A stretch of DNA of 64,000 bases, taken from NCBI RefSeq assembly GCF_034008315.1, contig NZ_CP125377.1:4586501-4650500 (forward strand), given 5' to 3'. Every line of letters starts with the position of its first letter. Within the stretch, counting starts at the first letter, position 1. The notes under the pieces are model-generated. The model had not been told where the DNA came from, did no database searches, and worked only from the letters and a program-made list of their open reading frames with translations. Shown here piece after piece: positions 1 through 64,000 of this stretch. Both the position numbers and the translations under genes were made by a program. The DNA is from Pseudomonas sp. P8_241. Its GTDB lineage: Bacteria > Pseudomonadota > Gammaproteobacteria > Pseudomonadales > Pseudomonadaceae.

Positions 1-695
1 ACCGGTGCCGGTGGATGACGCAGGGTCTGGCAGGCGCTGCAACGCTGGATCAACAACTGGCCCTTGTCGCAGCCTTCCCAGAAGAACCGCGTGTCGTCGC
101 TGATGCCCGGCAAAGGGCGCTTGGCCTTGACCGGTGCCGCCTCAACCTTGGCCGGCGCCTGGGCATTGGCCGCGCGGAACTTGAAGACGCGAAACAGCAG
201 CTGGCCCACCGGCTCGTCGCCGCCAGCTTTTTCGACGAAGTGGCTCATCACCAGGGTGACGAAAAAACCCGTGCCCAGGGCGGTGGTTTTCTCATCGCCC
301 ACCGAATCCAGGCGCGTGGTGTAGTAGAGCTTTTCGCCCAGGCGCACCGGGCGGGTGAAGCTCAGCTCGGAGTTCACTGCTACGGTGGAGGCATAGCCGT
401 AGGCTTCCATTTCCTTGAGCACCTCGTACGGGTTCTCGTCGGTGGAGCCAGGCGGATAGTTATTGGCGTGCAGGCCTTCCATGGTCCACACCTGCAACAT
501 TGCCGGCGGCGCGATCAGGCCCTCATGTAGCGTGCCCAGGGCAAAATCAGCGTCGGTGTACAGCGGGTTGTCCACGCCCATGACTTCGCACCATTGGCGA
601 ATCATCGGTGCGTTGACTTCGTCCCAGGCATACACGCGGCCGTACTGGCGCCCCACCAGGGCGCGCACATTGGATAGCAATTGTGGATCAGCCAA
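1..695 (-). CDS. MaoC-type dehydratase / OB-fold (DUF35) fusion protein, partial
   Basis: The gene runs off the left edge of the window; 231 codons are visible. Residues 1-175 resemble the N-terminal hot-dog domain of MaoC-like acyl-CoA dehydratases (FAS1-like dehydratase). They are followed by an Ala/Pro-rich linker and the start of a DUF35 zinc ribbon (CSAC near residue 223). This arrangement is known from enoyl-CoA hydratases that act on steroid or bile-acid side chains, where a ChsH1-like hydratase is combined with a ChsH2-like OB-fold protein that docks an aldolase. The start is a TTG with AAGGAGA about seven bases upstream; no better start lies nearby. It follows the SDR gene on the same strand at a 56-base gap and is probably cotranscribed with it. 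The substrate is inferred from family and neighbours. Confidence 0.8.
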   Translation of the reverse strand, partial: MADPQLLSNVRALVGRQYGRVYAWDEVNAPMIRQWCEVMGVDNPLYTDADFALGTLHEGLIAPPAMLQVWTMEGLHANNYPPGSTDENPYEVLKEMEAYGYASTVAVNSELSFTRPVRLGEKLYYTTRLDSVGDEKTTALGTGFFVTLVMSHFVEKAGGDEPVGQLLFRVFKFRAANAQAPAKVEAAPVKAKRPLPGISDDTRFFWEGCDKGQLLIQRCSACQTLRHPPAP

Positions 696-751
696 AGTCG
701 TCTCCTTCAGATTGAAGGCGGCCACCGAACCCGGTCGCCGCAATAGGTCGA

Positions 752-1540
752 TCAGGTGGGCAGAACCTGCGCGGCACCGAGAAATGCCGGGCGTTCACCA
801 CCGCCATGGAGCAACAGGTTGCAACCGCTGGCGTAACTGGCCAGTGGTGATGCGATGTAGAGGCAGGCATTGGCGATGTCTTCGGCCACCGCCATGCGCG
901 CGGCCGGAATACCCGCAGCGACGGCCGCGATACCGGCCTCGGAGCCATAGTGCAGATGCGCCTGTTCGGTCAGCACCAACCCTGGGCTGACCGTGACCAC
1001 CCGTACCTTCGGCCCCCACTCCACCGCCAGCGATTGCACCAGCGCCAGCACCCCAGCCTTGGCCGCGCCGTAGGCTGCGGTACCTGGCGAGGAGCGCAAC
1101 GCACTGATGCTGCCGATAAAGACGATGCAACCGCCCTGGGCCTGCGCCTGCATCAGCCGGTTGGCGTGCTGGGCGACGTTGAGCGGTGCGATCAGATTCA
1201 GCCCGATGATGCTTTCGTGAAACCTCGGCGAAGCCGTAGCCGCGTCGGCAGACGGGCTGCCGCCGGCGTTGTTGATCACCACGTCGAGACGCCCGAAGTC
1301 GCGCTCGATGCTGGTGAACAGGCGTTGCAGGGAATCGTGGTCACGCACATCGGCGGCAATGAAACTTGCGCTCTTGCCACCCAGTGTCGGCACCTGCTCA
1401 GGTTCGCGCCGGGCACAGACGATCACCCGTGCGTTGGCAGCGAGGAACCCCCGTGCGATACCGGCGCCGATGCCCTTGGTGCCACCGGTGACCAGCACCA
1501 CTTTGCCGCTGTAATCAAGACCCGAATGCAGCTCCATCAT
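752..1540 (-). CDS. SDR family NAD(P)-dependent oxidoreductase
   Basis: A 262-residue classical short-chain dehydrogenase/reductase. It has the dinucleotide-binding TGGTKGIG motif near residue 18, NNAGG near residue 90, a catalytic Ser in the FIGSIS segment and the catalytic pair in YGAAK. It should oxidise or reduce a hydroxyl/keto group with NAD(P)(H) in the cytosol. Two consecutive ATG codons (1540 and 1537) follow an AAAGGAGC ribosome site. It heads the operon that continues into the partial hydratase and is divergent from the enoyl-CoA hydratase. In this setting it could be a hydroxysteroid or beta-hydroxyacyl-CoA dehydrogenase; sequence alone does not decide. Confidence 0.88.
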   Translation of the reverse strand: MMELHSGLDYSGKVVLVTGGTKGIGAGIARGFLAANARVIVCARREPEQVPTLGGKSASFIAADVRDHDSLQRLFTSIERDFGRLDVVINNAGGSPSADAATASPRFHESIIGLNLIAPLNVAQHANRLMQAQAQGGCIVFIGSISALRSSPGTAAYGAAKAGVLALVQSLAVEWGPKVRVVTVSPGLVLTEQAHLHYGSEAGIAAVAAGIPAARMAVAEDIANACLYIASPLASYASGCNLLLHGGGERPAFLGAAQVLPT

Positions 1541-1596
1541 GTGCTCCTTTCTCTACTGACAAGGGTCACTCTAGGGACGAACTGCGGGGCAAACTA

Positions 1597-1610
1597 CGTC
1601 TGAACGGACG
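1597..1610. promoter_or_regulatory. Candidate operator in the SDR / enoyl-CoA hydratase divergent promoter region
   Basis: The imperfect palindrome CGTCTGAACGGACG lies between two divergent genes. It matches 11 of 14 positions of the centre of the perfect palindrome at 12519-12538, in the other divergent promoter region of the same island. A TetR regulator is encoded in the island. Binding is inferred, not shown. Confidence 0.4.
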
Positions 1611-1679
1611 ATGAAAATTCAACCTCGCGAACAGGACACTGGCGGCCATTCACACCTTGACTGCTCTTTGAGGCTGCCC

Positions 1680-2465
1680 ATGTCCGACTCATTCGCTGCA
1701 CCGGTTCTGCTCGAACGTCCACTGCCCGGTGTGGCCCTGCTGCGCCTCAATCGCCCGCAGGCGACCAATGCCCTGAGCCTGGAGCTGCAGGCGCTGCTGT
1801 CGCGTTTCTTCAGTGAGCTGGCGATCGATCCCGAGGTGCGCTGCATCGTGCTGACGGGCGGTGACAAGGTGTTCGCGGCCGGTGGCGACATCAACAGCAT
1901 GGCCGGGGTCGGCGCCATCGATATCTACAAGCGCCACACCGAGCGGGTCTGGGGGCCGATCCAGCATTGCCCGAAGCCGGTGATCGCGGCGGTTTGCGGT
2001 TACGCCTATGGCGGTGGTTGCGAGCTGGCGATGCACGCCGACCTGATCGTCGCCGGGCGCAGTGCGCGCTTCTGCCAACCGGAAATTCGCATCGGCATCA
2101 TGCCCGGTATCGGCGGTACCCAACGGTTGGTGCGCGCGGTGGGCAAGGTCAAGGCGATGCGCATGGCACTCACCGGGCAACCGATCAGCGCCGAAGACGC
2201 CTGGGTCGCCGGGTTGGTCAGCGATCTGGTGGACGATGACCAGGTGCAGTCCCACGCCCTGGAACTGGCCCGCGTCATCGCGGCGATGCCGGCCCTGGCC
2301 GCCGAGCAGATCAAGGAAGTGATCCTGGCCGGCATGGACGCGCCGCTGGAAACCGGCCTGGCCCTGGAACGCAAGGCCAACGCCCTGCTGTTCGCCTCAC
2401 GGGACCAGAAGGAAGGCATGCAGGCGTTCATCGACAAACGCCCGGCGCAGTTCGAAGGGTATTAA
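1680..2465 (+). CDS. Enoyl-CoA hydratase/isomerase (crotonase family)
   Basis: A 261-residue crotonase-fold protein, full length for the family. It has the oxyanion-hole segment FAAGGDI near residue 65 and both catalytic glutamates, in YGGGCELA and QPEIRIGIMPGIGGTQ. It should hydrate 2-enoyl-CoA thioesters in a beta-oxidation-like pathway. ATG 1680 follows a TTGAGG stretch; an in-frame extension back to 1611 is possible but adds no family-like sequence. It is transcribed away from the SDR gene. The neighbouring hydratase, SDRs and FAD dehydrogenases suggest an acyl-CoA intermediate of a polycyclic or steroid substrate, which is inference. Confidence 0.88.
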   Translation: MSDSFAAPVLLERPLPGVALLRLNRPQATNALSLELQALLSRFFSELAIDPEVRCIVLTGGDKVFAAGGDINSMAGVGAIDIYKRHTERVWGPIQHCPKPVIAAVCGYAYGGGCELAMHADLIVAGRSARFCQPEIRIGIMPGIGGTQRLVRAVGKVKAMRMALTGQPISAEDAWVAGLVSDLVDDDQVQSHALELARVIAAMPALAAEQIKEVILAGMDAPLETGLALERKANALLFASRDQKEGMQAFIDKRPAQFEGY

Positions 2466-3018
2466 GCGCTCGTCAACCGAGGTGCAAAACCCGGGCGGCC
2501 TGGTCGGTAGCTCGTGCACACTTCCCCGTAGGAGCTGCCGAAGGCTGCGATCTTTTGATCTTGCTTGGCTTTTGATCTTGATCCACCCGCCCCGTTTCCA
2601 GAGGCCGAACGCAGGCGTTGCGTAGTGGGCATCCCGGCATGGATGCCGGGATAGCCGCGCACGGCCATGGATGGCCGATCGCGGCGGGCCCACGGAGCAA
2701 TGCCGGAGTGAGGGCACCCCGGAGCCTAAGCGAGGGGCCGAATGGTGGGGCAAGACTTTTGAGGCGTTTGTCAAAAGTGACTCGCCGTAAGGGCGAAACC
2801 ATAAGCCGCCGTTACCGCAGCGATGGATATGTACACCATCAAAAAACAAGTCGCCCAACACAAAGCCATCGCGAGCAGGCTCCCTCCTACAGGGGATCGG
2901 GGACACCCGCAAAATCAGTGTCGACCGGAAAGCCGCCTTCGCGGGGCAAGCCCGCACACAGGATCGTGTACATCCGCAATATTCTGGTTGGCTGTCAGGC
3001 CGCCATCGCGAGCAAGGG
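2466..3018. repeat. Non-coding composite repeat region with REP sequences
   Basis: A 553-base gap with no convincing gene. It opens with a REP sequence (2528-2559, type GTAGGAGCTGCCGAAGG). Bases 2580-2830 then hold several palindromes, including perfect 10-base arms ATCCCGGCAT / ATGCCGGGAT at 2630-2651. REP-like pieces of a second type follow near 2866-2895 and 2930-3018 (GCGAGCAGGCTCCCTCCTACA). The open frames here on both strands resemble the low-complexity spurious ORFs that accompany this repeat in Pseudomonas genomes. No transposase is present. Confidence 0.6.
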
Positions 3019-3801
3019 TTAGATACTCATCACCATCTGCCCACTGTCAATGCGCAACTCCACCCCATTGATCGCACGAGCCTCGTCACTGGCCAGGAAC
3101 AACACGCTGGCCGCCACATCTTCGGGACGACACATGCGATTCATCGGGTCGCTGTCGATGGTCAGGCGATTCGGATCGACTCCCTCGGGAAAGCCGCCGC
3201 GGGTCATGTCGGTGAGTACGCCATCCGGGTGCAGGGTATTGCAGCGAATACGGTATTTGCGCCGTCGACAAAGCACCGCCACCGAACGCGACAACGCCGC
3301 CACCGCGCCCTTGGAGGCACTGTAGGCCAGGTAATCGTCACGCCCGGCCAGGGCCGCGATGGACGACAGGTTGATGATCGAACCACCCGTATCCTTCATC
3401 AGCGCGATGCCTTCGCGACAGCCTAGAAACACGCTGTCGGCATTCACCCGCATGACCTTCTGCCACTGTTCCAGACTGGTCTCTTCAATCGAGCCGCAGA
3501 TCAGGATGCCGGCGTTGTTGACCAGGATATCCAGGCGACCATAGTGCTCGCGAACATGGTCGATGACCTGGCGCCACTGCGCTTCGCTGCTGACGTCGTG
3601 GTGAATGAAGGCTGCAGCCGGTCCGATTTGCGCCGCAAGCGCCTGGCCCGCCTCGACGTCCAGGTCGCTGATCAGCACTTGGGCGCCTTCGGCCGCCAGC
3701 AGCCTGACGCTGGCAGCACCGATCCCCTTGGCGCCGCCGGTGACCAGCGCAACCTTGCCGTGAACCCGGCCGTTCTTGTTGGTGAGATTGAGGGTCATCA
3801 T
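3019..3801 (-). CDS. SDR family oxidoreductase
   Basis: A second classical SDR, 260 residues, with TGGAKGIG near residue 21, NNAGIL near residue 93, a Ser in NLSSIA and the YSASK catalytic motif. The C-terminal half (CRPEDVAASVLFLASDEA) is typical of glucose/3-oxoacyl reductase-like SDRs and hydroxysteroid dehydrogenases. Its ATG overlaps the stop of the upstream FAD dehydrogenase by four bases (ATGA), so the two are translationally coupled. This supports a role on the same substrate, for example interconversion of a ring hydroxyl and ketone. It is the last gene of the minus-strand operon before the repeat region. Confidence 0.88.
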   Translation of the reverse strand: MMTLNLTNKNGRVHGKVALVTGGAKGIGAASVRLLAAEGAQVLISDLDVEAGQALAAQIGPAAAFIHHDVSSEAQWRQVIDHVREHYGRLDILVNNAGILICGSIEETSLEQWQKVMRVNADSVFLGCREGIALMKDTGGSIINLSSIAALAGRDDYLAYSASKGAVAALSRSVAVLCRRRKYRIRCNTLHPDGVLTDMTRGGFPEGVDPNRLTIDSDPMNRMCRPEDVAASVLFLASDEARAINGVELRIDSGQMVMSI

Positions 3802-5498
3802 GTCATCTCGTGTGCGTGGGTCGATTGACGATGCAGGTCTTGCGAGTGGGCGACAGCGGCACCGGCACGCCGACCGGAAAACACGCAGTCGGCCAGGGAC
3901 AGGCCGCTGATGTACAGGTGCGAAGGTATTCCCAAGGCACTGCGCCCGGCCGCGTACAGGCCATCGATCGCCTGGCCTTGTTCGTCCAGCACCGCGCCGC
4001 TGCGTTCATCCACGCGCAAGCCGCCCAGGGTCAGGGCACCCAGGGGGAATACCGGATTGGTCACCGAAATATCGCAGGCGTAAAAAGGCCCTTGCTCCAG
4101 CACCTGGCGCCCACCCTCGGACTTGCCGAAAGGCTCTGGCGCCTCGCCACGGGCGGCGGCGTTGGCGGCCAGCACCGAGGCACGCAGCACGGCGGGGTCC
4201 ATGGATGTCGCGTCGGCCAGTTCGCTCAGGCTCTTGCCCTTGCGCACCTTGAACAACATCAGCGCCAGAGCGGGAAAACTCTGGAACCACCAGTAGCCGC
4301 CAAACAGCGCCTCGCGAATGGATTTTTTGCGCAACGGCGCATCCAGTACCAGCCAGGCTTTGCCGCCCTGCTCTTCCATCAAGGGTTGACCGAGGGTGGC
4401 ACCGTAGACTTCTTCATTGCAGAAGCGCCGTCCTTCGCGATTGACCACGATGCCCTTGTGCCAACTGTACGGCGGGTTGATGAAACGCCACGCCGATACC
4501 CGCTCCAGCCCCGAACCCTGACCGCCGACACTGGCGCCCAGGCGCAAGCCGCTGCCATCGCAGCCGGTGGCGCCGACCTTGAAGTTGCGACGAAACTTCG
4601 GCGCGTGTTGTTCGAGCAACTGGCGATTGAAGATGAATCCGCCGGTGCTCAGGATCACTCCGTTGCGCGCCCTCACGCGTCGTGGCCGGGCGAAATCCTG
4701 CTCGAGCTGGCAGACTTTCTTGCGCAGTTTGTTGCAATATCCAGGCGCGAAATTCTGCAATCGTTCGGCGCGGGCAGCGAGTCGCGCATGCATCTGCGCC
4801 TCCTTGGTACCGGCGGGAATACACCAAAACTCGGCACCGAGCACCCGTCCCAGGGGATCGATCACCAGTCGACGCGCCGCCGCCTGCAGCAGCGTCCTCG
4901 CTCCGGCCTTCAGGCACGCAGCCTTGAGGTGAGCGAAAAGCACCGCGCCGCCCTGCCCCTTGCCCACCGTACGATGCCCGCGTGGTGCAGGAGGCAAGGG
5001 ACCGCCGTGATCAGGTACCAGCTCGTTGCCCGAGTAATAGAGGAAATAGCCGTCAGGCGGGTACGAGGTCTTTCCCCCTCCCGGCGGCATCTGGTGGGCG
5101 TAGGGGGCGCCGTGACTTTCCAGCCACTGCAGGTTGCTCACGCTGTCGTCACAAAAACGCCGCAATGTGTCGTCACTGACCACGCCTTGGGTTTCGTGCT
5201 TGAGGTAATCGAACATGGCTTGGGGACTGTCGTTGAAACCCGCCGCCTGCTGATGGCGAGTGCCGCCACCGGCGTAGACCACCCCGCCACTCTTGGCGCT
5301 GGCACCACCGCCGGTGAAGCGGTCGGCGATCAGCACATCGGCGCCCTGGGCGCGAGCTTCCAGTGCGGAACAGGCTCCGGCCGCCCCCCAGCCAACGACC
5401 AGCACATCGCATTGTTCATCCCAGGTCAGGCTGTTGCTATCGGCCACCTGCAACGGCGGCAGTACTTCAGTGCTGGGGATGTTATCGGACATGGACAT
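3798..5498 (-). CDS. FAD-binding dehydrogenase, 3-ketosteroid 4(5alpha)-dehydrogenase-like
   Basis: A 566-residue flavoprotein of the succinate dehydrogenase/KstD superfamily. The FAD site DVLVVGWGAAGA lies near residue 33, followed by GGASAKSGGVVYAGGGT. The C-terminus (GLYAAGRSALGIPS, then SGLSLADCVFSGRRAG) resembles flavoproteins that introduce the 4,5 double bond into 5alpha-3-ketosteroids (TesI/Kst4D type). ATG 5498 has AGGAG five bases upstream; a GTG at 5504 overlapping the previous stop is an alternative. It sits directly after the KstD-like gene and overlaps the following SDR, an arrangement like the tesH-tesI pair of Comamonas. The family is clear; the exact regiochemistry is inferred. 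Confidence 0.8.
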   Translation of the reverse strand: MSMSDNIPSTEVLPPLQVADSNSLTWDEQCDVLVVGWGAAGACSALEARAQGADVLIADRFTGGGASAKSGGVVYAGGGTRHQQAAGFNDSPQAMFDYLKHETQGVVSDDTLRRFCDDSVSNLQWLESHGAPYAHQMPPGGGKTSYPPDGYFLYYSGNELVPDHGGPLPPAPRGHRTVGKGQGGAVLFAHLKAACLKAGARTLLQAAARRLVIDPLGRVLGAEFWCIPAGTKEAQMHARLAARAERLQNFAPGYCNKLRKKVCQLEQDFARPRRVRARNGVILSTGGFIFNRQLLEQHAPKFRRNFKVGATGCDGSGLRLGASVGGQGSGLERVSAWRFINPPYSWHKGIVVNREGRRFCNEEVYGATLGQPLMEEQGGKAWLVLDAPLRKKSIREALFGGYWWFQSFPALALMLFKVRKGKSLSELADATSMDPAVLRASVLAANAAARGEAPEPFGKSEGGRQVLEQGPFYACDISVTNPVFPLGALTLGGLRVDERSGAVLDEQGQAIDGLYAAGRSALGIPSHLYISGLSLADCVFSGRRAGAAVAHSQDLHRQSTHAHEMT

Positions 5499-5500
5499 GA

Positions 5501-7216
5501 TCACTCCTTGCGCTGGCTGGCCAAATGGTTGGCGGCGACATAGCCGAAGGTCATCGCCGGTCCCAGAGTGCCTCCCGCTCCCGGATAGCTGGTGCCCATC
5601 ACCGATGCCGAGCAGTTGCCGATGGCATACAAGCCGGCGATGGTCGTGCCATCATCGCGCACCACCTGCGCATGCTCGTTGGTCAGCAGGCCGCCCTTGG
5701 TGCCGATGTCCCCGGCATCCAGACGCATGGCGTAATACGGGCCTTTGCGCAGCGGCGCCAGGCAAGGGTTGGGCTTGACGTTGCAGTCGCCGTAATAACG
5801 GTCGAAGACGTTACCGCCACGGGCGAAGTCCAGGTCTACGCCAGAGTCCGCGTAGCCGTTGACCTTGCTGACGGTGGCTTCCAGGCCGGCACTGTCGACG
5901 CCAATCTGCCGGGCCAGACCGGCCAGGGTGTCCGCCTTCCAGTACAGCGTGTTGAGCCACTCCTTGCGCAGGCGGCTGTCGGGCATGATCTGGCCGGGCA
6001 TCAACGGACCCATGGCGTAGTTGAAACGGAAATGCGCGTCGAAAATCACCCAGGCCGGCACTGTTTTTCCGCCGGTTTTCTGGTTGTCCTGATGCATGGC
6101 ATCGACGAACTCCAGGTACGGCGCCGCTTCGTTGACAAAGCGCTTGCCCTCACCGTTGACCACGATGGCGCCAGGGAATGCACGCTCGGCGAAAATCCCC
6201 CGAGGCTTTTCTTCTCCTGGTACGGCAATGGTCGGCGCCCACCAGGCCCAATCCATCAATGCGGTGGCCGCGCCCTGAGCCATGCCGGCTTCCAGCGCTG
6301 CGCCGGTGTTGTTGCCCGGTGGTGTCGCGCTCCAGGACCTGCGGCTTGGCTTGGGCAGGTACTGGTCGCGCAGGACCTGATTTTGTTCGAAGCCGCCCGA
6401 GGCCAGTATCACCCCGTGGCGCGCATGCAGTTGCCGCTCGGCTCCGTCACGCTGCACGGTGATGCCGGTGACCCGTCCGTTGTCGGTGATCAGGCCGGAA
6501 AAATCGGTGTTGAGCCAAAGCGGCACGTTGCGGTCCATCAGCGAGCGACGCAACGAGGCTACCAGCGAACTACCCAGGGACGCGCGACGATCAATCTTGC
6601 TTTTGCGTCGCCACTTGAAGTCCAGCTTGTAGCGCAACATCAGTTTCATGATCAGCAGACGCCAGCCGAAACTGCGAGCCATCACCTTGTGCGCATCACG
6701 CGCTGTCCAGGCGATGCACCCCATCAGCAGCGTCGAAGGCGATGGTTTGCGCAGGTTTGTCAGTTCGTCACCCAACAGGCTGGTGTCGAAAAATTCAGGG
6801 TCCAGGGTTCTCCCACCGGCAAGCGCTCCCGGCAGATGCGGATAGTAATCAGGGTATTTGGCCGCTACTGCATAACGCACCCGGCTGTTGCTGGTGAGCT
6901 GCTCGATCATCTTCGGCGCGTTGTCCAGGTAGGCACGCAAGCGCACTTCATCGACATGTTCGCCCGCTGCCGCCTTCAGGTAGGTCAGCGCCGTGGCGTA
7001 GCTGTCGTTGCCGCTCATGCGAGCGAAGTAGTGGTTGTTGGGGATCCAGATACCGCCCCCGGAGATCGCCGAGGTGCCGCCGTACTGGTCGCTTTTTTCC
7101 ACGACCAACACGCTTAATCCCTGGTCGGCGAGGAACACTGCCGAAGTCATCGCACCTGCGCCCGAACCGACGACAATCACGTCGTAGTGGGTCTGAGACT
7201 GAACTTGAGCCGTCAT
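5501..7216 (-). CDS. 3-ketosteroid delta-1-dehydrogenase-like flavoprotein (KstD family)
   Basis: A 571-residue protein with the FAD-binding motif VIVVGSGAGAMTSA near residue 12 and the KstD hallmark SGGGIWIPNN. Near the C-terminus it has GDIGTKGGL and the active-site-type segment YPGAGGTLGPAMTFGY. Known members insert a 1,2 double bond into the A ring of 3-ketosteroids, a step that precedes ring opening. ATG 7216 was chosen because the Rossmann motif follows at once; upstream in-frame sequence to 7324 is not family-like. No strong ribosome site is visible (ATAACAACA precedes the ATG). The downstream GTG/ATG of the sister flavoprotein touches its stop codon, so the pair is an operon. Confidence 0.85.
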   Translation of the reverse strand: MTAQVQSQTHYDVIVVGSGAGAMTSAVFLADQGLSVLVVEKSDQYGGTSAISGGGIWIPNNHYFARMSGNDSYATALTYLKAAAGEHVDEVRLRAYLDNAPKMIEQLTSNSRVRYAVAAKYPDYYPHLPGALAGGRTLDPEFFDTSLLGDELTNLRKPSPSTLLMGCIAWTARDAHKVMARSFGWRLLIMKLMLRYKLDFKWRRKSKIDRRASLGSSLVASLRRSLMDRNVPLWLNTDFSGLITDNGRVTGITVQRDGAERQLHARHGVILASGGFEQNQVLRDQYLPKPSRRSWSATPPGNNTGAALEAGMAQGAATALMDWAWWAPTIAVPGEEKPRGIFAERAFPGAIVVNGEGKRFVNEAAPYLEFVDAMHQDNQKTGGKTVPAWVIFDAHFRFNYAMGPLMPGQIMPDSRLRKEWLNTLYWKADTLAGLARQIGVDSAGLEATVSKVNGYADSGVDLDFARGGNVFDRYYGDCNVKPNPCLAPLRKGPYYAMRLDAGDIGTKGGLLTNEHAQVVRDDGTTIAGLYAIGNCSASVMGTSYPGAGGTLGPAMTFGYVAANHLASQRKE

Positions 7217-7400
7217 TGTTGTTATGCCATTAGCTGAGGTCAGAAAGAAACCGCCGACCACGCAGGGTGCGCTGGCGGAGTGCAGCCCATGATCGGGGCT
7301 GCGGGGGGATGGGCTCATCGTCAAAGTGGACTAGGGGGTGCCCAGCTGGCTTACCAGCGATACGGCCGGCACATCCAACATCTCACTCGCCTGACACACC

Positions 7401-7559
7401 GCCTTCGCCGGCAAGCCGGCTCCTACAGGGGATCACTGTCAGGCGCAAATCCCGGCAACGCCCAATAAACCTGCAGGAACTGGCTCGCCGGCGAAGGCGG
7501 TCCTGAACCTTGCTGCGCTGATGCCGGCGCCTTCGCCGGCAAGCCGGCTCCTACAGGGT
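7401..7559. repeat. REP/BIME cluster, three units
   Basis: Two direct copies of GCCTTCGCCGGCAAGCCGGC followed by TCCTACAGG (7401-7432 and 7529-7559) flank an inverted, partly diverged copy (about 7472-7500). They lie between the amidase and the KstD-like gene. Such palindromes can stabilise mRNA 3' ends or attenuate transcription. Confidence 0.75.
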
Positions 7560-7571
7560 GATGGGGGCGGG

Positions 7572-9140
7572 TTAAAGAGTGGCACGTCTGGCAGCCCACG
7601 GGTGGGCCTGTTCCAGTTGGCTGGCCAGACGCAATAGCACATCTTCGCCACCCAGACGGGCAGTAAACATCATGCCCACCGGCAGGCCGTCATCGCTCTG
7701 GCCCAGGGGTAGTGAGATGGCCGGCTGGCCGCTGACATTGGCGATCACGGTGAAACCGGCGCTGCCCATGGCCTGATGGGCGTAGCTGTCCCAAGGCTGG
7801 TCTAGCGACAACAGACCCAGCTTCGGGGTCAGGCTGCCAGTGACTGGCGACAGGATCACGTCGTAGCGTTCGAAGTGCTTTTCCATCGTCGCGCCAATAC
7901 TCTCGAACGCTTGCCGCGCTCGGTACAGGTCTTCGCCGCTGGTCGCCTTCGAGCGCTCGAGGTTGACCAAGGTGATCTTCTCCAGATCCTGAGCCGTGGC
8001 AGCCCGTCCGAGTACCTGCTCGCGATCATGAATCTGCACACGCAATGCCGTGCCGAGCGCAGTGCCATGGGCACCGAACAACTGGCGTGGATCGATGTTC
8101 AGCGTCAATTCGTCGAGTTGATGCCCAAGGGCCGACAGTTGCTTGATGGTCTGCTCCAGAGCGGCGGCAATCGCCGGTTCCAGAGGGGCACCGGTCAGCG
8201 ATTGACGCACCACGGCTACGCGCAGCTTGCCGGGATCACGCTGCAACTCTTCCACATAAGGCCGAATCAACGGTGCGCACCAATAAGCACTGCCCGCCTC
8301 ATGACCTTGACCGGCATCAAGGAACAACGCCGTATCGCGCACCGTGCGCGACACCACGTTGGCAGCGCTGGCACCAAACGAGCCTTCGAAATGCAGTGGC
8401 CCGCTGGGGGTGCGATAGCGGCTGGGCTTGAGCCCGACGACGCCGCAATATGAGGCAGGGATGCGGATCGATCCGCCGCCATCGGTGGCATGCGCCACAG
8501 GAACGATCCCTGCCGCCACTGCGGCTGCCGAGCCACCGGAAGAACCGCCCGCGCTCATGGCCAGGTTCCACGGATTATGGGTCTGGCCCCAGGCCAGGGA
8601 TTCGGTGGTGGTGGTCAAGCCGAACTCGGGGGACGTGGTCTTGCCGAACGGCACTGCACCGGCTTGCTCGTAGCGGGCGATCAGGGTACTGGTGCGGGCG
8701 GCGGGCGGTGAGTCCTTGAACATCCGGCTACCGTTGCTGGTGATCGTTCCTTGTAGCGTGGTGTTCAGGTCCTTGAACAGCAATGGCACACCCGCCAGGA
8801 TGCCCTGGTTGGAGGTACCGGCAGCGCGTCGCTGGGCGAGCAATGTGCGAGCGTAGGTTTCATGCAACATGTTCACTGCATTGACCTTGGCGTTGACCTC
8901 GTTGTAACGGGCGAGCGCGGCTGTCAGCAGGTCCTCGGCGCTCAGTTCGCCGCTGCGTATCGCCTGGCTCATGGCCCAGGCATCCATGGCCTGGTAGTCA
9001 CTGGCCGAAAGCCCTTGTGCGCGCGCATCGGCAAATCGCCCCAGGAGGCCGACGCCGACCGCTACGGCACCGGCCTTGAGCACGCTGCGGCGCGGCCAGC
9101 CAGTGGTGGAGTTGAGTGGTGCGTTTTCAAGGTTGTCCAT
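7572..9140 (-). CDS. Amidase-signature hydrolase with Tat signal peptide
   Basis: A 522-residue amidase. Residues 1-45 form a twin-arginine signal ([19 protein letters not shown], then an ADARAQG cleavage region), so the enzyme is probably exported folded. The amidase signature is clear: Lys in LLFKDLN and the Ser-Ser pair in [16 protein letters not shown], followed by [20 protein letters not shown] 9140 gives the signal peptide directly; the longer upstream frame is not supported. It is in line with the FAD dehydrogenases. Amidase-signature enzymes hydrolyse aryl, fatty or conjugated amides. In a steroid setting, removal of taurine or glycine from conjugated bile acids is an attractive but unproven role. 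Confidence 0.87.
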
Positions 9141-9179
9141 TGTTGTGATCGCGCCCTGGTTGTGAGTGACTGAATGATT

Positions 9180-9300
9180 GAGTTCTTGCTCCTTGCGAGA
9201 GCGAGTCTGCTGGCGAAAACGGTGGGTCAATGGGTTGACCCTATCGCGAACTGGCTCACTCCCACAGGGGTTACGGTATTCAAATGGAGCAAGGCCGCTG
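9180..9300. repeat. Diverged REP-like sequence upstream of the amidase
   Basis: The 161-base gap between the chemoreceptor and the amidase contains GCGAGTCTGCTGGCGAAAAC and TCGCGAACTGGCTCACTCCC followed by ACAGGGG. These look like two weak, inverted REP-type units. No gene is seen. Confidence 0.4.
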
Positions 9301-9301
9301 T

Positions 9302-10954
9302 TCAAGCGACATTAAAACGTGCCGACAACTGATCCAGTGCCCGCGCCAGTTGTTCCAGGTCCGCGGCGGCCGCCGCACTGCGCCCGGCGTTGGCCGACAG
9401 CGCACCGGTGCCGCTGGAGACACTCTCGACCCGAACAACCATTTCCCGGGTAACCCTGACCTGCTCGGTGATTACCGTGGCGATGGTGTCCACACTGCGG
9501 ATCACATCATCAGTGCCGCTGCGAATTTGCGCCACCGAATCACCGGCCTCATGGGCCAGACTGACGCCGTCGCGTACCCGGCTGACGACCCGACCGATGC
9601 CGTCGACCACCGCCAACGTACCCACTTGAATACGTTGCACAGTCAGGTCGATTTCGCCAATCGAACTGGCGGTGCGTTGGGCCAGCAGACGCACTTCGTC
9701 GGCGACCACGGCAAACCCGCGACCCGCCTCACCCGCCCGAGCAGCCTCGATGGCGGCATTCAGCGCCAGGAGGTTGGTTTGCTCGGCAATGCTGCGAATC
9801 ACATTGAGCACCTGGCTGATTTCTGCGGAGAACCCTTCGAGCTCACGAATGTGCACAGCCGTGTCGCTGATCACGTCACTGATGCGGTTCATCTCTTGGG
9901 CCATGTCGCGGATAAAGCCTTCACTCTTGCCCGAGCGCCCCGCCGAATGCTGGGTGATGTCACGTGACACATCGACATGGTTTTCCACTTCACTGATCGA
10001 CCCCGACAAATCTTCCACCGCACGGGAAATTCCGCGCACCGCGTCCGCCTGTTGCCGGGTGGCCGTGGAGGCCAGCTCTGCCGACTCGGCCATGTGTGCC
10101 GCTTCGCGACTGACCCGTTGTACCAGCTCGCGCATTTGAGAGATCAGCCCGTGCAGGCTGTCACGCATCAGCGCAATGTCGCGCAGCATCCGTGCGAACT
10201 CATCGCTGCCCCTGATATCGATCGGTTGCAACAGATCGCCACTGGCGATTGCACGCACACTGGCACCCGCCTGGGCAAAGGCGCGCTTGAGTCGACGTAA
10301 CGTGGAAAACGCAGTAAGGCTCCCCGCCAACCCGCCCACCAGCGCCAGTGCCAGGTACGCCAGTAACGTCGAACGATAGCGGTGCTGCGCCGACTCGTAG
10401 GCCTGCGCTGCGCTGATTTTCTGCAGTGCCTGCAACCTGCTCAGTTCAGCCACGGCGGCATTGCCCTGAGGCTCGGCCATGCGCAGAAAGGACAAAATGC
10501 CCGGCAGGCGAAAATCACCGGCACGAAAGGATTCCAGAAGGATGCCCAACTCATCCTGCCACGCCTGATAATGCTGGTCGAACGCATCCGCCGCCTGCTG
10601 CTCTTCACCGCTCAATGAGCGCTGGCGATAGCTTGCCCAGATCTCGGCCAGTGCCCGGTTATTGCTTTCGATGGCACTCAGGGTAGCTTCCACCGGTCGG
10701 TCGAACGCCGCTACCAGCGGGCCCTCAGGGTCTTGCTGGATCGCCAGCAAAACCTGGCGCCGACTTTCACCGAGGCGATGTTCGATCTCACCGAACATCA
10801 ACAATGTCGCCAGGTTGTCCTCGTTGATCGCGCGCAGACTGTCGCGCGCCTGTTGCAATCCATAGGCGCCCAACAGCACCGCCAGGACAAACAGCAACGT
10901 GGCCAACAGCGCCCAGAGCCACAGGCGCTGGGCGATAGTAATTGCCTTGAACAT
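9302..10954 (-). CDS. Methyl-accepting chemotaxis protein
   Basis: A 550-residue chemoreceptor. It has TM1 (about residues 10-32), a periplasmic four-helix-bundle sensor (about 33-185), TM2 (about 190-212), HAMP (about 213-268) and a signalling domain with the invariant hairpin tip [19 protein letters not shown]. It has no C-terminal CheR-docking pentapeptide and ends ARFNVA. ATG 10954 is preferred; an in-frame TTG lies two codons upstream. It lies between the amidase and the aldehyde dehydrogenase on the same strand. It may therefore sense the compound broken down by the island or a product of it, as seen for receptors encoded beside catabolic genes. The ligand cannot be read from the sequence. 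Confidence 0.9.
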
Positions 10955-11009
10955 TTTCAATGGCCTGTCTCAAGCAGCGGACAGGGGCGAAGGCACCCCT
11001 GCGCTGGAA

Positions 11010-12434
11010 TCAGTCGGAGGTGACCCCGGCCAGCATGGCCGCCAGATAGTGTTCGCCGTAAGGCGGCAGCAGGCCCCATTCACGGCGTGGGTCGTGGACT
11101 GATGCCTTGAACACCGTGCGCATGTGACTGAATTCGAGGAAGCCTTCGCGGCCGTGATAATGCCCCATGCCTGAAGCACCGACGCCACCGAATGGCGCAT
11201 CGTGCAGCGCGGGGTGCATCATCACATCGTTAAGGGTGACCCCGCCGGACAGGGTGTGCTCGAGCACGTAACGTTGCTCTTGAGCATCCTCGCCGAAGTA
11301 GTACAACGCCAGCGGACGTGGCCTGCCGTTGATGTCGGTGATGACCTGATCGAGTTCGTCATAGCTGAGCACGACCATCGCCGGGCCGAAGATTTCCTCG
11401 TGCATGATCAGGCTGTCCGGGGCCGGATCGATCACCACTCGCAGCGGACGACGACGGTCTTGGGCATCTACGGCCAGGGGTTCGGGAAGGCACTCGATGC
11501 GCGTGCCGCGGGATTCGGCGTCCTGCACCAAACCTTCGACCCGCTCCAGATGACGCTGGTTGACCACCGCCACCACATCCGGGTTGCCGGCCACTGTCGG
11601 GTTGAGATCGCGATAGGCACTGCGCAGCGCATCGAGAAACGATTCCAGCTGAGCCTTGGGTACGTAGACCAGATCCGGATTGATACAAACCTGCCCACCA
11701 TTGCAAATCTTGCCCGCCGCGAGGTTGAAGGCTGTTTTGTTCAGGTCGGCAGTGTGCGAAATGATCACCGGCGACTTGCCGCCGAGTTCCAGGGTCACCG
11801 GCACCAGGTTTTTTGCGGCATTGCCCATCACTAGCCGACCAATCGCCGTGCTGCCGGTGAACACCAGGTGATCGAAGGGTTGACTGCTGAAGGCTTCGCC
11901 CAGATCCGGCCCGCCGTTGACCACCGCCACAACCTGCGGATCAAGGTGTTCGGCACACAGACGCGCGACCAATTCAGCGGTGCGCGGCACCACTTCGGAA
12001 GGCTTGAGGATGGCCCGGTTACCGGCCGCCAGGGCCGAAGCCAACGGGCTGAACAAGGTATACAGCGGGGCGTTCCAGGTCCCGAGAATGCCCACCGTGC
12101 CTTTTGGCTGGTGCATGACCCAAGCCCGTGCGCCGAGCTGGTCATAGGGGGAAAACATCTCGCGCGGCTCGTCCTGCATCCATTCCTGTAGATGGTCACG
12201 GGCATGCTTGAGCGAAGCCAGGGTGCCCAGTACGTCATTCATCAGAGAGAAACCGACAGGCCGCCCGCCAAAGTCCTGGTCGATCGCCGCAGTCAATGCT
12301 TCGTGGTTCTGGACCAACAGGTCGATCACTTGCTGCAGGCGCTGGCGGCGGGTGTCGGCGCTGACACTGCCGGCGCTGGCAAAGGCGCTTTTCTGTTGCG
12401 CCAGCAGGTTGGAAAGGTCTTTGGCTGAACTCAT
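11010..12434 (-). CDS. Aldehyde dehydrogenase, coniferyl-aldehyde dehydrogenase subfamily
   Basis: A 474-residue NAD(P)-dependent aldehyde dehydrogenase. It shows the catalytic Glu in LELGGKSPV, the nucleophilic Cys in NGGQVCINPD and the cofactor-binding GTWNAPLYT and FTGSTAIG segments. Overall it is closest to the short CalB/YwdH-like ALDHs, which oxidise coniferyl or long-chain aldehydes to acids. The ATG follows a GGGGATAACA leader. It begins the long minus-strand run and is divergent from the flavin reductase. In the proposed steroid/bile-acid context it could oxidise a side-chain aldehyde released by an aldolase, which is inference. Confidence 0.88.
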   Translation of the reverse strand: MSSAKDLSNLLAQQKSAFASAGSVSADTRRQRLQQVIDLLVQNHEALTAAIDQDFGGRPVGFSLMNDVLGTLASLKHARDHLQEWMQDEPREMFSPYDQLGARAWVMHQPKGTVGILGTWNAPLYTLFSPLASALAAGNRAILKPSEVVPRTAELVARLCAEHLDPQVVAVVNGGPDLGEAFSSQPFDHLVFTGSTAIGRLVMGNAAKNLVPVTLELGGKSPVIISHTADLNKTAFNLAAGKICNGGQVCINPDLVYVPKAQLESFLDALRSAYRDLNPTVAGNPDVVAVVNQRHLERVEGLVQDAESRGTRIECLPEPLAVDAQDRRRPLRVVIDPAPDSLIMHEEIFGPAMVVLSYDELDQVITDINGRPRPLALYYFGEDAQEQRYVLEHTLSGGVTLNDVMMHPALHDAPFGGVGASGMGHYHGREGFLEFSHMRTVFKASVHDPRREWGLLPPYGEHYLAAMLAGVTSD

Positions 12435-12518
12435 TGTTATCCCCTTGCAGGTTGGCTCGATGGCCGCTGAGCGCCCGATGCGCCTGACGCCACCCTAGCC
12501 TCGCCGCCCGCTGCACCG

Positions 12519-12538
12519 CCTCGTCCAATCGGACGAGG
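12519..12538. promoter_or_regulatory. Perfect 20-base palindrome, candidate operator
   Basis: CCTCGTCC-AATC-GGACGAGG lies in the 196-base divergent promoter region between the aldehyde dehydrogenase and flavin reductase genes. The arms are perfect. Its core is shared with the site at 1597-1610. It is a likely target of a dimeric regulator such as the TetR protein at 14943-15578. Confidence 0.5.
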
Positions 12539-12630
12539 CCCTGCATTAGCGTTAGTCCGTTGAGACGATGTTCAGGGCCTGCAAACGCCCAATACTGGCC
12601 ATACGAAAATTCCACTCCATGAGGCCAGTC

Positions 12631-13614
12631 ATGGCAATCCAAAACATCAGCTTCGATCCCCAGGCATTTCGTGCCGCGCTCGGCACGTTCACCACCGGGG
12701 TCACGATCATCACCACCCAAACCGAAGACGGCTCGCCCGTGGGCATCACCGCCAATAGCTTCAACTCGGTTTCACTCAACCCGCCGCTGGTGCTCTGGAG
12801 CCTGTCCAAGCAAGCGCGCAGCCTGCCGGTGTTCAGCAACGGCAAGCATTGGAACGTGCACGTACTGTCCACGGAGCAAGAGACCCTGTCGGGACGTTTC
12901 GCCACCCAGGGCGAGGACAAGTTCGCCGAGATCGAACTGGATCATGGCGTCAGCGAGGCACCGCTGCTGCAGGATTGCACGGCACGCTTCCAGTGCCGCA
13001 CGGCCTTCCAGTACGAAGGCGGCGACCACGTGATCTTTGTCGGCGAGGTACTCGCCTTCGATCACAGCGACCGGGCGCCACTGGCGTTCCAGAGTGGCCA
13101 ATACGCCCTGGCCACGCGCAAGCCACGCAGCGAGTTGCGCCTGGCGACCACACCGCCACCACCGGAATGCAGCTACACCGAGGACTTGCTCGGTTACCTG
13201 TTGGGACGCGCGCATTACCAGGTACTCAACGCCTTGCGCCACTTGCTGAACAGTCAGCAGTTGGACGAACAGACATTTTTTGTTCTGTCGATTTTGTGTA
13301 TCCGCGACAACCTGACCCTCGAGGAAATCAACACCTTCGTAAATTACACCGGCCGCGAAGTCACGCTGGCGAGCATGCGTTTTCTCGAACGCCAGCGTCT
13401 TGTCGCATTCGAGGGACCGGCAGATTCGCTGCGGTTTGTCCTCACAGCCCAGGGTCGCGAAGTTTCACTGCACCAACTGGCGCTGGCCAAGGCCGTGGAA
13501 GAAGACCTCTCCGTCAAGCTCGGCGCCGCCGACGCCCAGGCCTTGAAGGTCTTGCTCAAGCGCCTGATTGTCGTCAGTGACCCGGGCTTGCCTGATCTGT
13601 GGGCACCGCGGTGA
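12631..13614 (+). CDS. Two-domain flavin reductase with MarR-like C-terminal domain
   Basis: A 327-residue protein. Residues 1-165 form a flavin reductase domain of the HpaC/NmoB type (ALGTFTTGVTIITTQ, then GITANSFNSVSLNPP). It reduces FMN/FAD with NAD(P)H for a two-component monooxygenase. Residues about 190-327 form a winged-helix, MarR-like domain (LTLEEINTFVNYTG, LERQRLVAFEG, LTAQGREV). The same layout is known in the C1 reductase of p-hydroxyphenylacetate hydroxylase from Acinetobacter, where the extra domain binds substrate and controls reductase activity. No oxygenase partner is in this window. ATG 12631 is chosen; ATG 12619 is possible. It is followed by an overlapping transporter gene. 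Confidence 0.85.
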   Translation: MAIQNISFDPQAFRAALGTFTTGVTIITTQTEDGSPVGITANSFNSVSLNPPLVLWSLSKQARSLPVFSNGKHWNVHVLSTEQETLSGRFATQGEDKFAEIELDHGVSEAPLLQDCTARFQCRTAFQYEGGDHVIFVGEVLAFDHSDRAPLAFQSGQYALATRKPRSELRLATTPPPPECSYTEDLLGYLLGRAHYQVLNALRHLLNSQQLDEQTFFVLSILCIRDNLTLEEINTFVNYTGREVTLASMRFLERQRLVAFEGPADSLRFVLTAQGREVSLHQLALAKAVEEDLSVKLGAADAQALKVLLKRLIVVSDPGLPDLWAPR

Positions 13615-14939
13615 CCGCCCGCGCAGGTTTATTGTCACCGGTCAGCGTCGGCTGGGGCAGCCATGGTTTGTTAATGCTGCTGGCCATGGTGTTTGCCGAC
13701 AACTTCGTCGGGCGACAAATACTCGCGGTCATGGTCGAACCGATCAAAGCCGAATTCGCGGTCGGCGACACCGCCATAGGCCTGATCTCGGGCCTGGCGT
13801 TCGCCGCAGTCTATGCGTTGATGGGCCTGCCGGCGGGACGACTGGTGGACCGCATGCCGCGAATTCGTCTGCTGGCAATGTCTTGCCTGTTGTGGGCTGT
13901 GGCGACCATGGCTTGCGGGTTGGCCGGCAGCTTTCTGGCACTGGCCATTGCGCGAATGCTGGTGGCCGTCAGCGAATCGCCGACGACGTCGGCCTCGCTG
14001 TCGTTGATCGCTGACCTGTATCCACCCCAACGCCGCTCATTTGCCATCAGTTGTTTTACCGCGGCACCGACCTTTTCTTCGATCATCGGTTTGAGTATCG
14101 GCGCCTGGGTGGTGGAACACTATGGCTGGCGTACTGCGTTCGTTGCCCTTGGCGTGCCGGCCCTGGTGTTCAGCGCCATCCTGGCGTTCGCCGTGCGTGA
14201 CCCGCAGCGCGGCCGCTGGGACCTCACGCCACAGCCCCACACGCAACCCGCGCTGCTCGGCATGTACGCCGAAGCACGCAAACTCTGGGCTCTGCCGGCC
14301 TACCGATGCCTGATCCTCGCCGGTGGCCTGACCACGCTCAGCGCCTACGCCATTGGCATGTGGAACACCAGTTTTCTGGTGCGCTCCCACGGCTTGTCAC
14401 TGCAACACGCCGGACTGCTTGCGGGGGTAATCTGCGGTATTTCGGCCGGGATCGGAGGCCTGTTCAGTGGCTGGTTGAGCGACCGGCTGTGCCGCCGCCA
14501 TCCACACTGGCAAATTTCGATTCCGGTGCTGGGCCACCTGGCAGCAATCAGCGCGCTGATCCCCTACCTGCTCTGGTCCGATTCCCTGCTGGTGCGCCTG
14601 GGCGATGTACCGATTCCACGCGCCATGCTCTGGTGCGCGCTCTATTCGTTTTTTTCCGTCTGGTGGGTCGCCCCGTCCTACAACCTCGTCACCCAATTGG
14701 TACCAGCCGGTCGACGCGGGACCGCCATGGCGTTGCAAACCATCGTCAGCACGCTGCTCGGGGTCGGTGTCGGGCCACTGATAACCGGCTTGTTCAGCGA
14801 TATGTTGCTTCCCGTGTTCGGCCGTGAGTCTCTGCGCTATGCACTGCTGTTGGTCAATTTGCCGGTGGTTTGCGCGGTGTTGTTGCTGATCCGCACTGCC
14901 CACCATGCGTCCAGAACGGATTATCGCCACTCGGAATAA
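13611..14939 (+). CDS. MFS transporter
   Basis: A membrane protein of about 442 residues with twelve predicted hydrophobic segments. The loop GLPAGRLVDRMPR near residue 75 matches the MFS 2-3 loop signature. It resembles the anion/aromatic-acid and sugar-phosphate type branches of the family, so uptake of an organic acid is likely. The start is unsure: GTG 13611 overlaps the preceding stop by four bases (GTGA), while GTG 13599 would overlap by 16. It lies between the flavin reductase and the TetR gene in one operon, so it probably imports the substrate of this island. Confidence 0.85.
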   Translation: MTARAGLLSPVSVGWGSHGLLMLLAMVFADNFVGRQILAVMVEPIKAEFAVGDTAIGLISGLAFAAVYALMGLPAGRLVDRMPRIRLLAMSCLLWAVATMACGLAGSFLALAIARMLVAVSESPTTSASLSLIADLYPPQRRSFAISCFTAAPTFSSIIGLSIGAWVVEHYGWRTAFVALGVPALVFSAILAFAVRDPQRGRWDLTPQPHTQPALLGMYAEARKLWALPAYRCLILAGGLTTLSAYAIGMWNTSFLVRSHGLSLQHAGLLAGVICGISAGIGGLFSGWLSDRLCRRHPHWQISIPVLGHLAAISALIPYLLWSDSLLVRLGDVPIPRAMLWCALYSFFSVWWVAPSYNLVTQLVPAGRRGTAMALQTIVSTLLGVGVGPLITGLFSDMLLPVFGRESLRYALLLVNLPVVCAVLLLIRTAHHASRTDYRHSE

Positions 14940-14942
14940 CTC

Positions 14943-15578
14943 ATGCTGATCAAATCGCAACACAGCGCCCGCGATCGAGTGCTTGACGCGGCCATTGAGC
15001 TCTTTGCCACACAGGGTTTCCAGTCGATCGGCTTGCGCGACCTGGCGAGTTACGTGGGGCTGCACGCCGGATCGCTGTACCATCACATCGAAAGCAAACA
15101 ATCCTTGTTGTTCGAACTGATTGAGTCCGCCTTGTCGGACTTGTTGCTGGACACTACGCGTCGAATGAAAGGAGCACGAAGCCCCCAAAAGCGTCTGCTG
15201 CTGTTTATTCAGGCCTTCGCTGCCTTCAGCTGCAACGAAAAACACAGGTTGACGCTGATTACCCGGGAGTTCTTCAATCTCAATCAAGAACAAAAGCAGC
15301 AGATCCTCCAGCTCAAAGACAGATACTCGTCTGCTCTTTGCACCATCATTCGCGATGTAGGCGGCGCAGAAGGCAAACATTCGGCAGCCCCCTGCCCGAC
15401 CACGAATGCGCTCATTGTCCTTCTGTTCGGCCAGTCACAATGGTACGGCACTGAAACAACCGAAGTGCGACTGACAGAAACACTCACAGCGCTTGCTTCC
15501 AGCATTATTGCCAGCAGCAGGAAGACTGAAGTCACTACAATGCTGCATGCTGGCCTTCCCTGCTCCAGAGCAAGGTAA
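14943..15578 (+). CDS. TetR family transcriptional regulator
   Basis: A 211-residue repressor-type protein. The N-terminal helix-turn-helix (residues 10-55: RVLDAAIELFATQGF, then GSLYHHIESKQSLL) is canonical. The C-terminal ligand domain is unclassified. It starts three bases after the transporter stop, so it is cotranscribed with the transporter and flavin reductase. It is the best local candidate for the protein that binds the CGTC-N5-GGACG palindromes at 1597 and 12519. Confidence 0.88.
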   Translation: MLIKSQHSARDRVLDAAIELFATQGFQSIGLRDLASYVGLHAGSLYHHIESKQSLLFELIESALSDLLLDTTRRMKGARSPQKRLLLFIQAFAAFSCNEKHRLTLITREFFNLNQEQKQQILQLKDRYSSALCTIIRDVGGAEGKHSAAPCPTTNALIVLLFGQSQWYGTETTEVRLTETLTALASSIIASSRKTEVTTMLHAGLPCSRAR

Positions 15579-15690
15579 AAACCCTCAAACGTGGGAGAAT
15601 CCTATCCATACCCCATGGTTTTGCCGTAGGCTCGATACCGATCCGAAGGCAAAACATGAAATCTCGCACACGGCTGTCAATTGTTTCCCA

Positions 15691-16821
15691 ATGCGCAAAC
15701 TTCTGTACCTGACATTCTCCATGGCGTTGCTCGCCACTGTGACGACCTACGCCATGTGGGCCGCGGATCGACCGGTGGGCCACTACCTCTCGGACCTGCG
15801 GATCAGTCTCGCCGTCGATCAAGGCACACCCTCTGATCGCGGCAATCTGCTGGGCATCCAGCCCGAGCTGTTTCCCACTGACTATCAAAGCCCCGAGCGT
15901 CTGCGCCGTAAACTCGCAGCCTACTTGCACGCTGCCCGGGACCAGGGCTTGTTGAACGCCAAGACCATCGTGGTGCTGCCGGAACATGTCGGCACCTGGC
16001 TGATGGTCAGCGGGGAGAAGGATGAGTTGTACCAGGCCTCTTCCCTGAAAGAGGCCATGAACTGGCTGGCGGTGAGTAATCCGCTGAAATTCGTTCGCGC
16101 CTTGATCACGGCGGACGGCGGCAATCGTCTGGATGACGCCCACTTGCGCATGAAAGCCAAGGGCATGGCCAGAGATTACCAGGCACTGTTCGGCGGACTG
16201 GCCAAAGAATTCCACGTGACCCTGGTGGCGGGCTCCATCGTGCTGCCCGAACCCGGCATTATCGACGGCACGCTGAAAATCGGGCGCGGAGCACTGTACA
16301 ACAGCAGCGTGGTGTTTGACCCCGAGGGTGTGCCAATCGGTCAGCCCCAGCGCCAATTGCGGCCGTTTTTTACCGAAAACGCTACTGACCGTACCCATGA
16401 CGAGCGCGCACCGAATGTCTTCGATACCCCGGCCGGTCGTCTGGGCATACTGATCGGGCGCGACAGCTGGTATGCAAAAAACTACCGCAAGCTCGACGAT
16501 CAGAGCGTGCAACTGGTTGCCGTACCGGCGTTTGTCGCGGGCCGTGGCGCCTGGGATCGGCCGTGGCGAAATGAGCGCGGCGACCCCTCATCCGGGTCAA
16601 TCAGCCCCATACCCGGTGATCTGAGCGAAGGGCAAGCCTGGCATCGCCTCACCCTCACCACCCAGGCACCGCAAAGTCAGGCCATTGCCGGCGTGAGTGT
16701 GTTTCTGCGCGGTCAGTTCTGGGATCAGGGCAGCGCCGGGCAAAGCTTTCTCAGTAGCAATGGGCAACAGTTCGCCGACGGCAACGCCCATGGTGCACGC
16801 TTGCTGAACCTCTGGTTGTAA
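15691..16821 (+). CDS. Nitrilase-superfamily-like protein lacking catalytic Lys and Cys
   Basis: A protein of about 376 residues. Residues 1-25 form a hydrophobic signal or anchor (KLLYLTFSMALLATVTTYAMW). The rest has the carbon-nitrogen hydrolase fold. The catalytic Glu is present in VVLPEH. The segment that should carry Lys reads GQPQRQLRPFF, and the segment that should carry the nucleophile reads LGILIGRDSW, with Gly where Cys is expected. It is therefore unlikely to hydrolyse C-N bonds in the usual way. ATG 15691 starts the signal peptide; a longer frame upstream overlaps the TetR gene and is not supported. An AraC regulator starts three bases after its stop, suggesting a two-gene unit. 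Confidence 0.75.
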   Translation: MRKLLYLTFSMALLATVTTYAMWAADRPVGHYLSDLRISLAVDQGTPSDRGNLLGIQPELFPTDYQSPERLRRKLAAYLHAARDQGLLNAKTIVVLPEHVGTWLMVSGEKDELYQASSLKEAMNWLAVSNPLKFVRALITADGGNRLDDAHLRMKAKGMARDYQALFGGLAKEFHVTLVAGSIVLPEPGIIDGTLKIGRGALYNSSVVFDPEGVPIGQPQRQLRPFFTENATDRTHDERAPNVFDTPAGRLGILIGRDSWYAKNYRKLDDQSVQLVAVPAFVAGRGAWDRPWRNERGDPSSGSISPIPGDLSEGQAWHRLTLTTQAPQSQAIAGVSVFLRGQFWDQGSAGQSFLSSNGQQFADGNAHGARLLNLWL

Positions 16822-16824
16822 TCC

Positions 16825-17865
16825 ATGAAACCGCAGCCGATGCGTCTTGGCGATCTTACCGTAGGCTTTGTTCACAGCCTGGCCGATGCTGTACGTAGCC
16901 ATGGCGTGGACCCACAGCCGCTGCTTGAACAATATGGCCTGGATACGGCGCGCCTGAGCGAAGCGGGAGCGCGCCTGTCGATCCCGCGGTACATGCGCTT
17001 GGGACACGCAGCCATTCAATTGACCCACAACCCGGCACTGGGCTTGCTCATGGGTCAGCTCAGCCGCTTGAGCCAGCTAGGCCTTGCCGGGGTCACCGCC
17101 GCCCAGGCGCCTACGGTCCGAGAGGCGGCGCGATGCCTGATTCGATTCGAGGCCTTGTACGGTTCCAATTATCGCGGCCAATCCAGCTTTCACGAAGACG
17201 CTCGGGGCGCCTGGCTGCGTTTCTATTCCATCAGCCCCTATAACGCCTACAACCGTTTTGTGGTGGACTCGATCATTGCCGGCTGGCTGCAGCATTTATC
17301 CAGCATCAGCCCTGCCCCGCTAAGCGCCGAACGCATCGAAATAGAGTTCGATGAACCTGATTACCGCGCCGCCTATGAGACCTTGGGAGAGAGTCCGATC
17401 CAGTTTGGCGGCGAGCACAATCAACTGCGGCTGAGCCTGGCAAGCCTCGCCCAGCGCAATCCCGAACACTGCCCAAGTACCTGGCGGCATCTGTTGCTAT
17501 TGTGCGAACGGGAACTGGAACAACTGACGCGCACCCGCAGCCTGCGTGAACGGATCATCGCGCTGCTCGGGCCTTTGCTCAGTGGCGGCCGGGAACCCGA
17601 CCTGGAAGAAGTGGCGGCACGCCTGAAGCTGCCCACCTGGACCTTGCGCCGCAAACTGGCCGAGGAAGGCACGCAGTTTCGTGCGATTCTCAACGACACC
17701 CGTCGCGATCTGGCCATGACGTACATACGCGACACCGAACTGGCGTTCGGAGAAATCGCCTACCTGCTGGGCTTTGCGTCAGCCGAAGCGTTTCAACGTG
17801 CATTCAAACGCTGGAACGGCCAGACGCCCGGCGAGTTTCGCCGCAGTCATCGCCAATCCGCCTGA
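16825..17865 (+). CDS. AraC family regulator (OruR/ArgR-like architecture)
   Basis: A 346-residue regulator with an N-terminal arabinose-binding-like domain (residues about 20-205, found in OruR and related Pseudomonas activators). A C-terminal pair of AraC helix-turn-helix motifs follows (about 245-340: LEEVAARLKLPTWTLRRKL, then ELAFGEIAYLLGFASAEAF). The ATG lies three bases after the nitrilase-like gene. It probably controls that gene or the adjacent catabolic genes; the effector is unknown. Confidence 0.88.
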   Translation: MKPQPMRLGDLTVGFVHSLADAVRSHGVDPQPLLEQYGLDTARLSEAGARLSIPRYMRLGHAAIQLTHNPALGLLMGQLSRLSQLGLAGVTAAQAPTVREAARCLIRFEALYGSNYRGQSSFHEDARGAWLRFYSISPYNAYNRFVVDSIIAGWLQHLSSISPAPLSAERIEIEFDEPDYRAAYETLGESPIQFGGEHNQLRLSLASLAQRNPEHCPSTWRHLLLLCERELEQLTRTRSLRERIIALLGPLLSGGREPDLEEVAARLKLPTWTLRRKLAEEGTQFRAILNDTRRDLAMTYIRDTELAFGEIAYLLGFASAEAFQRAFKRWNGQTPGEFRRSHRQSA

Positions 17866-17868
17866 CGC

Positions 17869-17955
17869 TTACAGCTCAGTCGCGTCTTCCGCTGGCTCCA
17901 GCGGGTCCAATTCAAACGCCTGATACTCGAGCAGCTCTTCTTGATAATCGTCCAT
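17869..17955 (-). CDS. Possible 28-residue acidic peptide
   Basis: A short ORF starting MDDYQEELLEYQAFELDP and ending EDATEL. It is strongly acidic (about a third Asp/Glu) with a predicted amphipathic helix. A G-rich GGGGGA stretch precedes the ATG by seven bases. It lies alone in a 340-base gap, convergent with the AraC gene. I recognise no domain. The ordered composition and the ribosome-site-like sequence make it more than random, but it needs conservation or proteomic support. Confidence 0.4.
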   Translation of the reverse strand: MDDYQEELLEYQAFELDPLEPAEDATEL

Positions 17956-18206
17956 TCCTGAATCCCCCACCGCGTATTGAAAACGTCTGAATAAATGACC
18001 AGCCCCTCAAGCATAAAGTGCCCGCGTGAAAGAAAAATGACGCGGACACGACACTCTGTTGCTACTGAATAAAACGTAGCAGCTGGTTCGGAATTTATCA
18101 TTGGTTTTTTCGTAGCAAGCCTCAGAACAGTGGCCTGGTTTGATGCGGATCAATCTTTGAGGCTATCACCGGATCAGTCGTCTGAACCGATCCGGCGACT
18201 TCTTAC
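17956..18206. other. Intergenic region without a clear gene
   Basis: This stretch between the small acidic ORF and the DUF2242 lipoprotein is relatively AT-rich. It contains a weak hairpin (GCCCGCGT / ACGCGGAC, 18020-18047) and a second one near 18170-18195 (CGGATCAG / CTGAACCG), which may end the lipoprotein transcript. No open frame with coding character was found. Confidence 0.4.
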
Positions 18207-19073
18207 TCATTGACCAGAGGCAGGTATCGCCGGGATGGGTTCACTCGGCGGCGGCAAATCAGTCGGATTCGAAGGTGGCGTGATGGTTTCGGTGGAGGGT
18301 GCAGGTTCGACGCTTTCGATCGGCGTTATCGGCGCCGCTTCCACAGGCGGGGCAAATGGTTCGGAAGCCGCAGGCGTCGCTTCGAGGGGCGCGGGTGCGA
18401 CCGGAGCCGGCTCTGCAACAGGTTCCGTTGCCGGTGCGGGGGCCGGTGCGGGTGCAGGTGCCAGCGGTGCCGGGGTTGCCTTGGCCTCAGGCATGCCCAA
18501 GGGATCGGTTTTCGGTTTTTCGGTGATGTGCGCGGCCTTCTTCGCTTCCGGCGGCAGGAACAACTCGACCAACGCGAAGAAACGCTCGTAGAACTTGGCA
18601 GAGGATACGGTTTCGCTGGCGACCTTGACCATCGAGTCGTCCGACGAACCGATTGGCATCGACACCGAACCCAGCACACCCACGCCCAGGCTCGCGGAGT
18701 TGTTGGTCTTCTTCAGCGCATAACGATCCTGCAAGGCGTTGGCGAACATGGTGGCGTGATGCCCTTTGCTGCCGTCATCCGTGCAGACCACACTGAAGCT
18801 GATCTCCATGTGATTCTCGCCGGTCTGCTGGAAACTCTTGTGCCCACTGATCACCTTCGGATCGTTGCTGGTGATGATGTAACCCTGACTGAGCAAAGCG
18901 CGACGGGCGGCTTCGCAGCTCTGCACATCGGTCACCGGATAGTTGCGGGAAAACGTTCCGGAATCGTCAAAGTTCTCATGCTCATAGATGGCGGCCTTGT
19001 CCGAGGAACAACCGGCCACTGCGGCCAGCATCGCCACCAGCCCGGCAACACGCATCGGAAATGATTTAAACAT
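18207..19073 (-). CDS. DUF2242 lipoprotein
   Basis: A 288-residue predicted lipoprotein: signal peptide with lipobox VAGC (Cys about 22), then the DUF2242 domain (about 30-175). A long Ala/Pro/Glu-rich tail (about 190-288, with PAPAPAP repeats) is probably unstructured and may cross the periplasm or contact peptidoglycan. Function unknown. It is separated from ppiD by a strong terminator, so it is a single-gene unit. Confidence 0.85.
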   Translation of the reverse strand: MFKSFPMRVAGLVAMLAAVAGCSSDKAAIYEHENFDDSGTFSRNYPVTDVQSCEAARRALLSQGYIITSNDPKVISGHKSFQQTGENHMEISFSVVCTDDGSKGHHATMFANALQDRYALKKTNNSASLGVGVLGSVSMPIGSSDDSMVKVASETVSSAKFYERFFALVELFLPPEAKKAAHITEKPKTDPLGMPEAKATPAPLAPAPAPAPAPATEPVAEPAPVAPAPLEATPAASEPFAPPVEAAPITPIESVEPAPSTETITPPSNPTDLPPPSEPIPAIPASGQ

Positions 19074-19218
19074 TGAACATCCTGAGGAAAACGGTTCGGG
19101 GCGTATTGTGCAACAGATCGATGCTTAGCGGAGCATCGATTGTGTCTTAAAGAAGTTACAGCTGGGTTGACCGCATTTTCAAGGAAAAGTCCCCCGGGTA
19201 AATGACACACGGCCAAAC

Positions 19219-19250
19219 AAAAGACCCCGGCCATTGGGCCGGGGTCTTTT
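19219..19250 (-). terminator. Rho-independent terminator of ppiD
   Basis: A GC-rich stem (AAAGACCCCGGCC / GGCCGGGGTCTTTT) with a four-base loop and a T run on the minus strand, just after the ppiD stop. The symmetric A/T flanks could work in both directions. Confidence 0.85.
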
Positions 19251-19275
19251 GTGCAACGTAAAACTCAGTCAGGCA

Positions 19276-21147
19276 TCAGAACCGCTTGATGTCCGCCTCG
19301 CTCTCGAGTTGCTTGCGATAGGCCGCGAAGTCTTGCTGGCCGATGCGAGAAGCGAGGTAGCGACGATACTGCGCCTTCTCTTCCTCGGTCGGCGTTGCCG
19401 CTTCGTTCACGCCGTTGAGGCGAACGATCATCAAACTACCGTCGGCCAGCGTTACGCTGGTGAAGGTCGGCTTGTCCTTGGCGGCAGGCTTCGGCATACG
19501 GAACAGCGCTTGCAACACAGCAGGGTCAACCCCTTCCTGAGCGCGGGTCGCCGCTTCCGTGACTTTCCAGTTCTGGCCGTCGATCGCCTGGTTCAGCGGC
19601 GTCTTGCCATCACGCAGGCTGGCAATCAACTCATCAGCCTTGGTCTTGGCAGCAGCACTCGCGTGCTCCTTGGTCAACTGGGTGCGGATGGCGCCAGCAA
19701 CGTTTTCCAGCGGCAGTTGCGAAGGCTTCAAGTGCTCCTTTGCACGCAGCACGATCACGGTTTCCGGATCGAGCTCGATAGCGGTGCTGTTGGCGCCCTC
19801 ATCCAGTACTTCCTGGCTGAAAGCTGCGGTGATCACAGCACGGTTGGCCGCAATGCCTTCGCCGCCTTCACGACCGAACGGCGCGGAAGTGTGCACGGTC
19901 AGCTTCAGGTCCTGTGCAGGCTGAGCCAGGTCTGACGCTTCAAAGGAGGCGTCCTCCAGCTGCTTGCTCGCCTCAACGAAACGCTGCTCGACCTGCTGGG
20001 TTTTCAGCGCTCGTGTCAGCTTGTCTTTCAGGCTGGCAAACGTAGGCACTTCAGGCGCTTCTACGCCCAACAGCTTGATCAGGTGGAAACCATAGTCGGT
20101 GCGAACCGGCCCGGACACCTGATCCTTGGTCAGCGAGTACAAGGCTTTTTCAAAGGCCGGATCGTAGACGCCAGGACCGGCATAACCCAGGTCACCGCCA
20201 TTGTTGGCAGAACCGGGATCCTGGGAGAATTCCTTGGCCAGCGCCTCGAACTTCTCACCCTTGGCCAGTCGCGCCTGGATATCTTCGATCTTGGCCTTGG
20301 CTTGTGCCTCGGTCGTCTTGTCGTTCACTTCGATCAGGATGTGCGCAGCCTGACGTTGTTCGGACAGGTTTGCGATTTCTTTCTGATAAGCCGCTTGAAG
20401 GTCTTCGTCGCTGACGCTGACCTGATCAAAGAAGGATGCCTTCTTCAATTCGAGGTAATCGATGACAACCTGGTCCTGCGTCATGAATTCCTTGGCGTGC
20501 TCGTCGTAGTACGCCTTGACCTCATCGTCGGTCAGCTTCACAGCCGCCGGGTCAGCCTTGATGTTCAGGGAGGCGAAGTCGCGAGTCTGTTTTTCCAGAC
20601 GGGCGAAAGCCAGCACCTGTGCATCGGTCACGAAACCGCTGCCGGCCAGGCCTGCACGCAGCTGGCCGATCAGCATTTCCTGAGCCAGCATCTGGCGGAA
20701 TTGCATGCGACTGTAGCCAAGTTGACGAATCACCTGGTCGAAACGCTCGGGGCTGAACTTGCCATCCACCTGAAACTCAGGGGTTTGCAGGATGACCTGA
20801 TCCAGAGCCGCTTCGGAAAAAGCGAATTTCGAGTTTTCTGCGCCTTGCAGCAGCAGTTTGCGATCGATCAGGCCCTTGAGGGCCGATTCGCGCAGCATTT
20901 TTTCATCCAGCAAGGAAGCGTCGAAATCCTTGCCCAGCTGTTGCATGAGCTGACGGCGTTGCATATCGACCGCCTGGCTCAGCTCGTTCTGGCTGATTTC
21001 TTCACCATTGACCTTCGCCGCGTCATTCTTGCTCGTCGTGGCCTGAAAAATGGCATCGAAACCGGTCAAAGCCATCAAAGCAACGATGACCCCGATAATG
21101 GTCTTGGCAATCCAGCCTTGTGAATTGTCCCTGATATTCTGCAGCAT
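19276..21147 (-). CDS. ppiD: PpiD-like peptidyl-prolyl isomerase (SurA N-terminal domain protein)
   Basis: A 623-residue periplasmic folding factor anchored by one N-terminal membrane segment (about residues 13-32, IAKTIIGVIVALMALTGF). A SurA/PpiD-type chaperone region follows. A parvulin domain spans about 240-360 (AAHILIEV, then GEKFEALAKEFSQDPGSANNGG and GYAGPGVYDPAFEKALYSL). It assists proteins emerging from the SecYEG channel. The order lon-hupB-ppiD is conserved in Pseudomonas and enterobacteria. It has its own terminator downstream and is separated from hupB by another. Confidence 0.93.
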   Translation of the reverse strand: MLQNIRDNSQGWIAKTIIGVIVALMALTGFDAIFQATTSKNDAAKVNGEEISQNELSQAVDMQRRQLMQQLGKDFDASLLDEKMLRESALKGLIDRKLLLQGAENSKFAFSEAALDQVILQTPEFQVDGKFSPERFDQVIRQLGYSRMQFRQMLAQEMLIGQLRAGLAGSGFVTDAQVLAFARLEKQTRDFASLNIKADPAAVKLTDDEVKAYYDEHAKEFMTQDQVVIDYLELKKASFFDQVSVSDEDLQAAYQKEIANLSEQRQAAHILIEVNDKTTEAQAKAKIEDIQARLAKGEKFEALAKEFSQDPGSANNGGDLGYAGPGVYDPAFEKALYSLTKDQVSGPVRTDYGFHLIKLLGVEAPEVPTFASLKDKLTRALKTQQVEQRFVEASKQLEDASFEASDLAQPAQDLKLTVHTSAPFGREGGEGIAANRAVITAAFSQEVLDEGANSTAIELDPETVIVLRAKEHLKPSQLPLENVAGAIRTQLTKEHASAAAKTKADELIASLRDGKTPLNQAIDGQNWKVTEAATRAQEGVDPAVLQALFRMPKPAAKDKPTFTSVTLADGSLMIVRLNGVNEAATPTEEEKAQYRRYLASRIGQQDFAAYRKQLESEADIKRF

Positions 21148-21210
21148 GCGTCCCCCAGAAACGGTTGAACTTCAAAATTAGGCAACCGTGGAGCGTGGGT
21201 AGAATCCGGA

Positions 21211-21241
21211 TAGAAGAAAGGCGCATCCGAGGATGCGCCTT
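21211..21241 (-). terminator. Rho-independent terminator between hupB and ppiD
   Basis: Perfect nine-base stem GGCGCATCC / GGATGCGCC with a two-base loop, followed on the minus strand by TTTCTTCT. It ends the hupB transcript after the tRNA-like element. Confidence 0.85.
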
Positions 21242-21249
21242 CTCGTAAC

Positions 21250-21327
21250 TGGCGGAGCGGATCGAGGGCTTGAACTCATGACCCTCGGCATCTATAACCG
21301 GCGACTTGCCGTGTGGACTGCCGCTCC
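21250..21327 (-). pseudogene. Decayed tRNA-Asp-like element
   Basis: Read on the minus strand, the 78 bases begin GGAGCGG and end CCGCTCC-G-CCA. This is a perfect seven-base acceptor stem with an encoded CCA end, and it matches the acceptor stem of Pseudomonas tRNA-Asp. Inside, the fold is lost: the anticodon stem has only four pairs, the anticodon position reads TAG with no T33, and the T arm is replaced by a CGAGGG / CCCTCG hairpin, although a TTCAAGC remnant survives. It lies between hupB and its terminator, a location where some pseudomonads carry tRNA-Val/Asp genes. It is probably a tRNA remnant and not a working tRNA. Confidence 0.55.
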
Positions 21328-21380
21328 GCTGCCAAGTCAGGCATGACCCCGACCCGGATGGGTAAAAACCTGAATCGAAC

Positions 21381-21653
21381 TTAGTTGACAGCTTCTTTCA
21401 GTGCTTTACCGGCTTTGAAACCTGGTTTTTTGGCGGCTGCAATTTCCAGTGTCTTACCGGTCTGTGGGTTACGACCGATGCGAGCTGGACGATCAGTCAC
21501 GGAGAAAGTACCGAAACCAACCAGAACAACAGAGTCGCCAGCCTTGAGAGCGCCAGTGACGGATTCGATTACCGCATCCAGCGCACGGCCGGCAGCAGCT
21601 TTCGGGATATCAGCGGATGCAGCGATAGCATCAATCAGTTCCGACTTGTTCAC
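21381..21653 (-). CDS. hupB: DNA-binding protein HU-beta
   Basis: A 90-residue HU protein: [19 protein letters not shown], the VGFGTFSV core and the DNA-contacting arm [14 protein letters not shown]. It forms dimers that bend and compact DNA. The start is GTG 21653 with AGGGGA eight bases upstream; the usual HU N-terminus begins exactly there. It is driven by a near-consensus promoter at 21750-21778. Confidence 0.95.
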
Positions 21654-21749
21654 TCTAAGTCCCCTTATATCTATTTTGAGTATGATTCTAAGTTTTTTGG
21701 TGAAAGCATAAACGAGTGCTGAATGGCCTACAGACACTTATGAGCCGCT

Positions 21750-21778
21750 TTATAACAAGGGCTCTAAAAAACTGTCAA
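21750..21778 (-). promoter_or_regulatory. Sigma-70 promoter of hupB
   Basis: On the minus strand TTGACA is followed after 17 bases by TTATAA, about 95 bases before the hupB start. It is close to the full consensus, as expected for an abundant nucleoid protein. Confidence 0.75.
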
Positions 21779-21802
21779 GGAAGCCCCCCAGGCAAATACG
21801 TA

Positions 21803-24199
21803 CTAATGCGTGCTAATTCTTTCCTTAGAATCTGCGTCGCGTTTCTCATCCTTTGCGACTATCTCCGGAGCCACGTCCGGCAAGGGCTCCGGCGCGTATT
21901 GCAACGCAATTTGCAGGACCTCGTCAATCCATTTAACCGGTTTAATCTGTAGATCCTGCTTGATATTGTCCGGAATCTCTTTGAGATCACGCACGTTCTC
22001 TTCAGGAATGATCACAGTCTTGATTCCGCCACGGTGAGCGGCCAGCAGTTTTTCCTTCAAACCGCCAATCGCCAGTACCTGACCACGCAGGGTGATTTCA
22101 CCTGTCATGGCGACATCGGCGCGAACCGGAATGCCGGTCAATGCCGACACCAGGGCCGTGCACATGCCCACACCGGCACTAGGGCCGTCCTTCGGGGTCG
22201 CCCCTTCCGGCATGTGGATATGGGTGTCGCGCTTCTCGTGGAAGTCCAGGGGGATCCCCAGGCTCTTCGCCCGGCTGCGCACAACGGTCAAGGCGGCAGT
22301 GATCGACTCGACCATCACGTCACCCAGGGAACCGGTCTTGATCAACTGGCCCTTGCCGGGAACGACTGCGGCTTCGATGGTCAGCAGTTCGCCACCCACT
22401 TGCGTCCATGCCAGGCCGGTCACTTGACCGATCTGATCCTGTTGCTCAGCCAGCCCGTAGCGGAATTTACGCACGCCCAGGAAGTGTTCCAGCATGTCGG
22501 CCGTGACCTTCACCGAGAAGCGTTTTTCCAGCGCGTGCTCTTTGACGGTTTTGCGGCAAACCTTGGCAATCTGACGCTCCAGCCCCCGTACACCGGCTTC
22601 ACGGGTGTAGTAGCGGATGATGTCGCGGATCGCGTCGGCGTCGAATTCCAACTCGCCTTTCTTCAAGCCGTTGGCAGTGATCTGCTTGGGCGAAAGGTAT
22701 TTGACGGCGATGTTGATCTTCTCGTCTTCGGTGTAACCGGGCAGACGAATCACTTCCATCCGGTCCAGCAGCGCCGGCGGAATATTCATGGAGTTCGAGG
22801 TGCAAAGGAACATCACATCGGACAGGTCGTAATCGACTTCCAGATAGTGATCGTTGAAGTTGTGGTTCTGCTCCGGATCAAGCACTTCCAGCAACGCCGA
22901 CGCCGGATCGCCACGCATGTCGCTGCCCATCTTGTCGATTTCATCGAGCAGGAACAGCGGGTTGCGGACGCCCACCTTTGTCATCTTTTGAATCAATCTT
23001 CCTGGCATCGAACCGATGTAAGTACGGCGATGACCACGGATTTCAGCTTCATCACGCACACCGCCGAGGGCCATGCGCACGAATTTGCGGTTGGTGGCGT
23101 GGGCAATCGATTCCGCCAGAGAGGTTTTACCCACCCCCGGAGGACCGACCAGGCACAACACCGGACCACGAATCTTCTTCACACGTTTTTGCACGGCGAG
23201 GTATTCGAGGATGCGTTCTTTGACCTCTTCCAGACCATAGTGGTCGGCGTCGAGGATGTCCTCTGCGCGCGCCAGATCCAGACGTACTTTGCTCTGAGCC
23301 TTCCACGGCACCTGAACCAGCCAGTCGATGTACGAGCGCACCACAGTGGCTTCTGCAGACATTGGCGACATTTGCTTGAGCTTGTTCAGCTCGGCCGTTG
23401 CCTTGGCCAGTGCGTCTTTGGGCAGGCCGGCGGCATCGATACGCTTTTTCAGCTCTTCGACTTCGTTGTGGCCTTCCTCGCTGTCGCCGAGTTCTTTCTG
23501 AATAGCCTTCATCTGCTCGTTCAGGTAGTACTCGCGCTGACTGCGCTCCATTTGCTTTTTGACGCGACCGCGAATGCGTTTTTCGACTTGTAGCAGGTCG
23601 ATCTCGGCATCCAGCAACGCCAGAACGTGCTCGACACGGGCCGACAGGTCGATAATTTCGAGGATTTCCTGCTTCTGCTCGATTTTCAGGGCCATGTGAG
23701 CGGCCATCGTGTCCACCAGGCGGCCTGGTTCGTCGATGCTGTTGAGCGACGACAGGACTTCAGCCGGGACTTTCTTGCCCAGTTGCACATATTGTTCGAA
23801 TTGAGACAGCAGGCTGCGAACGAACACTTCCGACTCGCGTTCAGGCGCGTCTACTTCGTCGATCAGGGAGACTTCGGCACGGCAGTGGCCATCCACTTCG
23901 ATGAAACGCTCTACCGCGCCACGCTGCTCACCCTCGACCAGAACCTTGACCGTACCGTCAGGCAGCTTCAGCAGCTGCAGAACGGTGGCAATTGTACCGA
24001 CGCGATAAAGGGCGTCTTCACCGGGATCATCATCAGCCGGGTTTCTCTGGGCCAGCAGAAGAATCTGCTTGTCGCCCGTCATCGCAGCCTCGAGGGCTTC
24101 GATGGATTTCTCGCGCCCCACGAACAGCGGGATAACCATGTGCGGATAAACCACGACATCACGCAATGGCAGGAGAGGCAATTCGATGGTTGTCTTCAT
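21803..24199 (-). CDS. lon: ATP-dependent protease Lon
   Basis: A 798-residue cytosolic AAA+ protease. It has the N-terminal LonA substrate domain (1-200), Walker A GPPGVGKTS, Walker B LLDEIDK and the C-terminal protease domain. The Ser-Lys dyad is Ser 674 (PKDGPSAGVGM) and Lys 717 (GGLKEKLLAAHRGG). It degrades misfolded and regulatory proteins. The extra charged C-terminus (KDEKRDADSKERISTH) is longer than in E. coli. It sits between clpX and hupB, the standard order. A heat-shock-type promoter lies just upstream. Confidence 0.96.
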   Translation of the reverse strand: MKTTIELPLLPLRDVVVYPHMVIPLFVGREKSIEALEAAMTGDKQILLLAQRNPADDDPGEDALYRVGTIATVLQLLKLPDGTVKVLVEGEQRGAVERFIEVDGHCRAEVSLIDEVDAPERESEVFVRSLLSQFEQYVQLGKKVPAEVLSSLNSIDEPGRLVDTMAAHMALKIEQKQEILEIIDLSARVEHVLALLDAEIDLLQVEKRIRGRVKKQMERSQREYYLNEQMKAIQKELGDSEEGHNEVEELKKRIDAAGLPKDALAKATAELNKLKQMSPMSAEATVVRSYIDWLVQVPWKAQSKVRLDLARAEDILDADHYGLEEVKERILEYLAVQKRVKKIRGPVLCLVGPPGVGKTSLAESIAHATNRKFVRMALGGVRDEAEIRGHRRTYIGSMPGRLIQKMTKVGVRNPLFLLDEIDKMGSDMRGDPASALLEVLDPEQNHNFNDHYLEVDYDLSDVMFLCTSNSMNIPPALLDRMEVIRLPGYTEDEKINIAVKYLSPKQITANGLKKGELEFDADAIRDIIRYYTREAGVRGLERQIAKVCRKTVKEHALEKRFSVKVTADMLEHFLGVRKFRYGLAEQQDQIGQVTGLAWTQVGGELLTIEAAVVPGKGQLIKTGSLGDVMVESITAALTVVRSRAKSLGIPLDFHEKRDTHIHMPEGATPKDGPSAGVGMCTALVSALTGIPVRADVAMTGEITLRGQVLAIGGLKEKLLAAHRGGIKTVIIPEENVRDLKEIPDNIKQDLQIKPVKWIDEVLQIALQYAPEPLPDVAPEIVAKDEKRDADSKERISTH

Positions 24200-24257
24200 G
24201 ATTTCGCCTCTACGGCGGCCATAAGGCCGTAAACAGATGGAAGTAAGCTTGAAACCA

Positions 24258-24286
24258 AGATGGGGGCTGCTTTGGAAAAAAACAAG
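24258..24286 (-). promoter_or_regulatory. Candidate sigma-32 promoter of lon
   Basis: On the minus strand CTTGTTT, 14 bases, then CCCCATCT. This matches the heat-shock consensus CTTGAAA-N13-17-CCCCAT. It lies about 60 bases before the lon ATG; lon is a known heat-shock gene in proteobacteria. Confidence 0.55.
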
Positions 24287-24408
24287 CTGATAAAAATACC
24301 AGTTAAAAGATTGCTGCCTGCGATGGCCGGGACACGACCAAAAATGGGGTGGCCTTCATCGCCAAGGTGACGCTTGCGAGCAGCAACGGTGCAGCGCCCA
24401 CAATAGCA

Positions 24409-24428
24409 AAGGGGCCCGAAGGCCCCTT
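24409..24428 (-). terminator. Terminator after clpX
   Basis: Stem AAGGGGCC / GGCCCCTT with a four-base loop, 23 bases beyond the clpX stop. The T-rich tail is short (TTTGCT) on the minus strand. Confidence 0.65.
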
Positions 24429-24450
24429 CTTTATTTCAGCTGCGTGACGC

Positions 24451-25734
24451 TTAAGCGTCTGGCGCGGCCTTGGCAGTCGGCTCACTGTTTTCGTAGATAT
24501 ACAGTGGCTTGGATTTGCCTTCAATCACGCTTTCATCGATCACTACTTTACTCACCTCGGACTGCGAGGGGATCTCGTACATAGTGTCGAGCAATACGCC
24601 TTCGAGGATCGAACGCAGGCCACGGGCACCGGTTTTACGTTCCAGGGCACGCTTGGCGACCGATTTGAGGGCGTCGGAACGGAATTCCAGATCAACGCCT
24701 TCCATCTCGAACAGCTTGGCATACTGCTTGGTCAGGGCATTCTTCGGCTCGGTGAGAATCTGCATCAGCGCAGCCTCGTCAAGCTCGTCCAGCGTTGCAA
24801 GAACTGGCAGACGACCAACGAATTCCGGGATCAGACCGAACTTGACCAGATCGTCAGGCTCGACTTCACGCAGGGATTCACCGACTTTCTTGCCTTCTTC
24901 CTTGCTGCGCACTTCTGCGTTGAAACCGATGCCGCCCTTGGTGGAACGGTTTTGAATAACCTTTTCCAGACCGGAGAACGCACCACCGCAGATGAACAGG
25001 ATGTTACGGGTGTCGACCTGCAGGAATTCCTGCTGCGGATGCTTGCGACCACCTTGAGGCGGAACGGAAGCGACCGTGCCTTCGATCAACTTGAGCAAGG
25101 CCTGCTGCACGCCTTCACCGGAAACGTCCCGGGTGATCGACGGGTTGTCGGACTTGCGGGAAATCTTGTCGATTTCGTCGATGTAGACAATACCCATCTG
25201 GGCTTTCTCTACGTCGTAATCGCACTTCTGCAGCAGTTTCTGAATGATGTTCTCGACATCTTCACCCACGTAACCCGCCTCGGTGAGGGTGGTTGCGTCG
25301 GCAATGGTGAACGGAACGTTCAGCAAGCGTGCCAGGGTTTCGGCAAGCAGGGTCTTACCCGAGCCTGTCGGGCCGATCAGCAAGATGTTGCTTTTGCCGA
25401 GTTCGACGTCGTCATTCTTTTTGTCACGCTGGTTCAGACGCTTGTAGTGGTTGTACACCGCTACGGCCAGAACCTTTTTCGCACGCTCCTGACCAATCAC
25501 GTATTGATCAAGGATGCCGCTGATTTCTTTGGGCGAAGGCAATTTATGCGCGCTGCTTTCGGCCTGGGCTTCCTGCACCTCCTCGCGGATGATGTCATTG
25601 CACAGGTCGACGCACTCGTCGCAGATAAAGACCGAGGGGCCGGCAATCAATTTGCGCACTTCATGCTGGCTTTTGCCACAGAAGGAGCAATAGAGCAGCT
25701 TGCCGTTGTCCTCGCCGTTGCGGGTGTCAGTCAT
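24451..25734 (-). CDS. clpX: ClpX unfoldase subunit of ClpXP
   Basis: A 427-residue AAA+ ATPase. The N-terminal Cys4 zinc-binding domain (CSFCGKS, then ICDECVDLC) recruits substrates and adaptors. Walker A is GPTGSGKT and Walker B is IVYIDEIDK. The pore loop and the ClpP-contacting IGF loop (GGIGFNAE) are present. It unfolds tagged proteins and feeds them to ClpP. ATG 25734 gives the usual [11 protein letters not shown] start. clpP lies 111 bases upstream. Confidence 0.96.
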
Positions 25735-25782
25735 TCGTTCGATCCAAATCCGATAGGCTTGCAACACAAGATGAAGGCTATT

Positions 25783-25802
25783 GCGGGCTTTTTCAAGCCC
25801 GC
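25783..25802 (-). other. Hairpin between clpP and clpX
   Basis: GCGGGCTT / AAGCCCGC with a four-base loop. There is no T run after it on the minus strand, so it is better seen as an mRNA-stabilising or partial attenuation element than as a terminator. Confidence 0.4.
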
Positions 25803-25845
25803 TGGTGATCGGACCCGCCGACCAACCCTATTTTGAGCTGCTTAG

Positions 25846-26481
25846 TTAAGCAGGGCGCTGGTTGATCACTTCATCGATCAAGCCGTATTCCTTCGCAGCT
25901 TCTGCACTCATGAAGTTGTCGCGGTTGGTATCGCGCTCGATTTCCTCAAGCGTACGGCCGCTATGCTTGGCCATCAGCGTGTTGAGACGCTCACGAATAA
26001 AGAGGATTTCCTTGGCATGGATTTCGATATCCGACGCCTGGCCCTGGAAACCGCCCAGTGGCTGGTGAATCATCACACGCGAGTTCGGCAGGCAGTAACG
26101 CTTGCCAGGAGCACCGGCCGTCAGCAGGAACGCGCCCATGCTGCACGCCTGACCGATACAGGTGGTCGACACGTTAGGCTTGATGAACTGCATGGTGTCG
26201 TAGATCGACATGCCCGCCGTCACCGAACCGCCCGGGGAGTTGATATAGAGATGGATGTCCTTGTCCGGGTTTTCCGCTTCAAGGAACAGCAGTTGCGCAC
26301 AGATCAGGTTGGCCATGTAGTCCTCTACCGGACCAACCAGAAAGATCACCCGCTCCTTGAGGAGGCGCGAGTAGATGTCGTAGGCACGCTCGCCACGAGC
26401 GGACTGCTCGACAACCATCGGGACCAGGCCGCCTGCGGCCTGGATATCAGAGTTCTGCTGAATATACGAATTTCGGAACAT
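25846..26481 (-). CDS. clpP: ClpP protease subunit
   Basis: A 211-residue serine peptidase with the catalytic triad Ser 114 (GQACSMGAF), His 139 (MIHQPLGG) and Asp 188 (RDTNRDNF). The spacing is that of E. coli ClpP. It assembles into two heptameric rings and works with ClpX or ClpA. A short propeptide is expected at the N-terminus. It lies between tig and clpX as usual. Confidence 0.96.
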
Positions 26482-26520
26482 GCTCTGCAGTCACTCCCAA
26501 ATAGTTATGTCTTGAATACG

Positions 26521-26548
26521 CATAAGCCAGCACGAAGGCTGGCTTATG
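26521..26548 (-). other. Strong hairpin between tig and clpP
   Basis: A perfect 11-base stem CATAAGCCAGC / GCTGGCTTATG with a six-base loop, in the 93-base gap. No T tract follows on the minus strand. It may be an RNA-processing or attenuation signal that lets clpP be expressed partly independently of tig. Confidence 0.5.
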
Positions 26549-26574
26549 GTGATTGCTTCTTACCGCAAAAGTGA

Positions 26575-27885
26575 TCAGTCGGCTTTTGGTGCTTCTACCG
26601 GCTTGACCGCTTCTTCGTAAGAGACCGACTTGTCGGTCACGCTAGCTTTCTGCAGAACAGTATCCACAACTTGCTCTTCCAGCACAACCGAACGAACTTC
26701 GTTCAGCTGCTGGTCGTTCTTGTAGTACCAGGACACAACTTGCTCAGGCTCCTGGTAGGCCGAAGCCATTTCCTGAATCATTTCGCGAACGCGGGCTTCG
26801 TCAGGCTTGAGGTCGAATTGCTTGACCACTTCAGCCACGATCAGACCCAGCACTACACGGCGCTTGGCTTGTTCTTCGAACAGCTCGGCCGGCAGCTGGT
26901 CAGGCTTGATGTTGCCGCCGAACTGCTGAACGGCCTGCACGCGCAGACGGTCAACTTCGTTGGACAGCAGCGCCTTAGGCACTTCGATCGGGTTGGTGGC
27001 CAGCAGACCATCCATTACCTGATTCTTGACCTTGGATTTGATCGCCTGACGCAGTTCACGCTCCATGTTCTTGCGAACTTCGGTGCGGAAGCCTTCCAGA
27101 CCGGTTTCCTTGATGCCGAATTGAGCGAAGAATTCTTCGGTCAGCTCAGGCAGCTTTGGCTCGGAAACGGTGTTCACGGTCACGGTGAACTCGGCAGTTT
27201 TGCCAGCCAGGTCGAGGTTCTGGTAGTCCTCTGGGAAAGTCAGGTTCAGAACGCGTTCTTCACCGGCTTTGGCACCCACCAGGCCTTCTTCAAAACCAGG
27301 AATCATACGACCGGAACCCAGCACCAGCTGAGTGCCCTTGGCGGAACCGCCAGCGAACACTTCACCGTCGACCTTGCCAACGAAATCGATGTTCAGCTGG
27401 TCTTCGTTCTGGGCAGCGCGATCGGCCACTTCGAAACGGGTGTTCTGCTTGCGCAGGATGTCCAGCATCTTGTCCAGATCGGCATCAGTCACGTCGGCGC
27501 TCAGGCGCTCTACGGTGATACCGTCGAAACCGGCAACGGTGAACTCAGGGAACACTTCGAATACGGCTACGTATTCCAGGTCCTTGCCAGCTTCCAGGGA
27601 TTTTGGCTCGATCGACGGCGAACCAGCCGGGTTCAGCTTCTGCTCAACCACCGCTTCGTAGAAGGAGGACTGGATCACGTCGCCTACAGCTTCCTGGCGA
27701 GCATCAGCACCGAAACGGCGCTTGATTTCGCTCATTGGCACTTTGCCTGGACGGAAGCCAGCAATCTTGGCCTTTTGGGCAGTCTGCTGCAGACGCTTGT
27801 TGACCTGAGTCTCGATGCGCTCAGCCGGCACGGTGACGCTCATGCGGCGCTCAAGAGCAGTAGTATTTTCAACAGAAACTTGCAT
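26575..27885 (-). CDS. tig: Trigger factor
   Basis: A 436-residue ribosome-associated chaperone and prolyl isomerase. The ribosome-docking signature GFRPGKVPM lies near residue 45. The FKBP-type domain (about 150-240, [17 protein letters not shown]) and a C-terminal helical chaperone domain follow. ATG 27885 with GAGGAATATCC upstream gives the standard [13 protein letters not shown] start; the longer upstream frame is not real. It heads the tig-clpP-clpX-lon gene order. Confidence 0.96.
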
Positions 27886-28230
27886 GGATATTCCTCGTTG
27901 CACAGACGTTAGCCGGCCGTTTCCGACCCCAGAATCAAGGGCATGCATTCTAGTGGGTCAAACTCAAGAAGTCACCCTACTGAAAACGGGTAAAAACGCA
28001 GCAGGCAATTTATAGGTGCGAATGCACGAATGCACCTCGCCCCGAAGGCAAATACAGCCAGTCACGCCAGGGCTCTGCGCCAACCCTTCTATATATAGAA
28101 GAGACTGCCAATCATCTCCCTGACAGCCGATCTTGCAAGCAAGACCGGCGGGCAGCGCGGCATCATCGAGAAACATAAATACGACGAAACGCCCCGCCGC
28201 TGCAGCTCAGAACTTGCAGCCGCTAAAACA
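27886..28230. other. Intergenic region upstream of tig
   Basis: About 345 bases without a gene. The right part has the 16-base perfect palindrome CTTCTATATATAGAAG (28086-28101). The left part is the tig leader. A possible hairpin is formed by the GTGCGAATGCAC segment near 28015-28030. No open frame with coding character was found. Confidence 0.5.
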
Positions 28231-28265
28231 AAAAAGGCGCCAGACTGTTAAATCTGGCGCCTTTT
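28231..28265 (-). terminator. Terminator of the tRNA operon
   Basis: AAAAGGCGCCAGA / TCTGGCGCCTTTT, 13-base arms and an AT-rich loop, directly after the last tRNA-His. The run of T on the minus strand follows. Confidence 0.85.
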
Positions 28266-28272
28266 CGAAATA

Positions 28273-28349
28273 TGGGGTGGACGATGGGGATCGAACCCAC
28301 GACAACGGGAGTCACAATCCCGTGCTCTACCAACTGAGCTACGCCCACC
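28273..28349 (-). tRNA. tRNA-His (GTG), distal copy
   Basis: A 77-base cloverleaf: acceptor GGTGGGCG (including the G at position -1) pairing with CGTCCACC, D arm TAGCTCAGTTGGTAGAGC, anticodon loop ATTGTGACT, T arm GTGGGTTCGATCCC and encoded CCA. It is identical to the second tRNA-His at 28566. Confidence 0.95.
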
Positions 28350-28424
28350 ATATTGCAGTACAAAGAATGAACAACTTCTCTGTTGAACCTCGACCACGCC
28401 AAGCGACATGAGCAAAGCTTTATT

Positions 28425-28509
28425 TGGTGCGGATGAAGAGACTCGAACTCTTACGCCTCGCGGCGCTGGAACCTAAATCCAGTGTGTCTACCAATTCCAC
28501 CACATCCGC
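28425..28509 (-). tRNA. tRNA-Leu (TAG)
   Basis: An 85-base class II tRNA starting GCGGATGTGG and ending CATCCGCACCA. The anticodon loop GATTTAGGT reads TAG, and a long variable arm (CGCCGCGAGGCG) is present. Confidence 0.95.
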
Positions 28510-28527
28510 GGTTGAAGCTTTTAAAGC

Positions 28528-28558
28528 AAAGGCGCCAGATTGTTAATCTGGCGCCTTT
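28528..28558 (-). terminator. Terminator-like hairpin between the first tRNA-His and tRNA-Leu
   Basis: AAAGGCGCCAGAT / ATCTGGCGCCTTT, nearly identical to the terminator at 28231. It stands inside the tRNA operon, so it should reduce transcription of tRNA-Leu and the second tRNA-His. Confidence 0.75.
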
Positions 28559-28565
28559 CGAAATA

Positions 28566-28642
28566 TGGGGTGGACGATGGGGATCGAACCCACGACAACG
28601 GGAGTCACAATCCCGTGCTCTACCAACTGAGCTACGCCCACC
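28566..28642 (-). tRNA. tRNA-His (GTG), proximal copy
   Basis: Same 77-base sequence as the copy at 28273, with anticodon GTG, G at position -1 and encoded CCA. Its terminator and flanks are also duplicated. Confidence 0.95.
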
Positions 28643-28673
28643 ATATCGCGTTACTTGTGCCAAAGTTGCCTAA

Positions 28674-28750
28674 TGGCGCACCCGGCAGGACTCGAACCTG
28701 CGACCATCCGCTTAGAAGGCGGATGCTCTATCCAGCTGAGCTACGGGCGC
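28674..28750 (-). tRNA. tRNA-Arg (TCT)
   Basis: A 77-base cloverleaf beginning GCGCCCGTAGCTCAGC, anticodon loop CCTTCTAAG (TCT), T arm GCAGGTTCGAGTCCTGC, ending CGGGTGCGCCA. It is the first gene of the tRNA operon. Confidence 0.95.
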
Positions 28751-28864
28751 CTTGTTAGCTGTAACCTTGAAGGACTACAAACTAAGTGCTTTCCAGCTTT
28801 GCAGAACCGCGGTTCCGCTCGACCTTCTCAACCAGTGCTAGGCTGTGCCCGACAAGTGCGACGA

Positions 28865-28893
28865 ATAGTATAGAGCGACCTGAAGGCCGTCAA
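28865..28893 (-). promoter_or_regulatory. Promoter of the tRNA operon with UP-like element
   Basis: On the minus strand TTGACG is followed by TATACT after 15 bases (or TACTAT after 17). The upstream tract around 28894-28925 is almost pure A/T, like an UP element. A GC-rich stretch follows the -10, as in stringently controlled stable-RNA promoters. Confidence 0.6.
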
Positions 28894-29024
28894 ATCTTTT
28901 TTAAAAAAAATTCATTTAATTAAAGGGCTTAGAGGAATTTGCAGACCAAGCGCCTTTGCCCTCACCGCATGACATGCGAGAATGCGTTCTCTTTTTTTCC
29001 CCTCTCGATGGTTAATCACGCGCA

Positions 29025-29879
29025 ATGACTGCACAACTTATCGACGGCAAATCGATCGCCGCCAGCCTGCGCCAGCAGATCGCCCAACGCGTCACCGAGC
29101 GTCGCCAGCAAGGTCTGCGCACGCCGGGCCTCGCGGTGATCCTGGTCGGCAGCGATCCTGCCTCTCAGGTTTATGTCTCGCACAAGCGTAAAGACTGTGA
29201 AGAAGTCGGCTTCCTTTCCCAGGCCTATGACCTGCCTTCCGAAACCACTCAAGAAACGCTGACCGATCTGATCGATCGCCTGAACGACGACCCGGCGATT
29301 GATGGCGTTCTCCTGCAGCTTCCACTTCCAGAGCACCTGGATGCCTCCAAACTGCTGGAGCGCATTCGTCCGGACAAAGACGTCGACGGCTTCCATCCTT
29401 ATAACGTCGGTCGCCTGGCCCAGCGCATTCCCCTGCTGCGCCCCTGCACCCCCAAAGGCATTATGACCTTGCTGGAAAGCACCGGCGCCGATCTGTACGG
29501 GATGAATGCCGTCATTGTCGGTGCCTCCAACATTGTTGGTCGCCCGATGGCGATGGAGTTGTTGCTGGCCGGTTGCACCGTGACCGTCACCCACCGCTTC
29601 ACCAAGGACCTGGCTGGCCACGTCGGCCGCGCCGATCTGGTCGTGGTCGCCGCCGGCAAGCCGGGCCTGGTCAAGGGCGAGTGGATCAAGGAAGGCGCCA
29701 TCGTGATTGACGTCGGAATCAACCGCCAGGCAGACGGCAAGCTGGTCGGTGATGTGATCTACGAAACCGCCCTGCCCCGTGCAGGCTGGATCACACCAGT
29801 GCCCGGCGGTGTAGGCCCGATGACTCGTGCCTGCCTGCTGGAAAACACTCTGTATGCAGCTGAAACACTGCACAGCTAA
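29025..29879 (+). CDS. folD: Bifunctional methylenetetrahydrofolate dehydrogenase / methenyltetrahydrofolate cyclohydrolase
   Basis: A 284-residue cytosolic enzyme that interconverts methylene-, methenyl- and 10-formyl-THF using NADP. Signatures are [13 protein letters not shown] (active-site Tyr and Lys), PLPEHLD, the dinucleotide site [14 protein letters not shown] and the C-terminal [10 protein letters not shown]. Full length for the family. It is divergent from the tRNA operon, as in other Pseudomonas. Confidence 0.96.
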
Positions 29880-29900
29880 GTTGCAGATTGGCATAAGAAG

Positions 29901-29928
29901 AACCCCGCCCATCGCGGGGTTTTTTTTG
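29901..29928 (+). terminator. Terminator of folD
   Basis: AACCCCGC / GCGGGGTT stem followed by eight T residues. Confidence 0.88.
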
Positions 29929-30105
29929 TCTGTAAAAAAAGATCGACCATCCGCCGGAAAATGACGTTTTTTTCATGTTTCCAAGGACTTTCACCTGTTA
30001 CTTGAACAACCATCGACAGTTATTCAGCCATACTCCAAAATGTCGCGCTTTTTGAGAAATAGCCCGTTACAAAACGGCTTATCAACACCTTATGAGTCTG
30101 CCAGC

Positions 30106-31044
30106 GTGAAAATCCGTCTTTCTATCCTGAGCCTATTGTTTGCCGTTACAGGGATTCTCATCACGCCAATCGCCAGCGCTGGCGAAACGACCGCGGCGCC
30201 GCGGGACAACACACGACTCAAGCTCGCGTCCGGCAGCACTTTGCTGGTTGATTTGCAGACCAACAAAGTCATCTATGCCAATAACCCGGACGTGGTGGTA
30301 CCCATCGCTTCCGTCAGCAAGTTGATGACCGGCCTGGTCGTGGTCGAAGCCCGTCAGAACATGGACGAGTACATCAACATCAACATCAGTGACACCCCGG
30401 AAATGAAGGGCGTGTTTTCCCGGGTCAAACTCAACAGCGAGATGCCACGCCGGGAAATGCTTCTGATCGCGCTGATGTCCTCGGAGAACCGCGCCGCCGC
30501 GAGCCTCGCCCATCACTACCCTGGCGGTTATGCGGCATTTATTGCCGCAATGAACGCCAAGGCAAGGGCACTGGGCATGAACAGCACGCACTTTGTCGAA
30601 CCGACCGGCCTGTCACCGCGCAACGTGTCCACCGCTCGCGACCTGAGCAAGCTATTGGTCGCCGCGCACAAGTACCCTTTGCTGACTGAGCTGAGCACGA
30701 CCAAGCAAAAAACCGTGTCGTTCCGCAAACCCAATTACAGCCTGGGTTTCCGCAACACCGACCATCTGGTCAACAAACCGAACTGGAACATCGAACTGAC
30801 CAAGACCGGTTTTACCAACGCTGCTGGTCACTGCCTGGTGCTGGTGACCCATATGGCTAATCGCCCGGTTGCGCTGGTCATTCTTGACGCCTACGGCAAG
30901 TACACCCACTTCGCCGATGCCACGCGCATTCGCAAATGGGTCGAAACCGGCAACAGCGCGACGGTGCCGTCCGTAGCGTTGCAATACAAATCGGACAAAA
31001 ACCTCAAGCAACGCCAGAGCGGCGTGGTTGAAGCCTCGAAGTAG
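30106..31044 (+). CDS. pbpG: D-alanyl-D-alanine endopeptidase/carboxypeptidase (PBP7-like)
   Basis: A 312-residue periplasmic penicillin-binding protein of the S11 family. A signal peptide of about 27 residues ends in PIASAG. The active-site motifs are SVSK (SxxK), SSEN (SxN) and KTGFTN (KTG). It trims or cleaves peptidoglycan cross-links. Start GTG 30106 gives the signal peptide at once; an ATG at 30040 in frame would add 22 non-signal residues. The last part after KTG is shorter than in PBP5, as in PbpG. Confidence 0.87.
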
Positions 31045-31060
31045 CAACGCGACACGAACC

Positions 31061-31148
31061 TGTGGCGAGGGAGCTTGCTCCCGCTGGGCTGGGAAGCGGC
31101 CCCATGGGACAGCTACGCTGTCCAGCGGGAGCAAGCTCCCTCGCCACA
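31061..31148. repeat. REP pair (BIME)
   Basis: Inverted arms of 27 bases (31061-31087 and 31122-31148; TGTGGCGAGGGAGCTTGCTC type) separated by 34 bases, between convergent genes. It may protect mRNA ends or act as a bidirectional transcription block. Confidence 0.85.
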
Positions 31149-31162
31149 GTTTTTTTTAGCCA

Positions 31163-31378
31163 TTAATCATTAGGCAGCGGCATCTGGTCATCATCCGGAA
31201 TACCGTCTCCAGCGCTCGGATCCCGCCAACCTTTCGGATGTTCCCCGGGTGCAACCGCTGGACGGGCCAGCGGATCACGCAGCGGGCTGTCAGGGTCCAT
31301 CACCGGGTCCATGTCTTTCTCCGGCGTCGTAGGAACAGTCTCCGGACGCTTGTCATCGAAACTCGAATCAGTAGACAT
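31163..31378 (-). CDS. Small acidic, proline-rich hypothetical protein
   Basis: 71 residues, start ATG 31378 with GGAGG six bases upstream. The sequence is rich in Asp and Pro (DMDPVMDPDSPLRDPLARP) and looks disordered. No signal peptide or known domain. It follows a second protein of similar composition at an 11-base gap, so the two are cotranscribed and perhaps related by function. Confidence 0.65.
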   Translation of the reverse strand: MSTDSSFDDKRPETVPTTPEKDMDPVMDPDSPLRDPLARPAVAPGEHPKGWRDPSAGDGIPDDDQMPLPND

Positions 31379-31389
31379 ACGCACCTCCA

Positions 31390-31602
31390 TCAAGTCTGCG
31401 GTTTCAGATCGCCAAGGGGATCGTAGGGCTTCGCCGGAGCCTTGGGGTTATCACCCGGTTTTACGTCCCGAGGGGCCTTGGCCGGCCCTGTGGGGTCGAC
31501 CTGGGGATCAGCGAGATCGGGGGAATCGGGGTCAAAGTCGAGCTCATCACCGGAGGAGTGCTCAGATGAATGTGGGCCGTCGGGCGTAGAGGAATGAACC
31601 AT
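31390..31602 (-). CDS. Small acidic, proline-rich hypothetical protein
   Basis: 70 residues starting MVHSSTPDGPHSSEHSSG, with GGAGG before the ATG. Asp/Pro/Lys-rich (DFDPDSPDLADPQVDPTG) and probably disordered. It heads a two-gene unit with the protein at 31163. Function not recognised. Confidence 0.65.
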   Translation of the reverse strand: MVHSSTPDGPHSSEHSSGDELDFDPDSPDLADPQVDPTGPAKAPRDVKPGDNPKAPAKPYDPLGDLKPQT

Positions 31603-31617
31603 GGTCGCCTCCTGATC

Positions 31618-31640
31618 AGGGCCCGAAACGTTCGGGCCCT
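31618..31640. terminator. Hairpin downstream of the C39-like lipoprotein gene
   Basis: AGGGCCCGAA / TTCGGGCCCT with a three-base loop, between the lipoprotein stop and the small-protein pair on the minus strand. There is no long T run, so termination would be partial. Confidence 0.5.
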
Positions 31641-31693
31641 TACAGATCAGAGGCTGGCTGCGGTCGCAGGTGCCCGGCAGGTGACGAACGGGA

Positions 31694-32362
31694 CTACTGT
31701 GCGGCCAAGGCTTTCCTGGCTTTGGCGGCCGCCTGCTCCTGACCGGCCTGGGCCAAGTCACTCGCCGCCTTGAGCCAGCGCGGACGATCGACCTGGGCCG
31801 GGATTTGCGTCGGACTCTGGATCAACACTGCCCAACCGCCAGCGTCCTTGAAGGCCGATTCAAACGAGCTGAAGCTCATCAGCGTATTGCGATTCATGCC
31901 GGCCCGCAGCAAGACTGTTTGCTTCTGGCGGTTATATCCGGAAAGAATCGCGTAACGAGGCTCGGCCCACATCGCAGAACCCTCAGTGAAGCGCACCATC
32001 ACTGGAAAGCCGGCGGCTACCTGGCTCAGCAACGCGGGCAAATTACTGTCGAGGGGATAGACGACCATGCCGTACTCACGGGCAAGGCTTTGCATGTTTT
32101 GTTGCAATTGCCCTTCCGCACCCGGCAGGTGCAAGGGTTCATCGAGCAGGCCCGGCGTGATCACGACGCCCTGCTGCGACAACATGCTCGCCAACACTTG
32201 CGGCCCGCTCTGGAACGCGACGCCTTTGTAGAACCGACCACTAAGCTCCACCCGCTCAGGCAGACGCTTGACCTGCGGGTCGACACTCCCCGCACAGCCC
32301 GTCAGGCTGGCAATAATCAACGCCATGCAAAGCGCTCGAGGAATCACTCGCACTATCATCAC
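31694..32362 (-). CDS. C39-peptidase-like lipoprotein without catalytic residues
   Basis: A 222-residue lipoprotein with lipobox LTGC near residue 23. The body aligns with the C39-like peptidase domain of Pseudomonas lipoproteins: PLHLPGAEGQLQQNMQSLAREYG, then VAAGFPVMV and VLLRAG. At the nucleophile the usual QCGPAALA reads QSGPQVLA (Ser for Cys), and at the general base WHYAVV reads PRYAIL (Arg for His). It is probably an inactive peptidase fold used for binding. The short C-terminal helix is Ala/Gln-rich. Outer-membrane anchoring is expected. Confidence 0.75.
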   Translation of the reverse strand: MMIVRVIPRALCMALIIASLTGCAGSVDPQVKRLPERVELSGRFYKGVAFQSGPQVLASMLSQQGVVITPGLLDEPLHLPGAEGQLQQNMQSLAREYGMVVYPLDSNLPALLSQVAAGFPVMVRFTEGSAMWAEPRYAILSGYNRQKQTVLLRAGMNRNTLMSFSSFESAFKDAGGWAVLIQSPTQIPAQVDRPRWLKAASDLAQAGQEQAAAKARKALAAQ

Positions 32363-32588
32363 TCTCTTGTTCAGTTGCCAGGCAATCGCGTCGGCTAGGC
32401 CGTCGATGATAGGTCGCCGCGCAGCGCCGGTATAGCCTTAAACCGTAGTTGAATGGGTTGGATAGAGCGAACTGGTTGGTGATAGCCGACCTTTGGTCAA
32501 TAGCCTGAAATACGGCAACGGCTAGACTGTGTTCTAAAGAGCACAAGCACAGTGAGTGCGCCCGCAGCAGGGCAAAGAGGAGGCACAG

Positions 32589-32759
32589 ATGAGCCTGACA
32601 ATGACCATCGTGATGTTGATTTTCGGCTGGCTGGCCGTCGCCGCGGCCATGTTGTGGGGCGTGCTGCGGATTACCCGACGCCACCATCACCATCCGGTTC
32701 AGCCGGCACCACTGGCAAAAGAAGAAGAATCACCCGCCTCTCACGCCAGCGCCCACTGA
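32589..32759 (+). CDS. Small single-pass membrane protein
   Basis: 56 residues with a strong AGGAGG seven bases before the ATG. One membrane helix (about residues 3-25, TIVMLIFGWLAVAAAMLW) is followed by a basic RITRRHHHHP stretch and an Ala/Glu/Ser tail. Likely N-out/C-in by the positive-inside rule. Function unknown; it stands alone and is followed by a terminator. Confidence 0.7.
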   Translation: MSLTMTIVMLIFGWLAVAAAMLWGVLRITRRHHHHPVQPAPLAKEEESPASHASAH

Positions 32760-32780
32760 TTTACAACGGGGCACAAACAA

Positions 32781-32823
32781 AAACGGCCGCCTGACTTCTT
32801 CCAGAAGTTTCAGGCGGCCGTTT
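32781..32823. terminator. Bidirectional terminator between the small membrane protein and the TerC gene
   Basis: A long stem AAACGGCCGCCTGA / TCAGGCGGCCGTTT with an inner CTTCT / AGAAG extension; T runs on either side. Confidence 0.85.
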
Positions 32824-32836
32824 CATTTGGCGACTA

Positions 32837-33583
32837 TCAGGCTTCAGCAGCCAGGCGCTTATGCCGGTTGCGACGCAGGATGTTCAGCACCTCGACTGCC
32901 GCCGAGAATGCCATCGCCGCATACACATAGCCTTTCGGTACGTGGGCACCGAAGCCTTCGGCGATCAGCGTCATGCCAATCATGATCAAGAAGCCCAGGG
33001 CGAGCATCACTACTGTCGGGTTGTCGTTGATGAACTTGGCCAGCGGATCAGCCGCGAACAACATCACCAGCACCGAGACCACTACTGCGATGACCATGAT
33101 CGGCAAATGCTCGGTCATGCCAACAGCGGTAATGATGCTGTCGATGGAGAACACCATGTCCAGCATCAGGATCTGACCGATCGCCGCGGCAAAACCCAAG
33201 GTCACGGTCGATGTCGCCGACTTCGGATCTTCCGGTGCCGGATCCATGCTGTGATGGATCTCGGAGGTTGCCTTCCACAACAGGAACAGACCGCCAGCGA
33301 TCAGGATCATGTCTTTCCAGGAAAGCGCATGGCCAAGTACCTCGAACACCGGCGCAGTCAACTGGACGATGAACGCGATGGTGCTGAGCAAGCCCAGACG
33401 CAGTATCAATGCCATGCCGATACCGATTCGGCGTGCCTTCTGCCGATTCTGCAAGGGCAGTTTGTTGGTCAGGATCGAGATGAAGATCAGGTTATCGATG
33501 CCCAGCACGATTTCCATCACGATCAGCGTCGACAAGGCGACCCAGGCTGCGGGGCTGGCGGCAAGCTGTAAAAGGTATTCCAT
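32837..33583 (-). CDS. TerC family integral membrane protein
   Basis: A 248-residue protein with about seven membrane segments. The paired acidic motifs [13 protein letters not shown] (residues about 24-36) and [17 protein letters not shown] (about 140-156) are diagnostic of TerC/Alx. Members export or handle Mn2+ and are linked to tellurite resistance in some hosts; here it is a chromosomal housekeeping member. It lies next to a small lipoprotein gene on the same strand. Confidence 0.92.
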
Positions 33584-33612
33584 TGGGTCAGTCCTGACTC
33601 GTTATAAGACGT

Positions 33613-33855
33613 TTAGATTTCCTGGGAAGAAGATTCGGTTTTTTCCGCCTCTTTTTCCGATGATTCTTTTTTGCTGATCAAGCTACCCGTGGCATCGCTG
33701 AGCGCTTGCTCGGCGGCTTTGTGGGTATCGTCAATCGCTTGTTTGGCGCTTTCGGCTGCCTTGCCCATCAATTGCTGAGCGCTTTTCTCGGCCTGGTCGC
33801 AACCGGCCAATACCAGTAAAGACGTGATCAGCAGGGCCGTGGCTTTAACCTTCAT
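33613..33855 (-). CDS. Small lipoprotein
   Basis: 80 residues with signal peptide and lipobox LAGC (Cys 19). The mature part is an Ala/Lys/Glu-rich amphipathic helix with heptad-like spacing, ending in a Ser/Glu tail. It may form a coiled coil in the periplasm. It lies 29 bases upstream of the TerC gene, so cotranscription is possible. No known domain. Confidence 0.78.
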   Translation of the reverse strand: MKVKATALLITSLLVLAGCDQAEKSAQQLMGKAAESAKQAIDDTHKAAEQALSDATGSLISKKESSEKEAEKTESSSQEI

Positions 33856-34005
33856 GATGTTTTCCTCGATAGAACGAACGAGACCGAAACGATGGCCCGC
33901 TAATAGCGACGCATTCTAGGGAGACAAACACTTCAGGAAAATTCGTATTTTTAGCAGCTATACTTCGGTTTTTACGAATCCAGCATTCATCACACAATCG
34001 CTTTA

Positions 34006-34077
34006 TGTAGGTGCTGCCGCAGACTGCGATCTTTTGACGTTGCTTTTAAAGATCGCGGCCTTCGGCAGCTCCTACGG
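34006..34077. repeat. REP pair, TGTAGG(A/T)GCTGCCG type
   Basis: Inverted arms near 34006-34032 and 34050-34077 form a long hairpin just upstream of nhaR. The loop contains TTTTGACGTTGC. Confidence 0.8.
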
Positions 34078-34088
34078 GGATATCAGTA

Positions 34089-34988
34089 GTGCTCAACTAT
34101 CGCCAATTGCATTATTTTTGGGTGGTGGCCAAAACCGGCAGCATCGTGCGCGCCTGTGAACAGCTGAACCTCACGCCGCAAACCATCAGCGGGCAGATTT
34201 CATTGCTTGAACAGACCTATGGCATCGAGTTATTTCGCCGGGTAGGCCGGCAACTGGAACTTACCGAGGCCGGTCGGCAGACCCTGCCCTACGCCGAACA
34301 AATGTTTCAACTGGGTGGCGAACTGGAGTTGATGTTACGCGCCCAGCCCAACGAACAGCAGATTCTGTTTCGCGTCGGCGTCGCTGACGTTGTGCCCAAA
34401 TCCATCGTCTACCGCCTGATCGCACCGACCATGGAGCTGAACGAACCACTGCGCATCACCTGCCGCGAAGACAAACTTGAGCGTCTGCTCGCCGACCTGG
34501 CGATCCAACGCCTGGACCTGGTGATTTCCGACAGCCCGATGCCGTCGCACCTGGACATCAAGGGTTACAGCCAGAAACTGGGTGAGTGCGGGATCAGCTT
34601 CTTTGCCACCCCAGAACTGGCGGCTCGTTATGGAAACGACTTTCCGCGCAACCTGCACGGTGCGCCGTTGTTGATCCCCGGCCCGGAAACCGTGGTGCGC
34701 AGCCGTTTGCAACGCTGGTTCGCCGAGCAGCAGATCCAGCCGCAGATTGTCGGCGAGTTCGATGACAGTGCATTGATGCAGGCCTTCGGCCAATCGGGCA
34801 GCGGGATTTTCATCGGCCCGAGCGTAATTGCCGATGAAGTGAAACGCCAATGCGGCGTGGAGGTGATCGGCCAGACCGACGCGGTGAGCGAGTCGTTCTA
34901 CGCCATCTCAGTGGAACGCAAGGTCAAGCACCCCGGCATTGTCGCCATTACCGAAGGTGCCCGACGCGAGTTGTTTACAGCGCTGTGA
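34089..34988 (+). CDS. nhaR: Transcriptional activator NhaR (LysR family)
   Basis: A 299-residue LysR-type regulator. The winged helix (residues 1-60: LNYRQLHYFWVVAKTGSIVRACEQLNLT) is characteristic of NhaR. NhaR responds to Na+ and alkaline conditions and activates sodium/proton antiporter genes. No nhaA is adjacent. Start GTG 34089. Its end overlaps the convergent MFS gene by 14 bases. In E. coli NhaR also activates the pga exopolysaccharide genes, so a wider role is possible. Confidence 0.9.
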   Translation: MLNYRQLHYFWVVAKTGSIVRACEQLNLTPQTISGQISLLEQTYGIELFRRVGRQLELTEAGRQTLPYAEQMFQLGGELELMLRAQPNEQQILFRVGVADVVPKSIVYRLIAPTMELNEPLRITCREDKLERLLADLAIQRLDLVISDSPMPSHLDIKGYSQKLGECGISFFATPELAARYGNDFPRNLHGAPLLIPGPETVVRSRLQRWFAEQQIQPQIVGEFDDSALMQAFGQSGSGIFIGPSVIADEVKRQCGVEVIGQTDAVSESFYAISVERKVKHPGIVAITEGARRELFTAL

Positions 34989-36135
34989 CGACTTCCCGCG
35001 GCTTGAAGGTCATCAGTGCAATGGCCAGCAGGATCGAGGCAAGGATAAAACCGGCCGCGGCGAAACCAAGGCCTTGCAGGCCAACGCTGTCGATCACCCG
35101 TCCGCCGATCATCGCACCCAGACCGATGCCGAGATTGGCCCCGGCAATGTTCAACGATGCGGCGAACGCCGGTGCTTGCGGGGCTGCTTTCATCAAGCGC
35201 ACATGGCTGACCAGGAAAAGCGCGGCCTGGGTCACGCCCCAGACGCCCATCGCCGCCGCCAGCCCCACAGGTGAATGAATATTCGGCACCAGCGCCACCA
35301 GCCCGGCAATCATGAAGGCACAGAACATCATTGAAGCCATCAGTGGATGGCGATCCACGGCGCGACCGCCCAGCGAGTTGCCGATCAGTCCGACCGCACC
35401 GAAGCCCATCAGGCACCAGCCCACCACCGTGCCGTTGAAACCGGCAAGTCGTTCGAGAATGTCCGCCAGATAGGTGTAGGCGGTGAACATGCCGCTGAAC
35501 ACAATCACTGACAGCAGCACGTGACCGAGCATCAGCGGGCTGCGCAGGATCTTGAACTGCGACCTGAAGCTCACTTGATGTTGATGCAAGTTGGTTTTCG
35601 GCAGATAGATAAACAGCAGCAAGGCTTTGGCAAAGGCGATGACCGCCAGAATCGCGAAAGCACTGCGCCAGCCGAACGCGTCGGAAATCAGCGTGCCCAC
35701 CGGAATGCCGAACACCGAGGCGCAGACAATACCGAAGCCGATCTTGGCAATGGCACGTCCGGCGTAGTCCGGCCCGACGATGTCCACCGCCGTCTCGCTG
35801 GCCAAAGCCCAGAACACCGGAAGACCCAGCGCCGGAACCAACCGGGCAAACGCCATCACCCAGATATTCGGCGCCAGGGCTGCGAGCGTGTTGGCCAGGC
35901 CAAACATGATCAACACCGAGATAAACAGCTTGCGCCGCTCGAAACGGGCGAAGTACGCCGTGAGAAACGGCCCGAACGCGGCGACGGTGAACGCGAACAA
36001 GGTCACCAGCAACCCGGCTTGCGGGATGCTGACCTCCAGATCCCGGGCAATTGCCGGTAACAGGCCAATGATGATGAATTCCGTGGTCAGCACCGTGAAA
36101 CCGGCGGCGGACAACAGAAGAATGGGCAACAGCAT
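34975..36135 (-). CDS. MFS transporter, drug:H+ antiporter-1 type
   Basis: A 386-residue, twelve-segment membrane protein. It begins MLLPILLLSAAGFTVLTTEF and has the loop ARFERRKLF and the motif-C-like stretch GIPVGTLISDAFGWRSAF. It resembles AraJ/YdhP-type exporters for arabinose analogues, purine analogues or drugs. ATG 36135 has GGAG six bases upstream. Convergent with nhaR. Confidence 0.88.
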   Translation of the reverse strand: MLLPILLLSAAGFTVLTTEFIIIGLLPAIARDLEVSIPQAGLLVTLFAFTVAAFGPFLTAYFARFERRKLFISVLIMFGLANTLAALAPNIWVMAFARLVPALGLPVFWALASETAVDIVGPDYAGRAIAKIGFGIVCASVFGIPVGTLISDAFGWRSAFAILAVIAFAKALLLFIYLPKTNLHQHQVSFRSQFKILRSPLMLGHVLLSVIVFSGMFTAYTYLADILERLAGFNGTVVGWCLMGFGAVGLIGNSLGGRAVDRHPLMASMMFCAFMIAGLVALVPNIHSPVGLAAAMGVWGVTQAALFLVSHVRLMKAAPQAPAFAASLNIAGANLGIGLGAMIGGRVIDSVGLQGLGFAAAGFILASILLAIALMTFKPREVVTAL

Positions 36136-36452
36136 GCAAAACTCCAGAAAAAACGACGACACCAGCGAAGACCCGAAGGCCCACTGGCAAGATGAAAATG
36201 AGGATGGCGAATCTTAACAGAGTGTTTCCGGACGCGGTTGCACGAACCTGCATTTCGCGTTGAAGGCCGTGGCGGCAGTTCGTCACAGGCTGAAAGATCG
36301 TGCCTACGCTGTGATAAAGTCCGCGCCCTGAAAAACGTACACCCAGTGTTCATCGGCCATTTTTGCGTCGATGTCGCGACACACTTCGGTTTCCTGCCCG
36401 CCGAACGCGCGGCGAAATCATGCACTTATAAAAAATTCAGAGACGCCGTTTT
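36136..36452. other. Divergent intergenic region, MFS gene / sstT
   Basis: 317 bases without a gene. The sstT-proximal part is AT-rich (CACTTATAAAAAATTCAG before the ATG) and probably carries the sstT ribosome site and promoter. No clear palindrome or small ORF was seen. Confidence 0.45.
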
Positions 36453-37685
36453 ATGACTGCTTCATCCCCTTCTTTATTGCACCGCCTCAAACGCCTGAGC
36501 CTGGTCACGCAAATCGTCATCGGCCTTATCGCCGGCATTGCCTTGGCCCTGTTTGCACCTGAAGCGGCGAAGTCCACTGCGTTTATCGGCAAAGTGTTTG
36601 TCAGCGCACTGAAAGCGGTCGCGCCGATTCTGGTGTTCGTGCTGGTCATGGCGTCGATCGCCAACCACAAGCACGGTCAGGAAACTCATATCCGGCCGAT
36701 TCTGTTCCTGTATCTGCTGGGCACATTCGCCGCCGCGGTGGTCGCGGTAGTGGCCAGCATGATGTTCCCCTCGAGCCTGGTGCTGTCGACCCAGGACGTT
36801 GCGGTGTCGGCACCGGGCGGGATCGGCGAAGTCCTGCAAAGCCTGCTGCTGAGCGTGGTGGACAACCCGGTCAGTGCACTGATGAACGCCAACTTCATCG
36901 GTATTCTCGCCTGGGCCATCGGTATGGGTATCGCCATTCGCCACGCAGGCGACACCACTCGTGAAGTACTGGGCGACCTGTCGAACGGGGTGACGGTGAT
37001 CGTGCGCCTGGTGATCAGCTTCGCACCGCTGGGTATCTTCGGCCTGGTGGCCTCGACCCTGGCCACTTCCGGTTTTGGCGCGCTGATTGGTTACGCACAC
37101 CTGCTGGCCGTGCTGCTCGGTTGCATGCTGTTCGTGGCGCTGGTAATGAACCCGCTGATCGTGTTCTGGAAGCTGCGCCGCAACCCTTATCCGCTGGTAC
37201 TGACCTGCCTGCGCGAGAGCGGCATCACCGCGTTCTTCACCCGCAGTTCGGCGGCGAACATCCCGGTCAACCTGGAGTTGAGCAAGCGTCTGGGCCTGCA
37301 CGAGGACACGTACTCGGTGTCGATCCCATTGGGCGCGACCATCAACATGGCGGGCGCCGCGATCACCATCACCGTGCTCACCCTGGCCGCCGTGCATACA
37401 TTGGGTATCGCCGTGGACATCCCGACCGCGATTCTGCTGAGCGTCGTTGCGGCAATCTGCGCTTGCGGCGCTTCGGGCGTGGCGGGCGGTTCGCTGTTGC
37501 TGATTCCGCTGGCATGCAGCCTGTTCGGCATTCCCAGCGAAATCGCCATGCAGGTGGTGGCGGTTGGTTTCATCATCGGCGTGTTGCAGGACTCGGCGGA
37601 GACGGCGCTGAATTCCTCCACCGACGTGCTGTTCACCGCAGCGGCTTGCCTGGGTGAAGAGGCAAAAGCAGAACGCCTGGCCTGA
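36453..37685 (+). CDS. sstT: Serine/threonine:sodium symporter SstT
   Basis: A 410-residue DAACS family transporter. Signatures are [13 protein letters not shown] (re-entrant Ser-rich loop), [16 protein letters not shown] (the sodium/substrate NMAG motif) and [15 protein letters not shown]. It imports L-serine and L-threonine with Na+. Full length. It is followed by a REP pair and a terminator. Confidence 0.93.
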
Positions 37686-37695
37686 CAAAAATCTC

Positions 37696-37785
37696 TGTGG
37701 GAGCTAGCCTGCTAGCGATGATGGCGCAACATTCAACATTGATGTTGGCTGACAGTACGCCATCGCTAGCAGGCTAGCTCCCACA
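37696..37785. repeat. REP pair (BIME)
   Basis: Perfect 25-base inverted arms (37696-37720 and 37761-37785, TGTGGGAGCTAGCCTGCTAG type) separated by 40 bases. The inner part holds a smaller AACATTGATGTT palindrome. Confidence 0.85.
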
Positions 37786-37820
37786 GGGTTCGTGGTGCAG
37801 CGAATAAATGCATACCCATG

Positions 37821-37857
37821 AAAAAGCCCCCGAAGCCTAAGGCTCCGGGGGCTTTTT
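37821..37857. terminator. Bidirectional terminator between sstT and the DUF1993 gene
   Basis: AAAAAGCCCCCG / CGGGGGCTTTTTT stem with an inner GAAGCC / GGCTCC part, flanked by A and T runs. Confidence 0.85.
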
Positions 37858-37872
37858 TGTATCTGGACGGTT

Positions 37873-38382
37873 TTAGAACGCGCCCATGTAATCGCGCTTG
37901 CCCACTTCCACACCGTTATGACGCAGTAGCGCATAAGTCGTGGTGACGTGGAAGAAAAACTGCGGCAGGCCATAGGTCAGCAGGTAAGACTGACCCGTGA
38001 AGCGTTTCTCCTTGGGTGTGCCCGGACGGGTGACGATCTCGATCCCTTCCTTGCCATTGATCTGGTCCGGCTTGAACTCGCCAATGAAGGCCAGGACCTT
38101 GGCGATCAACGCTTGCAGCTCGGCGAAGGTGGTTTCGGTGTCGTCGTACTTCGGCAGTTCGACTTCAGCCAGGCGCGCGGAAACACCCTTGGCGAAATCA
38201 ACTGCAATCTGCACCTGACGCACCAGCGGGAACATGTCCGGGTACAGGCGAGCCTGCAGGAAGGCGTTCGGGTCGATGTTCTTGGCGCTCGCGTGGGCTT
38301 CCGCTTTCTTCAGCACATCGCTCAGGGCGTTGAGCATTTGCTGGAAAACAGGCACAGAAGCGTCGTACAGGGAAATGGTCAT
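37873..38382 (-). CDS. DUF1993 family protein
   Basis: A 169-residue cytosolic protein of the DUF1993 family, a helical fold related to DinB-like four-helix bundles. Conserved stretches are ISLYDASVPVFQQML, ARLYPDMFPLVRQV, and QSYLLTYGLPQFFFHVTTTYALLRHNGVEVGKRDY. Start ATG 38382 gives the usual N-terminus. No enzymatic role has been established. Divergent from yceH. Confidence 0.87.
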   Translation of the reverse strand: MTISLYDASVPVFQQMLNALSDVLKKAEAHASAKNIDPNAFLQARLYPDMFPLVRQVQIAVDFAKGVSARLAEVELPKYDDTETTFAELQALIAKVLAFIGEFKPDQINGKEGIEIVTRPGTPKEKRFTGQSYLLTYGLPQFFFHVTTTYALLRHNGVEVGKRDYMGAF

Positions 38383-38507
38383 GGCAGTCTCGTGTGATGA
38401 CAGGAAAGAACGTGGGCCGATTATAGCCACCCCCGACCGTCCTGCGGCTTGTCTTTTATCCTGCAAGGATTAGGCTAGGCTGCTTCGACGGCACAGGGAA
38501 AAGCGCG

Positions 38508-39155
38508 ATGAGCACTGATCAAGAACAGACCTTTGACGAACCACGCCTGAACGGCACGGAAATCCGCATTTTGGGCTCGTTGATCGAAAAACAGGCCACC
38601 AGCCCGGAAACCTATCCGCTGACCCTCAATGCCCTGGTGATTGCCTGCAACCAGAAGACCAGCCGTGAGCCGGTGATGAACCTCACCCCTGGCCAGGTCG
38701 GCCAGAGTCTGCGTGCACTTGAAGGGCGCGGCTTTGCCAAATTGGTGATGGGTAGCCGCGCCGATCGCTGGGAGCATAAGGTCGACAAGGCGCTGGAACT
38801 GGTGCCGGCGCAGGTGATTCTGACGGGGCTGATGTTCCTGCGCGGCCCGCAGACGGTCAACGAACTGCTGACCCGCAGTGGTCGCATGCATGAATTCGAA
38901 GACACCGAACAGGTGGTGCATCAACTGGAGCGGTTGATTGCCCGAGGCCTGGCAGTGCTGATCCCGCGCCAGGCTGGCCAACGTGAGGATCGTTATACCC
39001 ATGCACTGGGTGATCCGGCGGATATCGAAGCGATTCTCGCGGCGCGGCAAAATCCGTCGGAGCGCAGTACCGGCAGCGGTGTTTCAATCGAGCGGATCGA
39101 AGAGCTTGAAGCGCGGATTGCGGCGCTGGAAGAGCGGTTGGAGCGACTGGAGTAG
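38508..39155 (+). CDS. yceH: YceH family protein (DUF480)
   Basis: A 215-residue protein with two winged-helix domains ([25 protein letters not shown]; then [28 protein letters not shown]) and a short C-terminal coiled coil ([22 protein letters not shown]). Probably a nucleic-acid-binding protein; no target is known. Lone gene. Confidence 0.9.
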
Positions 39156-39192
39156 AGTGAGTTTCCAGTCACTTTGATGCTGGATGCACCGC

Positions 39193-39263
39193 CGCCATCG
39201 CGAGCACGCTCCCACAATAGGCTTGCGGTGCGCGCCTGTAGGAGCAAGCTTGCTCGCGATGGC
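39193..39263. repeat. REP pair
   Basis: Inverted arms GCCATCGCGAGCACGCTCCCACA (39193-39216) and its near complement (39237-39263), between convergent genes. Confidence 0.82.
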
Positions 39264-39283
39264 GTCCGTACAATCAATACAGG

Positions 39284-40102
39284 TCAGCTGCGGGCGAATT
39301 CCACCGCTTTGCCAAACTGCTCCTCGGTCGGTCGCACCCCGGTGTACAGCACAAACTGCTCCAGCGCCTGAATCGCGATGACTTCGAGCCCGGTGATCAA
39401 CCGCTTGCCTTCAGCCCGGCCGCGCACAATCAGCGGTGTTTCCGAGGGAACTGCCACCACGTCGAAGACCGTTTCCGCCTGGGCGATGGCATCCGCCTCG
39501 AAGGCCAATTGATCGGCCTCCAGACCACCGGTCATACCGATCGGCGTGACGTTGATCAGCATCTGCGGACGTCGGCCACCCAGCTCCGCTTGCCATTCGT
39601 ACCCCAATGATCGCGCCAATGCCTGCCCAGCGTGCTCGTTGCGGGCCACAATCACGCCGTTTTTATAGCCGCCATCGCGCAAGGCGCTAGCAACCGCTTT
39701 GGCCATGCCGCCGCTGCCACGCAGGGCAAAGGTCGAATCCTTGGGCACTTCGTGGGTTCGCAGCAGTTGAGCGATAGCGATGTAATCGGTGTTGTAGGCT
39801 TTCAGATGGCCATCGGAGTTGACGATTGTATTGATCGATTGAATGGCGGCCGCCGATGCATCCAGCTCATCGACCAAAGCAATACAGGCTTCCTTGAACG
39901 GCATCGACACACCGCACCCACGGATCCGTAGTGCTCGAATTCCGGCGACTGCGCCAGGCAGATCCTGACTGGCGAAGGCCTTGTAATAGAAATTCAGGCC
40001 CAGTTGTTCATACAGATGATTGTGAAATCTGAGGCCAAAGTTCCCTGGCCGCCCGGAAAGCGACATGCACAACTGGGTGTCTTTGTTGGGGTTCATCTGC
40101 AT
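39284..40102 (-). CDS. Shikimate 5-dehydrogenase-like protein (SDH-L type)
   Basis: A 272-residue member of the shikimate dehydrogenase superfamily. The substrate-binding Ser pair appears as SLSGRPGNFG, the catalytic Lys in SMPFKEACI, and the Asp in NTDYIAI. The dinucleotide site is ALRGSGGMAKAV, a variant of GxGGxxxA. It is closer to the HI0607-like SDH-L group than to AroE and may use another substrate than shikimate. ATG 40102 has AAGGAG seven bases upstream. Lone gene on the minus strand. Confidence 0.82.
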   Translation of the reverse strand: MQMNPNKDTQLCMSLSGRPGNFGLRFHNHLYEQLGLNFYYKAFASQDLPGAVAGIRALRIRGCGVSMPFKEACIALVDELDASAAAIQSINTIVNSDGHLKAYNTDYIAIAQLLRTHEVPKDSTFALRGSGGMAKAVASALRDGGYKNGVIVARNEHAGQALARSLGYEWQAELGGRRPQMLINVTPIGMTGGLEADQLAFEADAIAQAETVFDVVAVPSETPLIVRGRAEGKRLITGLEVIAIQALEQFVLYTGVRPTEEQFGKAVEFARS

Positions 40103-40346
40103 GAAAATCTCCTTCAAACGCACTTTCGGATGGACGGGATTAGCCAGCCCACCGGTTCTGATCGATCATATTTGTGCAGCTGTTCGCGGCCTGTCACGAC
40201 CGTCAGCAAACCGGTACAGACCTTACACAAAATTTACCCACCGGCTGTGCTGTTTTTCGGAAAAAAGCTGTCTTAGATGTATCCCCGCGACAATCCTTGT
40301 ATCTATCGCAGACACAAGCGCCGGGTCGAAGAAACGAGGAACTATC

Positions 40347-40709
40347 ATGATCCGTAAAATCCCCACAGTTGCCTTGCTGATCAGCGCACTCGCTATCACA
40401 GGTCAGGCGCAAGCCCATGGTGGTGGTAATGATGCGGCGGTATACGGAGCGATTGTCGGTACTGCCATCGTCGGCTCGGCCCTGATCAACGCCAATCGAC
40501 CGGTGTATGTCGCACCCCAACCGGTCTACGCCCAGCCCGCGCCGGTCTATTACGCACCGCCACCTCCGGTTTACTACCAGCCGGCGCCGGTCTACGTGCA
40601 ACAACCGATCTACTATCGCCCGGCCCCGGTTTATTACGGTCCGCCTCGTGGTTATTACGGCCCACCTCGCGGCTACTATGGCCCACCCCACGGTTACGGC
40701 CGCTGGTAA
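40347..40709 (+). CDS. Exported Pro/Tyr-rich repeat protein
   Basis: 120 residues. A signal peptide (MIRKIPTVALLISALAITG, cleavage after AQA) is followed by a short Gly/Ala helix (residues 32-46). Residues 50-120 form a low-complexity tract of PVYxxPxPVYY units ending in repeated RGYYGPP. GAGGA lies seven bases before the ATG. Such tracts occur in surface or envelope-associated proteins; the Tyr content could allow cross-linking. A terminator follows at once. Function unknown. Confidence 0.8.
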   Translation: MIRKIPTVALLISALAITGQAQAHGGGNDAAVYGAIVGTAIVGSALINANRPVYVAPQPVYAQPAPVYYAPPPPVYYQPAPVYVQQPIYYRPAPVYYGPPRGYYGPPRGYYGPPHGYGRW

Positions 40710-40720
40710 CAGGTTCATCA

Positions 40721-40748
40721 AGCCCCGCTTTCTGTGCGGGGCTTTTTA
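40721..40748 (+). terminator. Terminator of the Pro/Tyr-rich protein gene
   Basis: AGCCCCGC / GCGGGGCT stem, seven-base loop and TTTTTA tail. Confidence 0.88.
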
Positions 40749-40896
40749 TTGCGAGCGTAAAAATCTGTCTCCCACACACCGCCATTCGTCGTCGCAGGTC
40801 TGGATAAATCTCGTCAAGGTCGCTCTGGGAACAGCCCGATCGACACCGATTGGAAAAACTGTCCGTCAAACAGTTGATAAGAACAAGGACGACCTC

Positions 40897-41091
40897 ATGC
40901 CCACACAAAACCCGCACCGCATTGTCGGTTTGTGCACCTGCGCCAAGGTGTACAACGTACTGACCGAACTCAAGCAACTGGAAGGCCACCGCAGCGCCAA
41001 GTTTCTTTCGCTGCTGACCAGGAACCTGGTGCGCAAAGGCCTGCTCAGCGAGCAGGAAGTGGTTCATATGCTCGATCAGGTGGTCGACTGA
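40897..41091 (+). CDS. Small conserved-looking hypothetical protein
   Basis: 64 residues, AAGGA eight bases before the ATG. Mostly helical: VYNVLTELKQLEGHRSAKFLSLLTRNLVRKG, then LLSEQEVVHMLDQVV. Contains a CTC pair near residue 13. No signal peptide. I do not recognise a family. The good ribosome site and ordered composition support a real gene. Confidence 0.65.
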   Translation: MPTQNPHRIVGLCTCAKVYNVLTELKQLEGHRSAKFLSLLTRNLVRKGLLSEQEVVHMLDQVVD

Positions 41092-41203
41092 CCGACAGCC
41101 GGTCGATTGCCCACTGCGGCATCAATGTCCACTATCGAACGCGTTGATTTTTCGTTGCCGCTCCAGAACCGTAAGGTAGCTCCATAGATTAATGGAGGTA
41201 CTT

Positions 41204-41398
41204 ATGATGTCTCAGATTCAGATCATGTCCGTTATCGGCAGCGCCGTTCCCGCCTCACTCAGAGAACTGGGCATGCTTGCCTGCTGGTATCTGGTGCAGG
41301 ACGGCGAGCCAATCAGCGGCCCACTCACTTCGCTGCCCGCCGCCAGGGCGATGTCGCAACAAATCGGCACCGGTCGGCCCGGGCAACTCAGCGCCTAA
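41204..41398 (+). CDS. Small hypothetical protein
   Basis: 64 residues starting MMSQIQIMSVIGSA. GGAGG lies five bases before the first of two adjacent ATG codons (41204, 41207). Contains a Trp/Tyr-rich middle (CWYLVQDGEPISGPLTSLP) resembling short GYF-2-like modules, which is only a hint. Its stop overlaps that of the convergent AI-2E transporter. Confidence 0.6.
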   Translation: MMSQIQIMSVIGSAVPASLRELGMLACWYLVQDGEPISGPLTSLPAARAMSQQIGTGRPGQLSA

Positions 41399-42456
41399 GG
41401 CAGCTGAACACGCGGTTTGGTCTCGATGAAAATGGCCCAGCTCGACATGAAAAGGGCCGCGATCAACGGGCCGATGACGAAGCCGTTCAGGCCAAAAATC
41501 GCCAGGCCGCCGAGGGTCGAGATCAGGATCATGTAGTCCGGCATCTTGGTGTCCTTGCCCACCAGGATCGGACGTAATACGTTATCCACCAGCCCGATCA
41601 CCAACACACCGAACAACACCAGCGTCACCCCTTGCCAGATCGCTCCTGTGAACAGGAAGAACGCAGCAACCGGCGCCCAGATAATCCCCGCCCCCACCGC
41701 TGGCAACAATGACAGAAACGCCATCAACACCGCCCAGATCAATGCACTGGGAATCTCCAGAAACCAGAAAATCAAACCGCCCAGGGCGCCTTGGGTAATG
41801 GCGACCACCAGGTTGCCTTTTACCGTCGCCCGCACCACCCGATTGAACTTGAGCTGCAACCGACGCTTCTGGCTTTCCTCCAGTGGCACGGCCATGCGCA
41901 CCTTGCGTGCGAGTTCCGCACCGTCGCGCAGGAAGAAAAACAGCAGGTACAACATGATGAAAAAACTGACGATGAACTCGAATGTTCCCTGACCAAAACT
42001 GAAGGCCTGGGTGGCGACGAACTCGTTACCGGTCATGGCGCTCTTGATGATTTTCTCGCGAAGCCCATTGAGCTCACCCATGCCGAAGCGGTCGAGCAGA
42101 TGCTGGAAGTACGGCGGCAGGCTGTGCTTGAACTGCGCTACATAGCCGGCGATGTCCAACTCGCCGCTTTCGATGTTCTTGTAGAGCGCCGTTCCCTCCT
42201 GGACCAGGAAGATACTCAGGATAATCACCGGCAGAATCGCAATCAGCAGACAGATGCTCAGTGTGAGCAACGAGGTGAGATTGCGCTGCCAGCCGAATTT
42301 CAGCTGCAGCTGACGTTGCAAGGGCGCGAAGAGAATACCGAGGATCACCGCCCAGAACACCGCACCGTAGAACGGCAGCAGTATCCAGATGAACGCAACA
42401 CTCACCAGCAACAGCAAGATGGCCAACGATTTGTCTTTGAGCGTCTCTTTGTTCAT
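41395..42456 (-). CDS. AI-2E family transporter (YdiK/PerM type)
   Basis: A 353-residue membrane protein with about eight helices. Hallmarks are FYGAVFWAVILGILFAPL at the N-terminus and GALGGLIFWFLEIPSALIWAVLMAFLSLLPAVG and DNVLRPILVGK toward the C-terminus. Members export small molecules, including autoinducer 2 (TqsA) or Na+; the substrate here is unknown. ATG 42456 gives the natural start; upstream in-frame sequence is spurious. Lone gene. Confidence 0.88.
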   Translation of the reverse strand: MNKETLKDKSLAILLLLVSVAFIWILLPFYGAVFWAVILGILFAPLQRQLQLKFGWQRNLTSLLTLSICLLIAILPVIILSIFLVQEGTALYKNIESGELDIAGYVAQFKHSLPPYFQHLLDRFGMGELNGLREKIIKSAMTGNEFVATQAFSFGQGTFEFIVSFFIMLYLLFFFLRDGAELARKVRMAVPLEESQKRRLQLKFNRVVRATVKGNLVVAITQGALGGLIFWFLEIPSALIWAVLMAFLSLLPAVGAGIIWAPVAAFFLFTGAIWQGVTLVLFGVLVIGLVDNVLRPILVGKDTKMPDYMILISTLGGLAIFGLNGFVIGPLIAALFMSSWAIFIETKPRVQLP

Positions 42457-42618
42457 GTCCGATCCATGCCAGTGCGCCGGGACGCGAAGGTACGCCCTGA
42501 TGCTTAGGCCACTGCAGCGCGCACGAGTGCCATCCGTTGGTGAATAAAGCATAGATCCAGATCAATAAGTCCTCGGACCAAGGGGGTTACCCTGCGCGAC
42601 TTTTGCGATCGACTCACC

Positions 42619-43944
42619 ATGAATCTCATTGCTCCGGAACTGCTTGCCCCCGCCGGCACCCTGAAAAACATGCGTTACGCCTTCGCCTACGGCGCCGATG
42701 CGGTGTACGCCGGCCAGCCGCGCTACAGCCTGCGCGTGCGTAACAACGAATTCGATCACGCCAACCTGGCCCTCGGCATTCGCGAGGCCCAGGCTCAGGG
42801 CAAGCGCTTTTACGTAGTGGTGAACATCGCGCCGCACAACGCCAAGCTCAAAACCTTCCTCAAGGACCTGGCACCGATCATTGCCATGGCGCCGGACGCC
42901 CTGATCATGTCCGACCCCGGTTTGATCATGCTGGTGCGCCGTCACTACCCGCAGATGCCGATACACCTCTCGGTACAGGCCAACACGGTCAACTGGGCCA
43001 GTGTCGAGTTCTGGCAGCAACAGGGGTTGAGCCGGATCATCCTGTCGCGGGAGCTGTCCCTGGAGGAAATCGCCGAAATTCGCCAGCAAGTCCCGGCCAT
43101 GGAGCTGGAAGTGTTCGTCCACGGCGCGTTGTGCATGGCCTATTCGGGTCGTTGCCTGTTGTCGGGTTACATGAACAAGCGCGACGCCAACCAGGGCAGT
43201 TGCACCAATGCCTGCCGCTGGAAATATGCGGCGCAACCGGCCACGGAAAATCTCGCCGGGGACATCGTTCAACTCTTTCAACCGGAACCGACACTGGGTC
43301 TCGGTGCCCCCACCGAGCAGTTGTTTCTGCTGCAGGAAGCCAATCGCCCCGATGAACTGATGCCCGCCTTCGAAGACGAACACGGCACCTACATCATGAA
43401 CGCCAAGGACCTGCGCGCCGTGCAGCATGTCGAGCGCTTGACGCAAATGGGCGTGCATTCACTGAAAATCGAAGGCCGGACCAAATCGCACTTCTACTGT
43501 GCAAGAACCACGCAAGTGTACCGTCGGGCCATCGACGATGCAGTGGTCGGTCGCGAGTTCGACCGCAGTCTGATGACCGACCTGGAGTCCCTCGCCCAAC
43601 GCGGCTACACCGAAGGTTTCCTGCGTCGGCACGTGCATGACGAGTACCAGAATTACCAGAACGGCAGCTCGGTGTCGGAACGGCAGCAATTCGTCGGCGA
43701 ACTGACCGGCGAGCGACGGGACCGGTTGGCGGAGGTCAAGGTGAAGAACCGCTTTGCCCTGGGCGATCACATGGAACTGATGACGCCCAGGGGTAATTTT
43801 CACTTCGATCTGCATCAACTGAACAATGTCAAAGGCGACGCGATTGACGTGGCTCCGGGGGATGGGCATACGGTGTATTTACCGATACCGGATGCGGTGG
43901 ATTTAAGTTTTGGCCTGCTGATGCGCGATGTGCGCCTGACCTGA
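42619..43944 (+). CDS. trhP: Prephenate-dependent tRNA uridine-34 hydroxylation protein TrhP (U32 family)
   Basis: A 441-residue peptidase-U32-family protein matching E. coli YegQ in length and sequence (LLAPAGTLKNMRYAFAYGADAVYAGQPRYSLRVRN, then HLSVQANTVNW). The cysteines in HGALCMAYSGRCLLSGYM, NQGSCTNACRW probably hold an iron-sulfur cluster. With prephenate it makes 5-hydroxyuridine at position 34 of tRNAs. No protease activity is expected. Single gene. Confidence 0.9.
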   Translation: MNLIAPELLAPAGTLKNMRYAFAYGADAVYAGQPRYSLRVRNNEFDHANLALGIREAQAQGKRFYVVVNIAPHNAKLKTFLKDLAPIIAMAPDALIMSDPGLIMLVRRHYPQMPIHLSVQANTVNWASVEFWQQQGLSRIILSRELSLEEIAEIRQQVPAMELEVFVHGALCMAYSGRCLLSGYMNKRDANQGSCTNACRWKYAAQPATENLAGDIVQLFQPEPTLGLGAPTEQLFLLQEANRPDELMPAFEDEHGTYIMNAKDLRAVQHVERLTQMGVHSLKIEGRTKSHFYCARTTQVYRRAIDDAVVGREFDRSLMTDLESLAQRGYTEGFLRRHVHDEYQNYQNGSSVSERQQFVGELTGERRDRLAEVKVKNRFALGDHMELMTPRGNFHFDLHQLNNVKGDAIDVAPGDGHTVYLPIPDAVDLSFGLLMRDVRLT

Positions 43945-43968
43945 CCATCAACAACACCGGAGCCGGAA

Positions 43969-46047
43969 TTACTCGGTAATCTTCTCGAAGTTGCGGTAGA
44001 ACAGGTCGTCGTCTCGGCTGTCGGTCATGGAATGCAACTGGTAGCTGCGATTGAGCCGTGCACCGCCGTCTCGGGTCAGTGGCGACCAGACAAGGTTGGC
44101 GCGGCGCATGGTCGACATGCTCATCAGTTCGTCGAACGGAATAGACAGGTAGATGCCTTTGTCGAAACTACCCTCTCCGTATTCTGCACCGGTTGCGGTG
44201 GTGATGGTTGCCCAGGCACCAAACCGTACGCCGTTGGAAAACTCCCGTGAGATGTCCAGCGTGCCACCCCAGTCGCCGGCCAGGTAACGCCCGACGCTGA
44301 TGGCTGCCAGCGTATCGTAGGGCAAGTCGGTGTAGCCGGTGATGTGACCGGTCACCACCGAGTAATCACGCAAACCAAACCCCTGGTCAAAATCACGCTG
44401 ACGGACGTAATTCAGGTCCGCCCCCAATGACCAGCGCTCACCGGTCGGACGAAACAGCACCTCGCCCCCCACACCAGCAAACATCGACTCCATATAGCCG
44501 CCGTACACCATGCCGTACAGGTCTTTGTCCAACTGCTCGGCATGGCTGACCTGGAACAGCGGCATGGTCACATCGGAGGTGGTCATATACTGGCGCAAGT
44601 CCGTGCGCACACGCGGCAAGCCGCTGGGCGCGTCATAGGTGAACTTGTCGAAGTTGTTGATCAGGTTGGCACTGAGCAAGCCACTCCACCAGGTGTTGCG
44701 GTTGAACCGGTACTCGGCGTCCGCATCGGCGCTGAATTGATAGAGCAGGCCATCGGGGCCGCCCACGTTCTGCTTGAATCCCAACCCGACGCCATAAGCG
44801 AATGCCTGCGGCGCTTCGGTGTAGAGGGTTTTCTCGTTGTGCGGCATCGCCGGGTTGATCTCGGTGGTGCGGTGCAGCGTTTGCAGCGGCTCCTCGTTGT
44901 TGATCACTTCGCGAAAGGTTTGCCGAGGCACACTGGTCTCTTCAAGCGGCAGGTCGTAGCGCTTGTTGACCACGGTGAACCAGTCGATCTCGTCGTTGAC
45001 GCTGTTGTCCAGAATCCGGCTCGCACGGCCTACGCCTTTGGCCGAATGGAAGTAACGCTGCTGCTCGCCATACACGATCAATTCGGAATCGCGCTGACTG
45101 ATGCGCTCGACCTTGTACCCGGCATTTTGCTGCAGGCGCCGTGACACATCGGCCCAATTGACCTGATCCAACTCGGTGCTCGGCGCTTTCGCCGGCAATG
45201 GCTCAGCCGGTGGATCGAACGTCTTCGCCGGTGCCTTTCGGCTGACGAAGTTGGTGTGAAAGGTGACGCCGAACATCGCCGTGTTGCCACGTTCCCACGC
45301 CGCGCTGAAATCGACCGAGTCAGTCAGCTTGAACACCGCGCCGAGGTTGATCGGCGAGTCCTGCTTGATCTCGTTGTCCTTCGGCTCGTTCTTGTAATCG
45401 TTGCCCTCGTATTCGAGTTTCAGACTGAGCCGATCCCAAGGCGTCTGATAGCTTACGCCGCCGAAAAAGGAAGGGCTGCCGCGAAAGTACGCACCGGCGT
45501 TAACGTCACCGGTCCCTTCACTGTCCGGTCGGGTCTTGAAGCGATCATCGATATAGCCCAACGGGTTTTCGAAATCGCCGCGATTGCCCAGGTAACCCCA
45601 GGCAATCCCGGCGCTGAAGTCAAGGTTGTCGTAGCGCTTGTTGGCCACCACGAACTCACTGGAAAACAAGCCCGTACCACCGATGTCCCGGAAGCCCACG
45701 GCCACTTCGGGCGCCCAATGGGTTTCTTCCCATACGCGGGCTTTGAGGTCGACCGCCTTGTCCTTATAGCTCTGGCTGCCGCTCAGCGATTCGGGGCCGT
45801 AAGGGCGGTTGGTGATCGCGGTGTAGCGGAACGACCCTTCGAGCCATTCAAGCGGCTGTAGTGAAACGCTGTAACGGCTGTAGGGATCGGTGCGGTTGGC
45901 ATTGAGGCTCAATTCACCGGCCGGCGCCATTCGGGCCGTCGGCGTTTGCAACAGGCCCGCACCACCGAAATCATTCTGGGTAATACGCGGTTCTGCATAG
46001 GCCAAACCACACGGAAACAACAACACGGCTGCAAAACGTAAATTCAA
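43969..46047 (-). CDS. yjbH: YjbH/GfcD family exopolysaccharide outer-membrane protein
   Basis: A 692-residue YjbH-family protein. The signal peptide ends about residue 18 (AYA). GGAGLLQTPTARM begins the first beta-rich half, and many amphipathic strands run to the C-terminus (AGDWGGTLDISREFSNGVRFGAWATITTATGAEYGEGSFDKG). The protein is predicted as one or two beta-barrels that act with Wza in polymer secretion. It is the last gene of the yjbE-wza-yjbF-yjbG-yjbH operon and overlaps yjbG by four bases. Confidence 0.9.
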   Translation of the reverse strand: MNLRFAAVLLFPCGLAYAEPRITQNDFGGAGLLQTPTARMAPAGELSLNANRTDPYSRYSVSLQPLEWLEGSFRYTAITNRPYGPESLSGSQSYKDKAVDLKARVWEETHWAPEVAVGFRDIGGTGLFSSEFVVANKRYDNLDFSAGIAWGYLGNRGDFENPLGYIDDRFKTRPDSEGTGDVNAGAYFRGSPSFFGGVSYQTPWDRLSLKLEYEGNDYKNEPKDNEIKQDSPINLGAVFKLTDSVDFSAAWERGNTAMFGVTFHTNFVSRKAPAKTFDPPAEPLPAKAPSTELDQVNWADVSRRLQQNAGYKVERISQRDSELIVYGEQQRYFHSAKGVGRASRILDNSVNDEIDWFTVVNKRYDLPLEETSVPRQTFREVINNEEPLQTLHRTTEINPAMPHNEKTLYTEAPQAFAYGVGLGFKQNVGGPDGLLYQFSADADAEYRFNRNTWWSGLLSANLINNFDKFTYDAPSGLPRVRTDLRQYMTTSDVTMPLFQVSHAEQLDKDLYGMVYGGYMESMFAGVGGEVLFRPTGERWSLGADLNYVRQRDFDQGFGLRDYSVVTGHITGYTDLPYDTLAAISVGRYLAGDWGGTLDISREFSNGVRFGAWATITTATGAEYGEGSFDKGIYLSIPFDELMSMSTMRRANLVWSPLTRDGGARLNRSYQLHSMTDSRDDDLFYRNFEKITE

Positions 46048-46805
46048 CGAACCACCTCAGCCAGCTGCGTGGCAATAAATTCGGCCAACTGCTGATTCAG
46101 TTCAGGGATAGGCGGATCAAGGTCATCGTTTTTGACCGGGACCAGAATCTTGCTTCCGGCGGCCGGTATCTGCCCGCTCTCGCGATTCCAGTGCGCAATG
46201 CCGACTCGCCGGGAGACGCCGTTGGGCTGGATCAACCACAGGTAATCGGCGTCAGCGTCCTCGAGCGGCGCACAGCCTTGCAGGTAATCGCGGGCTTCTT
46301 GCAGCGCTTGATAGGGCAACCGGCAAGGTTCGGCGACAGCGCCAAACACCTCGACCTCATCGACCCGCAGCGGATAGATCAGACGGTCACCGTCGTCCAG
46401 GCGAATGTTGCGGGCGAACCCGACTTCCACGGCGACCGGGTCCAGAACGGCCACCTGGCGCCCGGTGACCGGCATGCGCCTGACGTCCTCGGCCAGACGC
46501 ACCGCCAGGGCGGCCCGGCTCGGCCTGTCGAAGAGCATGGCCATACGCTGCAACACGTCCAGATCAAACAGCACGCCGGCCTTGAGTCGGGTCTGTTGTT
46601 CAATCAGCGACTGCCGCAGCAAAACGCCCGCCAACCAGTAACTTTCGGCATTGGGTTGTGCCACGTTGATCACGTCGAGCAATCGTCCGCCCGCAGGCAG
46701 TTCGACCGCTCCCGGGTTGGCAACGTCACCGGTGACGGTGACCGCCGCCTGGCTCACGCCGGTGATCAACAGCAGGCACGCCGATAACGCTCTGACCCGC
46801 TTCAA
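46044..46805 (-). CDS. yjbG: YjbG/GfcC family periplasmic polysaccharide protein
   Basis: A 253-residue GfcC-like protein with a signal peptide (SACLLLITGVSQAA). A SLBB-type beta-grasp region (VTVTGDVANPGAVELPAGGRLLDVI) is followed by a second one (RLIYPLRVDEVEVFGAVAEPCRLPY), as in GfcC, and a C-terminal helix. Likely periplasmic partner of Wza/YjbH. It overlaps both neighbours by four bases, indicating tight translational coupling. Confidence 0.88.
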   Translation of the reverse strand: MKRVRALSACLLLITGVSQAAVTVTGDVANPGAVELPAGGRLLDVINVAQPNAESYWLAGVLLRQSLIEQQTRLKAGVLFDLDVLQRMAMLFDRPSRAALAVRLAEDVRRMPVTGRQVAVLDPVAVEVGFARNIRLDDGDRLIYPLRVDEVEVFGAVAEPCRLPYQALQEARDYLQGCAPLEDADADYLWLIQPNGVSRRVGIAHWNRESGQIPAAGSKILVPVKNDDLDPPIPELNQQLAEFIATQLAEVVR

Positions 46806-47467
46806 GGCGCATGCCTGCGATCAGGGGTCAGTTGAACAATCCTGACCCGCAACTGCGAAGTCAGTTGCTGTTCACTCTGCACAATGAAACCGTCAACGGG
46901 ATCGACCCAATAACGATTGGTCGCATGCAGGCCGATGGCCGGCGCGTCAATCTGCTCGTCGACACGCAGCACGGCGTATTCCTTGTTGAGGATTTCGAGG
47001 GTTTCCATGGATTGGCGGGAGAAGCGGCTGTTCAAGGTCACCCCGACTTCCTGGCCCTGGTAGAGGTCAATCCAGCGCTGGCTGGTGTAGCCATCCGGCA
47101 CTTGATGAAGACCTTTCTTGAAGGGCGAGACCGCTGCAAGGCGCGTCCCGTCCAGATCGCCGCCCAGGCCCAGGCCGATGCTGCGCACCGCCAGGCCATC
47201 GCGCATCAGCAGCACCTGCTTGCCGGACGCGACCCAGAACTGCAGGTCGCCGCGCTCACGCACCAACGCCAGCACGCCGGAACCGGACGGCGTGGTCAGC
47301 TTGAGCTGGGGATAGCGAACATCCGCCACCTGGGCTGCCGTCACGTCCAGTTCATCCGGCCCCGTCACCGCCGACTTAAAGTTGGTCAAGGAAGCGACCA
47401 TCAGCGGGTTACAGCCACACAACATCAAGGCCGCTATCAAGCAGACGCCAACATTCAACGTTCTCAC
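46802..47467 (-). CDS. yjbF: YjbF/GfcB family lipoprotein
   Basis: A 221-residue lipoprotein with lipobox LCGC. The YjbF domain begins KSAVTGPDELDVTAAQVADVRYPQLKL and contains LVRERGDLQFWVASGKQVLLMRDGLAV, then RTIGL-like and DRRHAP at the end. Outer-membrane lipoprotein of unknown detail, required with YjbG and YjbH for the polymer in related systems. Overlaps yjbG by four bases. Confidence 0.88.
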   Translation of the reverse strand: MRTLNVGVCLIAALMLCGCNPLMVASLTNFKSAVTGPDELDVTAAQVADVRYPQLKLTTPSGSGVLALVRERGDLQFWVASGKQVLLMRDGLAVRSIGLGLGGDLDGTRLAAVSPFKKGLHQVPDGYTSQRWIDLYQGQEVGVTLNSRFSRQSMETLEILNKEYAVLRVDEQIDAPAIGLHATNRYWVDPVDGFIVQSEQQLTSQLRVRIVQLTPDRRHAP

Positions 47468-47481
47468 GATCGGACCCGGCC

Positions 47482-48597
47482 TTAATTGCTGTTGCTGCTG
47501 ACTTCGCTCATGTTCTTCGCCGCAGACGCGCCCGTACCGACAATCGCTGCCGACGGCACCAATTGGCTGACGAAGCGATTCCAGCGAGTCACGTTGGCAG
47601 GACCTACGTAGACAACGTCCTGGGGACGTACTTCAAAGTGCGTGGCCAGCGCCATGGCGGTCGGTGACTGGGCTTGCAACTGGTAGACCTTCGCCGGCTC
47701 CACATCGAGGTTTTCAACACCCCTGATCACGTACACGGCGTTGCCGTTGGAGGTGGTCTGACTCAATCCGCCGACCGATCCCAGCACATCGGACAGGTTC
47801 ATGGTGGCGGTCTTGAAACTCAATGCGCGTGGCTGGTTGACTTCGCCCATGACGTAGATGCGTTTCTTGTCGTTGTACGGCAGATAGAGCTGATCGCCAC
47901 CCTTGAGATAGACATTCTGCAACTGCGAATCCGGCTGATTGAGCGTGTCGAGACTGAGCGTGTACACCCGCCCGTTTCGCGTCAGCAAAAGACCGGACAA
48001 GTCGGCACTCGTCGTATCGATACCGGCTGTACCGAGGGCCTCGACCACACTCAACGGATTGGTGGAAATCGCCTGCGGACCGGCCTTGGCAACGGCGCCC
48101 GTCACCACGACTTTCTGACTGGAAAAGCGCCACACGGCGACATCCACCTGCGGGTCGGCGATGAAGGCCGACAGCCTTTCTTCGATGTCCGATCGCAGTT
48201 GCTGGACGGTCTTGCCGGCCGCCTGCACCTCTTTGATAAACGGGTAGTAGAGCGTGCCATCGGCACGGACCAGGCGACCGTTGGCATCGATCTGCTGTTG
48301 CGCGCCGGAGGGTGCGGTCAGCTCCGGGTGGTCCCAGACCGTGATGTACAGCACATCGTTACTGCCGATGCGGTACTCGGCCGGGGCCGCCAACAGTTCC
48401 GTCGGCACGGACTCACGCTTTTGCGTGGCCCTGTTCATGGCGATGAGCTTGGGCGTGATCGGAATGAGCTCGACTCGGCTGCTCTCACTGGCGCCCTGGC
48501 GTGTGATATCACTGGTGCTCAGGTATTGGCCGGGGGAAAACATGCAACCTTGTAAAGCGATGCTTGCCAACATTAAAAGAGAAAAACTACGAGTCAT
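47482..48597 (-). CDS. wza: Polysaccharide export outer-membrane lipoprotein Wza
   Basis: A 371-residue Wza. Lipobox LQGC near residue 18, poly-export domain (YRIGSNDVLYITVWDHPELTAPSG) and two SLBB domains (VVVTGAVAKAGPQAI; IYVMGEVNQPRALSF), with a C-terminal amphipathic helix (NRFVSQLVPSAAIVG) that would form the outer-membrane pore. It links to Wzc, which is encoded about 10 kb away in the second operon. It lies between yjbE and yjbF, the position of gfcE in group 4 capsule clusters. Confidence 0.93.
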   Translation of the reverse strand: MTRSFSLLMLASIALQGCMFSPGQYLSTSDITRQGASESSRVELIPITPKLIAMNRATQKRESVPTELLAAPAEYRIGSNDVLYITVWDHPELTAPSGAQQQIDANGRLVRADGTLYYPFIKEVQAAGKTVQQLRSDIEERLSAFIADPQVDVAVWRFSSQKVVVTGAVAKAGPQAISTNPLSVVEALGTAGIDTTSADLSGLLLTRNGRVYTLSLDTLNQPDSQLQNVYLKGGDQLYLPYNDKKRIYVMGEVNQPRALSFKTATMNLSDVLGSVGGLSQTTSNGNAVYVIRGVENLDVEPAKVYQLQAQSPTAMALATHFEVRPQDVVYVGPANVTRWNRFVSQLVPSAAIVGTGASAAKNMSEVSSNSN

Positions 48598-48625
48598 AAT
48601 GGCACTACGCTATTCAAGGGCGAAT

Positions 48626-48659
48626 CTAAAACAAAGTCACCCGACTTGCGTCGGGCGAC
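48626..48659 (-). terminator. Terminator/attenuator between yjbE and wza
   Basis: GTCGCCCGAC / GTCGGGTGAC stem followed on the minus strand by TTTGTTTT. It lies inside the operon, so read-through would set the ratio of the abundant small protein to the export machine. Confidence 0.7.
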
Positions 48660-48686
48660 CCTGTACTGCACTAACCGATGTTCCGG

Positions 48687-48923
48687 TTAGTTATGCGTGC
48701 CGGTGGTACCAGTGGTACCTGTCGTACCCGTGGTACCGCCGTTGGCACTTCCACCGCTGTTGGACGCCGCTACAGCGCTGGCGACCATTGCAGTACTGGC
48801 TGCTGTGGCTTGAGTCGCCGCCACGTTACCCAATACATTGGTCGCTGCTGTAAGCGGCGCTTCAACCGCGCCGGCCCAGTTGCTCACCATCGACAACAGG
48901 GCAATTGCCATCACTTTCTTCAT
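48687..48923 (-). CDS. yjbE: YjbE/GfcA-like small secreted protein
   Basis: 78 residues: signal peptide (KKVMAIALLSMVSNWAGA), an Ala/Thr-rich helix (AATQATAASTAMVASAVAAS) and a C-terminal GGTTGTTGTTGTTGTHN repeat. This matches the composition and length of E. coli YjbE and the Thr-rich GfcA. ATG with AAAGGAG upstream. It is the first gene of the yjb-wza operon. Confidence 0.75.
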   Translation of the reverse strand: MKKVMAIALLSMVSNWAGAVEAPLTAATNVLGNVAATQATAASTAMVASAVAASNSGGSANGGTTGTTGTTGTTGTHN

Positions 48924-49152
48924 ATCAACTCCTTTCTAACATTCAACCCGATCGAAACCGTGTGTGTGTTAGAGGTGGTAGCGTTCAAGTCCGCAAAAGA
49001 GCGAACAAGAGCCGTTGTTCTTTCACAGTCTTACCCAACTGATAAAGTCGAACGGCAGGTTTATATCTACGGACTTGCAAATGGCATTGCCAGTGTATTT
49101 TGCAGACGATATCTAACAACCTGACTGAAAATAACATTGAGCTAAATCGCCA

Positions 49153-50169
49153 TCATTTCTCGTAGCCCTTGGGATGATTCGATTGCCAGCGCCAAGTGTC
49201 GGTGACCATGTCCTGCAAGTTGCGTGTGGCTTTCCAGCCCAGCTCTTTCGCCGCTTTGGAAGCATCTGCCCAACTCTGGGCAATGTCACCCGAACGTCGC
49301 GGCATCATCCGATACGGCACCGGCTGCCCGCACGCCTGTTCAAACGCGCGCAGCACTTGCATCACGCTGTAGCCATCGCCCGTACCGAGATTCCAGGTAT
49401 GAACGCCAATACGCCCGGTAATGGATTGCAAAGCCTTGAGATGCCCGTCCGCGAGGTCCACGACATGGATGTAGTCACGCACGCCAGTGCCGTCGACCGT
49501 GGGGTAATCGTTGCCGAAGATCGACAGCTCTTTCAGGCTGCCAACCGCCACCTGGCTGATATAGGGCACCAGGTTGTTGGGAATGCCATTGGGGTCTTCG
49601 CCCAACTGACCGCTTTGATGCGCGCCGATCGGGTTGAAATACCGCAACAGGGCGATGCTCCAGCGCGGATCGGCCAGGCTCAGGTCACGCAGCACGTTTT
49701 CGACAATCAGCTTGGATTGACCGTAGGGATTGGTCGGGATGCCCGTGGGGAAATCCTCGCGGATCGGCATCTGCTCCGGCGCGCCGTATACCGTTGCCGA
49801 TGAACTGAACACCAGGCGAAACACGCCAGCAGCGGCCATCGCCTGACACAGCGTGATACTGCCGCTGACGTTGGTCTCGTAATACTCAAGCGGCTTGCGC
49901 ACGCTCTCGCCCACGGCCTTGAGCCCGGCAAAGTGCAGGACGGCATCAATGGCATGCTCTTGGAAAATCCGCTCGAGCAAAGCCCGGTCGCGCACATCGC
50001 CGCGAACCATCAGTGCACTTTTGCCGCAAATACCTTCTACTGCATGCAATGCCGCGTCGCTGCTGTTGCAAAGATTATCCAGCACTACAACTTCATAGCC
50101 TGCTTCAAGCAGCGCGAGTGTGGTGTGCGAGCCGATATAACCGGCTCCACCCGTTACCAGAATTTTCAT
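49153..50169 (-). CDS. galE: UDP-glucose 4-epimerase
   Basis: A 338-residue extended SDR: NAD site MKILVTGGAGYIGSH, catalytic Ser in SSSATVYG and the pair in NPYGQSKLIVE. It interconverts UDP-glucose and UDP-galactose (possibly the N-acetyl forms). ATG 50169 gives the standard GalE length; ATG 50181 is an alternative. Placed beside galU and the EPS genes, it probably supplies UDP-galactose for the polymer. Confidence 0.93.
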   Translation of the reverse strand: MKILVTGGAGYIGSHTTLALLEAGYEVVVLDNLCNSSDAALHAVEGICGKSALMVRGDVRDRALLERIFQEHAIDAVLHFAGLKAVGESVRKPLEYYETNVSGSITLCQAMAAAGVFRLVFSSSATVYGAPEQMPIREDFPTGIPTNPYGQSKLIVENVLRDLSLADPRWSIALLRYFNPIGAHQSGQLGEDPNGIPNNLVPYISQVAVGSLKELSIFGNDYPTVDGTGVRDYIHVVDLADGHLKALQSITGRIGVHTWNLGTGDGYSVMQVLRAFEQACGQPVPYRMMPRRSGDIAQSWADASKAAKELGWKATRNLQDMVTDTWRWQSNHPKGYEK

Positions 50170-50551
50170 AGTGCGGTCCATAGTGGCAGAAGTGCGTGTC
50201 AAGCCTCTCTTGTCAAAGATGTGTGCTGAACCACACAAACAAGAGCGACAACAACCCAAAACAAAATTAGTTCAACGACTGGCAATAAATTTTTTTGCAG
50301 GTCAAACTGTAGTGCGGGATACTTATTAGCACTCCGACGACTTCACCACTATCAACAGATACCGACTAAAAATAACCAATAACTATTAAACCGACATCTC
50401 ATAACATTGTCGTGTTATTCGCACATTGCTATTTGCCACTAACGGCCCGACTCAGGTATTAAAGCAAGCCTTCAATAATCATTGAAACTTGCAATCACTC
50501 ATTATTGTGCGCACCCGTTGGCTGTGTTCCATGACTGTCCAGGATACTTTT
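50170..50551. promoter_or_regulatory. Divergent galE/galU promoter region
   Basis: 382 bases, much richer in A/T than the flanks, with no gene. It contains TTCAAT-AATC-ATTGAA (50471-50486) and a TATTAAA half-site (50457-50463) similar to the TTAATAC half-sites at 61511-61546. This suggests common regulation of the EPS genes, but with weak support. Confidence 0.4.
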
Positions 50552-51385
50552 ATGATTCGTAAATGTTTGTTCCCCGCTGCCGGCTATGGCACGCGTTTCT
50601 TGCCGGCGACCAAAGCCATGCCCAAGGAAATGCTGCCCATCGTCAACAAGCCATTGATCGAGTACGCCGTCGAAGAGGCACGCGACGCCGGCTTGCAGCA
50701 CATGGCAATCGTCACCGGCCGGGGCAAGCGCGCGCTGGAAGACCACTTCGATATCAGCTACGAGCTCGAGCACCAGATTCGCGGCACCGAGAAAGAGAAG
50801 TTCCTGGCCGGCACCCGCGAGCTCATCGACACCTGCACCTTCTCCTACACCCGTCAGGTGGAAATGAAGGGCCTGGGCCACGCGATTCACAGTGGCCGCC
50901 CGTTGATCGGTGACGAACCCTTCGCCGTGGTTTTGGCCGATGACCTGTGCCTGAACCTGGAGGGTGATGGAGTTCTCGCGCAAATGATCGAGCTCTACAA
51001 AAAATTCCGCTGCTCGATCGTGGCCATCCAGGAAGTGCCGCGCGACCAGACCCACAAGTACGGCGTGATCGCCGGCGAGCTGATCTCCGATGGGATTTAC
51101 CGGGTCAACAACATGGTGGAAAAACCCGCTCCGCAAGACGCGCCATCCAACCTGGCAATCATCGGCCGCTACATTCTGACGCCGGATATCTTTGACCTGA
51201 TCGCCGATACGCAACCGGGTAAAGGCGGGGAAATCCAGATCACCGACGCACTGATGAAACAGGCGCAGAACGGTTGCGTGCTGGCCTACAAGTTCAAGGG
51301 CTTGCGCTTCGATTGCGGTGACGCCGAGGGTTACTTGCAGGCGACCAACTTCTGCTACGACAACGTGTACCTCAAGGGCCGCTGA
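50552..51385 (+). CDS. galU: UTP-glucose-1-phosphate uridylyltransferase
   Basis: A 277-residue nucleotidyltransferase: CLFPAAGYGTRFLPATKAMPKEMLPIV (nucleotide and metal site), then ELEHQIRGTEKEKFL and GIYRVNNMVEKP. It makes UDP-glucose, the precursor for EPS, LPS core and trehalose. ATG 50552 chosen; the upstream in-frame codons are not conserved in this family. Divergent from galE. Confidence 0.95.
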   Translation: MIRKCLFPAAGYGTRFLPATKAMPKEMLPIVNKPLIEYAVEEARDAGLQHMAIVTGRGKRALEDHFDISYELEHQIRGTEKEKFLAGTRELIDTCTFSYTRQVEMKGLGHAIHSGRPLIGDEPFAVVLADDLCLNLEGDGVLAQMIELYKKFRCSIVAIQEVPRDQTHKYGVIAGELISDGIYRVNNMVEKPAPQDAPSNLAIIGRYILTPDIFDLIADTQPGKGGEIQITDALMKQAQNGCVLAYKFKGLRFDCGDAEGYLQATNFCYDNVYLKGR

Positions 51386-51432
51386 GAACGCTCCAATACC
51401 CGACGCCCACTCTTCATTCAGGCAGGCCAACC

Positions 51433-51855
51433 ATGAACATTGAAAAACTCTCGGCATACATTGCAATGGAGGTGGGCAACCTCGGGGTGATGTCCTCGTT
51501 ATCGCGACATCAGCGGTTGCCGAGCGCCAACGAGTCCTGGCTCGGCCCCACGCTGCTGGTGGAGCGAATCGGCTTGTTTCCCGCCTCCGGAGACATCCGC
51601 CGGCCGATGCTCGATCCCTATCCCCTCCTCGCTCACCTGAAAAGACTTTATCGCGGGCAGGCGCTGGAGATGGATGACCGTGACGGGCTGAAATTGATTT
51701 TCAGTGACTGGCGATTCCGAGTGCGCATTTGCTGCAACGATCCGGCCATCATCATCAACGTGGAGACCCGTTGTGCTACGCAACTGATGCCGCTCAAGAC
51801 AGCAGAGCTGCTCGCTCATCTGGAGACATTCGAAATTTGCCGCAGCATCCTGTAG
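51433..51855 (+). pseudogene. Stand-alone C-terminal fragment of phosphomannomutase/phosphoglucomutase
   Basis: 140 residues. Residues about 43-135 align with the end of CpsG/ManB-type phosphomannomutases: LLVERIGLFPASGDIRR, then DGLKLIFSDWRF and VETR. The phosphate-binding loop SNTEP of the intact enzymes reads CCNDP. The catalytic Ser, metal-binding and sugar-binding domains I-III are absent. The frame is open and begins with a plausible ATG. It ends at the TAG of a REP element. It is either decayed or a repurposed domain. The genome probably has a full AlgC elsewhere. Confidence 0.65.
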
Positions 51856-51931
51856 GAGCTGCCGAAGGCTGCGATCCTTTGACATGATCCTGAAAAAAAT
51901 CAAAAGATCGCAGCCTTCGGCAGCTCCTACA
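51851..51931. repeat. REP pair providing the stop codons of two convergent genes
   Basis: 26-base perfect inverted arms (51851-51876 and 51906-51931; TGTAGGAGCTGCCGAAGGC type). The TAG in each outer TGTAGG is the stop codon: 51853-51855 for the mutase fragment and 51927-51929 for the SGNH hydrolase. Confidence 0.88.
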
Positions 51932-53057
51932 TCAAGCCAGCACCACAGCGGTCCTGCTCACCAACAATCCAGCTATAGAAATAGTCAGCGATCACCCGCC
52001 CACCCGTGGCCGGAACCGGATGAATCTTGTCCGGGCCGATCATGGTGGCAGCATAGCGCTTGAAATCGGTGCCGAACGCGCACTGCAGATTGGCGTAACC
52101 GAGGTGTTCCTTGCGTGCCCAGGGTTCCAGGACTTGCGCATAGGCTGACATCGGGTAAGCACTGGAACGCGTCGTGTCCTGACGCAGGATCAGGTTGATG
52201 CTCGCCGCCGGTTGAATCTCGCGCACCATCCCCACCAAACCCTGAATGTTCTTCAGGTACTCCTCGGGTTTCACGCCAAAACCCTGGTCGTTACCGCCCA
52301 GCATGATCAGGTAGATGTCTGCGGGAATCTTCGACACCACCGTCTTCCACTGCGCTTGCCAATGCTCATCACTGTGGTAAAAGTCAGCGGACGCCGCGCC
52401 GGACGCTGCGAGTTTGGATACCCGCACACCGCCCTGATCGTTTGTTATCCACAGGCCGAAGAGCGTTGGCGCGCCTTTCACCACTTCCAGCCGGAACGAC
52501 CAGTCTTTCGCTGCCGATGTGCCAGGCAGTGACACTTCCTGAACCCCCTCGCCCGCCAGCGTCAATGGCTGCCAGGTTTGCGAAGGGCTCCAGCGGTAAC
52601 GAATCTCATGAGGTTCGTCATTGCCGAGGTAGAGTAATTTCGCCTGGGTGACCGCCGTATCGATGGCCGCTATCGAACTGGCATCAATCTCCAGCCAGGC
52701 ACCGGGTCGACCCGACACGGTGCGACTGTCGGGGCTGGCCTGTCCAAGGCCGGACACCTGCCAGTCACCGCCGAAGTACTGATCGCTGCTGCGAGTGTAT
52801 TTGTAATGCGTACCGCCGAGCGCCGCACCGTGGTTGAGGCCGACATAGCCGGGCCCTGCGAAACCCGCCTCCCCGGCCAGCCGCTGCACCAGTTTGTTCA
52901 AATAGAAATCCTGTCCCGCGCTGTAGCTGTCGCCGATCACCGAGATGGACAGAACCTTCCCGGCTTTACCTTCGCGCCACTGACCAAAGCGCTCGCGAGC
53001 GTCGCCGACTTCGACCACTGACGTCGCAACAGGCCGGACGTCATCCACTGCCAACAT
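51927..53057 (-). CDS. SGNH/GDSL-type hydrolase, probable EPS O-acyl esterase
   Basis: A 376-residue SGNH hydrolase: block I GDSYSAG (Ser 44), Gly in the FGGDW region, block III GGNDQG and block V DKIHPV (Asp and His). No clear signal peptide at the chosen ATG 53057 (AAGGAAG upstream). It lies 27 bases after the acyltransferase gene. Such pairs add and remove acetyl groups on polysaccharides. The C-terminal codon is created by the adjoining REP. Confidence 0.78.
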   Translation of the reverse strand: MLAVDDVRPVATSVVEVGDARERFGQWREGKAGKVLSISVIGDSYSAGQDFYLNKLVQRLAGEAGFAGPGYVGLNHGAALGGTHYKYTRSSDQYFGGDWQVSGLGQASPDSRTVSGRPGAWLEIDASSIAAIDTAVTQAKLLYLGNDEPHEIRYRWSPSQTWQPLTLAGEGVQEVSLPGTSAAKDWSFRLEVVKGAPTLFGLWITNDQGGVRVSKLAASGAASADFYHSDEHWQAQWKTVVSKIPADIYLIMLGGNDQGFGVKPEEYLKNIQGLVGMVREIQPAASINLILRQDTTRSSAYPMSAYAQVLEPWARKEHLGYANLQCAFGTDFKRYAATMIGPDKIHPVPATGGRVIADYFYSWIVGEQDRCGAGLM

Positions 53058-53084
53058 GCTTCGCTTCCTTCACTTGGAGAAACA

Positions 53085-54122
53085 TCAAGTCTGAGACACC
53101 GGGACGATATTCGCCGCTGGTTTTTTGGCTGCTGCCCGCTCTCCCAGAAACAGCACGGAGGTGAAGTTGAACCGACTGAAAACGATCGACAGAACCACCG
53201 GCCCCAGCAAACCACACGCCACACCACCGAGCACCAGAACGCTTTCGTCCTTCACGCCCAAGCGCCCCAGGACAAACCGCGATGTGGCCGCAAACAGCAC
53301 ATGAAACAGGAAGATCGCGTAGGAGTACCCACCGAGCCAGGTCAACCACTTCGAGCGCATGTCACTGGACAGCAACGCAATGCAGGACACGCAACCCACG
53401 GTCAAACCGATCAGGCTGCGGCGGTCGACAATCAACTCGCGATCAATCGCCGCCACGTACAGCAGCGTCAGCGAGATCAACACAAACACCAACGGCCCGA
53501 TCACCTTGAACCGTTGCTTGAACGCATCGACATTTTCCTGGCCAATCATCCCTGCTACGAAAAACGGTAGCAGGTAGATCGCGCCATTAATGCCGAACGC
53601 ATCGAGCTTGAACGGCGGTAATAAAAACAGTACCGCCGCAAAGGCAAACAGAAGATACAAGCGCGTCGCCGAACGCAGCAAACCACGCCACTCCAGCAGG
53701 CCGACAAACATGAAAATGATGAACACCGCCTGCAAAAACCAGAAGTGGTTGATCGGCACCCAGAACGATAACAACGCATCGATCACACCGACGTCCTTGT
53801 TCACCCCCGGCCCTACCGCCTGCAACACCGAGAACGGCACGCCCACGCAAAACAGCGGCACGATCAGCCGTCGCACCTTACCGGCAAAGAACGCCGAAAA
53901 GTCATTGCCGCGGATTTTGTAGATCGAATAGATGTAGCCCGAGATGAAGGTGAACAGCGGCATGCGCACGTACACCATGGAATCGGCGATCACCCGGAAC
54001 GGCGAGCCGAGGTCTATTTTCAAACCACCGCCCAACGGACCGATCACGTGATAGAGCACCAGCAACAGACATGCCAGTCCGCGCAGGGTTTCGATCTCCA
54101 GGGACTTTTTATTGCTCGACAT
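53085..54122 (-). CDS. Membrane acyltransferase (acyltransferase-3 family)
   Basis: A 345-residue protein with about ten helices: IETLRGLACLLLVLYHVIGP (conserved Arg and His), RMPLFTFISGYIYS and GGYSYAIFLFHVLF near the end. It transfers an acyl group, usually acetyl, from the cytosol to a sugar on the polymer. Fits an O-acetylating role in the EPS operon. Start ATG 54122. Confidence 0.85.
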   Translation of the reverse strand: MSSNKKSLEIETLRGLACLLLVLYHVIGPLGGGLKIDLGSPFRVIADSMVYVRMPLFTFISGYIYSIYKIRGNDFSAFFAGKVRRLIVPLFCVGVPFSVLQAVGPGVNKDVGVIDALLSFWVPINHFWFLQAVFIIFMFVGLLEWRGLLRSATRLYLLFAFAAVLFLLPPFKLDAFGINGAIYLLPFFVAGMIGQENVDAFKQRFKVIGPLVFVLISLTLLYVAAIDRELIVDRRSLIGLTVGCVSCIALLSSDMRSKWLTWLGGYSYAIFLFHVLFAATSRFVLGRLGVKDESVLVLGGVACGLLGPVVLSIVFSRFNFTSVLFLGERAAAKKPAANIVPVSQT

Positions 54123-54134
54123 AAAGCACCCGCC

Positions 54135-55238
54135 TCAATTCAGAACTCTTGATTCAACCTGCATCGGTTTGTTCGCTCGCAGCATCAATCCCAGGCCCAC
54201 GAACAACACGGGCACCACCATCGAGAAGTGCCGGGCGAAGGAACCGAAGTCCGGCTCGAACAGACCTTGAACCAGCAGAAATGCCAACGGAATCGCGATC
54301 AGCTCCTTGGGCTTGGTCTGGATCGGCGCGCCCTTGTAATCGGTCGAGGTGATGACTTTGAACAGCAGCAACGCGGTCATGATCATCAACGCCACGAAGA
54401 TCACCTGCCCCGGTCCTGACAGCAAAATCAGCTCCACCGGGAACGACAGCCGGAAGAAGATGATCATCGAATCCAGCGCTTGCGAGACAAAGTCGCTGCC
54501 ACTGAGCCACGAGACAATCAACGACTTGGACCCCTCCTCGCCCGCCGTGCGCAGTTCGTTGTTGCTGGCGCGAATCGACGACACCGGAAACCCGAGCGCC
54601 ACCTGAATCGCCATTGCAACTGCGAGGTAGAACAGGAACAGCATCAGGAAGAAGGTGAAACGCGAGACGTACTTCTTCATCACGCAGACGCCGACCCACG
54701 ACAGTGAAAACAAAATCCAGTAGGGGCGGATCAGTACGCCGTAGATCACCGCCGAGAGGAAAAATCCGCCGCGATATTTGCGCGTCAACGAACTGAGCAA
54801 AATGCTCAACACCGCCACCGACACAATGATTTCCTTGGTCAGATTTTCAAGGAAAAACGAGCGAACGATGCCCCACAGACACAGGGTGCCGAAAATCGTC
54901 AGCGGCATTCGCCGGAAGACCACCACCGGAATCGCCGTGAGGAAAAAATTGCAGAACATGCCATAGGCCCAGGCATTGGTCAGATTGATCCCGGTGGGCC
55001 GCAACAGAAACGCCGAACACTCATAGGAAGAGCGATCCGGCGAAAACGGGTTCCAGAAATTGCAGTTGTCGGCACGGGCGTATGACGACCACAAGGTCAT
55101 GGCATCGGGGCCGGGATCGCGGGGAATCAACAGCGGCATGGCCACTGACAGAAACAACCCGGTGAACAGGATCAGGAACGAAATCGAGGAATCGAGTTTT
55201 CTGCCGCGAAACTCGATGCACGGCAGCTTCAACCCCAT
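54135..55238 (-). CDS. wzy: Probable Wzy-type polysaccharide polymerase
   Basis: A 367-residue membrane protein with about ten helices and large periplasmic loops (RDPGPDAMTLWSSYARADNCNFWNPFSPDRSSYECSA region about 39-75). No sequence family is evident, as is usual for Wzy. The position after wzx, the length and the topology support the polymerase role. It overlaps wzx by 10 bases. Confidence 0.6.
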   Translation of the reverse strand: MGLKLPCIEFRGRKLDSSISFLILFTGLFLSVAMPLLIPRDPGPDAMTLWSSYARADNCNFWNPFSPDRSSYECSAFLLRPTGINLTNAWAYGMFCNFFLTAIPVVVFRRMPLTIFGTLCLWGIVRSFFLENLTKEIIVSVAVLSILLSSLTRKYRGGFFLSAVIYGVLIRPYWILFSLSWVGVCVMKKYVSRFTFFLMLFLFYLAVAMAIQVALGFPVSSIRASNNELRTAGEEGSKSLIVSWLSGSDFVSQALDSMIIFFRLSFPVELILLSGPGQVIFVALMIMTALLLFKVITSTDYKGAPIQTKPKELIAIPLAFLLVQGLFEPDFGSFARHFSMVVPVLFVGLGLMLRANKPMQVESRVLN

Positions 55239-56458
55239 GCCAGAGCCCCTTTCGGACGGGTCACACGGGTCAGCACGGCAATCACGCCGAGCTGCACGAT
55301 GATCGCAAAGACGTTGCCCCAGGCGGCGCCGTAGATCGAATAGTGCTTGATCAGCACGTAGCTGACCGGTACCGAAACCAACAAGCAGATCGCCGCACTG
55401 GCCAGTGAAACCCGACTGTTCTTCGAAGCAATCAACCCGCCCCAGACGATGTCCCCAATGGCACGCAGGGCGAAGGAAAAAATCAGCACGCCAAGGATCG
55501 CGTTATCCGGACGCGGCACTGTCGTGGCGACGTAATCGAGCACGACATTGAAGAACAGATAAATCAGCACAGCCACCGCGGCGGACACCGCCAGCGAGCG
55601 CATGACCCATTTGTTCACGAACAGTTGCCGGACCGTAAACGGCTGTTGATTCGCCTGAAACCGCTTGGCGAGCACCGGAATGCCGACCACCGCCACCACC
55701 GCGTAAGACAATGCCTGCAAGGTGTTGGCCGCCGACCAGGCGTACACGTATTGACCGAGGCTGGCGTAGGGTTCGATGTCGATGATCAGAAAGCGTTCGG
55801 CGTACTGACTCAACGCGATCAACCCGGTGCCGAGATAGAACGGCAACCCGGCTTTCCACACCGTGGCCGTGGCCGGCGTCCCGCTGGCTCGACCCTTGTG
55901 CACGTTCGCCACAATCAGGTAACCGGCGACGATCACCAACACGTTGGCGACGACCCACAGCCACAACACGTCGGCGACTCCCGACACCCAGCCGAGCATC
56001 ATCGCGCCCACCGCCAACAGCGCCCACAGGCCAGTCTTGATAAAAAACAGCAGCGCGCCCGCCGTGGCTTTTTGCGCGGAAAACACGAACGAGTTGATTT
56101 CGAACGACAGGTGCTCAGTGAGTAAAACCAGCGTCACACAGAGGATCAGTGCGGTCGGCGCGACAACCTGTTGGAACAGTGAATACATCAACACCGTCAC
56201 CACCGACAACACCAGCCCCACCGCCAGATACAGCAGCAGCACTTTGTCAATCACTCCCCGCGAACTGCCGCCAACGCTGATCAGCCGATTGATCTCGGAA
56301 CTGAAACCAACGCTGTAGAACTTCGACGCAATCAACGAGGCAGCGACCACCACGCCGTAAAGGCCAAGCGCTTCATAACCCAGGTAGTGGGTGATGGCGA
56401 GCACCAGCAGAAACTTCGCGCCCAATGCCCCGCCCCGGAGCAACAACCGGAATATCAT
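55229..56458 (-). CDS. wzx: Wzx-type lipid-linked oligosaccharide flippase
   Basis: A 409-residue MOP-superfamily membrane protein with about twelve helices, opening RLLLRGGALGAKFLLVLAITHYLGYEALGLYG. It moves the undecaprenyl-linked repeat unit to the periplasmic face. Overlaps the pyruvyltransferase stop region by four bases and the polymerase by ten. Confidence 0.85.
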   Translation of the reverse strand: MIFRLLLRGGALGAKFLLVLAITHYLGYEALGLYGVVVAASLIASKFYSVGFSSEINRLISVGGSSRGVIDKVLLLYLAVGLVLSVVTVLMYSLFQQVVAPTALILCVTLVLLTEHLSFEINSFVFSAQKATAGALLFFIKTGLWALLAVGAMMLGWVSGVADVLWLWVVANVLVIVAGYLIVANVHKGRASGTPATATVWKAGLPFYLGTGLIALSQYAERFLIIDIEPYASLGQYVYAWSAANTLQALSYAVVAVVGIPVLAKRFQANQQPFTVRQLFVNKWVMRSLAVSAAVAVLIYLFFNVVLDYVATTVPRPDNAILGVLIFSFALRAIGDIVWGGLIASKNSRVSLASAAICLLVSVPVSYVLIKHYSIYGAAWGNVFAIIVQLGVIAVLTRVTRPKGALAWG

Positions 56459-57567
56459 CGAACGATGCCTTTGATAATCTCGTCCATGGCCACGGCTTTC
56501 GCTTCGATCTCGCGACAGGTGTCGGTCAGGCGCTTGCCAAAATCGGACAATGCGTTCGGCGCGTAAACCGTGTTGATGATGGTGTCGACATCGATATCGC
56601 CGCCGTTGATCACCCAGTCTTCCACACCCATGTCCTGATAGGCGCCGAAGCCTTTTCTCTCGTAGCTGATGTGGTACGCCGGCACACCGGACAGCAGCGA
56701 TTCGATGGCGCCGTGCAAGCGCACGGAAATCACCAGATCCGGCTGAAACCTGGCCAGCGTCGCCTTCAATGGCAGCAGGTCTTCGGTAATGCCCAATTCG
56801 CGATAGAACGCACCGTCATCGTTGCCGCGAACGGCGCTCTGGACCGCGCAAACCACCTTGCTTTTGTTCTTCAAGCGCTGCAGCAGCAACTTCAGGTTGG
56901 CCACGTAGGCAACTTTCTTTTCCTTGCTCCACGCCGGCGGCTTGCGCAGCACCACGCACACCGTTGCCGGCGAAGACGCGCAATGGGTGAACTTGGGTTG
57001 CATGAGGATTTTGCCGGCCAATGACTGGACTGCCAGATCAGGCGCGCGGTAGACATTTTCACAGGCATCGAAAATTGCCGAGGAGCGGTTATCGCGCACA
57101 AACACCGCATCGGCGCGCGCGTAGTGCTCGACGATCTTGCTGCTTTCGCCATGAAACGGCCCGATGCTTTGCGGCAGGTACACCGACGGTACTTTACTGA
57201 GGATCGCCGTTTCCAGTTGCTTGGCGTGGCCCAGTTTCAACTTGATGTGTTCGAAGGCACTTTTCGAGCGCATGTAGCCGCCGCCGACTCCAACGATCAA
57301 ATCGGTCTTTTTCAACAGGTCAGCCAGACCAGCGTAAGACTGATTGAGAAACACCGCTTGCTTGACCCGGCCCAAGCCCTTGGCCGCCATCACCGGCGCG
57401 TCGAAACGCTTGTGCGGCAAGTAATTGAAGGAGTCGGGATCTGAGGCCACGACACTGATCGAAGTCTCTTCTCCAAAATTGCGCTGCACCAGGGCAATGG
57501 CCAGATCGACGAGCAGACCGTCACCGGAGTTGGACGCGCTATAGCCATGCAAAATCGTTACGTTCAT
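56455..57567 (-). CDS. Polysaccharide pyruvyl transferase
   Basis: A 370-residue CsaB/WcaK family protein: HGYSASNSGDGLLV near the start, LIVGVGGGYMRSKS, YLPQSIGPFH and the C-terminal LVISVRLHGAIESLLSGVP. It transfers pyruvate from phosphoenolpyruvate to form a ketal on a sugar, which makes the polymer acidic. It overlaps wzx by four bases, so pyruvylation is tied to the repeat unit. Confidence 0.88.
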   Translation of the reverse strand: MNVTILHGYSASNSGDGLLVDLAIALVQRNFGEETSISVVASDPDSFNYLPHKRFDAPVMAAKGLGRVKQAVFLNQSYAGLADLLKKTDLIVGVGGGYMRSKSAFEHIKLKLGHAKQLETAILSKVPSVYLPQSIGPFHGESSKIVEHYARADAVFVRDNRSSAIFDACENVYRAPDLAVQSLAGKILMQPKFTHCASSPATVCVVLRKPPAWSKEKKVAYVANLKLLLQRLKNKSKVVCAVQSAVRGNDDGAFYRELGITEDLLPLKATLARFQPDLVISVRLHGAIESLLSGVPAYHISYERKGFGAYQDMGVEDWVINGGDIDVDTIINTVYAPNALSDFGKRLTDTCREIEAKAVAMDEIIKGIVR

Positions 57568-57582
57568 AAGCTTGAGTTCTAC

Positions 57583-58665
57583 TTAAAAAGAGGGGGCGCG
57601 ATACAGGTCGTAGGTCTGGCGGATCATCAACGCGGCGCTGAAGCGCTCGCGCACGATGCTGCGACCTTCGCTGCCAAGGTCAAGCAACCGTGGCTTCTGG
57701 ATTTTCGTCAGCACATCGGCCAGCGCCTGGTGGTCACCGGTGGGGAAAACGTAGCCGGACACCTCATGGGAGACCAGCTCGGGCAACGACGTGCAATTGC
57801 TGGCAATTACCGGCAGGCCCATGGCCATGCCTTCCAGCGGCACCATGGCAAAACCTTCCCAGCGACTGGGCACAATCAACGCATCGGCTTGCTGGTACAG
57901 CGCCTGCACTTCGCTCGGCGTGACCCAAGGCAAATATTCAACCGCGTCCATCGGTGGACATTCGACCGAATCCTCGTTGACGGCACTGCCCACCACCGTC
58001 AATTTCAGATCGGTGCGCTGCACATTAGCGAAGGCCTTGAGCAGCACGTCGAAGCCTTTCTGATAATCGAGGCGGCCGACGAAGAGCAGATGAATCGGCT
58101 CGGGGCTGGTGGTTTTCGGCGTGTCATCCTTGCGGTGAATGCCGTTGTAGATCAGCTTCATGCGCTGGCGCTCAATGCCAAACCGCGCCGCTTTGTCGAG
58201 TTCGTACTGGCTGACGCAGATGATCACGTCGGTGACCTTCTGCAACACCCGCTCGATCCATGCGTAGGCTTTCTGCTTGGTCGGGGAGCTTTCCATCAGA
58301 AATGAAAAAGCATGCGGGCAGTAGACGATTTTCGGCTTGCGCCAAGGTCGCAACAGGACGCAGACGCAACGGCCGATCACCCCGGAAAAGGTGCTGTGCA
58401 AATGCACCACATCGGGTTTTTCCTTGAGCATCACCTGGGTCAGTCGCCAGGCGAAACGCAGCAATGACGGCACATTGCGGCCAGTCCTGGCAAAGGTACG
58501 AATCTGCTGCGCAGGGATGCCGTGCAGCTCCTTTTCCTGATCCTGTGGCACTAGATAGACCAGCTCATAGTTAGCCGCGTCATCTTCGGGCGAAGTCGAA
58601 ATCGTGCGGATAACGGTCGCCACACCACCTTTTATCGTTTCAGCCACGTGCAGTATTTTTTTCAC
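57583..58665 (-). CDS. Glycosyltransferase (GT4, GT-B fold)
   Basis: About 360 residues. N-terminal KKILHVAETIKGGVATVI, DVVHLHSTFSGVIG, C-terminal LLFVGRLDYQKGFDVLLKAF and the nucleotide-sugar site PSRWEGFAMVPLEGMAMGLPVIAS. It is a retaining GT4 and the only glycosyltransferase in the operon. GTG 58665 is preferred, giving MKKILHVAE; ATG 58686 is possible. Confidence 0.88.
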   Translation of the reverse strand: MKKILHVAETIKGGVATVIRTISTSPEDDAANYELVYLVPQDQEKELHGIPAQQIRTFARTGRNVPSLLRFAWRLTQVMLKEKPDVVHLHSTFSGVIGRCVCVLLRPWRKPKIVYCPHAFSFLMESSPTKQKAYAWIERVLQKVTDVIICVSQYELDKAARFGIERQRMKLIYNGIHRKDDTPKTTSPEPIHLLFVGRLDYQKGFDVLLKAFANVQRTDLKLTVVGSAVNEDSVECPPMDAVEYLPWVTPSEVQALYQQADALIVPSRWEGFAMVPLEGMAMGLPVIASNCTSLPELVSHEVSGYVFPTGDHQALADVLTKIQKPRLLDLGSEGRSIVRERFSAALMIRQTYDLYRAPSF

Positions 58666-58706
58666 AGTCCACCCACTTGCATGCATGTAAGAAAAATCGC
58701 TGAAAC

Positions 58707-60935
58707 TCAGGATTTGTCGGACGCGTATTCGTAGTTGTAATAGCCGTAGCCGCCGTTGCCGTAATAGCTCGCAGCACGCTTCTCGACGCCGTTGAAAACG
58801 GCGCCCTTCAACTCGATGCCGTTCTGTGCGAATCGTCGAATCGTCAACTCGACTTCTTTGGCCGGGTTCACCCCGAAACGGGTGACTATCAGGCTGATGC
58901 CCGCTTCACGGCCGACAATCGCCGCGTCTGTCACCGCCAGCAGCGGTGGCGTGTCGATGATCACCACGTCGTAAAGCTCACTGAGCTGTGCCAACAATTC
59001 GCGAAAATTGGCGTGCATCAGCAGTTCTGAAGGATTGGGCGGAACCTGACCGCGACTGATGAAATACAGGTTGTCGACTTCGACCTGGTTGATCGCCTGC
59101 TCGATAGTGCAGCGCTTGACCAACAGGTCCGACAAACCATTGGTGATCGGTGTGTTCAGCGTCTTGTGCAGGTGACCTTTGCGCATATCGGCATCGATCA
59201 GCACCACCCGCTGACCGCTCTGCGCCATGACCGCCGCGAGGTTGGAAGAGACAAAGGTTTTGCCCACCTGGGGGCTGGGCCCGGAAATCATGATCCGGTT
59301 ATTGGTCGAGTCCAGACCGGCAAAGTGCAGGCAGGTGCGCAAACTGCGGATCGACTCGATGGACAAGTCCGTCGGGTTGCGCAGCGCCAACAGGTAGGCC
59401 GGTTTGTCCGACGCGCCCTTCGAGCGCAGTTTTTTACTGTCCTCTTCCTGTTGCAACGCGCTGTATGGAATTGACGCGTACACCGGCAAGCCGAGTTGCT
59501 CGATGGCTTCCGGACCTTCCAGGCCGCGACTCAGGGACTTGCGCAGCAACACCAGCGCCACCGCGAAAAAGGCGCCGAGAAAGGTTGCAATCAGCACGAT
59601 CAGTGCCTTGCGCGGCTTGACCGGGTTGGTCATGTCGACATCCGCCGTGTCGACCAATCGCACGTTGCCCACCGCCCCTGCCCGGACGATGTCCAGTTCC
59701 TGGGATTTGTTCAGCAGTTGCGTGTAGATCTGCGACGCCACTTCTACATCGCGGGTCAGGTTCAGCAGCTCCTGTTGTGTGGCAGGCAGGTCCTGTGCCT
59801 TGCTCTCCAGCGTCTTCTGCTGTTGGGTCAATTCGCCGATCTGGGTCATCAAGGCGCGGTACGCCGGATGCTGTTTGGTGAATTTGCGATCCATCTCCGC
59901 CTGTTGCATTTTCAGTTCAGAGATACGGGTGTCCAGACTGACGACCTGTTCCAGCACCGATTGGGTTTCCAGGGAAATGTTGACCGTCTTGCCGCGGGTT
60001 TGATAACCGTTGAGCGCATCGCTGGCCTTGGCCAGGTCGCGTTTGACTTGCGGCAGCTGACCTTGCAGGAACGCCAGGCTCTGCGCCGCTTCCGCCGACG
60101 TGCGTTGTACGTTCTGCTGCACATATAACGCAGCGACTTTATTGAGAATCCTCACCGCCTCGGCCGCGTCGGTGCTGGCCAGGGCCAAGCGAATAATCCC
60201 CGACTCCTTGCCTTGCTCGGAAATATCCAGCGCATCCTGGTAACTCTGGATGGTCACGATCCGTGGGTTGCGCACCACTTCGAAGCGGGTGCCAGGGTTG
60301 GCCGACAGCTGAGCGACCTGCCCCTCTATCCCGCCCTGCGCGAACGCCTCGCCAGCGACACCTGCGACCAGCAAGTTGTCGTTTTCATCGAACAACTGGA
60401 ATCGACCCTGCTCGCCGGCGACCAGCGTGAGCTTCTTGCCAAGCATTTCTTTTGGCAAATTGAGCCGGGTGATCTCCAGGCGCTCACCGCCCCAGGCGTA
60501 GCTGTTCAGACCGAAACGCGGTGCCGCTACGCTGAACTCGGTCTCGCCGCGATAACGCCGGGCGAAAAAACCGCCAATCACCGGGAAGGTGTTGGGGGTG
60601 ACGTCGATATCAAGGCGAAGATCATCGACAGTTTTGCCGATCACCGCGCGGGACTTGATGATGCCAATCTCGGTCACCGACGGCGATTGTCCGCCTAACA
60701 TGCTGTTGAGGTCGGAAAAACCGAGCATGTCGTTCTTTTTCGGCTCGACCTGCACCAGCGCGTTCGCCATGTACACCGGCGTCGACAAAACCGCGTAGGC
60801 AACGCCGGTCATCATGAACGCTCCGGTGAGCGCACCTATTAACCATTTCTGGTCAACCAAAGAACCAAAAATGCCGAGAAGATCAATACTGTCTTGATCG
60901 TTGTCCCGGGTGCCGATTACTGACGGTAACTGCAT
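58707..60935 (-). CDS. wzc: Wzc-type chain-length and tyrosine autokinase
   Basis: About 742 residues. Wzz domain with TM1 (about 30-50) and a long periplasmic coiled region, TM2 near 445, then a cytosolic BY-kinase: Walker A SGPSPQVGKTFVSSN, A' VVLIDADMRKG and Walker B VVIIDTPP. The C-terminus is a Tyr cluster (SYYGNGGYGYYNYEYA) that is the autophosphorylation site. It controls polymer length and Wza coupling. ATG 60935 is chosen; GTG 60956 is possible. Confidence 0.92.
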   Translation of the reverse strand: MQLPSVIGTRDNDQDSIDLLGIFGSLVDQKWLIGALTGAFMMTGVAYAVLSTPVYMANALVQVEPKKNDMLGFSDLNSMLGGQSPSVTEIGIIKSRAVIGKTVDDLRLDIDVTPNTFPVIGGFFARRYRGETEFSVAAPRFGLNSYAWGGERLEITRLNLPKEMLGKKLTLVAGEQGRFQLFDENDNLLVAGVAGEAFAQGGIEGQVAQLSANPGTRFEVVRNPRIVTIQSYQDALDISEQGKESGIIRLALASTDAAEAVRILNKVAALYVQQNVQRTSAEAAQSLAFLQGQLPQVKRDLAKASDALNGYQTRGKTVNISLETQSVLEQVVSLDTRISELKMQQAEMDRKFTKQHPAYRALMTQIGELTQQQKTLESKAQDLPATQQELLNLTRDVEVASQIYTQLLNKSQELDIVRAGAVGNVRLVDTADVDMTNPVKPRKALIVLIATFLGAFFAVALVLLRKSLSRGLEGPEAIEQLGLPVYASIPYSALQQEEDSKKLRSKGASDKPAYLLALRNPTDLSIESIRSLRTCLHFAGLDSTNNRIMISGPSPQVGKTFVSSNLAAVMAQSGQRVVLIDADMRKGHLHKTLNTPITNGLSDLLVKRCTIEQAINQVEVDNLYFISRGQVPPNPSELLMHANFRELLAQLSELYDVVIIDTPPLLAVTDAAIVGREAGISLIVTRFGVNPAKEVELTIRRFAQNGIELKGAVFNGVEKRAASYYGNGGYGYYNYEYASDKS

Positions 60936-60974
60936 AAGTTTGTTCTTACCATTCACTGATCTGAAGGATATTCA

Positions 60975-61415
60975 TCAATGTCCGAGGCGCTGCGCCCATG
61001 AGCAAACAGCATCTTCAATCAATGCATGGGCATGAATAAAAGCGGCCTTTCCCTGACGATACGGATCCTGTATTTCTCGCTCGCTTTGCCATTTACCGAG
61101 CAGAAACACTTTGCCCCGCGCATGGGCGGCAATGTTCAGTACTTGTTTTACATGGGCTTGTTCCATGACCAGAATCAGGTCTGATTCATTCACGATATCC
61201 GCTGTAATTTGCCGTGCCTTAAACCCTTGGGCACTGTGCCCATACTCTTCCAGCACCTGGAGCGCCACCGGCTCCATGGCCTCACCGACCCTTGCTGCAA
61301 GGCCCGCAGAGGTCACACTGATGGCTGAAGGGGCCAGTGCGTTACGCAGCAAAGTTTCTGCTGTCGGACTTCGGCAGATATTGCCAACGCAGACGACAAG
61401 GATCTTTTTGAACAA
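60975..61415 (-). CDS. wzb: Low-molecular-weight protein-tyrosine-phosphatase Wzb
   Basis: 146 residues. P-loop CVGNICRS (Cys 9, Arg 15), second motif DPYRQG with the general acid Asp near residue 118. It dephosphorylates Wzc. Start TTG 61415 with AGGA eight bases upstream gives the natural length; upstream in-frame residues are spurious. First gene of the EPS operon. Confidence 0.9.
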   Translation of the reverse strand: MFKKILVVCVGNICRSPTAETLLRNALAPSAISVTSAGLAARVGEAMEPVALQVLEEYGHSAQGFKARQITADIVNESDLILVMEQAHVKQVLNIAAHARGKVFLLGKWQSEREIQDPYRQGKAAFIHAHALIEDAVCSWAQRLGH

Positions 61416-61510
61416 GGTTACTTTCCTGGATAATATCAATAGGCCAACATCTAGATGTGGACTTGAGTGAATCCACAGACCTTGCGGCACGCACAAATAG
61501 ATTCGCCCTG

Positions 61511-61546
61511 TTAATACAAGTGTATTAAGTACCACAGCACTTAATA
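61511..61546. promoter_or_regulatory. Cluster of TTAATAC inverted repeats in the wzb / glycoside hydrolase promoter region
   Basis: Perfect palindrome TTAATACA-AG-TGTATTAA (61511-61528), which overlaps a second inverted repeat TATTAAGT-N8-ACTTAATA (523-530 and 539-546 of 61 kb). Three half-sites are therefore spaced regularly in a 290-base AT-rich divergent region. It is a likely operator for the EPS operon and the divergent hydrolase. Confidence 0.5.
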
Positions 61547-61705
61547 GCTCCCAACCAGAATTAGCGGACCAAAAATAACTGTGATTTTCCGGCAATCATT
61601 ACCTGACAAAAAATAACATTCACGCACTTTGTGATTTCGTCGCTCTCGAAATGAAAGGAATGAATAAATGATTGGCGAGTGCCATTACCATCCAGGAGAG
61701 CAGAC

Positions 61706-62671
61706 ATGAGATCAGTACATTTCAAATGGCTCACCGCCTCGACCCTGTTGATGCTCAGTACGGTAAATCAGGTTCACGCCAACGACGTGTTCCCCGTACT
61801 TGCCGCGAACAAAACCATTGGCGTCCAAGTGAAGATCCAGACCTTCTCCCCTTCCGATGCCGAGCAGATCAAAGCCGCCGGGTTCGGCTTCGTGCGCTTT
61901 GGCGTATGGACCAATAGCCTGGGCGGCCCGGCGTATCAAAAGCAGATCAGCGACGCCTTTGCCGCGGCAAAATCCGCCGGGCTGCCGGTACTGATGACCG
62001 TTCGCTCGACCAAGTCGCTGCTCTCCGGGCCCGGCAACATCAATGAACTGGCCGCCGCGGGTGAGTCGTTTGCCAACTCGGTGATGAGTCTGGAGAAATC
62101 CTATGGCACGCAGCTCGTCGCGATTGAAATATGGAACGAGCCGGACCTGGAAACGTACTGGCCAACGGGCCATTTCGACACCACGTTTGTTCCAATCATG
62201 AGTGCCGTATGCAGGTCGCAGCAGGACACGCTGCAATCGACGCCGCTGATTGGCTTCGGCTTCGCCCGCCCGCCGAGTGCCGGAACGGCGTCAACCGTTG
62301 CGTTGAACAGCATCGTCAGTGAATACCCCAAGTGTCTCAGCGCAATCTCCTATCACCCTTATGGGATGTCGGGCGCGCAGATAAGCACTGCGCAGACGTT
62401 CATTCAACAGAACTTCAACCTACCGGGCGTCATCAGTGAATGGGGCGTTCCCTCGCTCAACTCCAACGGCGGGATCGAGGCGCAGGCCGGCAAAATCAGC
62501 GGTTTCATCGCCGAGGTCAAAAGGCTCAACATCCCGCTTACTTCGATCTATGAGTGGAAAAACAGTCAAACTGGCAGCAATGAACGGGAGAGAAATTTCG
62601 GTTTGCTGACTGCTGGCGGTCAACCGAAACCAGCGAGCGTGGCTGCCTCAACCCAGTTGAATGACCAGTAG
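61706..62671 (+). CDS. Secreted glycoside hydrolase (PslG-like, GH39/GH5-type fold)
   Basis: A 321-residue protein with a signal peptide (cleavage near HA-ND, residues 25-26). It forms a (beta/alpha)8 barrel with general acid/base Glu 145 (EIWNEPD) and nucleophile Glu 245 (VISEWGVPS); SYHPYG lies between them. PslG and similar EPS-linked hydrolases cut polymer in the periplasm or on the surface. GGAGAG precedes ATG 61706. Divergent from wzb, sharing its regulatory region. Confidence 0.82.
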   Translation: MRSVHFKWLTASTLLMLSTVNQVHANDVFPVLAANKTIGVQVKIQTFSPSDAEQIKAAGFGFVRFGVWTNSLGGPAYQKQISDAFAAAKSAGLPVLMTVRSTKSLLSGPGNINELAAAGESFANSVMSLEKSYGTQLVAIEIWNEPDLETYWPTGHFDTTFVPIMSAVCRSQQDTLQSTPLIGFGFARPPSAGTASTVALNSIVSEYPKCLSAISYHPYGMSGAQISTAQTFIQQNFNLPGVISEWGVPSLNSNGGIEAQAGKISGFIAEVKRLNIPLTSIYEWKNSQTGSNERERNFGLLTAGGQPKPASVAASTQLNDQ

Positions 62672-62871
62672 GACATCCGTAAACGGCGGGCTGACGGTCA
62701 GTTGCTTTGAACCTGTGGCGCTTTTTGGCATCGTATTGATCACTACCGCCCCCCGCCTTTCAAACAATCGTATACAGGTTGTTGCCGCAGGAGCCTTCGA
62801 TACACGTACATACCCTTGAGTGGCTGTCAGCGCTCGGGTAATGTCATCAGACCATAGGACAGAGCACGCCC
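62672..62871. other. Intergenic region upstream of tal
   Basis: 200 bases without a gene. It contains the CGTATACAGG and GTACATACCC segments, which may hold the tal promoter. No strong hairpin is seen to end the glycoside hydrolase transcript. Confidence 0.35.
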
Positions 62872-63798
62872 ATGACTTCCAAGCTGGAACAACTCAAGCA
62901 AATGACCACCGTGGTTGCCGACACCGGCGACTTCGAAGCGATCGCTCGCGTCAAACCGGTGGATGCCACCACCAACCCTTCCCTGCTGCTCAAGGCCGCG
63001 GCCATTCCTGCGTATGCCGAGTTGCTGAACGCCAGCGTCAATGACTGCAAGGGCGATATTGGCCTGGCCAGCGACCGATTTGGCGTGGCCGTGGGCCAGG
63101 AGATCCTGAAGGTGATCCCCGGCCGTATCTCCACCGAAGTGGATGCGCGCCTGTCGTTCGACACCGACGCCATGCTCAAGCGTGCGCATCGCCTGATCGA
63201 GCTGTACGACAAGGCCGGTATCGGCCGTGACCGCGTGTTGATCAAGATCGCCTCCACCTGGGAAGGCATCCGCGCTGCCGAAATTCTCGAAAAGGAAGGC
63301 ATCCAGACCAACCTGACCCTGCTGTTCTCCTTCGCTCAGGCAGCCGCCTGTGCCGACGCCGGGGTGTTCCTGATTTCGCCGTTCGTGGGCCGCATCTACG
63401 ACTGGTACAAAAAGGCCAACGGCAACGACTACACCGGTGCCGATGATCCGGGTGTGCAGTCGGTGACGCGCATCTACAACTACTACAAGGCCAATGACTA
63501 CAAAACCGTGGTCATGGGTGCCAGCTTCCGCAATCTGGGCCAGATCGAGCAGCTGGCCGGTTGTGACCGACTGACCATCAGCCCGGACCTGATCGACAAG
63601 CTGGCAGCTGACACTGGCAAGCTGGAGCGCAAACTGGCACCGGGCAATGCCGGTGAGGCGCGCTTGATCCTCAGCGAATCGCAGTTCCGCTGGTTGTCCA
63701 ACGAGGACGCGATGGCCACCGAGAAACTGGCTGAAGGCATTCGCCAGTTCGCTCGCGATCAGGAAAAGCTCGAGGCGTTGCTGCAAGCCAAGCTGTGA
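62872..63798 (+). CDS. tal: Transaldolase
   Basis: A 308-residue class I aldolase of the pentose-phosphate pathway. The Schiff-base Lys lies in [17 protein letters not shown]; other signatures are [22 protein letters not shown] and [11 protein letters not shown]. It exchanges dihydroxyacetone units between sugar phosphates. Single gene with its own terminator. Confidence 0.95.
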
Positions 63799-63815
63799 TC
63801 TGATTCAGCGAAATG

Positions 63816-63852
63816 CAAAAAGGGCGAACCTTGGTGGGTTCGCCCTTTTTTG
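63816..63852 (+). terminator. Terminator of tal
   Basis: AAAAAGGGCGAACC / GGTTCGCCCTTTTT stem and T run. Confidence 0.9.
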
Positions 63853-63900
63853 TGGCTGTTTGACCAGGTTGGCTGCGCGGTTTTTGCAGTGGCTCAACGG

Positions 63901-63978
63901 GCGCCATCGCTGGCAAGCCAGCTCCTACAGGGTAATCGATGTGTTCAATTGTAGGAGCCGGCTTGCTGGCGATGGCGC
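63901..63978. repeat. REP pair (BIME)
   Basis: 29-base inverted arms (63901-63929, 63950-63978; GCGCCATCGCTGGCAAGCC type) with a 20-base spacer. No gene follows to the end of the window. Confidence 0.85.
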
Positions 63979-64000
63979 CTGGACAAGCACCATCGGCTCA

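Follow-up and report, generated by a model that had tools for sequence, protein, structure and literature searches.

In this work we have analysed a polysaccharide locus at positions 43969..62671 of a 64-kb window, that is, the whole stretch of Pseudomonas sp. P8_241 DNA under study (64,000 nucleotides). The gene calls rest on Pfam and NCBIfam profiles and on BLASTP against E. coli K-12, and the true starts of galE (about 50169), galU (about 50552) and wzb (about 61415) were placed by profile match. The locus contains the following features:

43969..46047, minus strand: yjbH/gfcD, outer-membrane protein of the Yjb/Gfc export module (PF06082, E 1e-246; BLASTP 43% to E. coli YjbH, 41% to GfcD)
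46044..46805, minus strand: yjbG/gfcC, SLBB/GfcC protein (PF06251, PF20616; 28% to YjbG)
46802..47467, minus strand: yjbF/gfcB, lipoprotein (PF11102, E 3.2e-30)
47482..48597, minus strand: wza, outer-membrane polysaccharide export (OPX) protein (PF02563, SLBB_2, Wza_C; 40% to E. coli Wza, 41% to GfcE)
48687..48923, minus strand: yjbE-like 78-aa peptide with a Gly/Thr-rich tail (called from position and composition only)
49121..49135, minus strand: motif GTTATTTTNNGTCNG upstream of yjbE, exact (a site with at most one mismatch in 54/66 loci)
49153..50169, minus strand: galE, UDP-glucose 4-epimerase (TIGR01179, 463.7 bits, cut-off 262.3; start from profile match)
50362..50376, minus strand: the motif between galE and galU, exact (66/66 loci)
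50552..51385, plus strand: galU, UTP-glucose-1-phosphate uridylyltransferase (TIGR01099, 392.1 bits, cut-off 326.8)
51433..51855, plus strand: pmmC, free-standing C-terminal phosphomannomutase-like domain (PRK15414, positions 365-455 only)
51927..53057, minus strand: SGNH/GDSL hydrolase, probably editing acyl groups (PF13472; GDSY, GND and DKIH in the translation)
53085..54122, minus strand: membrane O-acyltransferase (PF01757, Acyl_transf_3)
54135..55238, minus strand: probable wzy polymerase (position and 8 hydrophobic segments; AlphaFold model helical, mean pLDDT 87)
55229..56458, minus strand: wzx flippase (PF01943, 20.5 bits, under the cut-off of 28.2; 11 hydrophobic segments)
56455..57567, minus strand: polysaccharide pyruvyltransferase (PF04230)
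57583..58686, minus strand: GT4 glycosyltransferase, the sole glycosyltransferase recognised in the cluster (PF00534, PF13439)
58707..60956, minus strand: wzc, co-polymerase and BY-kinase with a C-terminal tyrosine cluster seen in the sequence (PF02706, PF13807, PF23607; 43% to Wzc, 41% to Etk)
60975..61415, minus strand: wzb, low-molecular-weight tyrosine phosphatase (PF01451; 46% to E. coli Wzb, 44% to Etp; start from profile match)
61565..61579, minus strand: the motif, exact, the copy nearer to wzb in a tandem pair (at least one site in 68/68 glycosidase/wzb regions)
61603..61617, minus strand: the second tandem copy, 38 bp apart, exact
61679..62671, plus strand: secreted clan GH-A type glycosidase with a PslG-like fold (NEP and SEWG kept without exception in an alignment of 16 sequences; top PDB fold match PslG, 4zn2)

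An earlier note on this DNA had placed galE and galU between the two operons, yjb-wza and wzb-wzc. Both genes were confirmed by profile, but galU lies on the plus strand, divergent from galE, and is followed by pmmC, an ORF of 140 aa that matches just the C-terminal domain of phosphomannomutase. pmmC and the yjbE-like peptide were each found in 66 of the 68 loci, the remaining two loci stopping short of the gene. The peptide resembles GfcA/YjbE only in size, signal-like start, position and Gly/Thr-rich tail, and BLASTP against GfcA/YjbE of E. coli K-12 gave no match at E 0.1. The cassette was read correctly as far as the GT4, pyruvyltransferase, acyltransferase, SGNH and divergent glycosidase genes are concerned; the Wzx profile score, however, is below its cut-off and wzy has no family match, neither to Pfam nor to NCBIfam models. 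For the AlphaFold model of the candidate Wzy no PDB fold match was obtained at E 0.001. ArnT (E 0.2, probability 0.93) scored best among its weak, non-trivial neighbours, which also included the WaaL ligase (E 2, probability 0.16); they would neither prove nor deny a polymerase role for this predicted structure. The PDB sequence search gave just two matches for the SGNH protein (E 0.29 and 0.5) and none at E 1 for YjbH. The glycosidase, a probable polymer trimming enzyme, is present in all 68 loci with the pyruvyltransferase and also in locus L083; the wzb-containing stretches of five loci lacking the pyruvyltransferase gave no match to it at E 1e-4.

Do the yjb and wzb halves belong together, as had been proposed? 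In 398 Pseudomonas genomes searched, yjbH lay no more than 10.8 kb from the pyruvyltransferase in all 54 genomes that carry the latter, in line with the proposal. Gene order was conserved in 68/68 named loci, each compared up to its contig end. The linkage of the two halves exceeds chance by far, and together with the linked genes they are real genes forming one unit. This unit is larger than the region first outlined, in which three linked genes were missed: wcaJ and two OmpR-type regulators, all outside the 64-kb window. In 47 of the 54 genomes wcaJ is found 181-1437 bp from yjbH. It encodes a WcaJ-type initiating glucose-phosphate transferase (447.9 against the TIGR03023 cut-off of 410.75) which falls under the cut-off for WbaP, the galactose type (235.1 against 403). 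The regulators adjoin wcaJ, and wcaJ adjoins the yjb operon, in the relatives L101, L103, L104 and L105. In Pseudomonas sp. P8_241 wcaJ is 2.4 Mb from the locus, and the wcaJ-regulator block is displaced rather than adjoining yjbH, apparently following an inversion.

The motif is common to the three promoter regions of the locus (yjbE, galE-galU and wzb). Since it was derived from these promoters, only its occurrences elsewhere count as independent; four further loci, from relatives with other sugar cassettes, carry it upstream of wzb-wzc. It was absent within one mismatch from 12 of the 66 yjbE upstream regions and within two mismatches upstream of wcaJ, while 2 of the 54 pyruvyltransferase genomes (G005 and G062) had no exact site. 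Nor was there genome-wide enrichment, with 23 sites at up to one mismatch against 40 for the reversed control. The OmpR-type regulator TRC2 occurs in 86 of 93 genomes with yjbH as against 5 of 260 without it. On this correlation only, TRC1 and TRC2 probably bind the GTTA-N6-GTC sites and activate the operons and their own genes. By analogy with the SBW25 CAP switch, the regulators may be under Gac/Rsm control. FleQ was also considered as the owner of the motif and rejected, as its consensus quoted in PMC6120874 looks unlike it.

What could this unit make? It contains an initiating phosphoglycosyltransferase (PGT), a glycosyltransferase, a flippase (with a profile score below cut-off), a co-polymerase/BY-kinase and an OPX protein, as in Wzx/Wzy-dependent capsule and exopolysaccharide systems. 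Candidate enzymes for building a Glc-Gal repeat that bears pyruvate and acyl groups are all present (galE, galU, GT4, PF04230, PF01757 and WcaJ). Marginalan, an exopolysaccharide of P. fluorescens/P. marginalis, consists of glucose and galactose in a 1:1 ratio with pyruvate and succinate, in agreement with the galU, galE, pyruvyltransferase and acyltransferase genes found here. We therefore lean towards a Wzx/Wzy locus whose product is a galactoglucan with pyruvyl and acyl groups, marginalan being its likeliest identity. Marginalan is described as an exopolysaccharide made by P. fluorescens (PMC5812248). Among the matches listed in the open-licence literature, none assigned genes to marginalan or described this cassette, and none of the 68 locus records is labelled P. 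marginalis. We infer both the polymer and the function of the regulators, and assembly might proceed as follows. WcaJ, by its predicted specificity, would put Glc-1-P onto undecaprenyl phosphate, and the single retaining GT4 would add alpha-Gal from UDP-Gal supplied by GalE. The pyruvyltransferase would then attach a pyruvate ketal, probably at positions 4,6 of Gal. Wzx would flip the repeat unit, the acyl pattern perhaps being set by the acyltransferase and the SGNH protein, and the candidate Wzy would polymerise the disaccharide units. Wzc and Wzb could govern chain length through tyrosine phosphorylation cycling, Wza with YjbFGH would export the chain, and the PslG-like glycosidase might trim it. 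The OmpR-type regulators near wcaJ would switch on the operons and their own genes through GTTA-N6-GTC.

The locus had been described as group 4 capsule-like, with homologues of all seven genes of that operon. Six of these were confirmed (GfcB, GfcC, GfcD, GfcE, Etp and Etk), but GfcA/YjbE was not detected by BLASTP. In E. coli the group 4 operon runs gfcABCDE-etp-etk, an order that is not contiguous here. A true group 4 capsule, in which O-antigen repeats are exported by the Yjb/Gfc machinery, would fit the YjbFGH homologues, a WecA-family gene in the genome and Wza, Wzb and Wzc that are nearly as close to GfcE, Etp and Etk as to the colanic acid set; we nevertheless regard it as very improbable, because a Wzx, a Wzy candidate and a glycosyltransferase are encoded within the locus itself, WcaJ is linked to it, and the gene order differs. 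The label also misleads, given that Wza, Wzb and Wzc stand at about the same distance from the colanic acid proteins as from the group 4 ones, that the linked initiating enzyme is of the WcaJ type, and that the genes follow another order. Colanic acid of E. coli shares Wza, Wzb and Wzc at 40-46% identity and the predicted WcaJ-type initiation, but YjbFGH are an addition here and fucose or uronate genes were not recognised in the cluster by profile searches. Could both residues be galactose, with the PGT acting as a galactose-phosphate transferase? A pyruvylated disaccharide galactan is reported for Burkholderia cepacia (PMC6801904), and galE would provide UDP-Gal, but the linked PGT scores as WcaJ and not as WbaP, which leaves this reading improbable, if less so than the group 4 one.

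In line with the impression given in the earlier note, profile searches identified no gene in the cluster that is typical of alginate, Psl, Pel or cellulose. The closest published system is the colanic acid-like CAP locus of SBW25, compared by its published description. PMC4357382 and PMC6519391 give wcaJ-wzb as pflu3658-3678, with regulators pflu3654-3657 directly upstream and, inside, four glycosyltransferases, five precursor genes and four genes of unknown function; the polymer contains fucose and uronic acids, and SBW25 is without the usual UDP-galactose genes. On that description the two systems share wcaJ at one end, wzb at the other, upstream regulators and a capsule product, but differ in the sugar cassette: galE, one glycosyltransferase and the pyruvyltransferase are found here, and fucose/glucuronate precursor genes are not. 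The acidic, acylated polymer that the earlier note had suggested is likely, and the CAP locus is a published counterpart in Pseudomonas. Other candidates were considered. The P. putida Pea operon resembles the locus, by description, in having a polysaccharide export operon (PP_3126-3128) near it; PMC6120874 also places a FleQ peak upstream of PP_3126. Another predicted acidic Pseudomonas exopolysaccharide is Pap of P. fluorescens F113, for which Table 1 lists a UDP-glucose dehydrogenase, its own PGT, three glycosyltransferases, a deacetylase and a separate kinase and Wzz, naming neither YjbH nor a pyruvyltransferase, with some proteins given as hypothetical (PMC7716237). Pap was rejected as a match, the present cluster having no UDP-glucose dehydrogenase, deacetylase or three glycosyltransferases. 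It may still be that glycosyltransferases or sugar nucleotides are borrowed from elsewhere, giving a CAP-like heteropolymer with a repeat larger than a disaccharide. SBW25 capsule mutations also map outside CAP, in genes such as galU, pgi and udg (PMC4357382), and the P8_241 genome carries further exopolysaccharide-type loci with glycosyltransferases. However, the span from wzc to the acyltransferase is 7847-7935 bp in all 68 loci with no intergenic gap above 84 bp, and therefore a second glycosyltransferase gene has no space there. With the fucose/uronate genes also unrecognised in the cluster, we consider a larger repeat unlikely, though the least so of these alternatives, and prefer the galactoglucan.

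The chassis is common to part of Pseudomonas, and relatives fit different sugar genes to it: one, L118, carries GDP-fucose/glucuronate genes and another single relative a pseudaminate-like set. Perhaps, and we put the chances at about even, this is a K-locus-like system with a fixed chassis (one end with wcaJ, the OmpR-type regulators and yjbFGH-wza, the other with wzb-wzc, and one motif), swapped cassettes (at least pyruvylated galactoglucan, fucose/glucuronate and pseudaminate-like nonulosonate) and one potentially bistable switch, the type described here being the missing marginalan locus. The SBW25 capsule has been studied for evolved ON/OFF switching. If the proposal is true, that capsule would represent just one version of a more widespread capsule locus whose cassettes can be exchanged. 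Marginalan, reported to aid the survival of dried P. fluorescens cells (PMC5812248), would gain a candidate gene locus, and the regulators and their motif offer a concrete hypothesis that is testable in laboratory strains.

Do the two halves of the cluster belong together? We addressed this with 68 loci, all from GTDB genomes, which were found by scanning named genomes with the pyruvyltransferase of the cluster (pyr, PF04230), and all of their record titles name Pseudomonas. The genes named in the earlier note are present between 43969 and 62671, except that the proposed homology of YjbE was not borne out, the protein matching neither GfcA nor YjbE of E. coli in sequence. On the minus strand, galE, yjbE, wza, yjbF, yjbG and yjbH form one block and, further up, wzb, wzc, a GT4 glycosyltransferase gene, pyr, wzx, a wzy candidate, an acyltransferase gene and an SGNH gene form another. 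The glycosidase gene, whose product is secreted, is divergent from wzb. It had been claimed that galE and galU lie between two operons; galU is divergent from galE, and it lies between the blocks in the opposite orientation together with pmmC, which encodes a 140-aa phosphomannomutase C-terminal-domain protein. The wzy candidate has a confidently predicted fold (pLDDT 87), and no solved structure matched the model at E 0.001. We also noticed by eye a REP-like inverted repeat (51850-51935) in the convergent gap between pmmC (51433-51855, kept in 66 of the 68 loci) and the SGNH gene.

The order from the glycosidase gene through wzb, wzc, the glycosyltransferase gene, pyr, wzx, wzy and the acyltransferase gene to the SGNH gene is kept in 68/68 loci, followed by pmmC-galU-galE-yjbE-wza-yjbF in 66; the remaining two, L058 and L064, stop earlier at a contig edge. 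The stretch that begins with wzc and ends with the acyltransferase gene measures 7847-7935 bp in every locus (7869 bp in the window), with no gap above 84 bp. Among 398 evenly drawn Pseudomonas genomes, each protein being scored at E 1e-60, the pyruvyltransferase was found in 54 and YjbH in 103. The co-occurrence proposed as a check in the earlier note was found throughout: pyr and yjbH share a contig, 5.4-10.8 kb apart, in 54/54 genomes, which shows that the halves belong together, and the remaining 49 genomes with yjbH lack this pyruvyltransferase. The locus of genome G329 (L083) is a divergent version (pyr 62%, glycosyltransferase 59%, wzy up to 69%) and is rearranged, with the yjb operon upstream of galU, the glycosidase gene, wzb, the glycosyltransferase gene and pyr.

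We found no initiating phosphoglycosyltransferase in the cluster. The window genome has four PF02397 genes, one of which, 2.4 Mb away and without other recognised EPS enzymes at its flanks, encodes a WcaJ-type enzyme, a predicted undecaprenyl-phosphate glucose phosphotransferase (447.9 bits, cut-off 410.75). The other three genes each lie at a separate place (L080, L081 and L082); L080 also carries UDP-glucose dehydrogenase, an OPX protein, a BBP2_2 barrel and GH16, and because of this combination it is another EPS-type locus. Of the 54 genomes with pyr, 47 have a WcaJ relative at a distance of 181-1437 bp from yjbH, five have it on another contig, and the window genome has it far away; in G329 it is absent at E 1e-150, yet a match split in two is seen about 5 kb from yjbH. 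Among the 49 genomes with yjbH and without pyr, wcaJ is within 25 kb of yjbH in 45 (within 4 kb in 34) and on another contig in four. The wcaJ gene is adjoined by uppP and by TRC1 and TRC2, predicted regulators with an OmpR-type DNA-binding domain, the order being uppP-TRC2-TRC1-wcaJ and then convergent yjbH in L101, L103, L104 and L105. In the window genome yjbH instead adjoins a U32 peptidase gene and wcaJ a LysR gene, whereas the same LysR and U32 genes are neighbours in four of the five relatives searched; no U32 match turned up in the fifth, G256. These adjacencies are likely the result of an inversion with breakpoints between wcaJ and yjbH and between LysR and U32, probably at 43944-43969 of the window and at L079:9080-9203. 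In a close relative (L102, G021:C46; G021:C150:949) wcaJ and yjbH are on different contigs, wcaJ inside a long one, but the LysR-U32 pair is intact, which may reflect a further rearrangement or a break in the assembly. In L099 (G372) the matches to yjbH, wcaJ, TRC1 and TRC2 are all split in two, which suggests a decaying copy of the chassis.

Strongly conserved blocks in three promoter regions (alignments of 67-69 sequences each) share the core GTTATTTTNNGTCNG. Four copies in the window are exact, one ahead of yjbE, one between galE and galU, and two as a tandem pair that precedes wzb. Sites with no more than one mismatch occur in 68/68 glycosidase/wzb, 66/66 galE/galU and 54/66 yjbE regions of the 68 loci, as against seven elsewhere in 1.42 Mb. 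The 6.39 Mb window genome has five exact copies versus none for the reversed control; allowing one mismatch gave no genome-wide enrichment (23 versus 40 control sites). Because the motif was derived from these promoters, its independent test is its occurrence elsewhere. The mean number of exact sites is 3.35 for the 54 genomes with pyr (at least two in 52, none in G005 and G062), 1.47 for the 49 with yjbH only (at least one in 40) and 0.19 for the 295 without yjbH, the reversed control averaging 0.81 in the genomes with pyr and 0.59 in those with yjbH only. Among the sites listed, 32 in 18 yjbH-only genomes, 19 (13 genomes) are within 25 kb of yjbH and 13 are not. Four such genomes with sites near yjbH were picked for a closer look (L115-L118): in L115, L117 and L118 wzb-wzc is preceded by two tandem sites 29-30 bp apart, and the two sites that precede wzb in L116 are widely spaced. 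A pmmC gene also lies beside wzb in these four (35-45% identity). The yjbH-centred stretches L085-L100 from genomes without pyr, which mostly stop short of wzb, mostly have no site with up to one mismatch.

A search of 353 genomes (G000-G024 and G038-G365) for TRC2 at E 1e-15 was positive in 91, namely 86/93 with yjbH and 5/260 without. The seven yjbH genomes lacking TRC2 average 0.71 exact motif sites versus 2.6 in those having it, and no exact site occurs in the five that have TRC2 without yjbH. In 8/8 aligned sequences the TRC2 leader carries two GTTA-N6-GTC skeletons, which do not match the full motif, and a CAGGGA adjoining the start codon. Such a leader is what self-activation and Rsm control would predict.

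What might the locus produce? With one GT4 enzyme, a glucose-type initiating transferase, GalE and the pyruvyltransferase, the simplest repeat would be a Gal-Glc disaccharide bearing a pyruvate ketal and an O-acyl group; the single GT4, being retaining, would make an alpha link. Marginalan, a 1:1 glucose-galactose polymer with pyruvate and succinate, is a well-fitting prediction. P. fluorescens is described as making marginalan, which protects dried cells (PMC5812248), and a pyruvylated disaccharide galactan is on record for B. cepacia (PMC6801904). Among the best 120 relatives of the glycosyltransferase, those named outside Pseudomonas, 44-46% identical, include Pantoea, Mixta, Winslowiella and Serratia proteins. 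The glycosidase model (mean pLDDT 76) had PslG (4zn2) as its first structural match (E 1.7e-10, 18% identity), and its NEP and SEWG motifs are invariant in 16 aligned sequences. The gene is present in 68/68 loci with pyr and in L083, and the stretches retrieved for L084 and L115-L118, wzb included, gave no match to it at E 1e-4; this distribution fits a polymer-specific role.

The published description of the capsule locus of P. fluorescens SBW25, for a colanic acid-like polymer, places wcaJ-wzb at pflu3658-3678 with activators (pflu3654-3657) directly upstream, and proposes ON/OFF switching through GacA/GacS, RsmA/E and positive feedback (PMC4357382, PMC6519391). By that description its regulators, wcaJ and far-end wzb resemble the arrangement in the relatives studied here. 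The SBW25 polymer is described as containing fucose, glucose, glucuronic and galacturonic acid and two unidentified sugars, and the strain as lacking the usual UDP-galactose genes (PMC4357382, PMC6519391), so the sugar cassette of the window, galE, galU and one glycosyltransferase gene, is a different one. By its gene content L118, from one genome, carries an SBW25-like set (UDP-glucose dehydrogenase, Gmd, GDP-fucose synthase and ManC), and ManC is also present in L084 and L091. L117 (G050, one genome) has a pseudaminate-like set between wzb-wzc and wza-yjb, comprising a PF02719 dehydratase, a DegT aminotransferase, a Glyco_tran_28_C protein, NeuB, a GalE-like protein and a glycosyltransferase. 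The locus is real and coherent, one unit that extends beyond the window. Of the new claims, three stand out as strongest: that WcaJ and the regulators are linked to the locus, that its promoters share a motif, and that the cassette varies. As read from the genes, different cassettes sit in Pseudomonas on one chassis, with wcaJ, the regulators and yjbFGH-wza at one end and wzb-wzc at the other.
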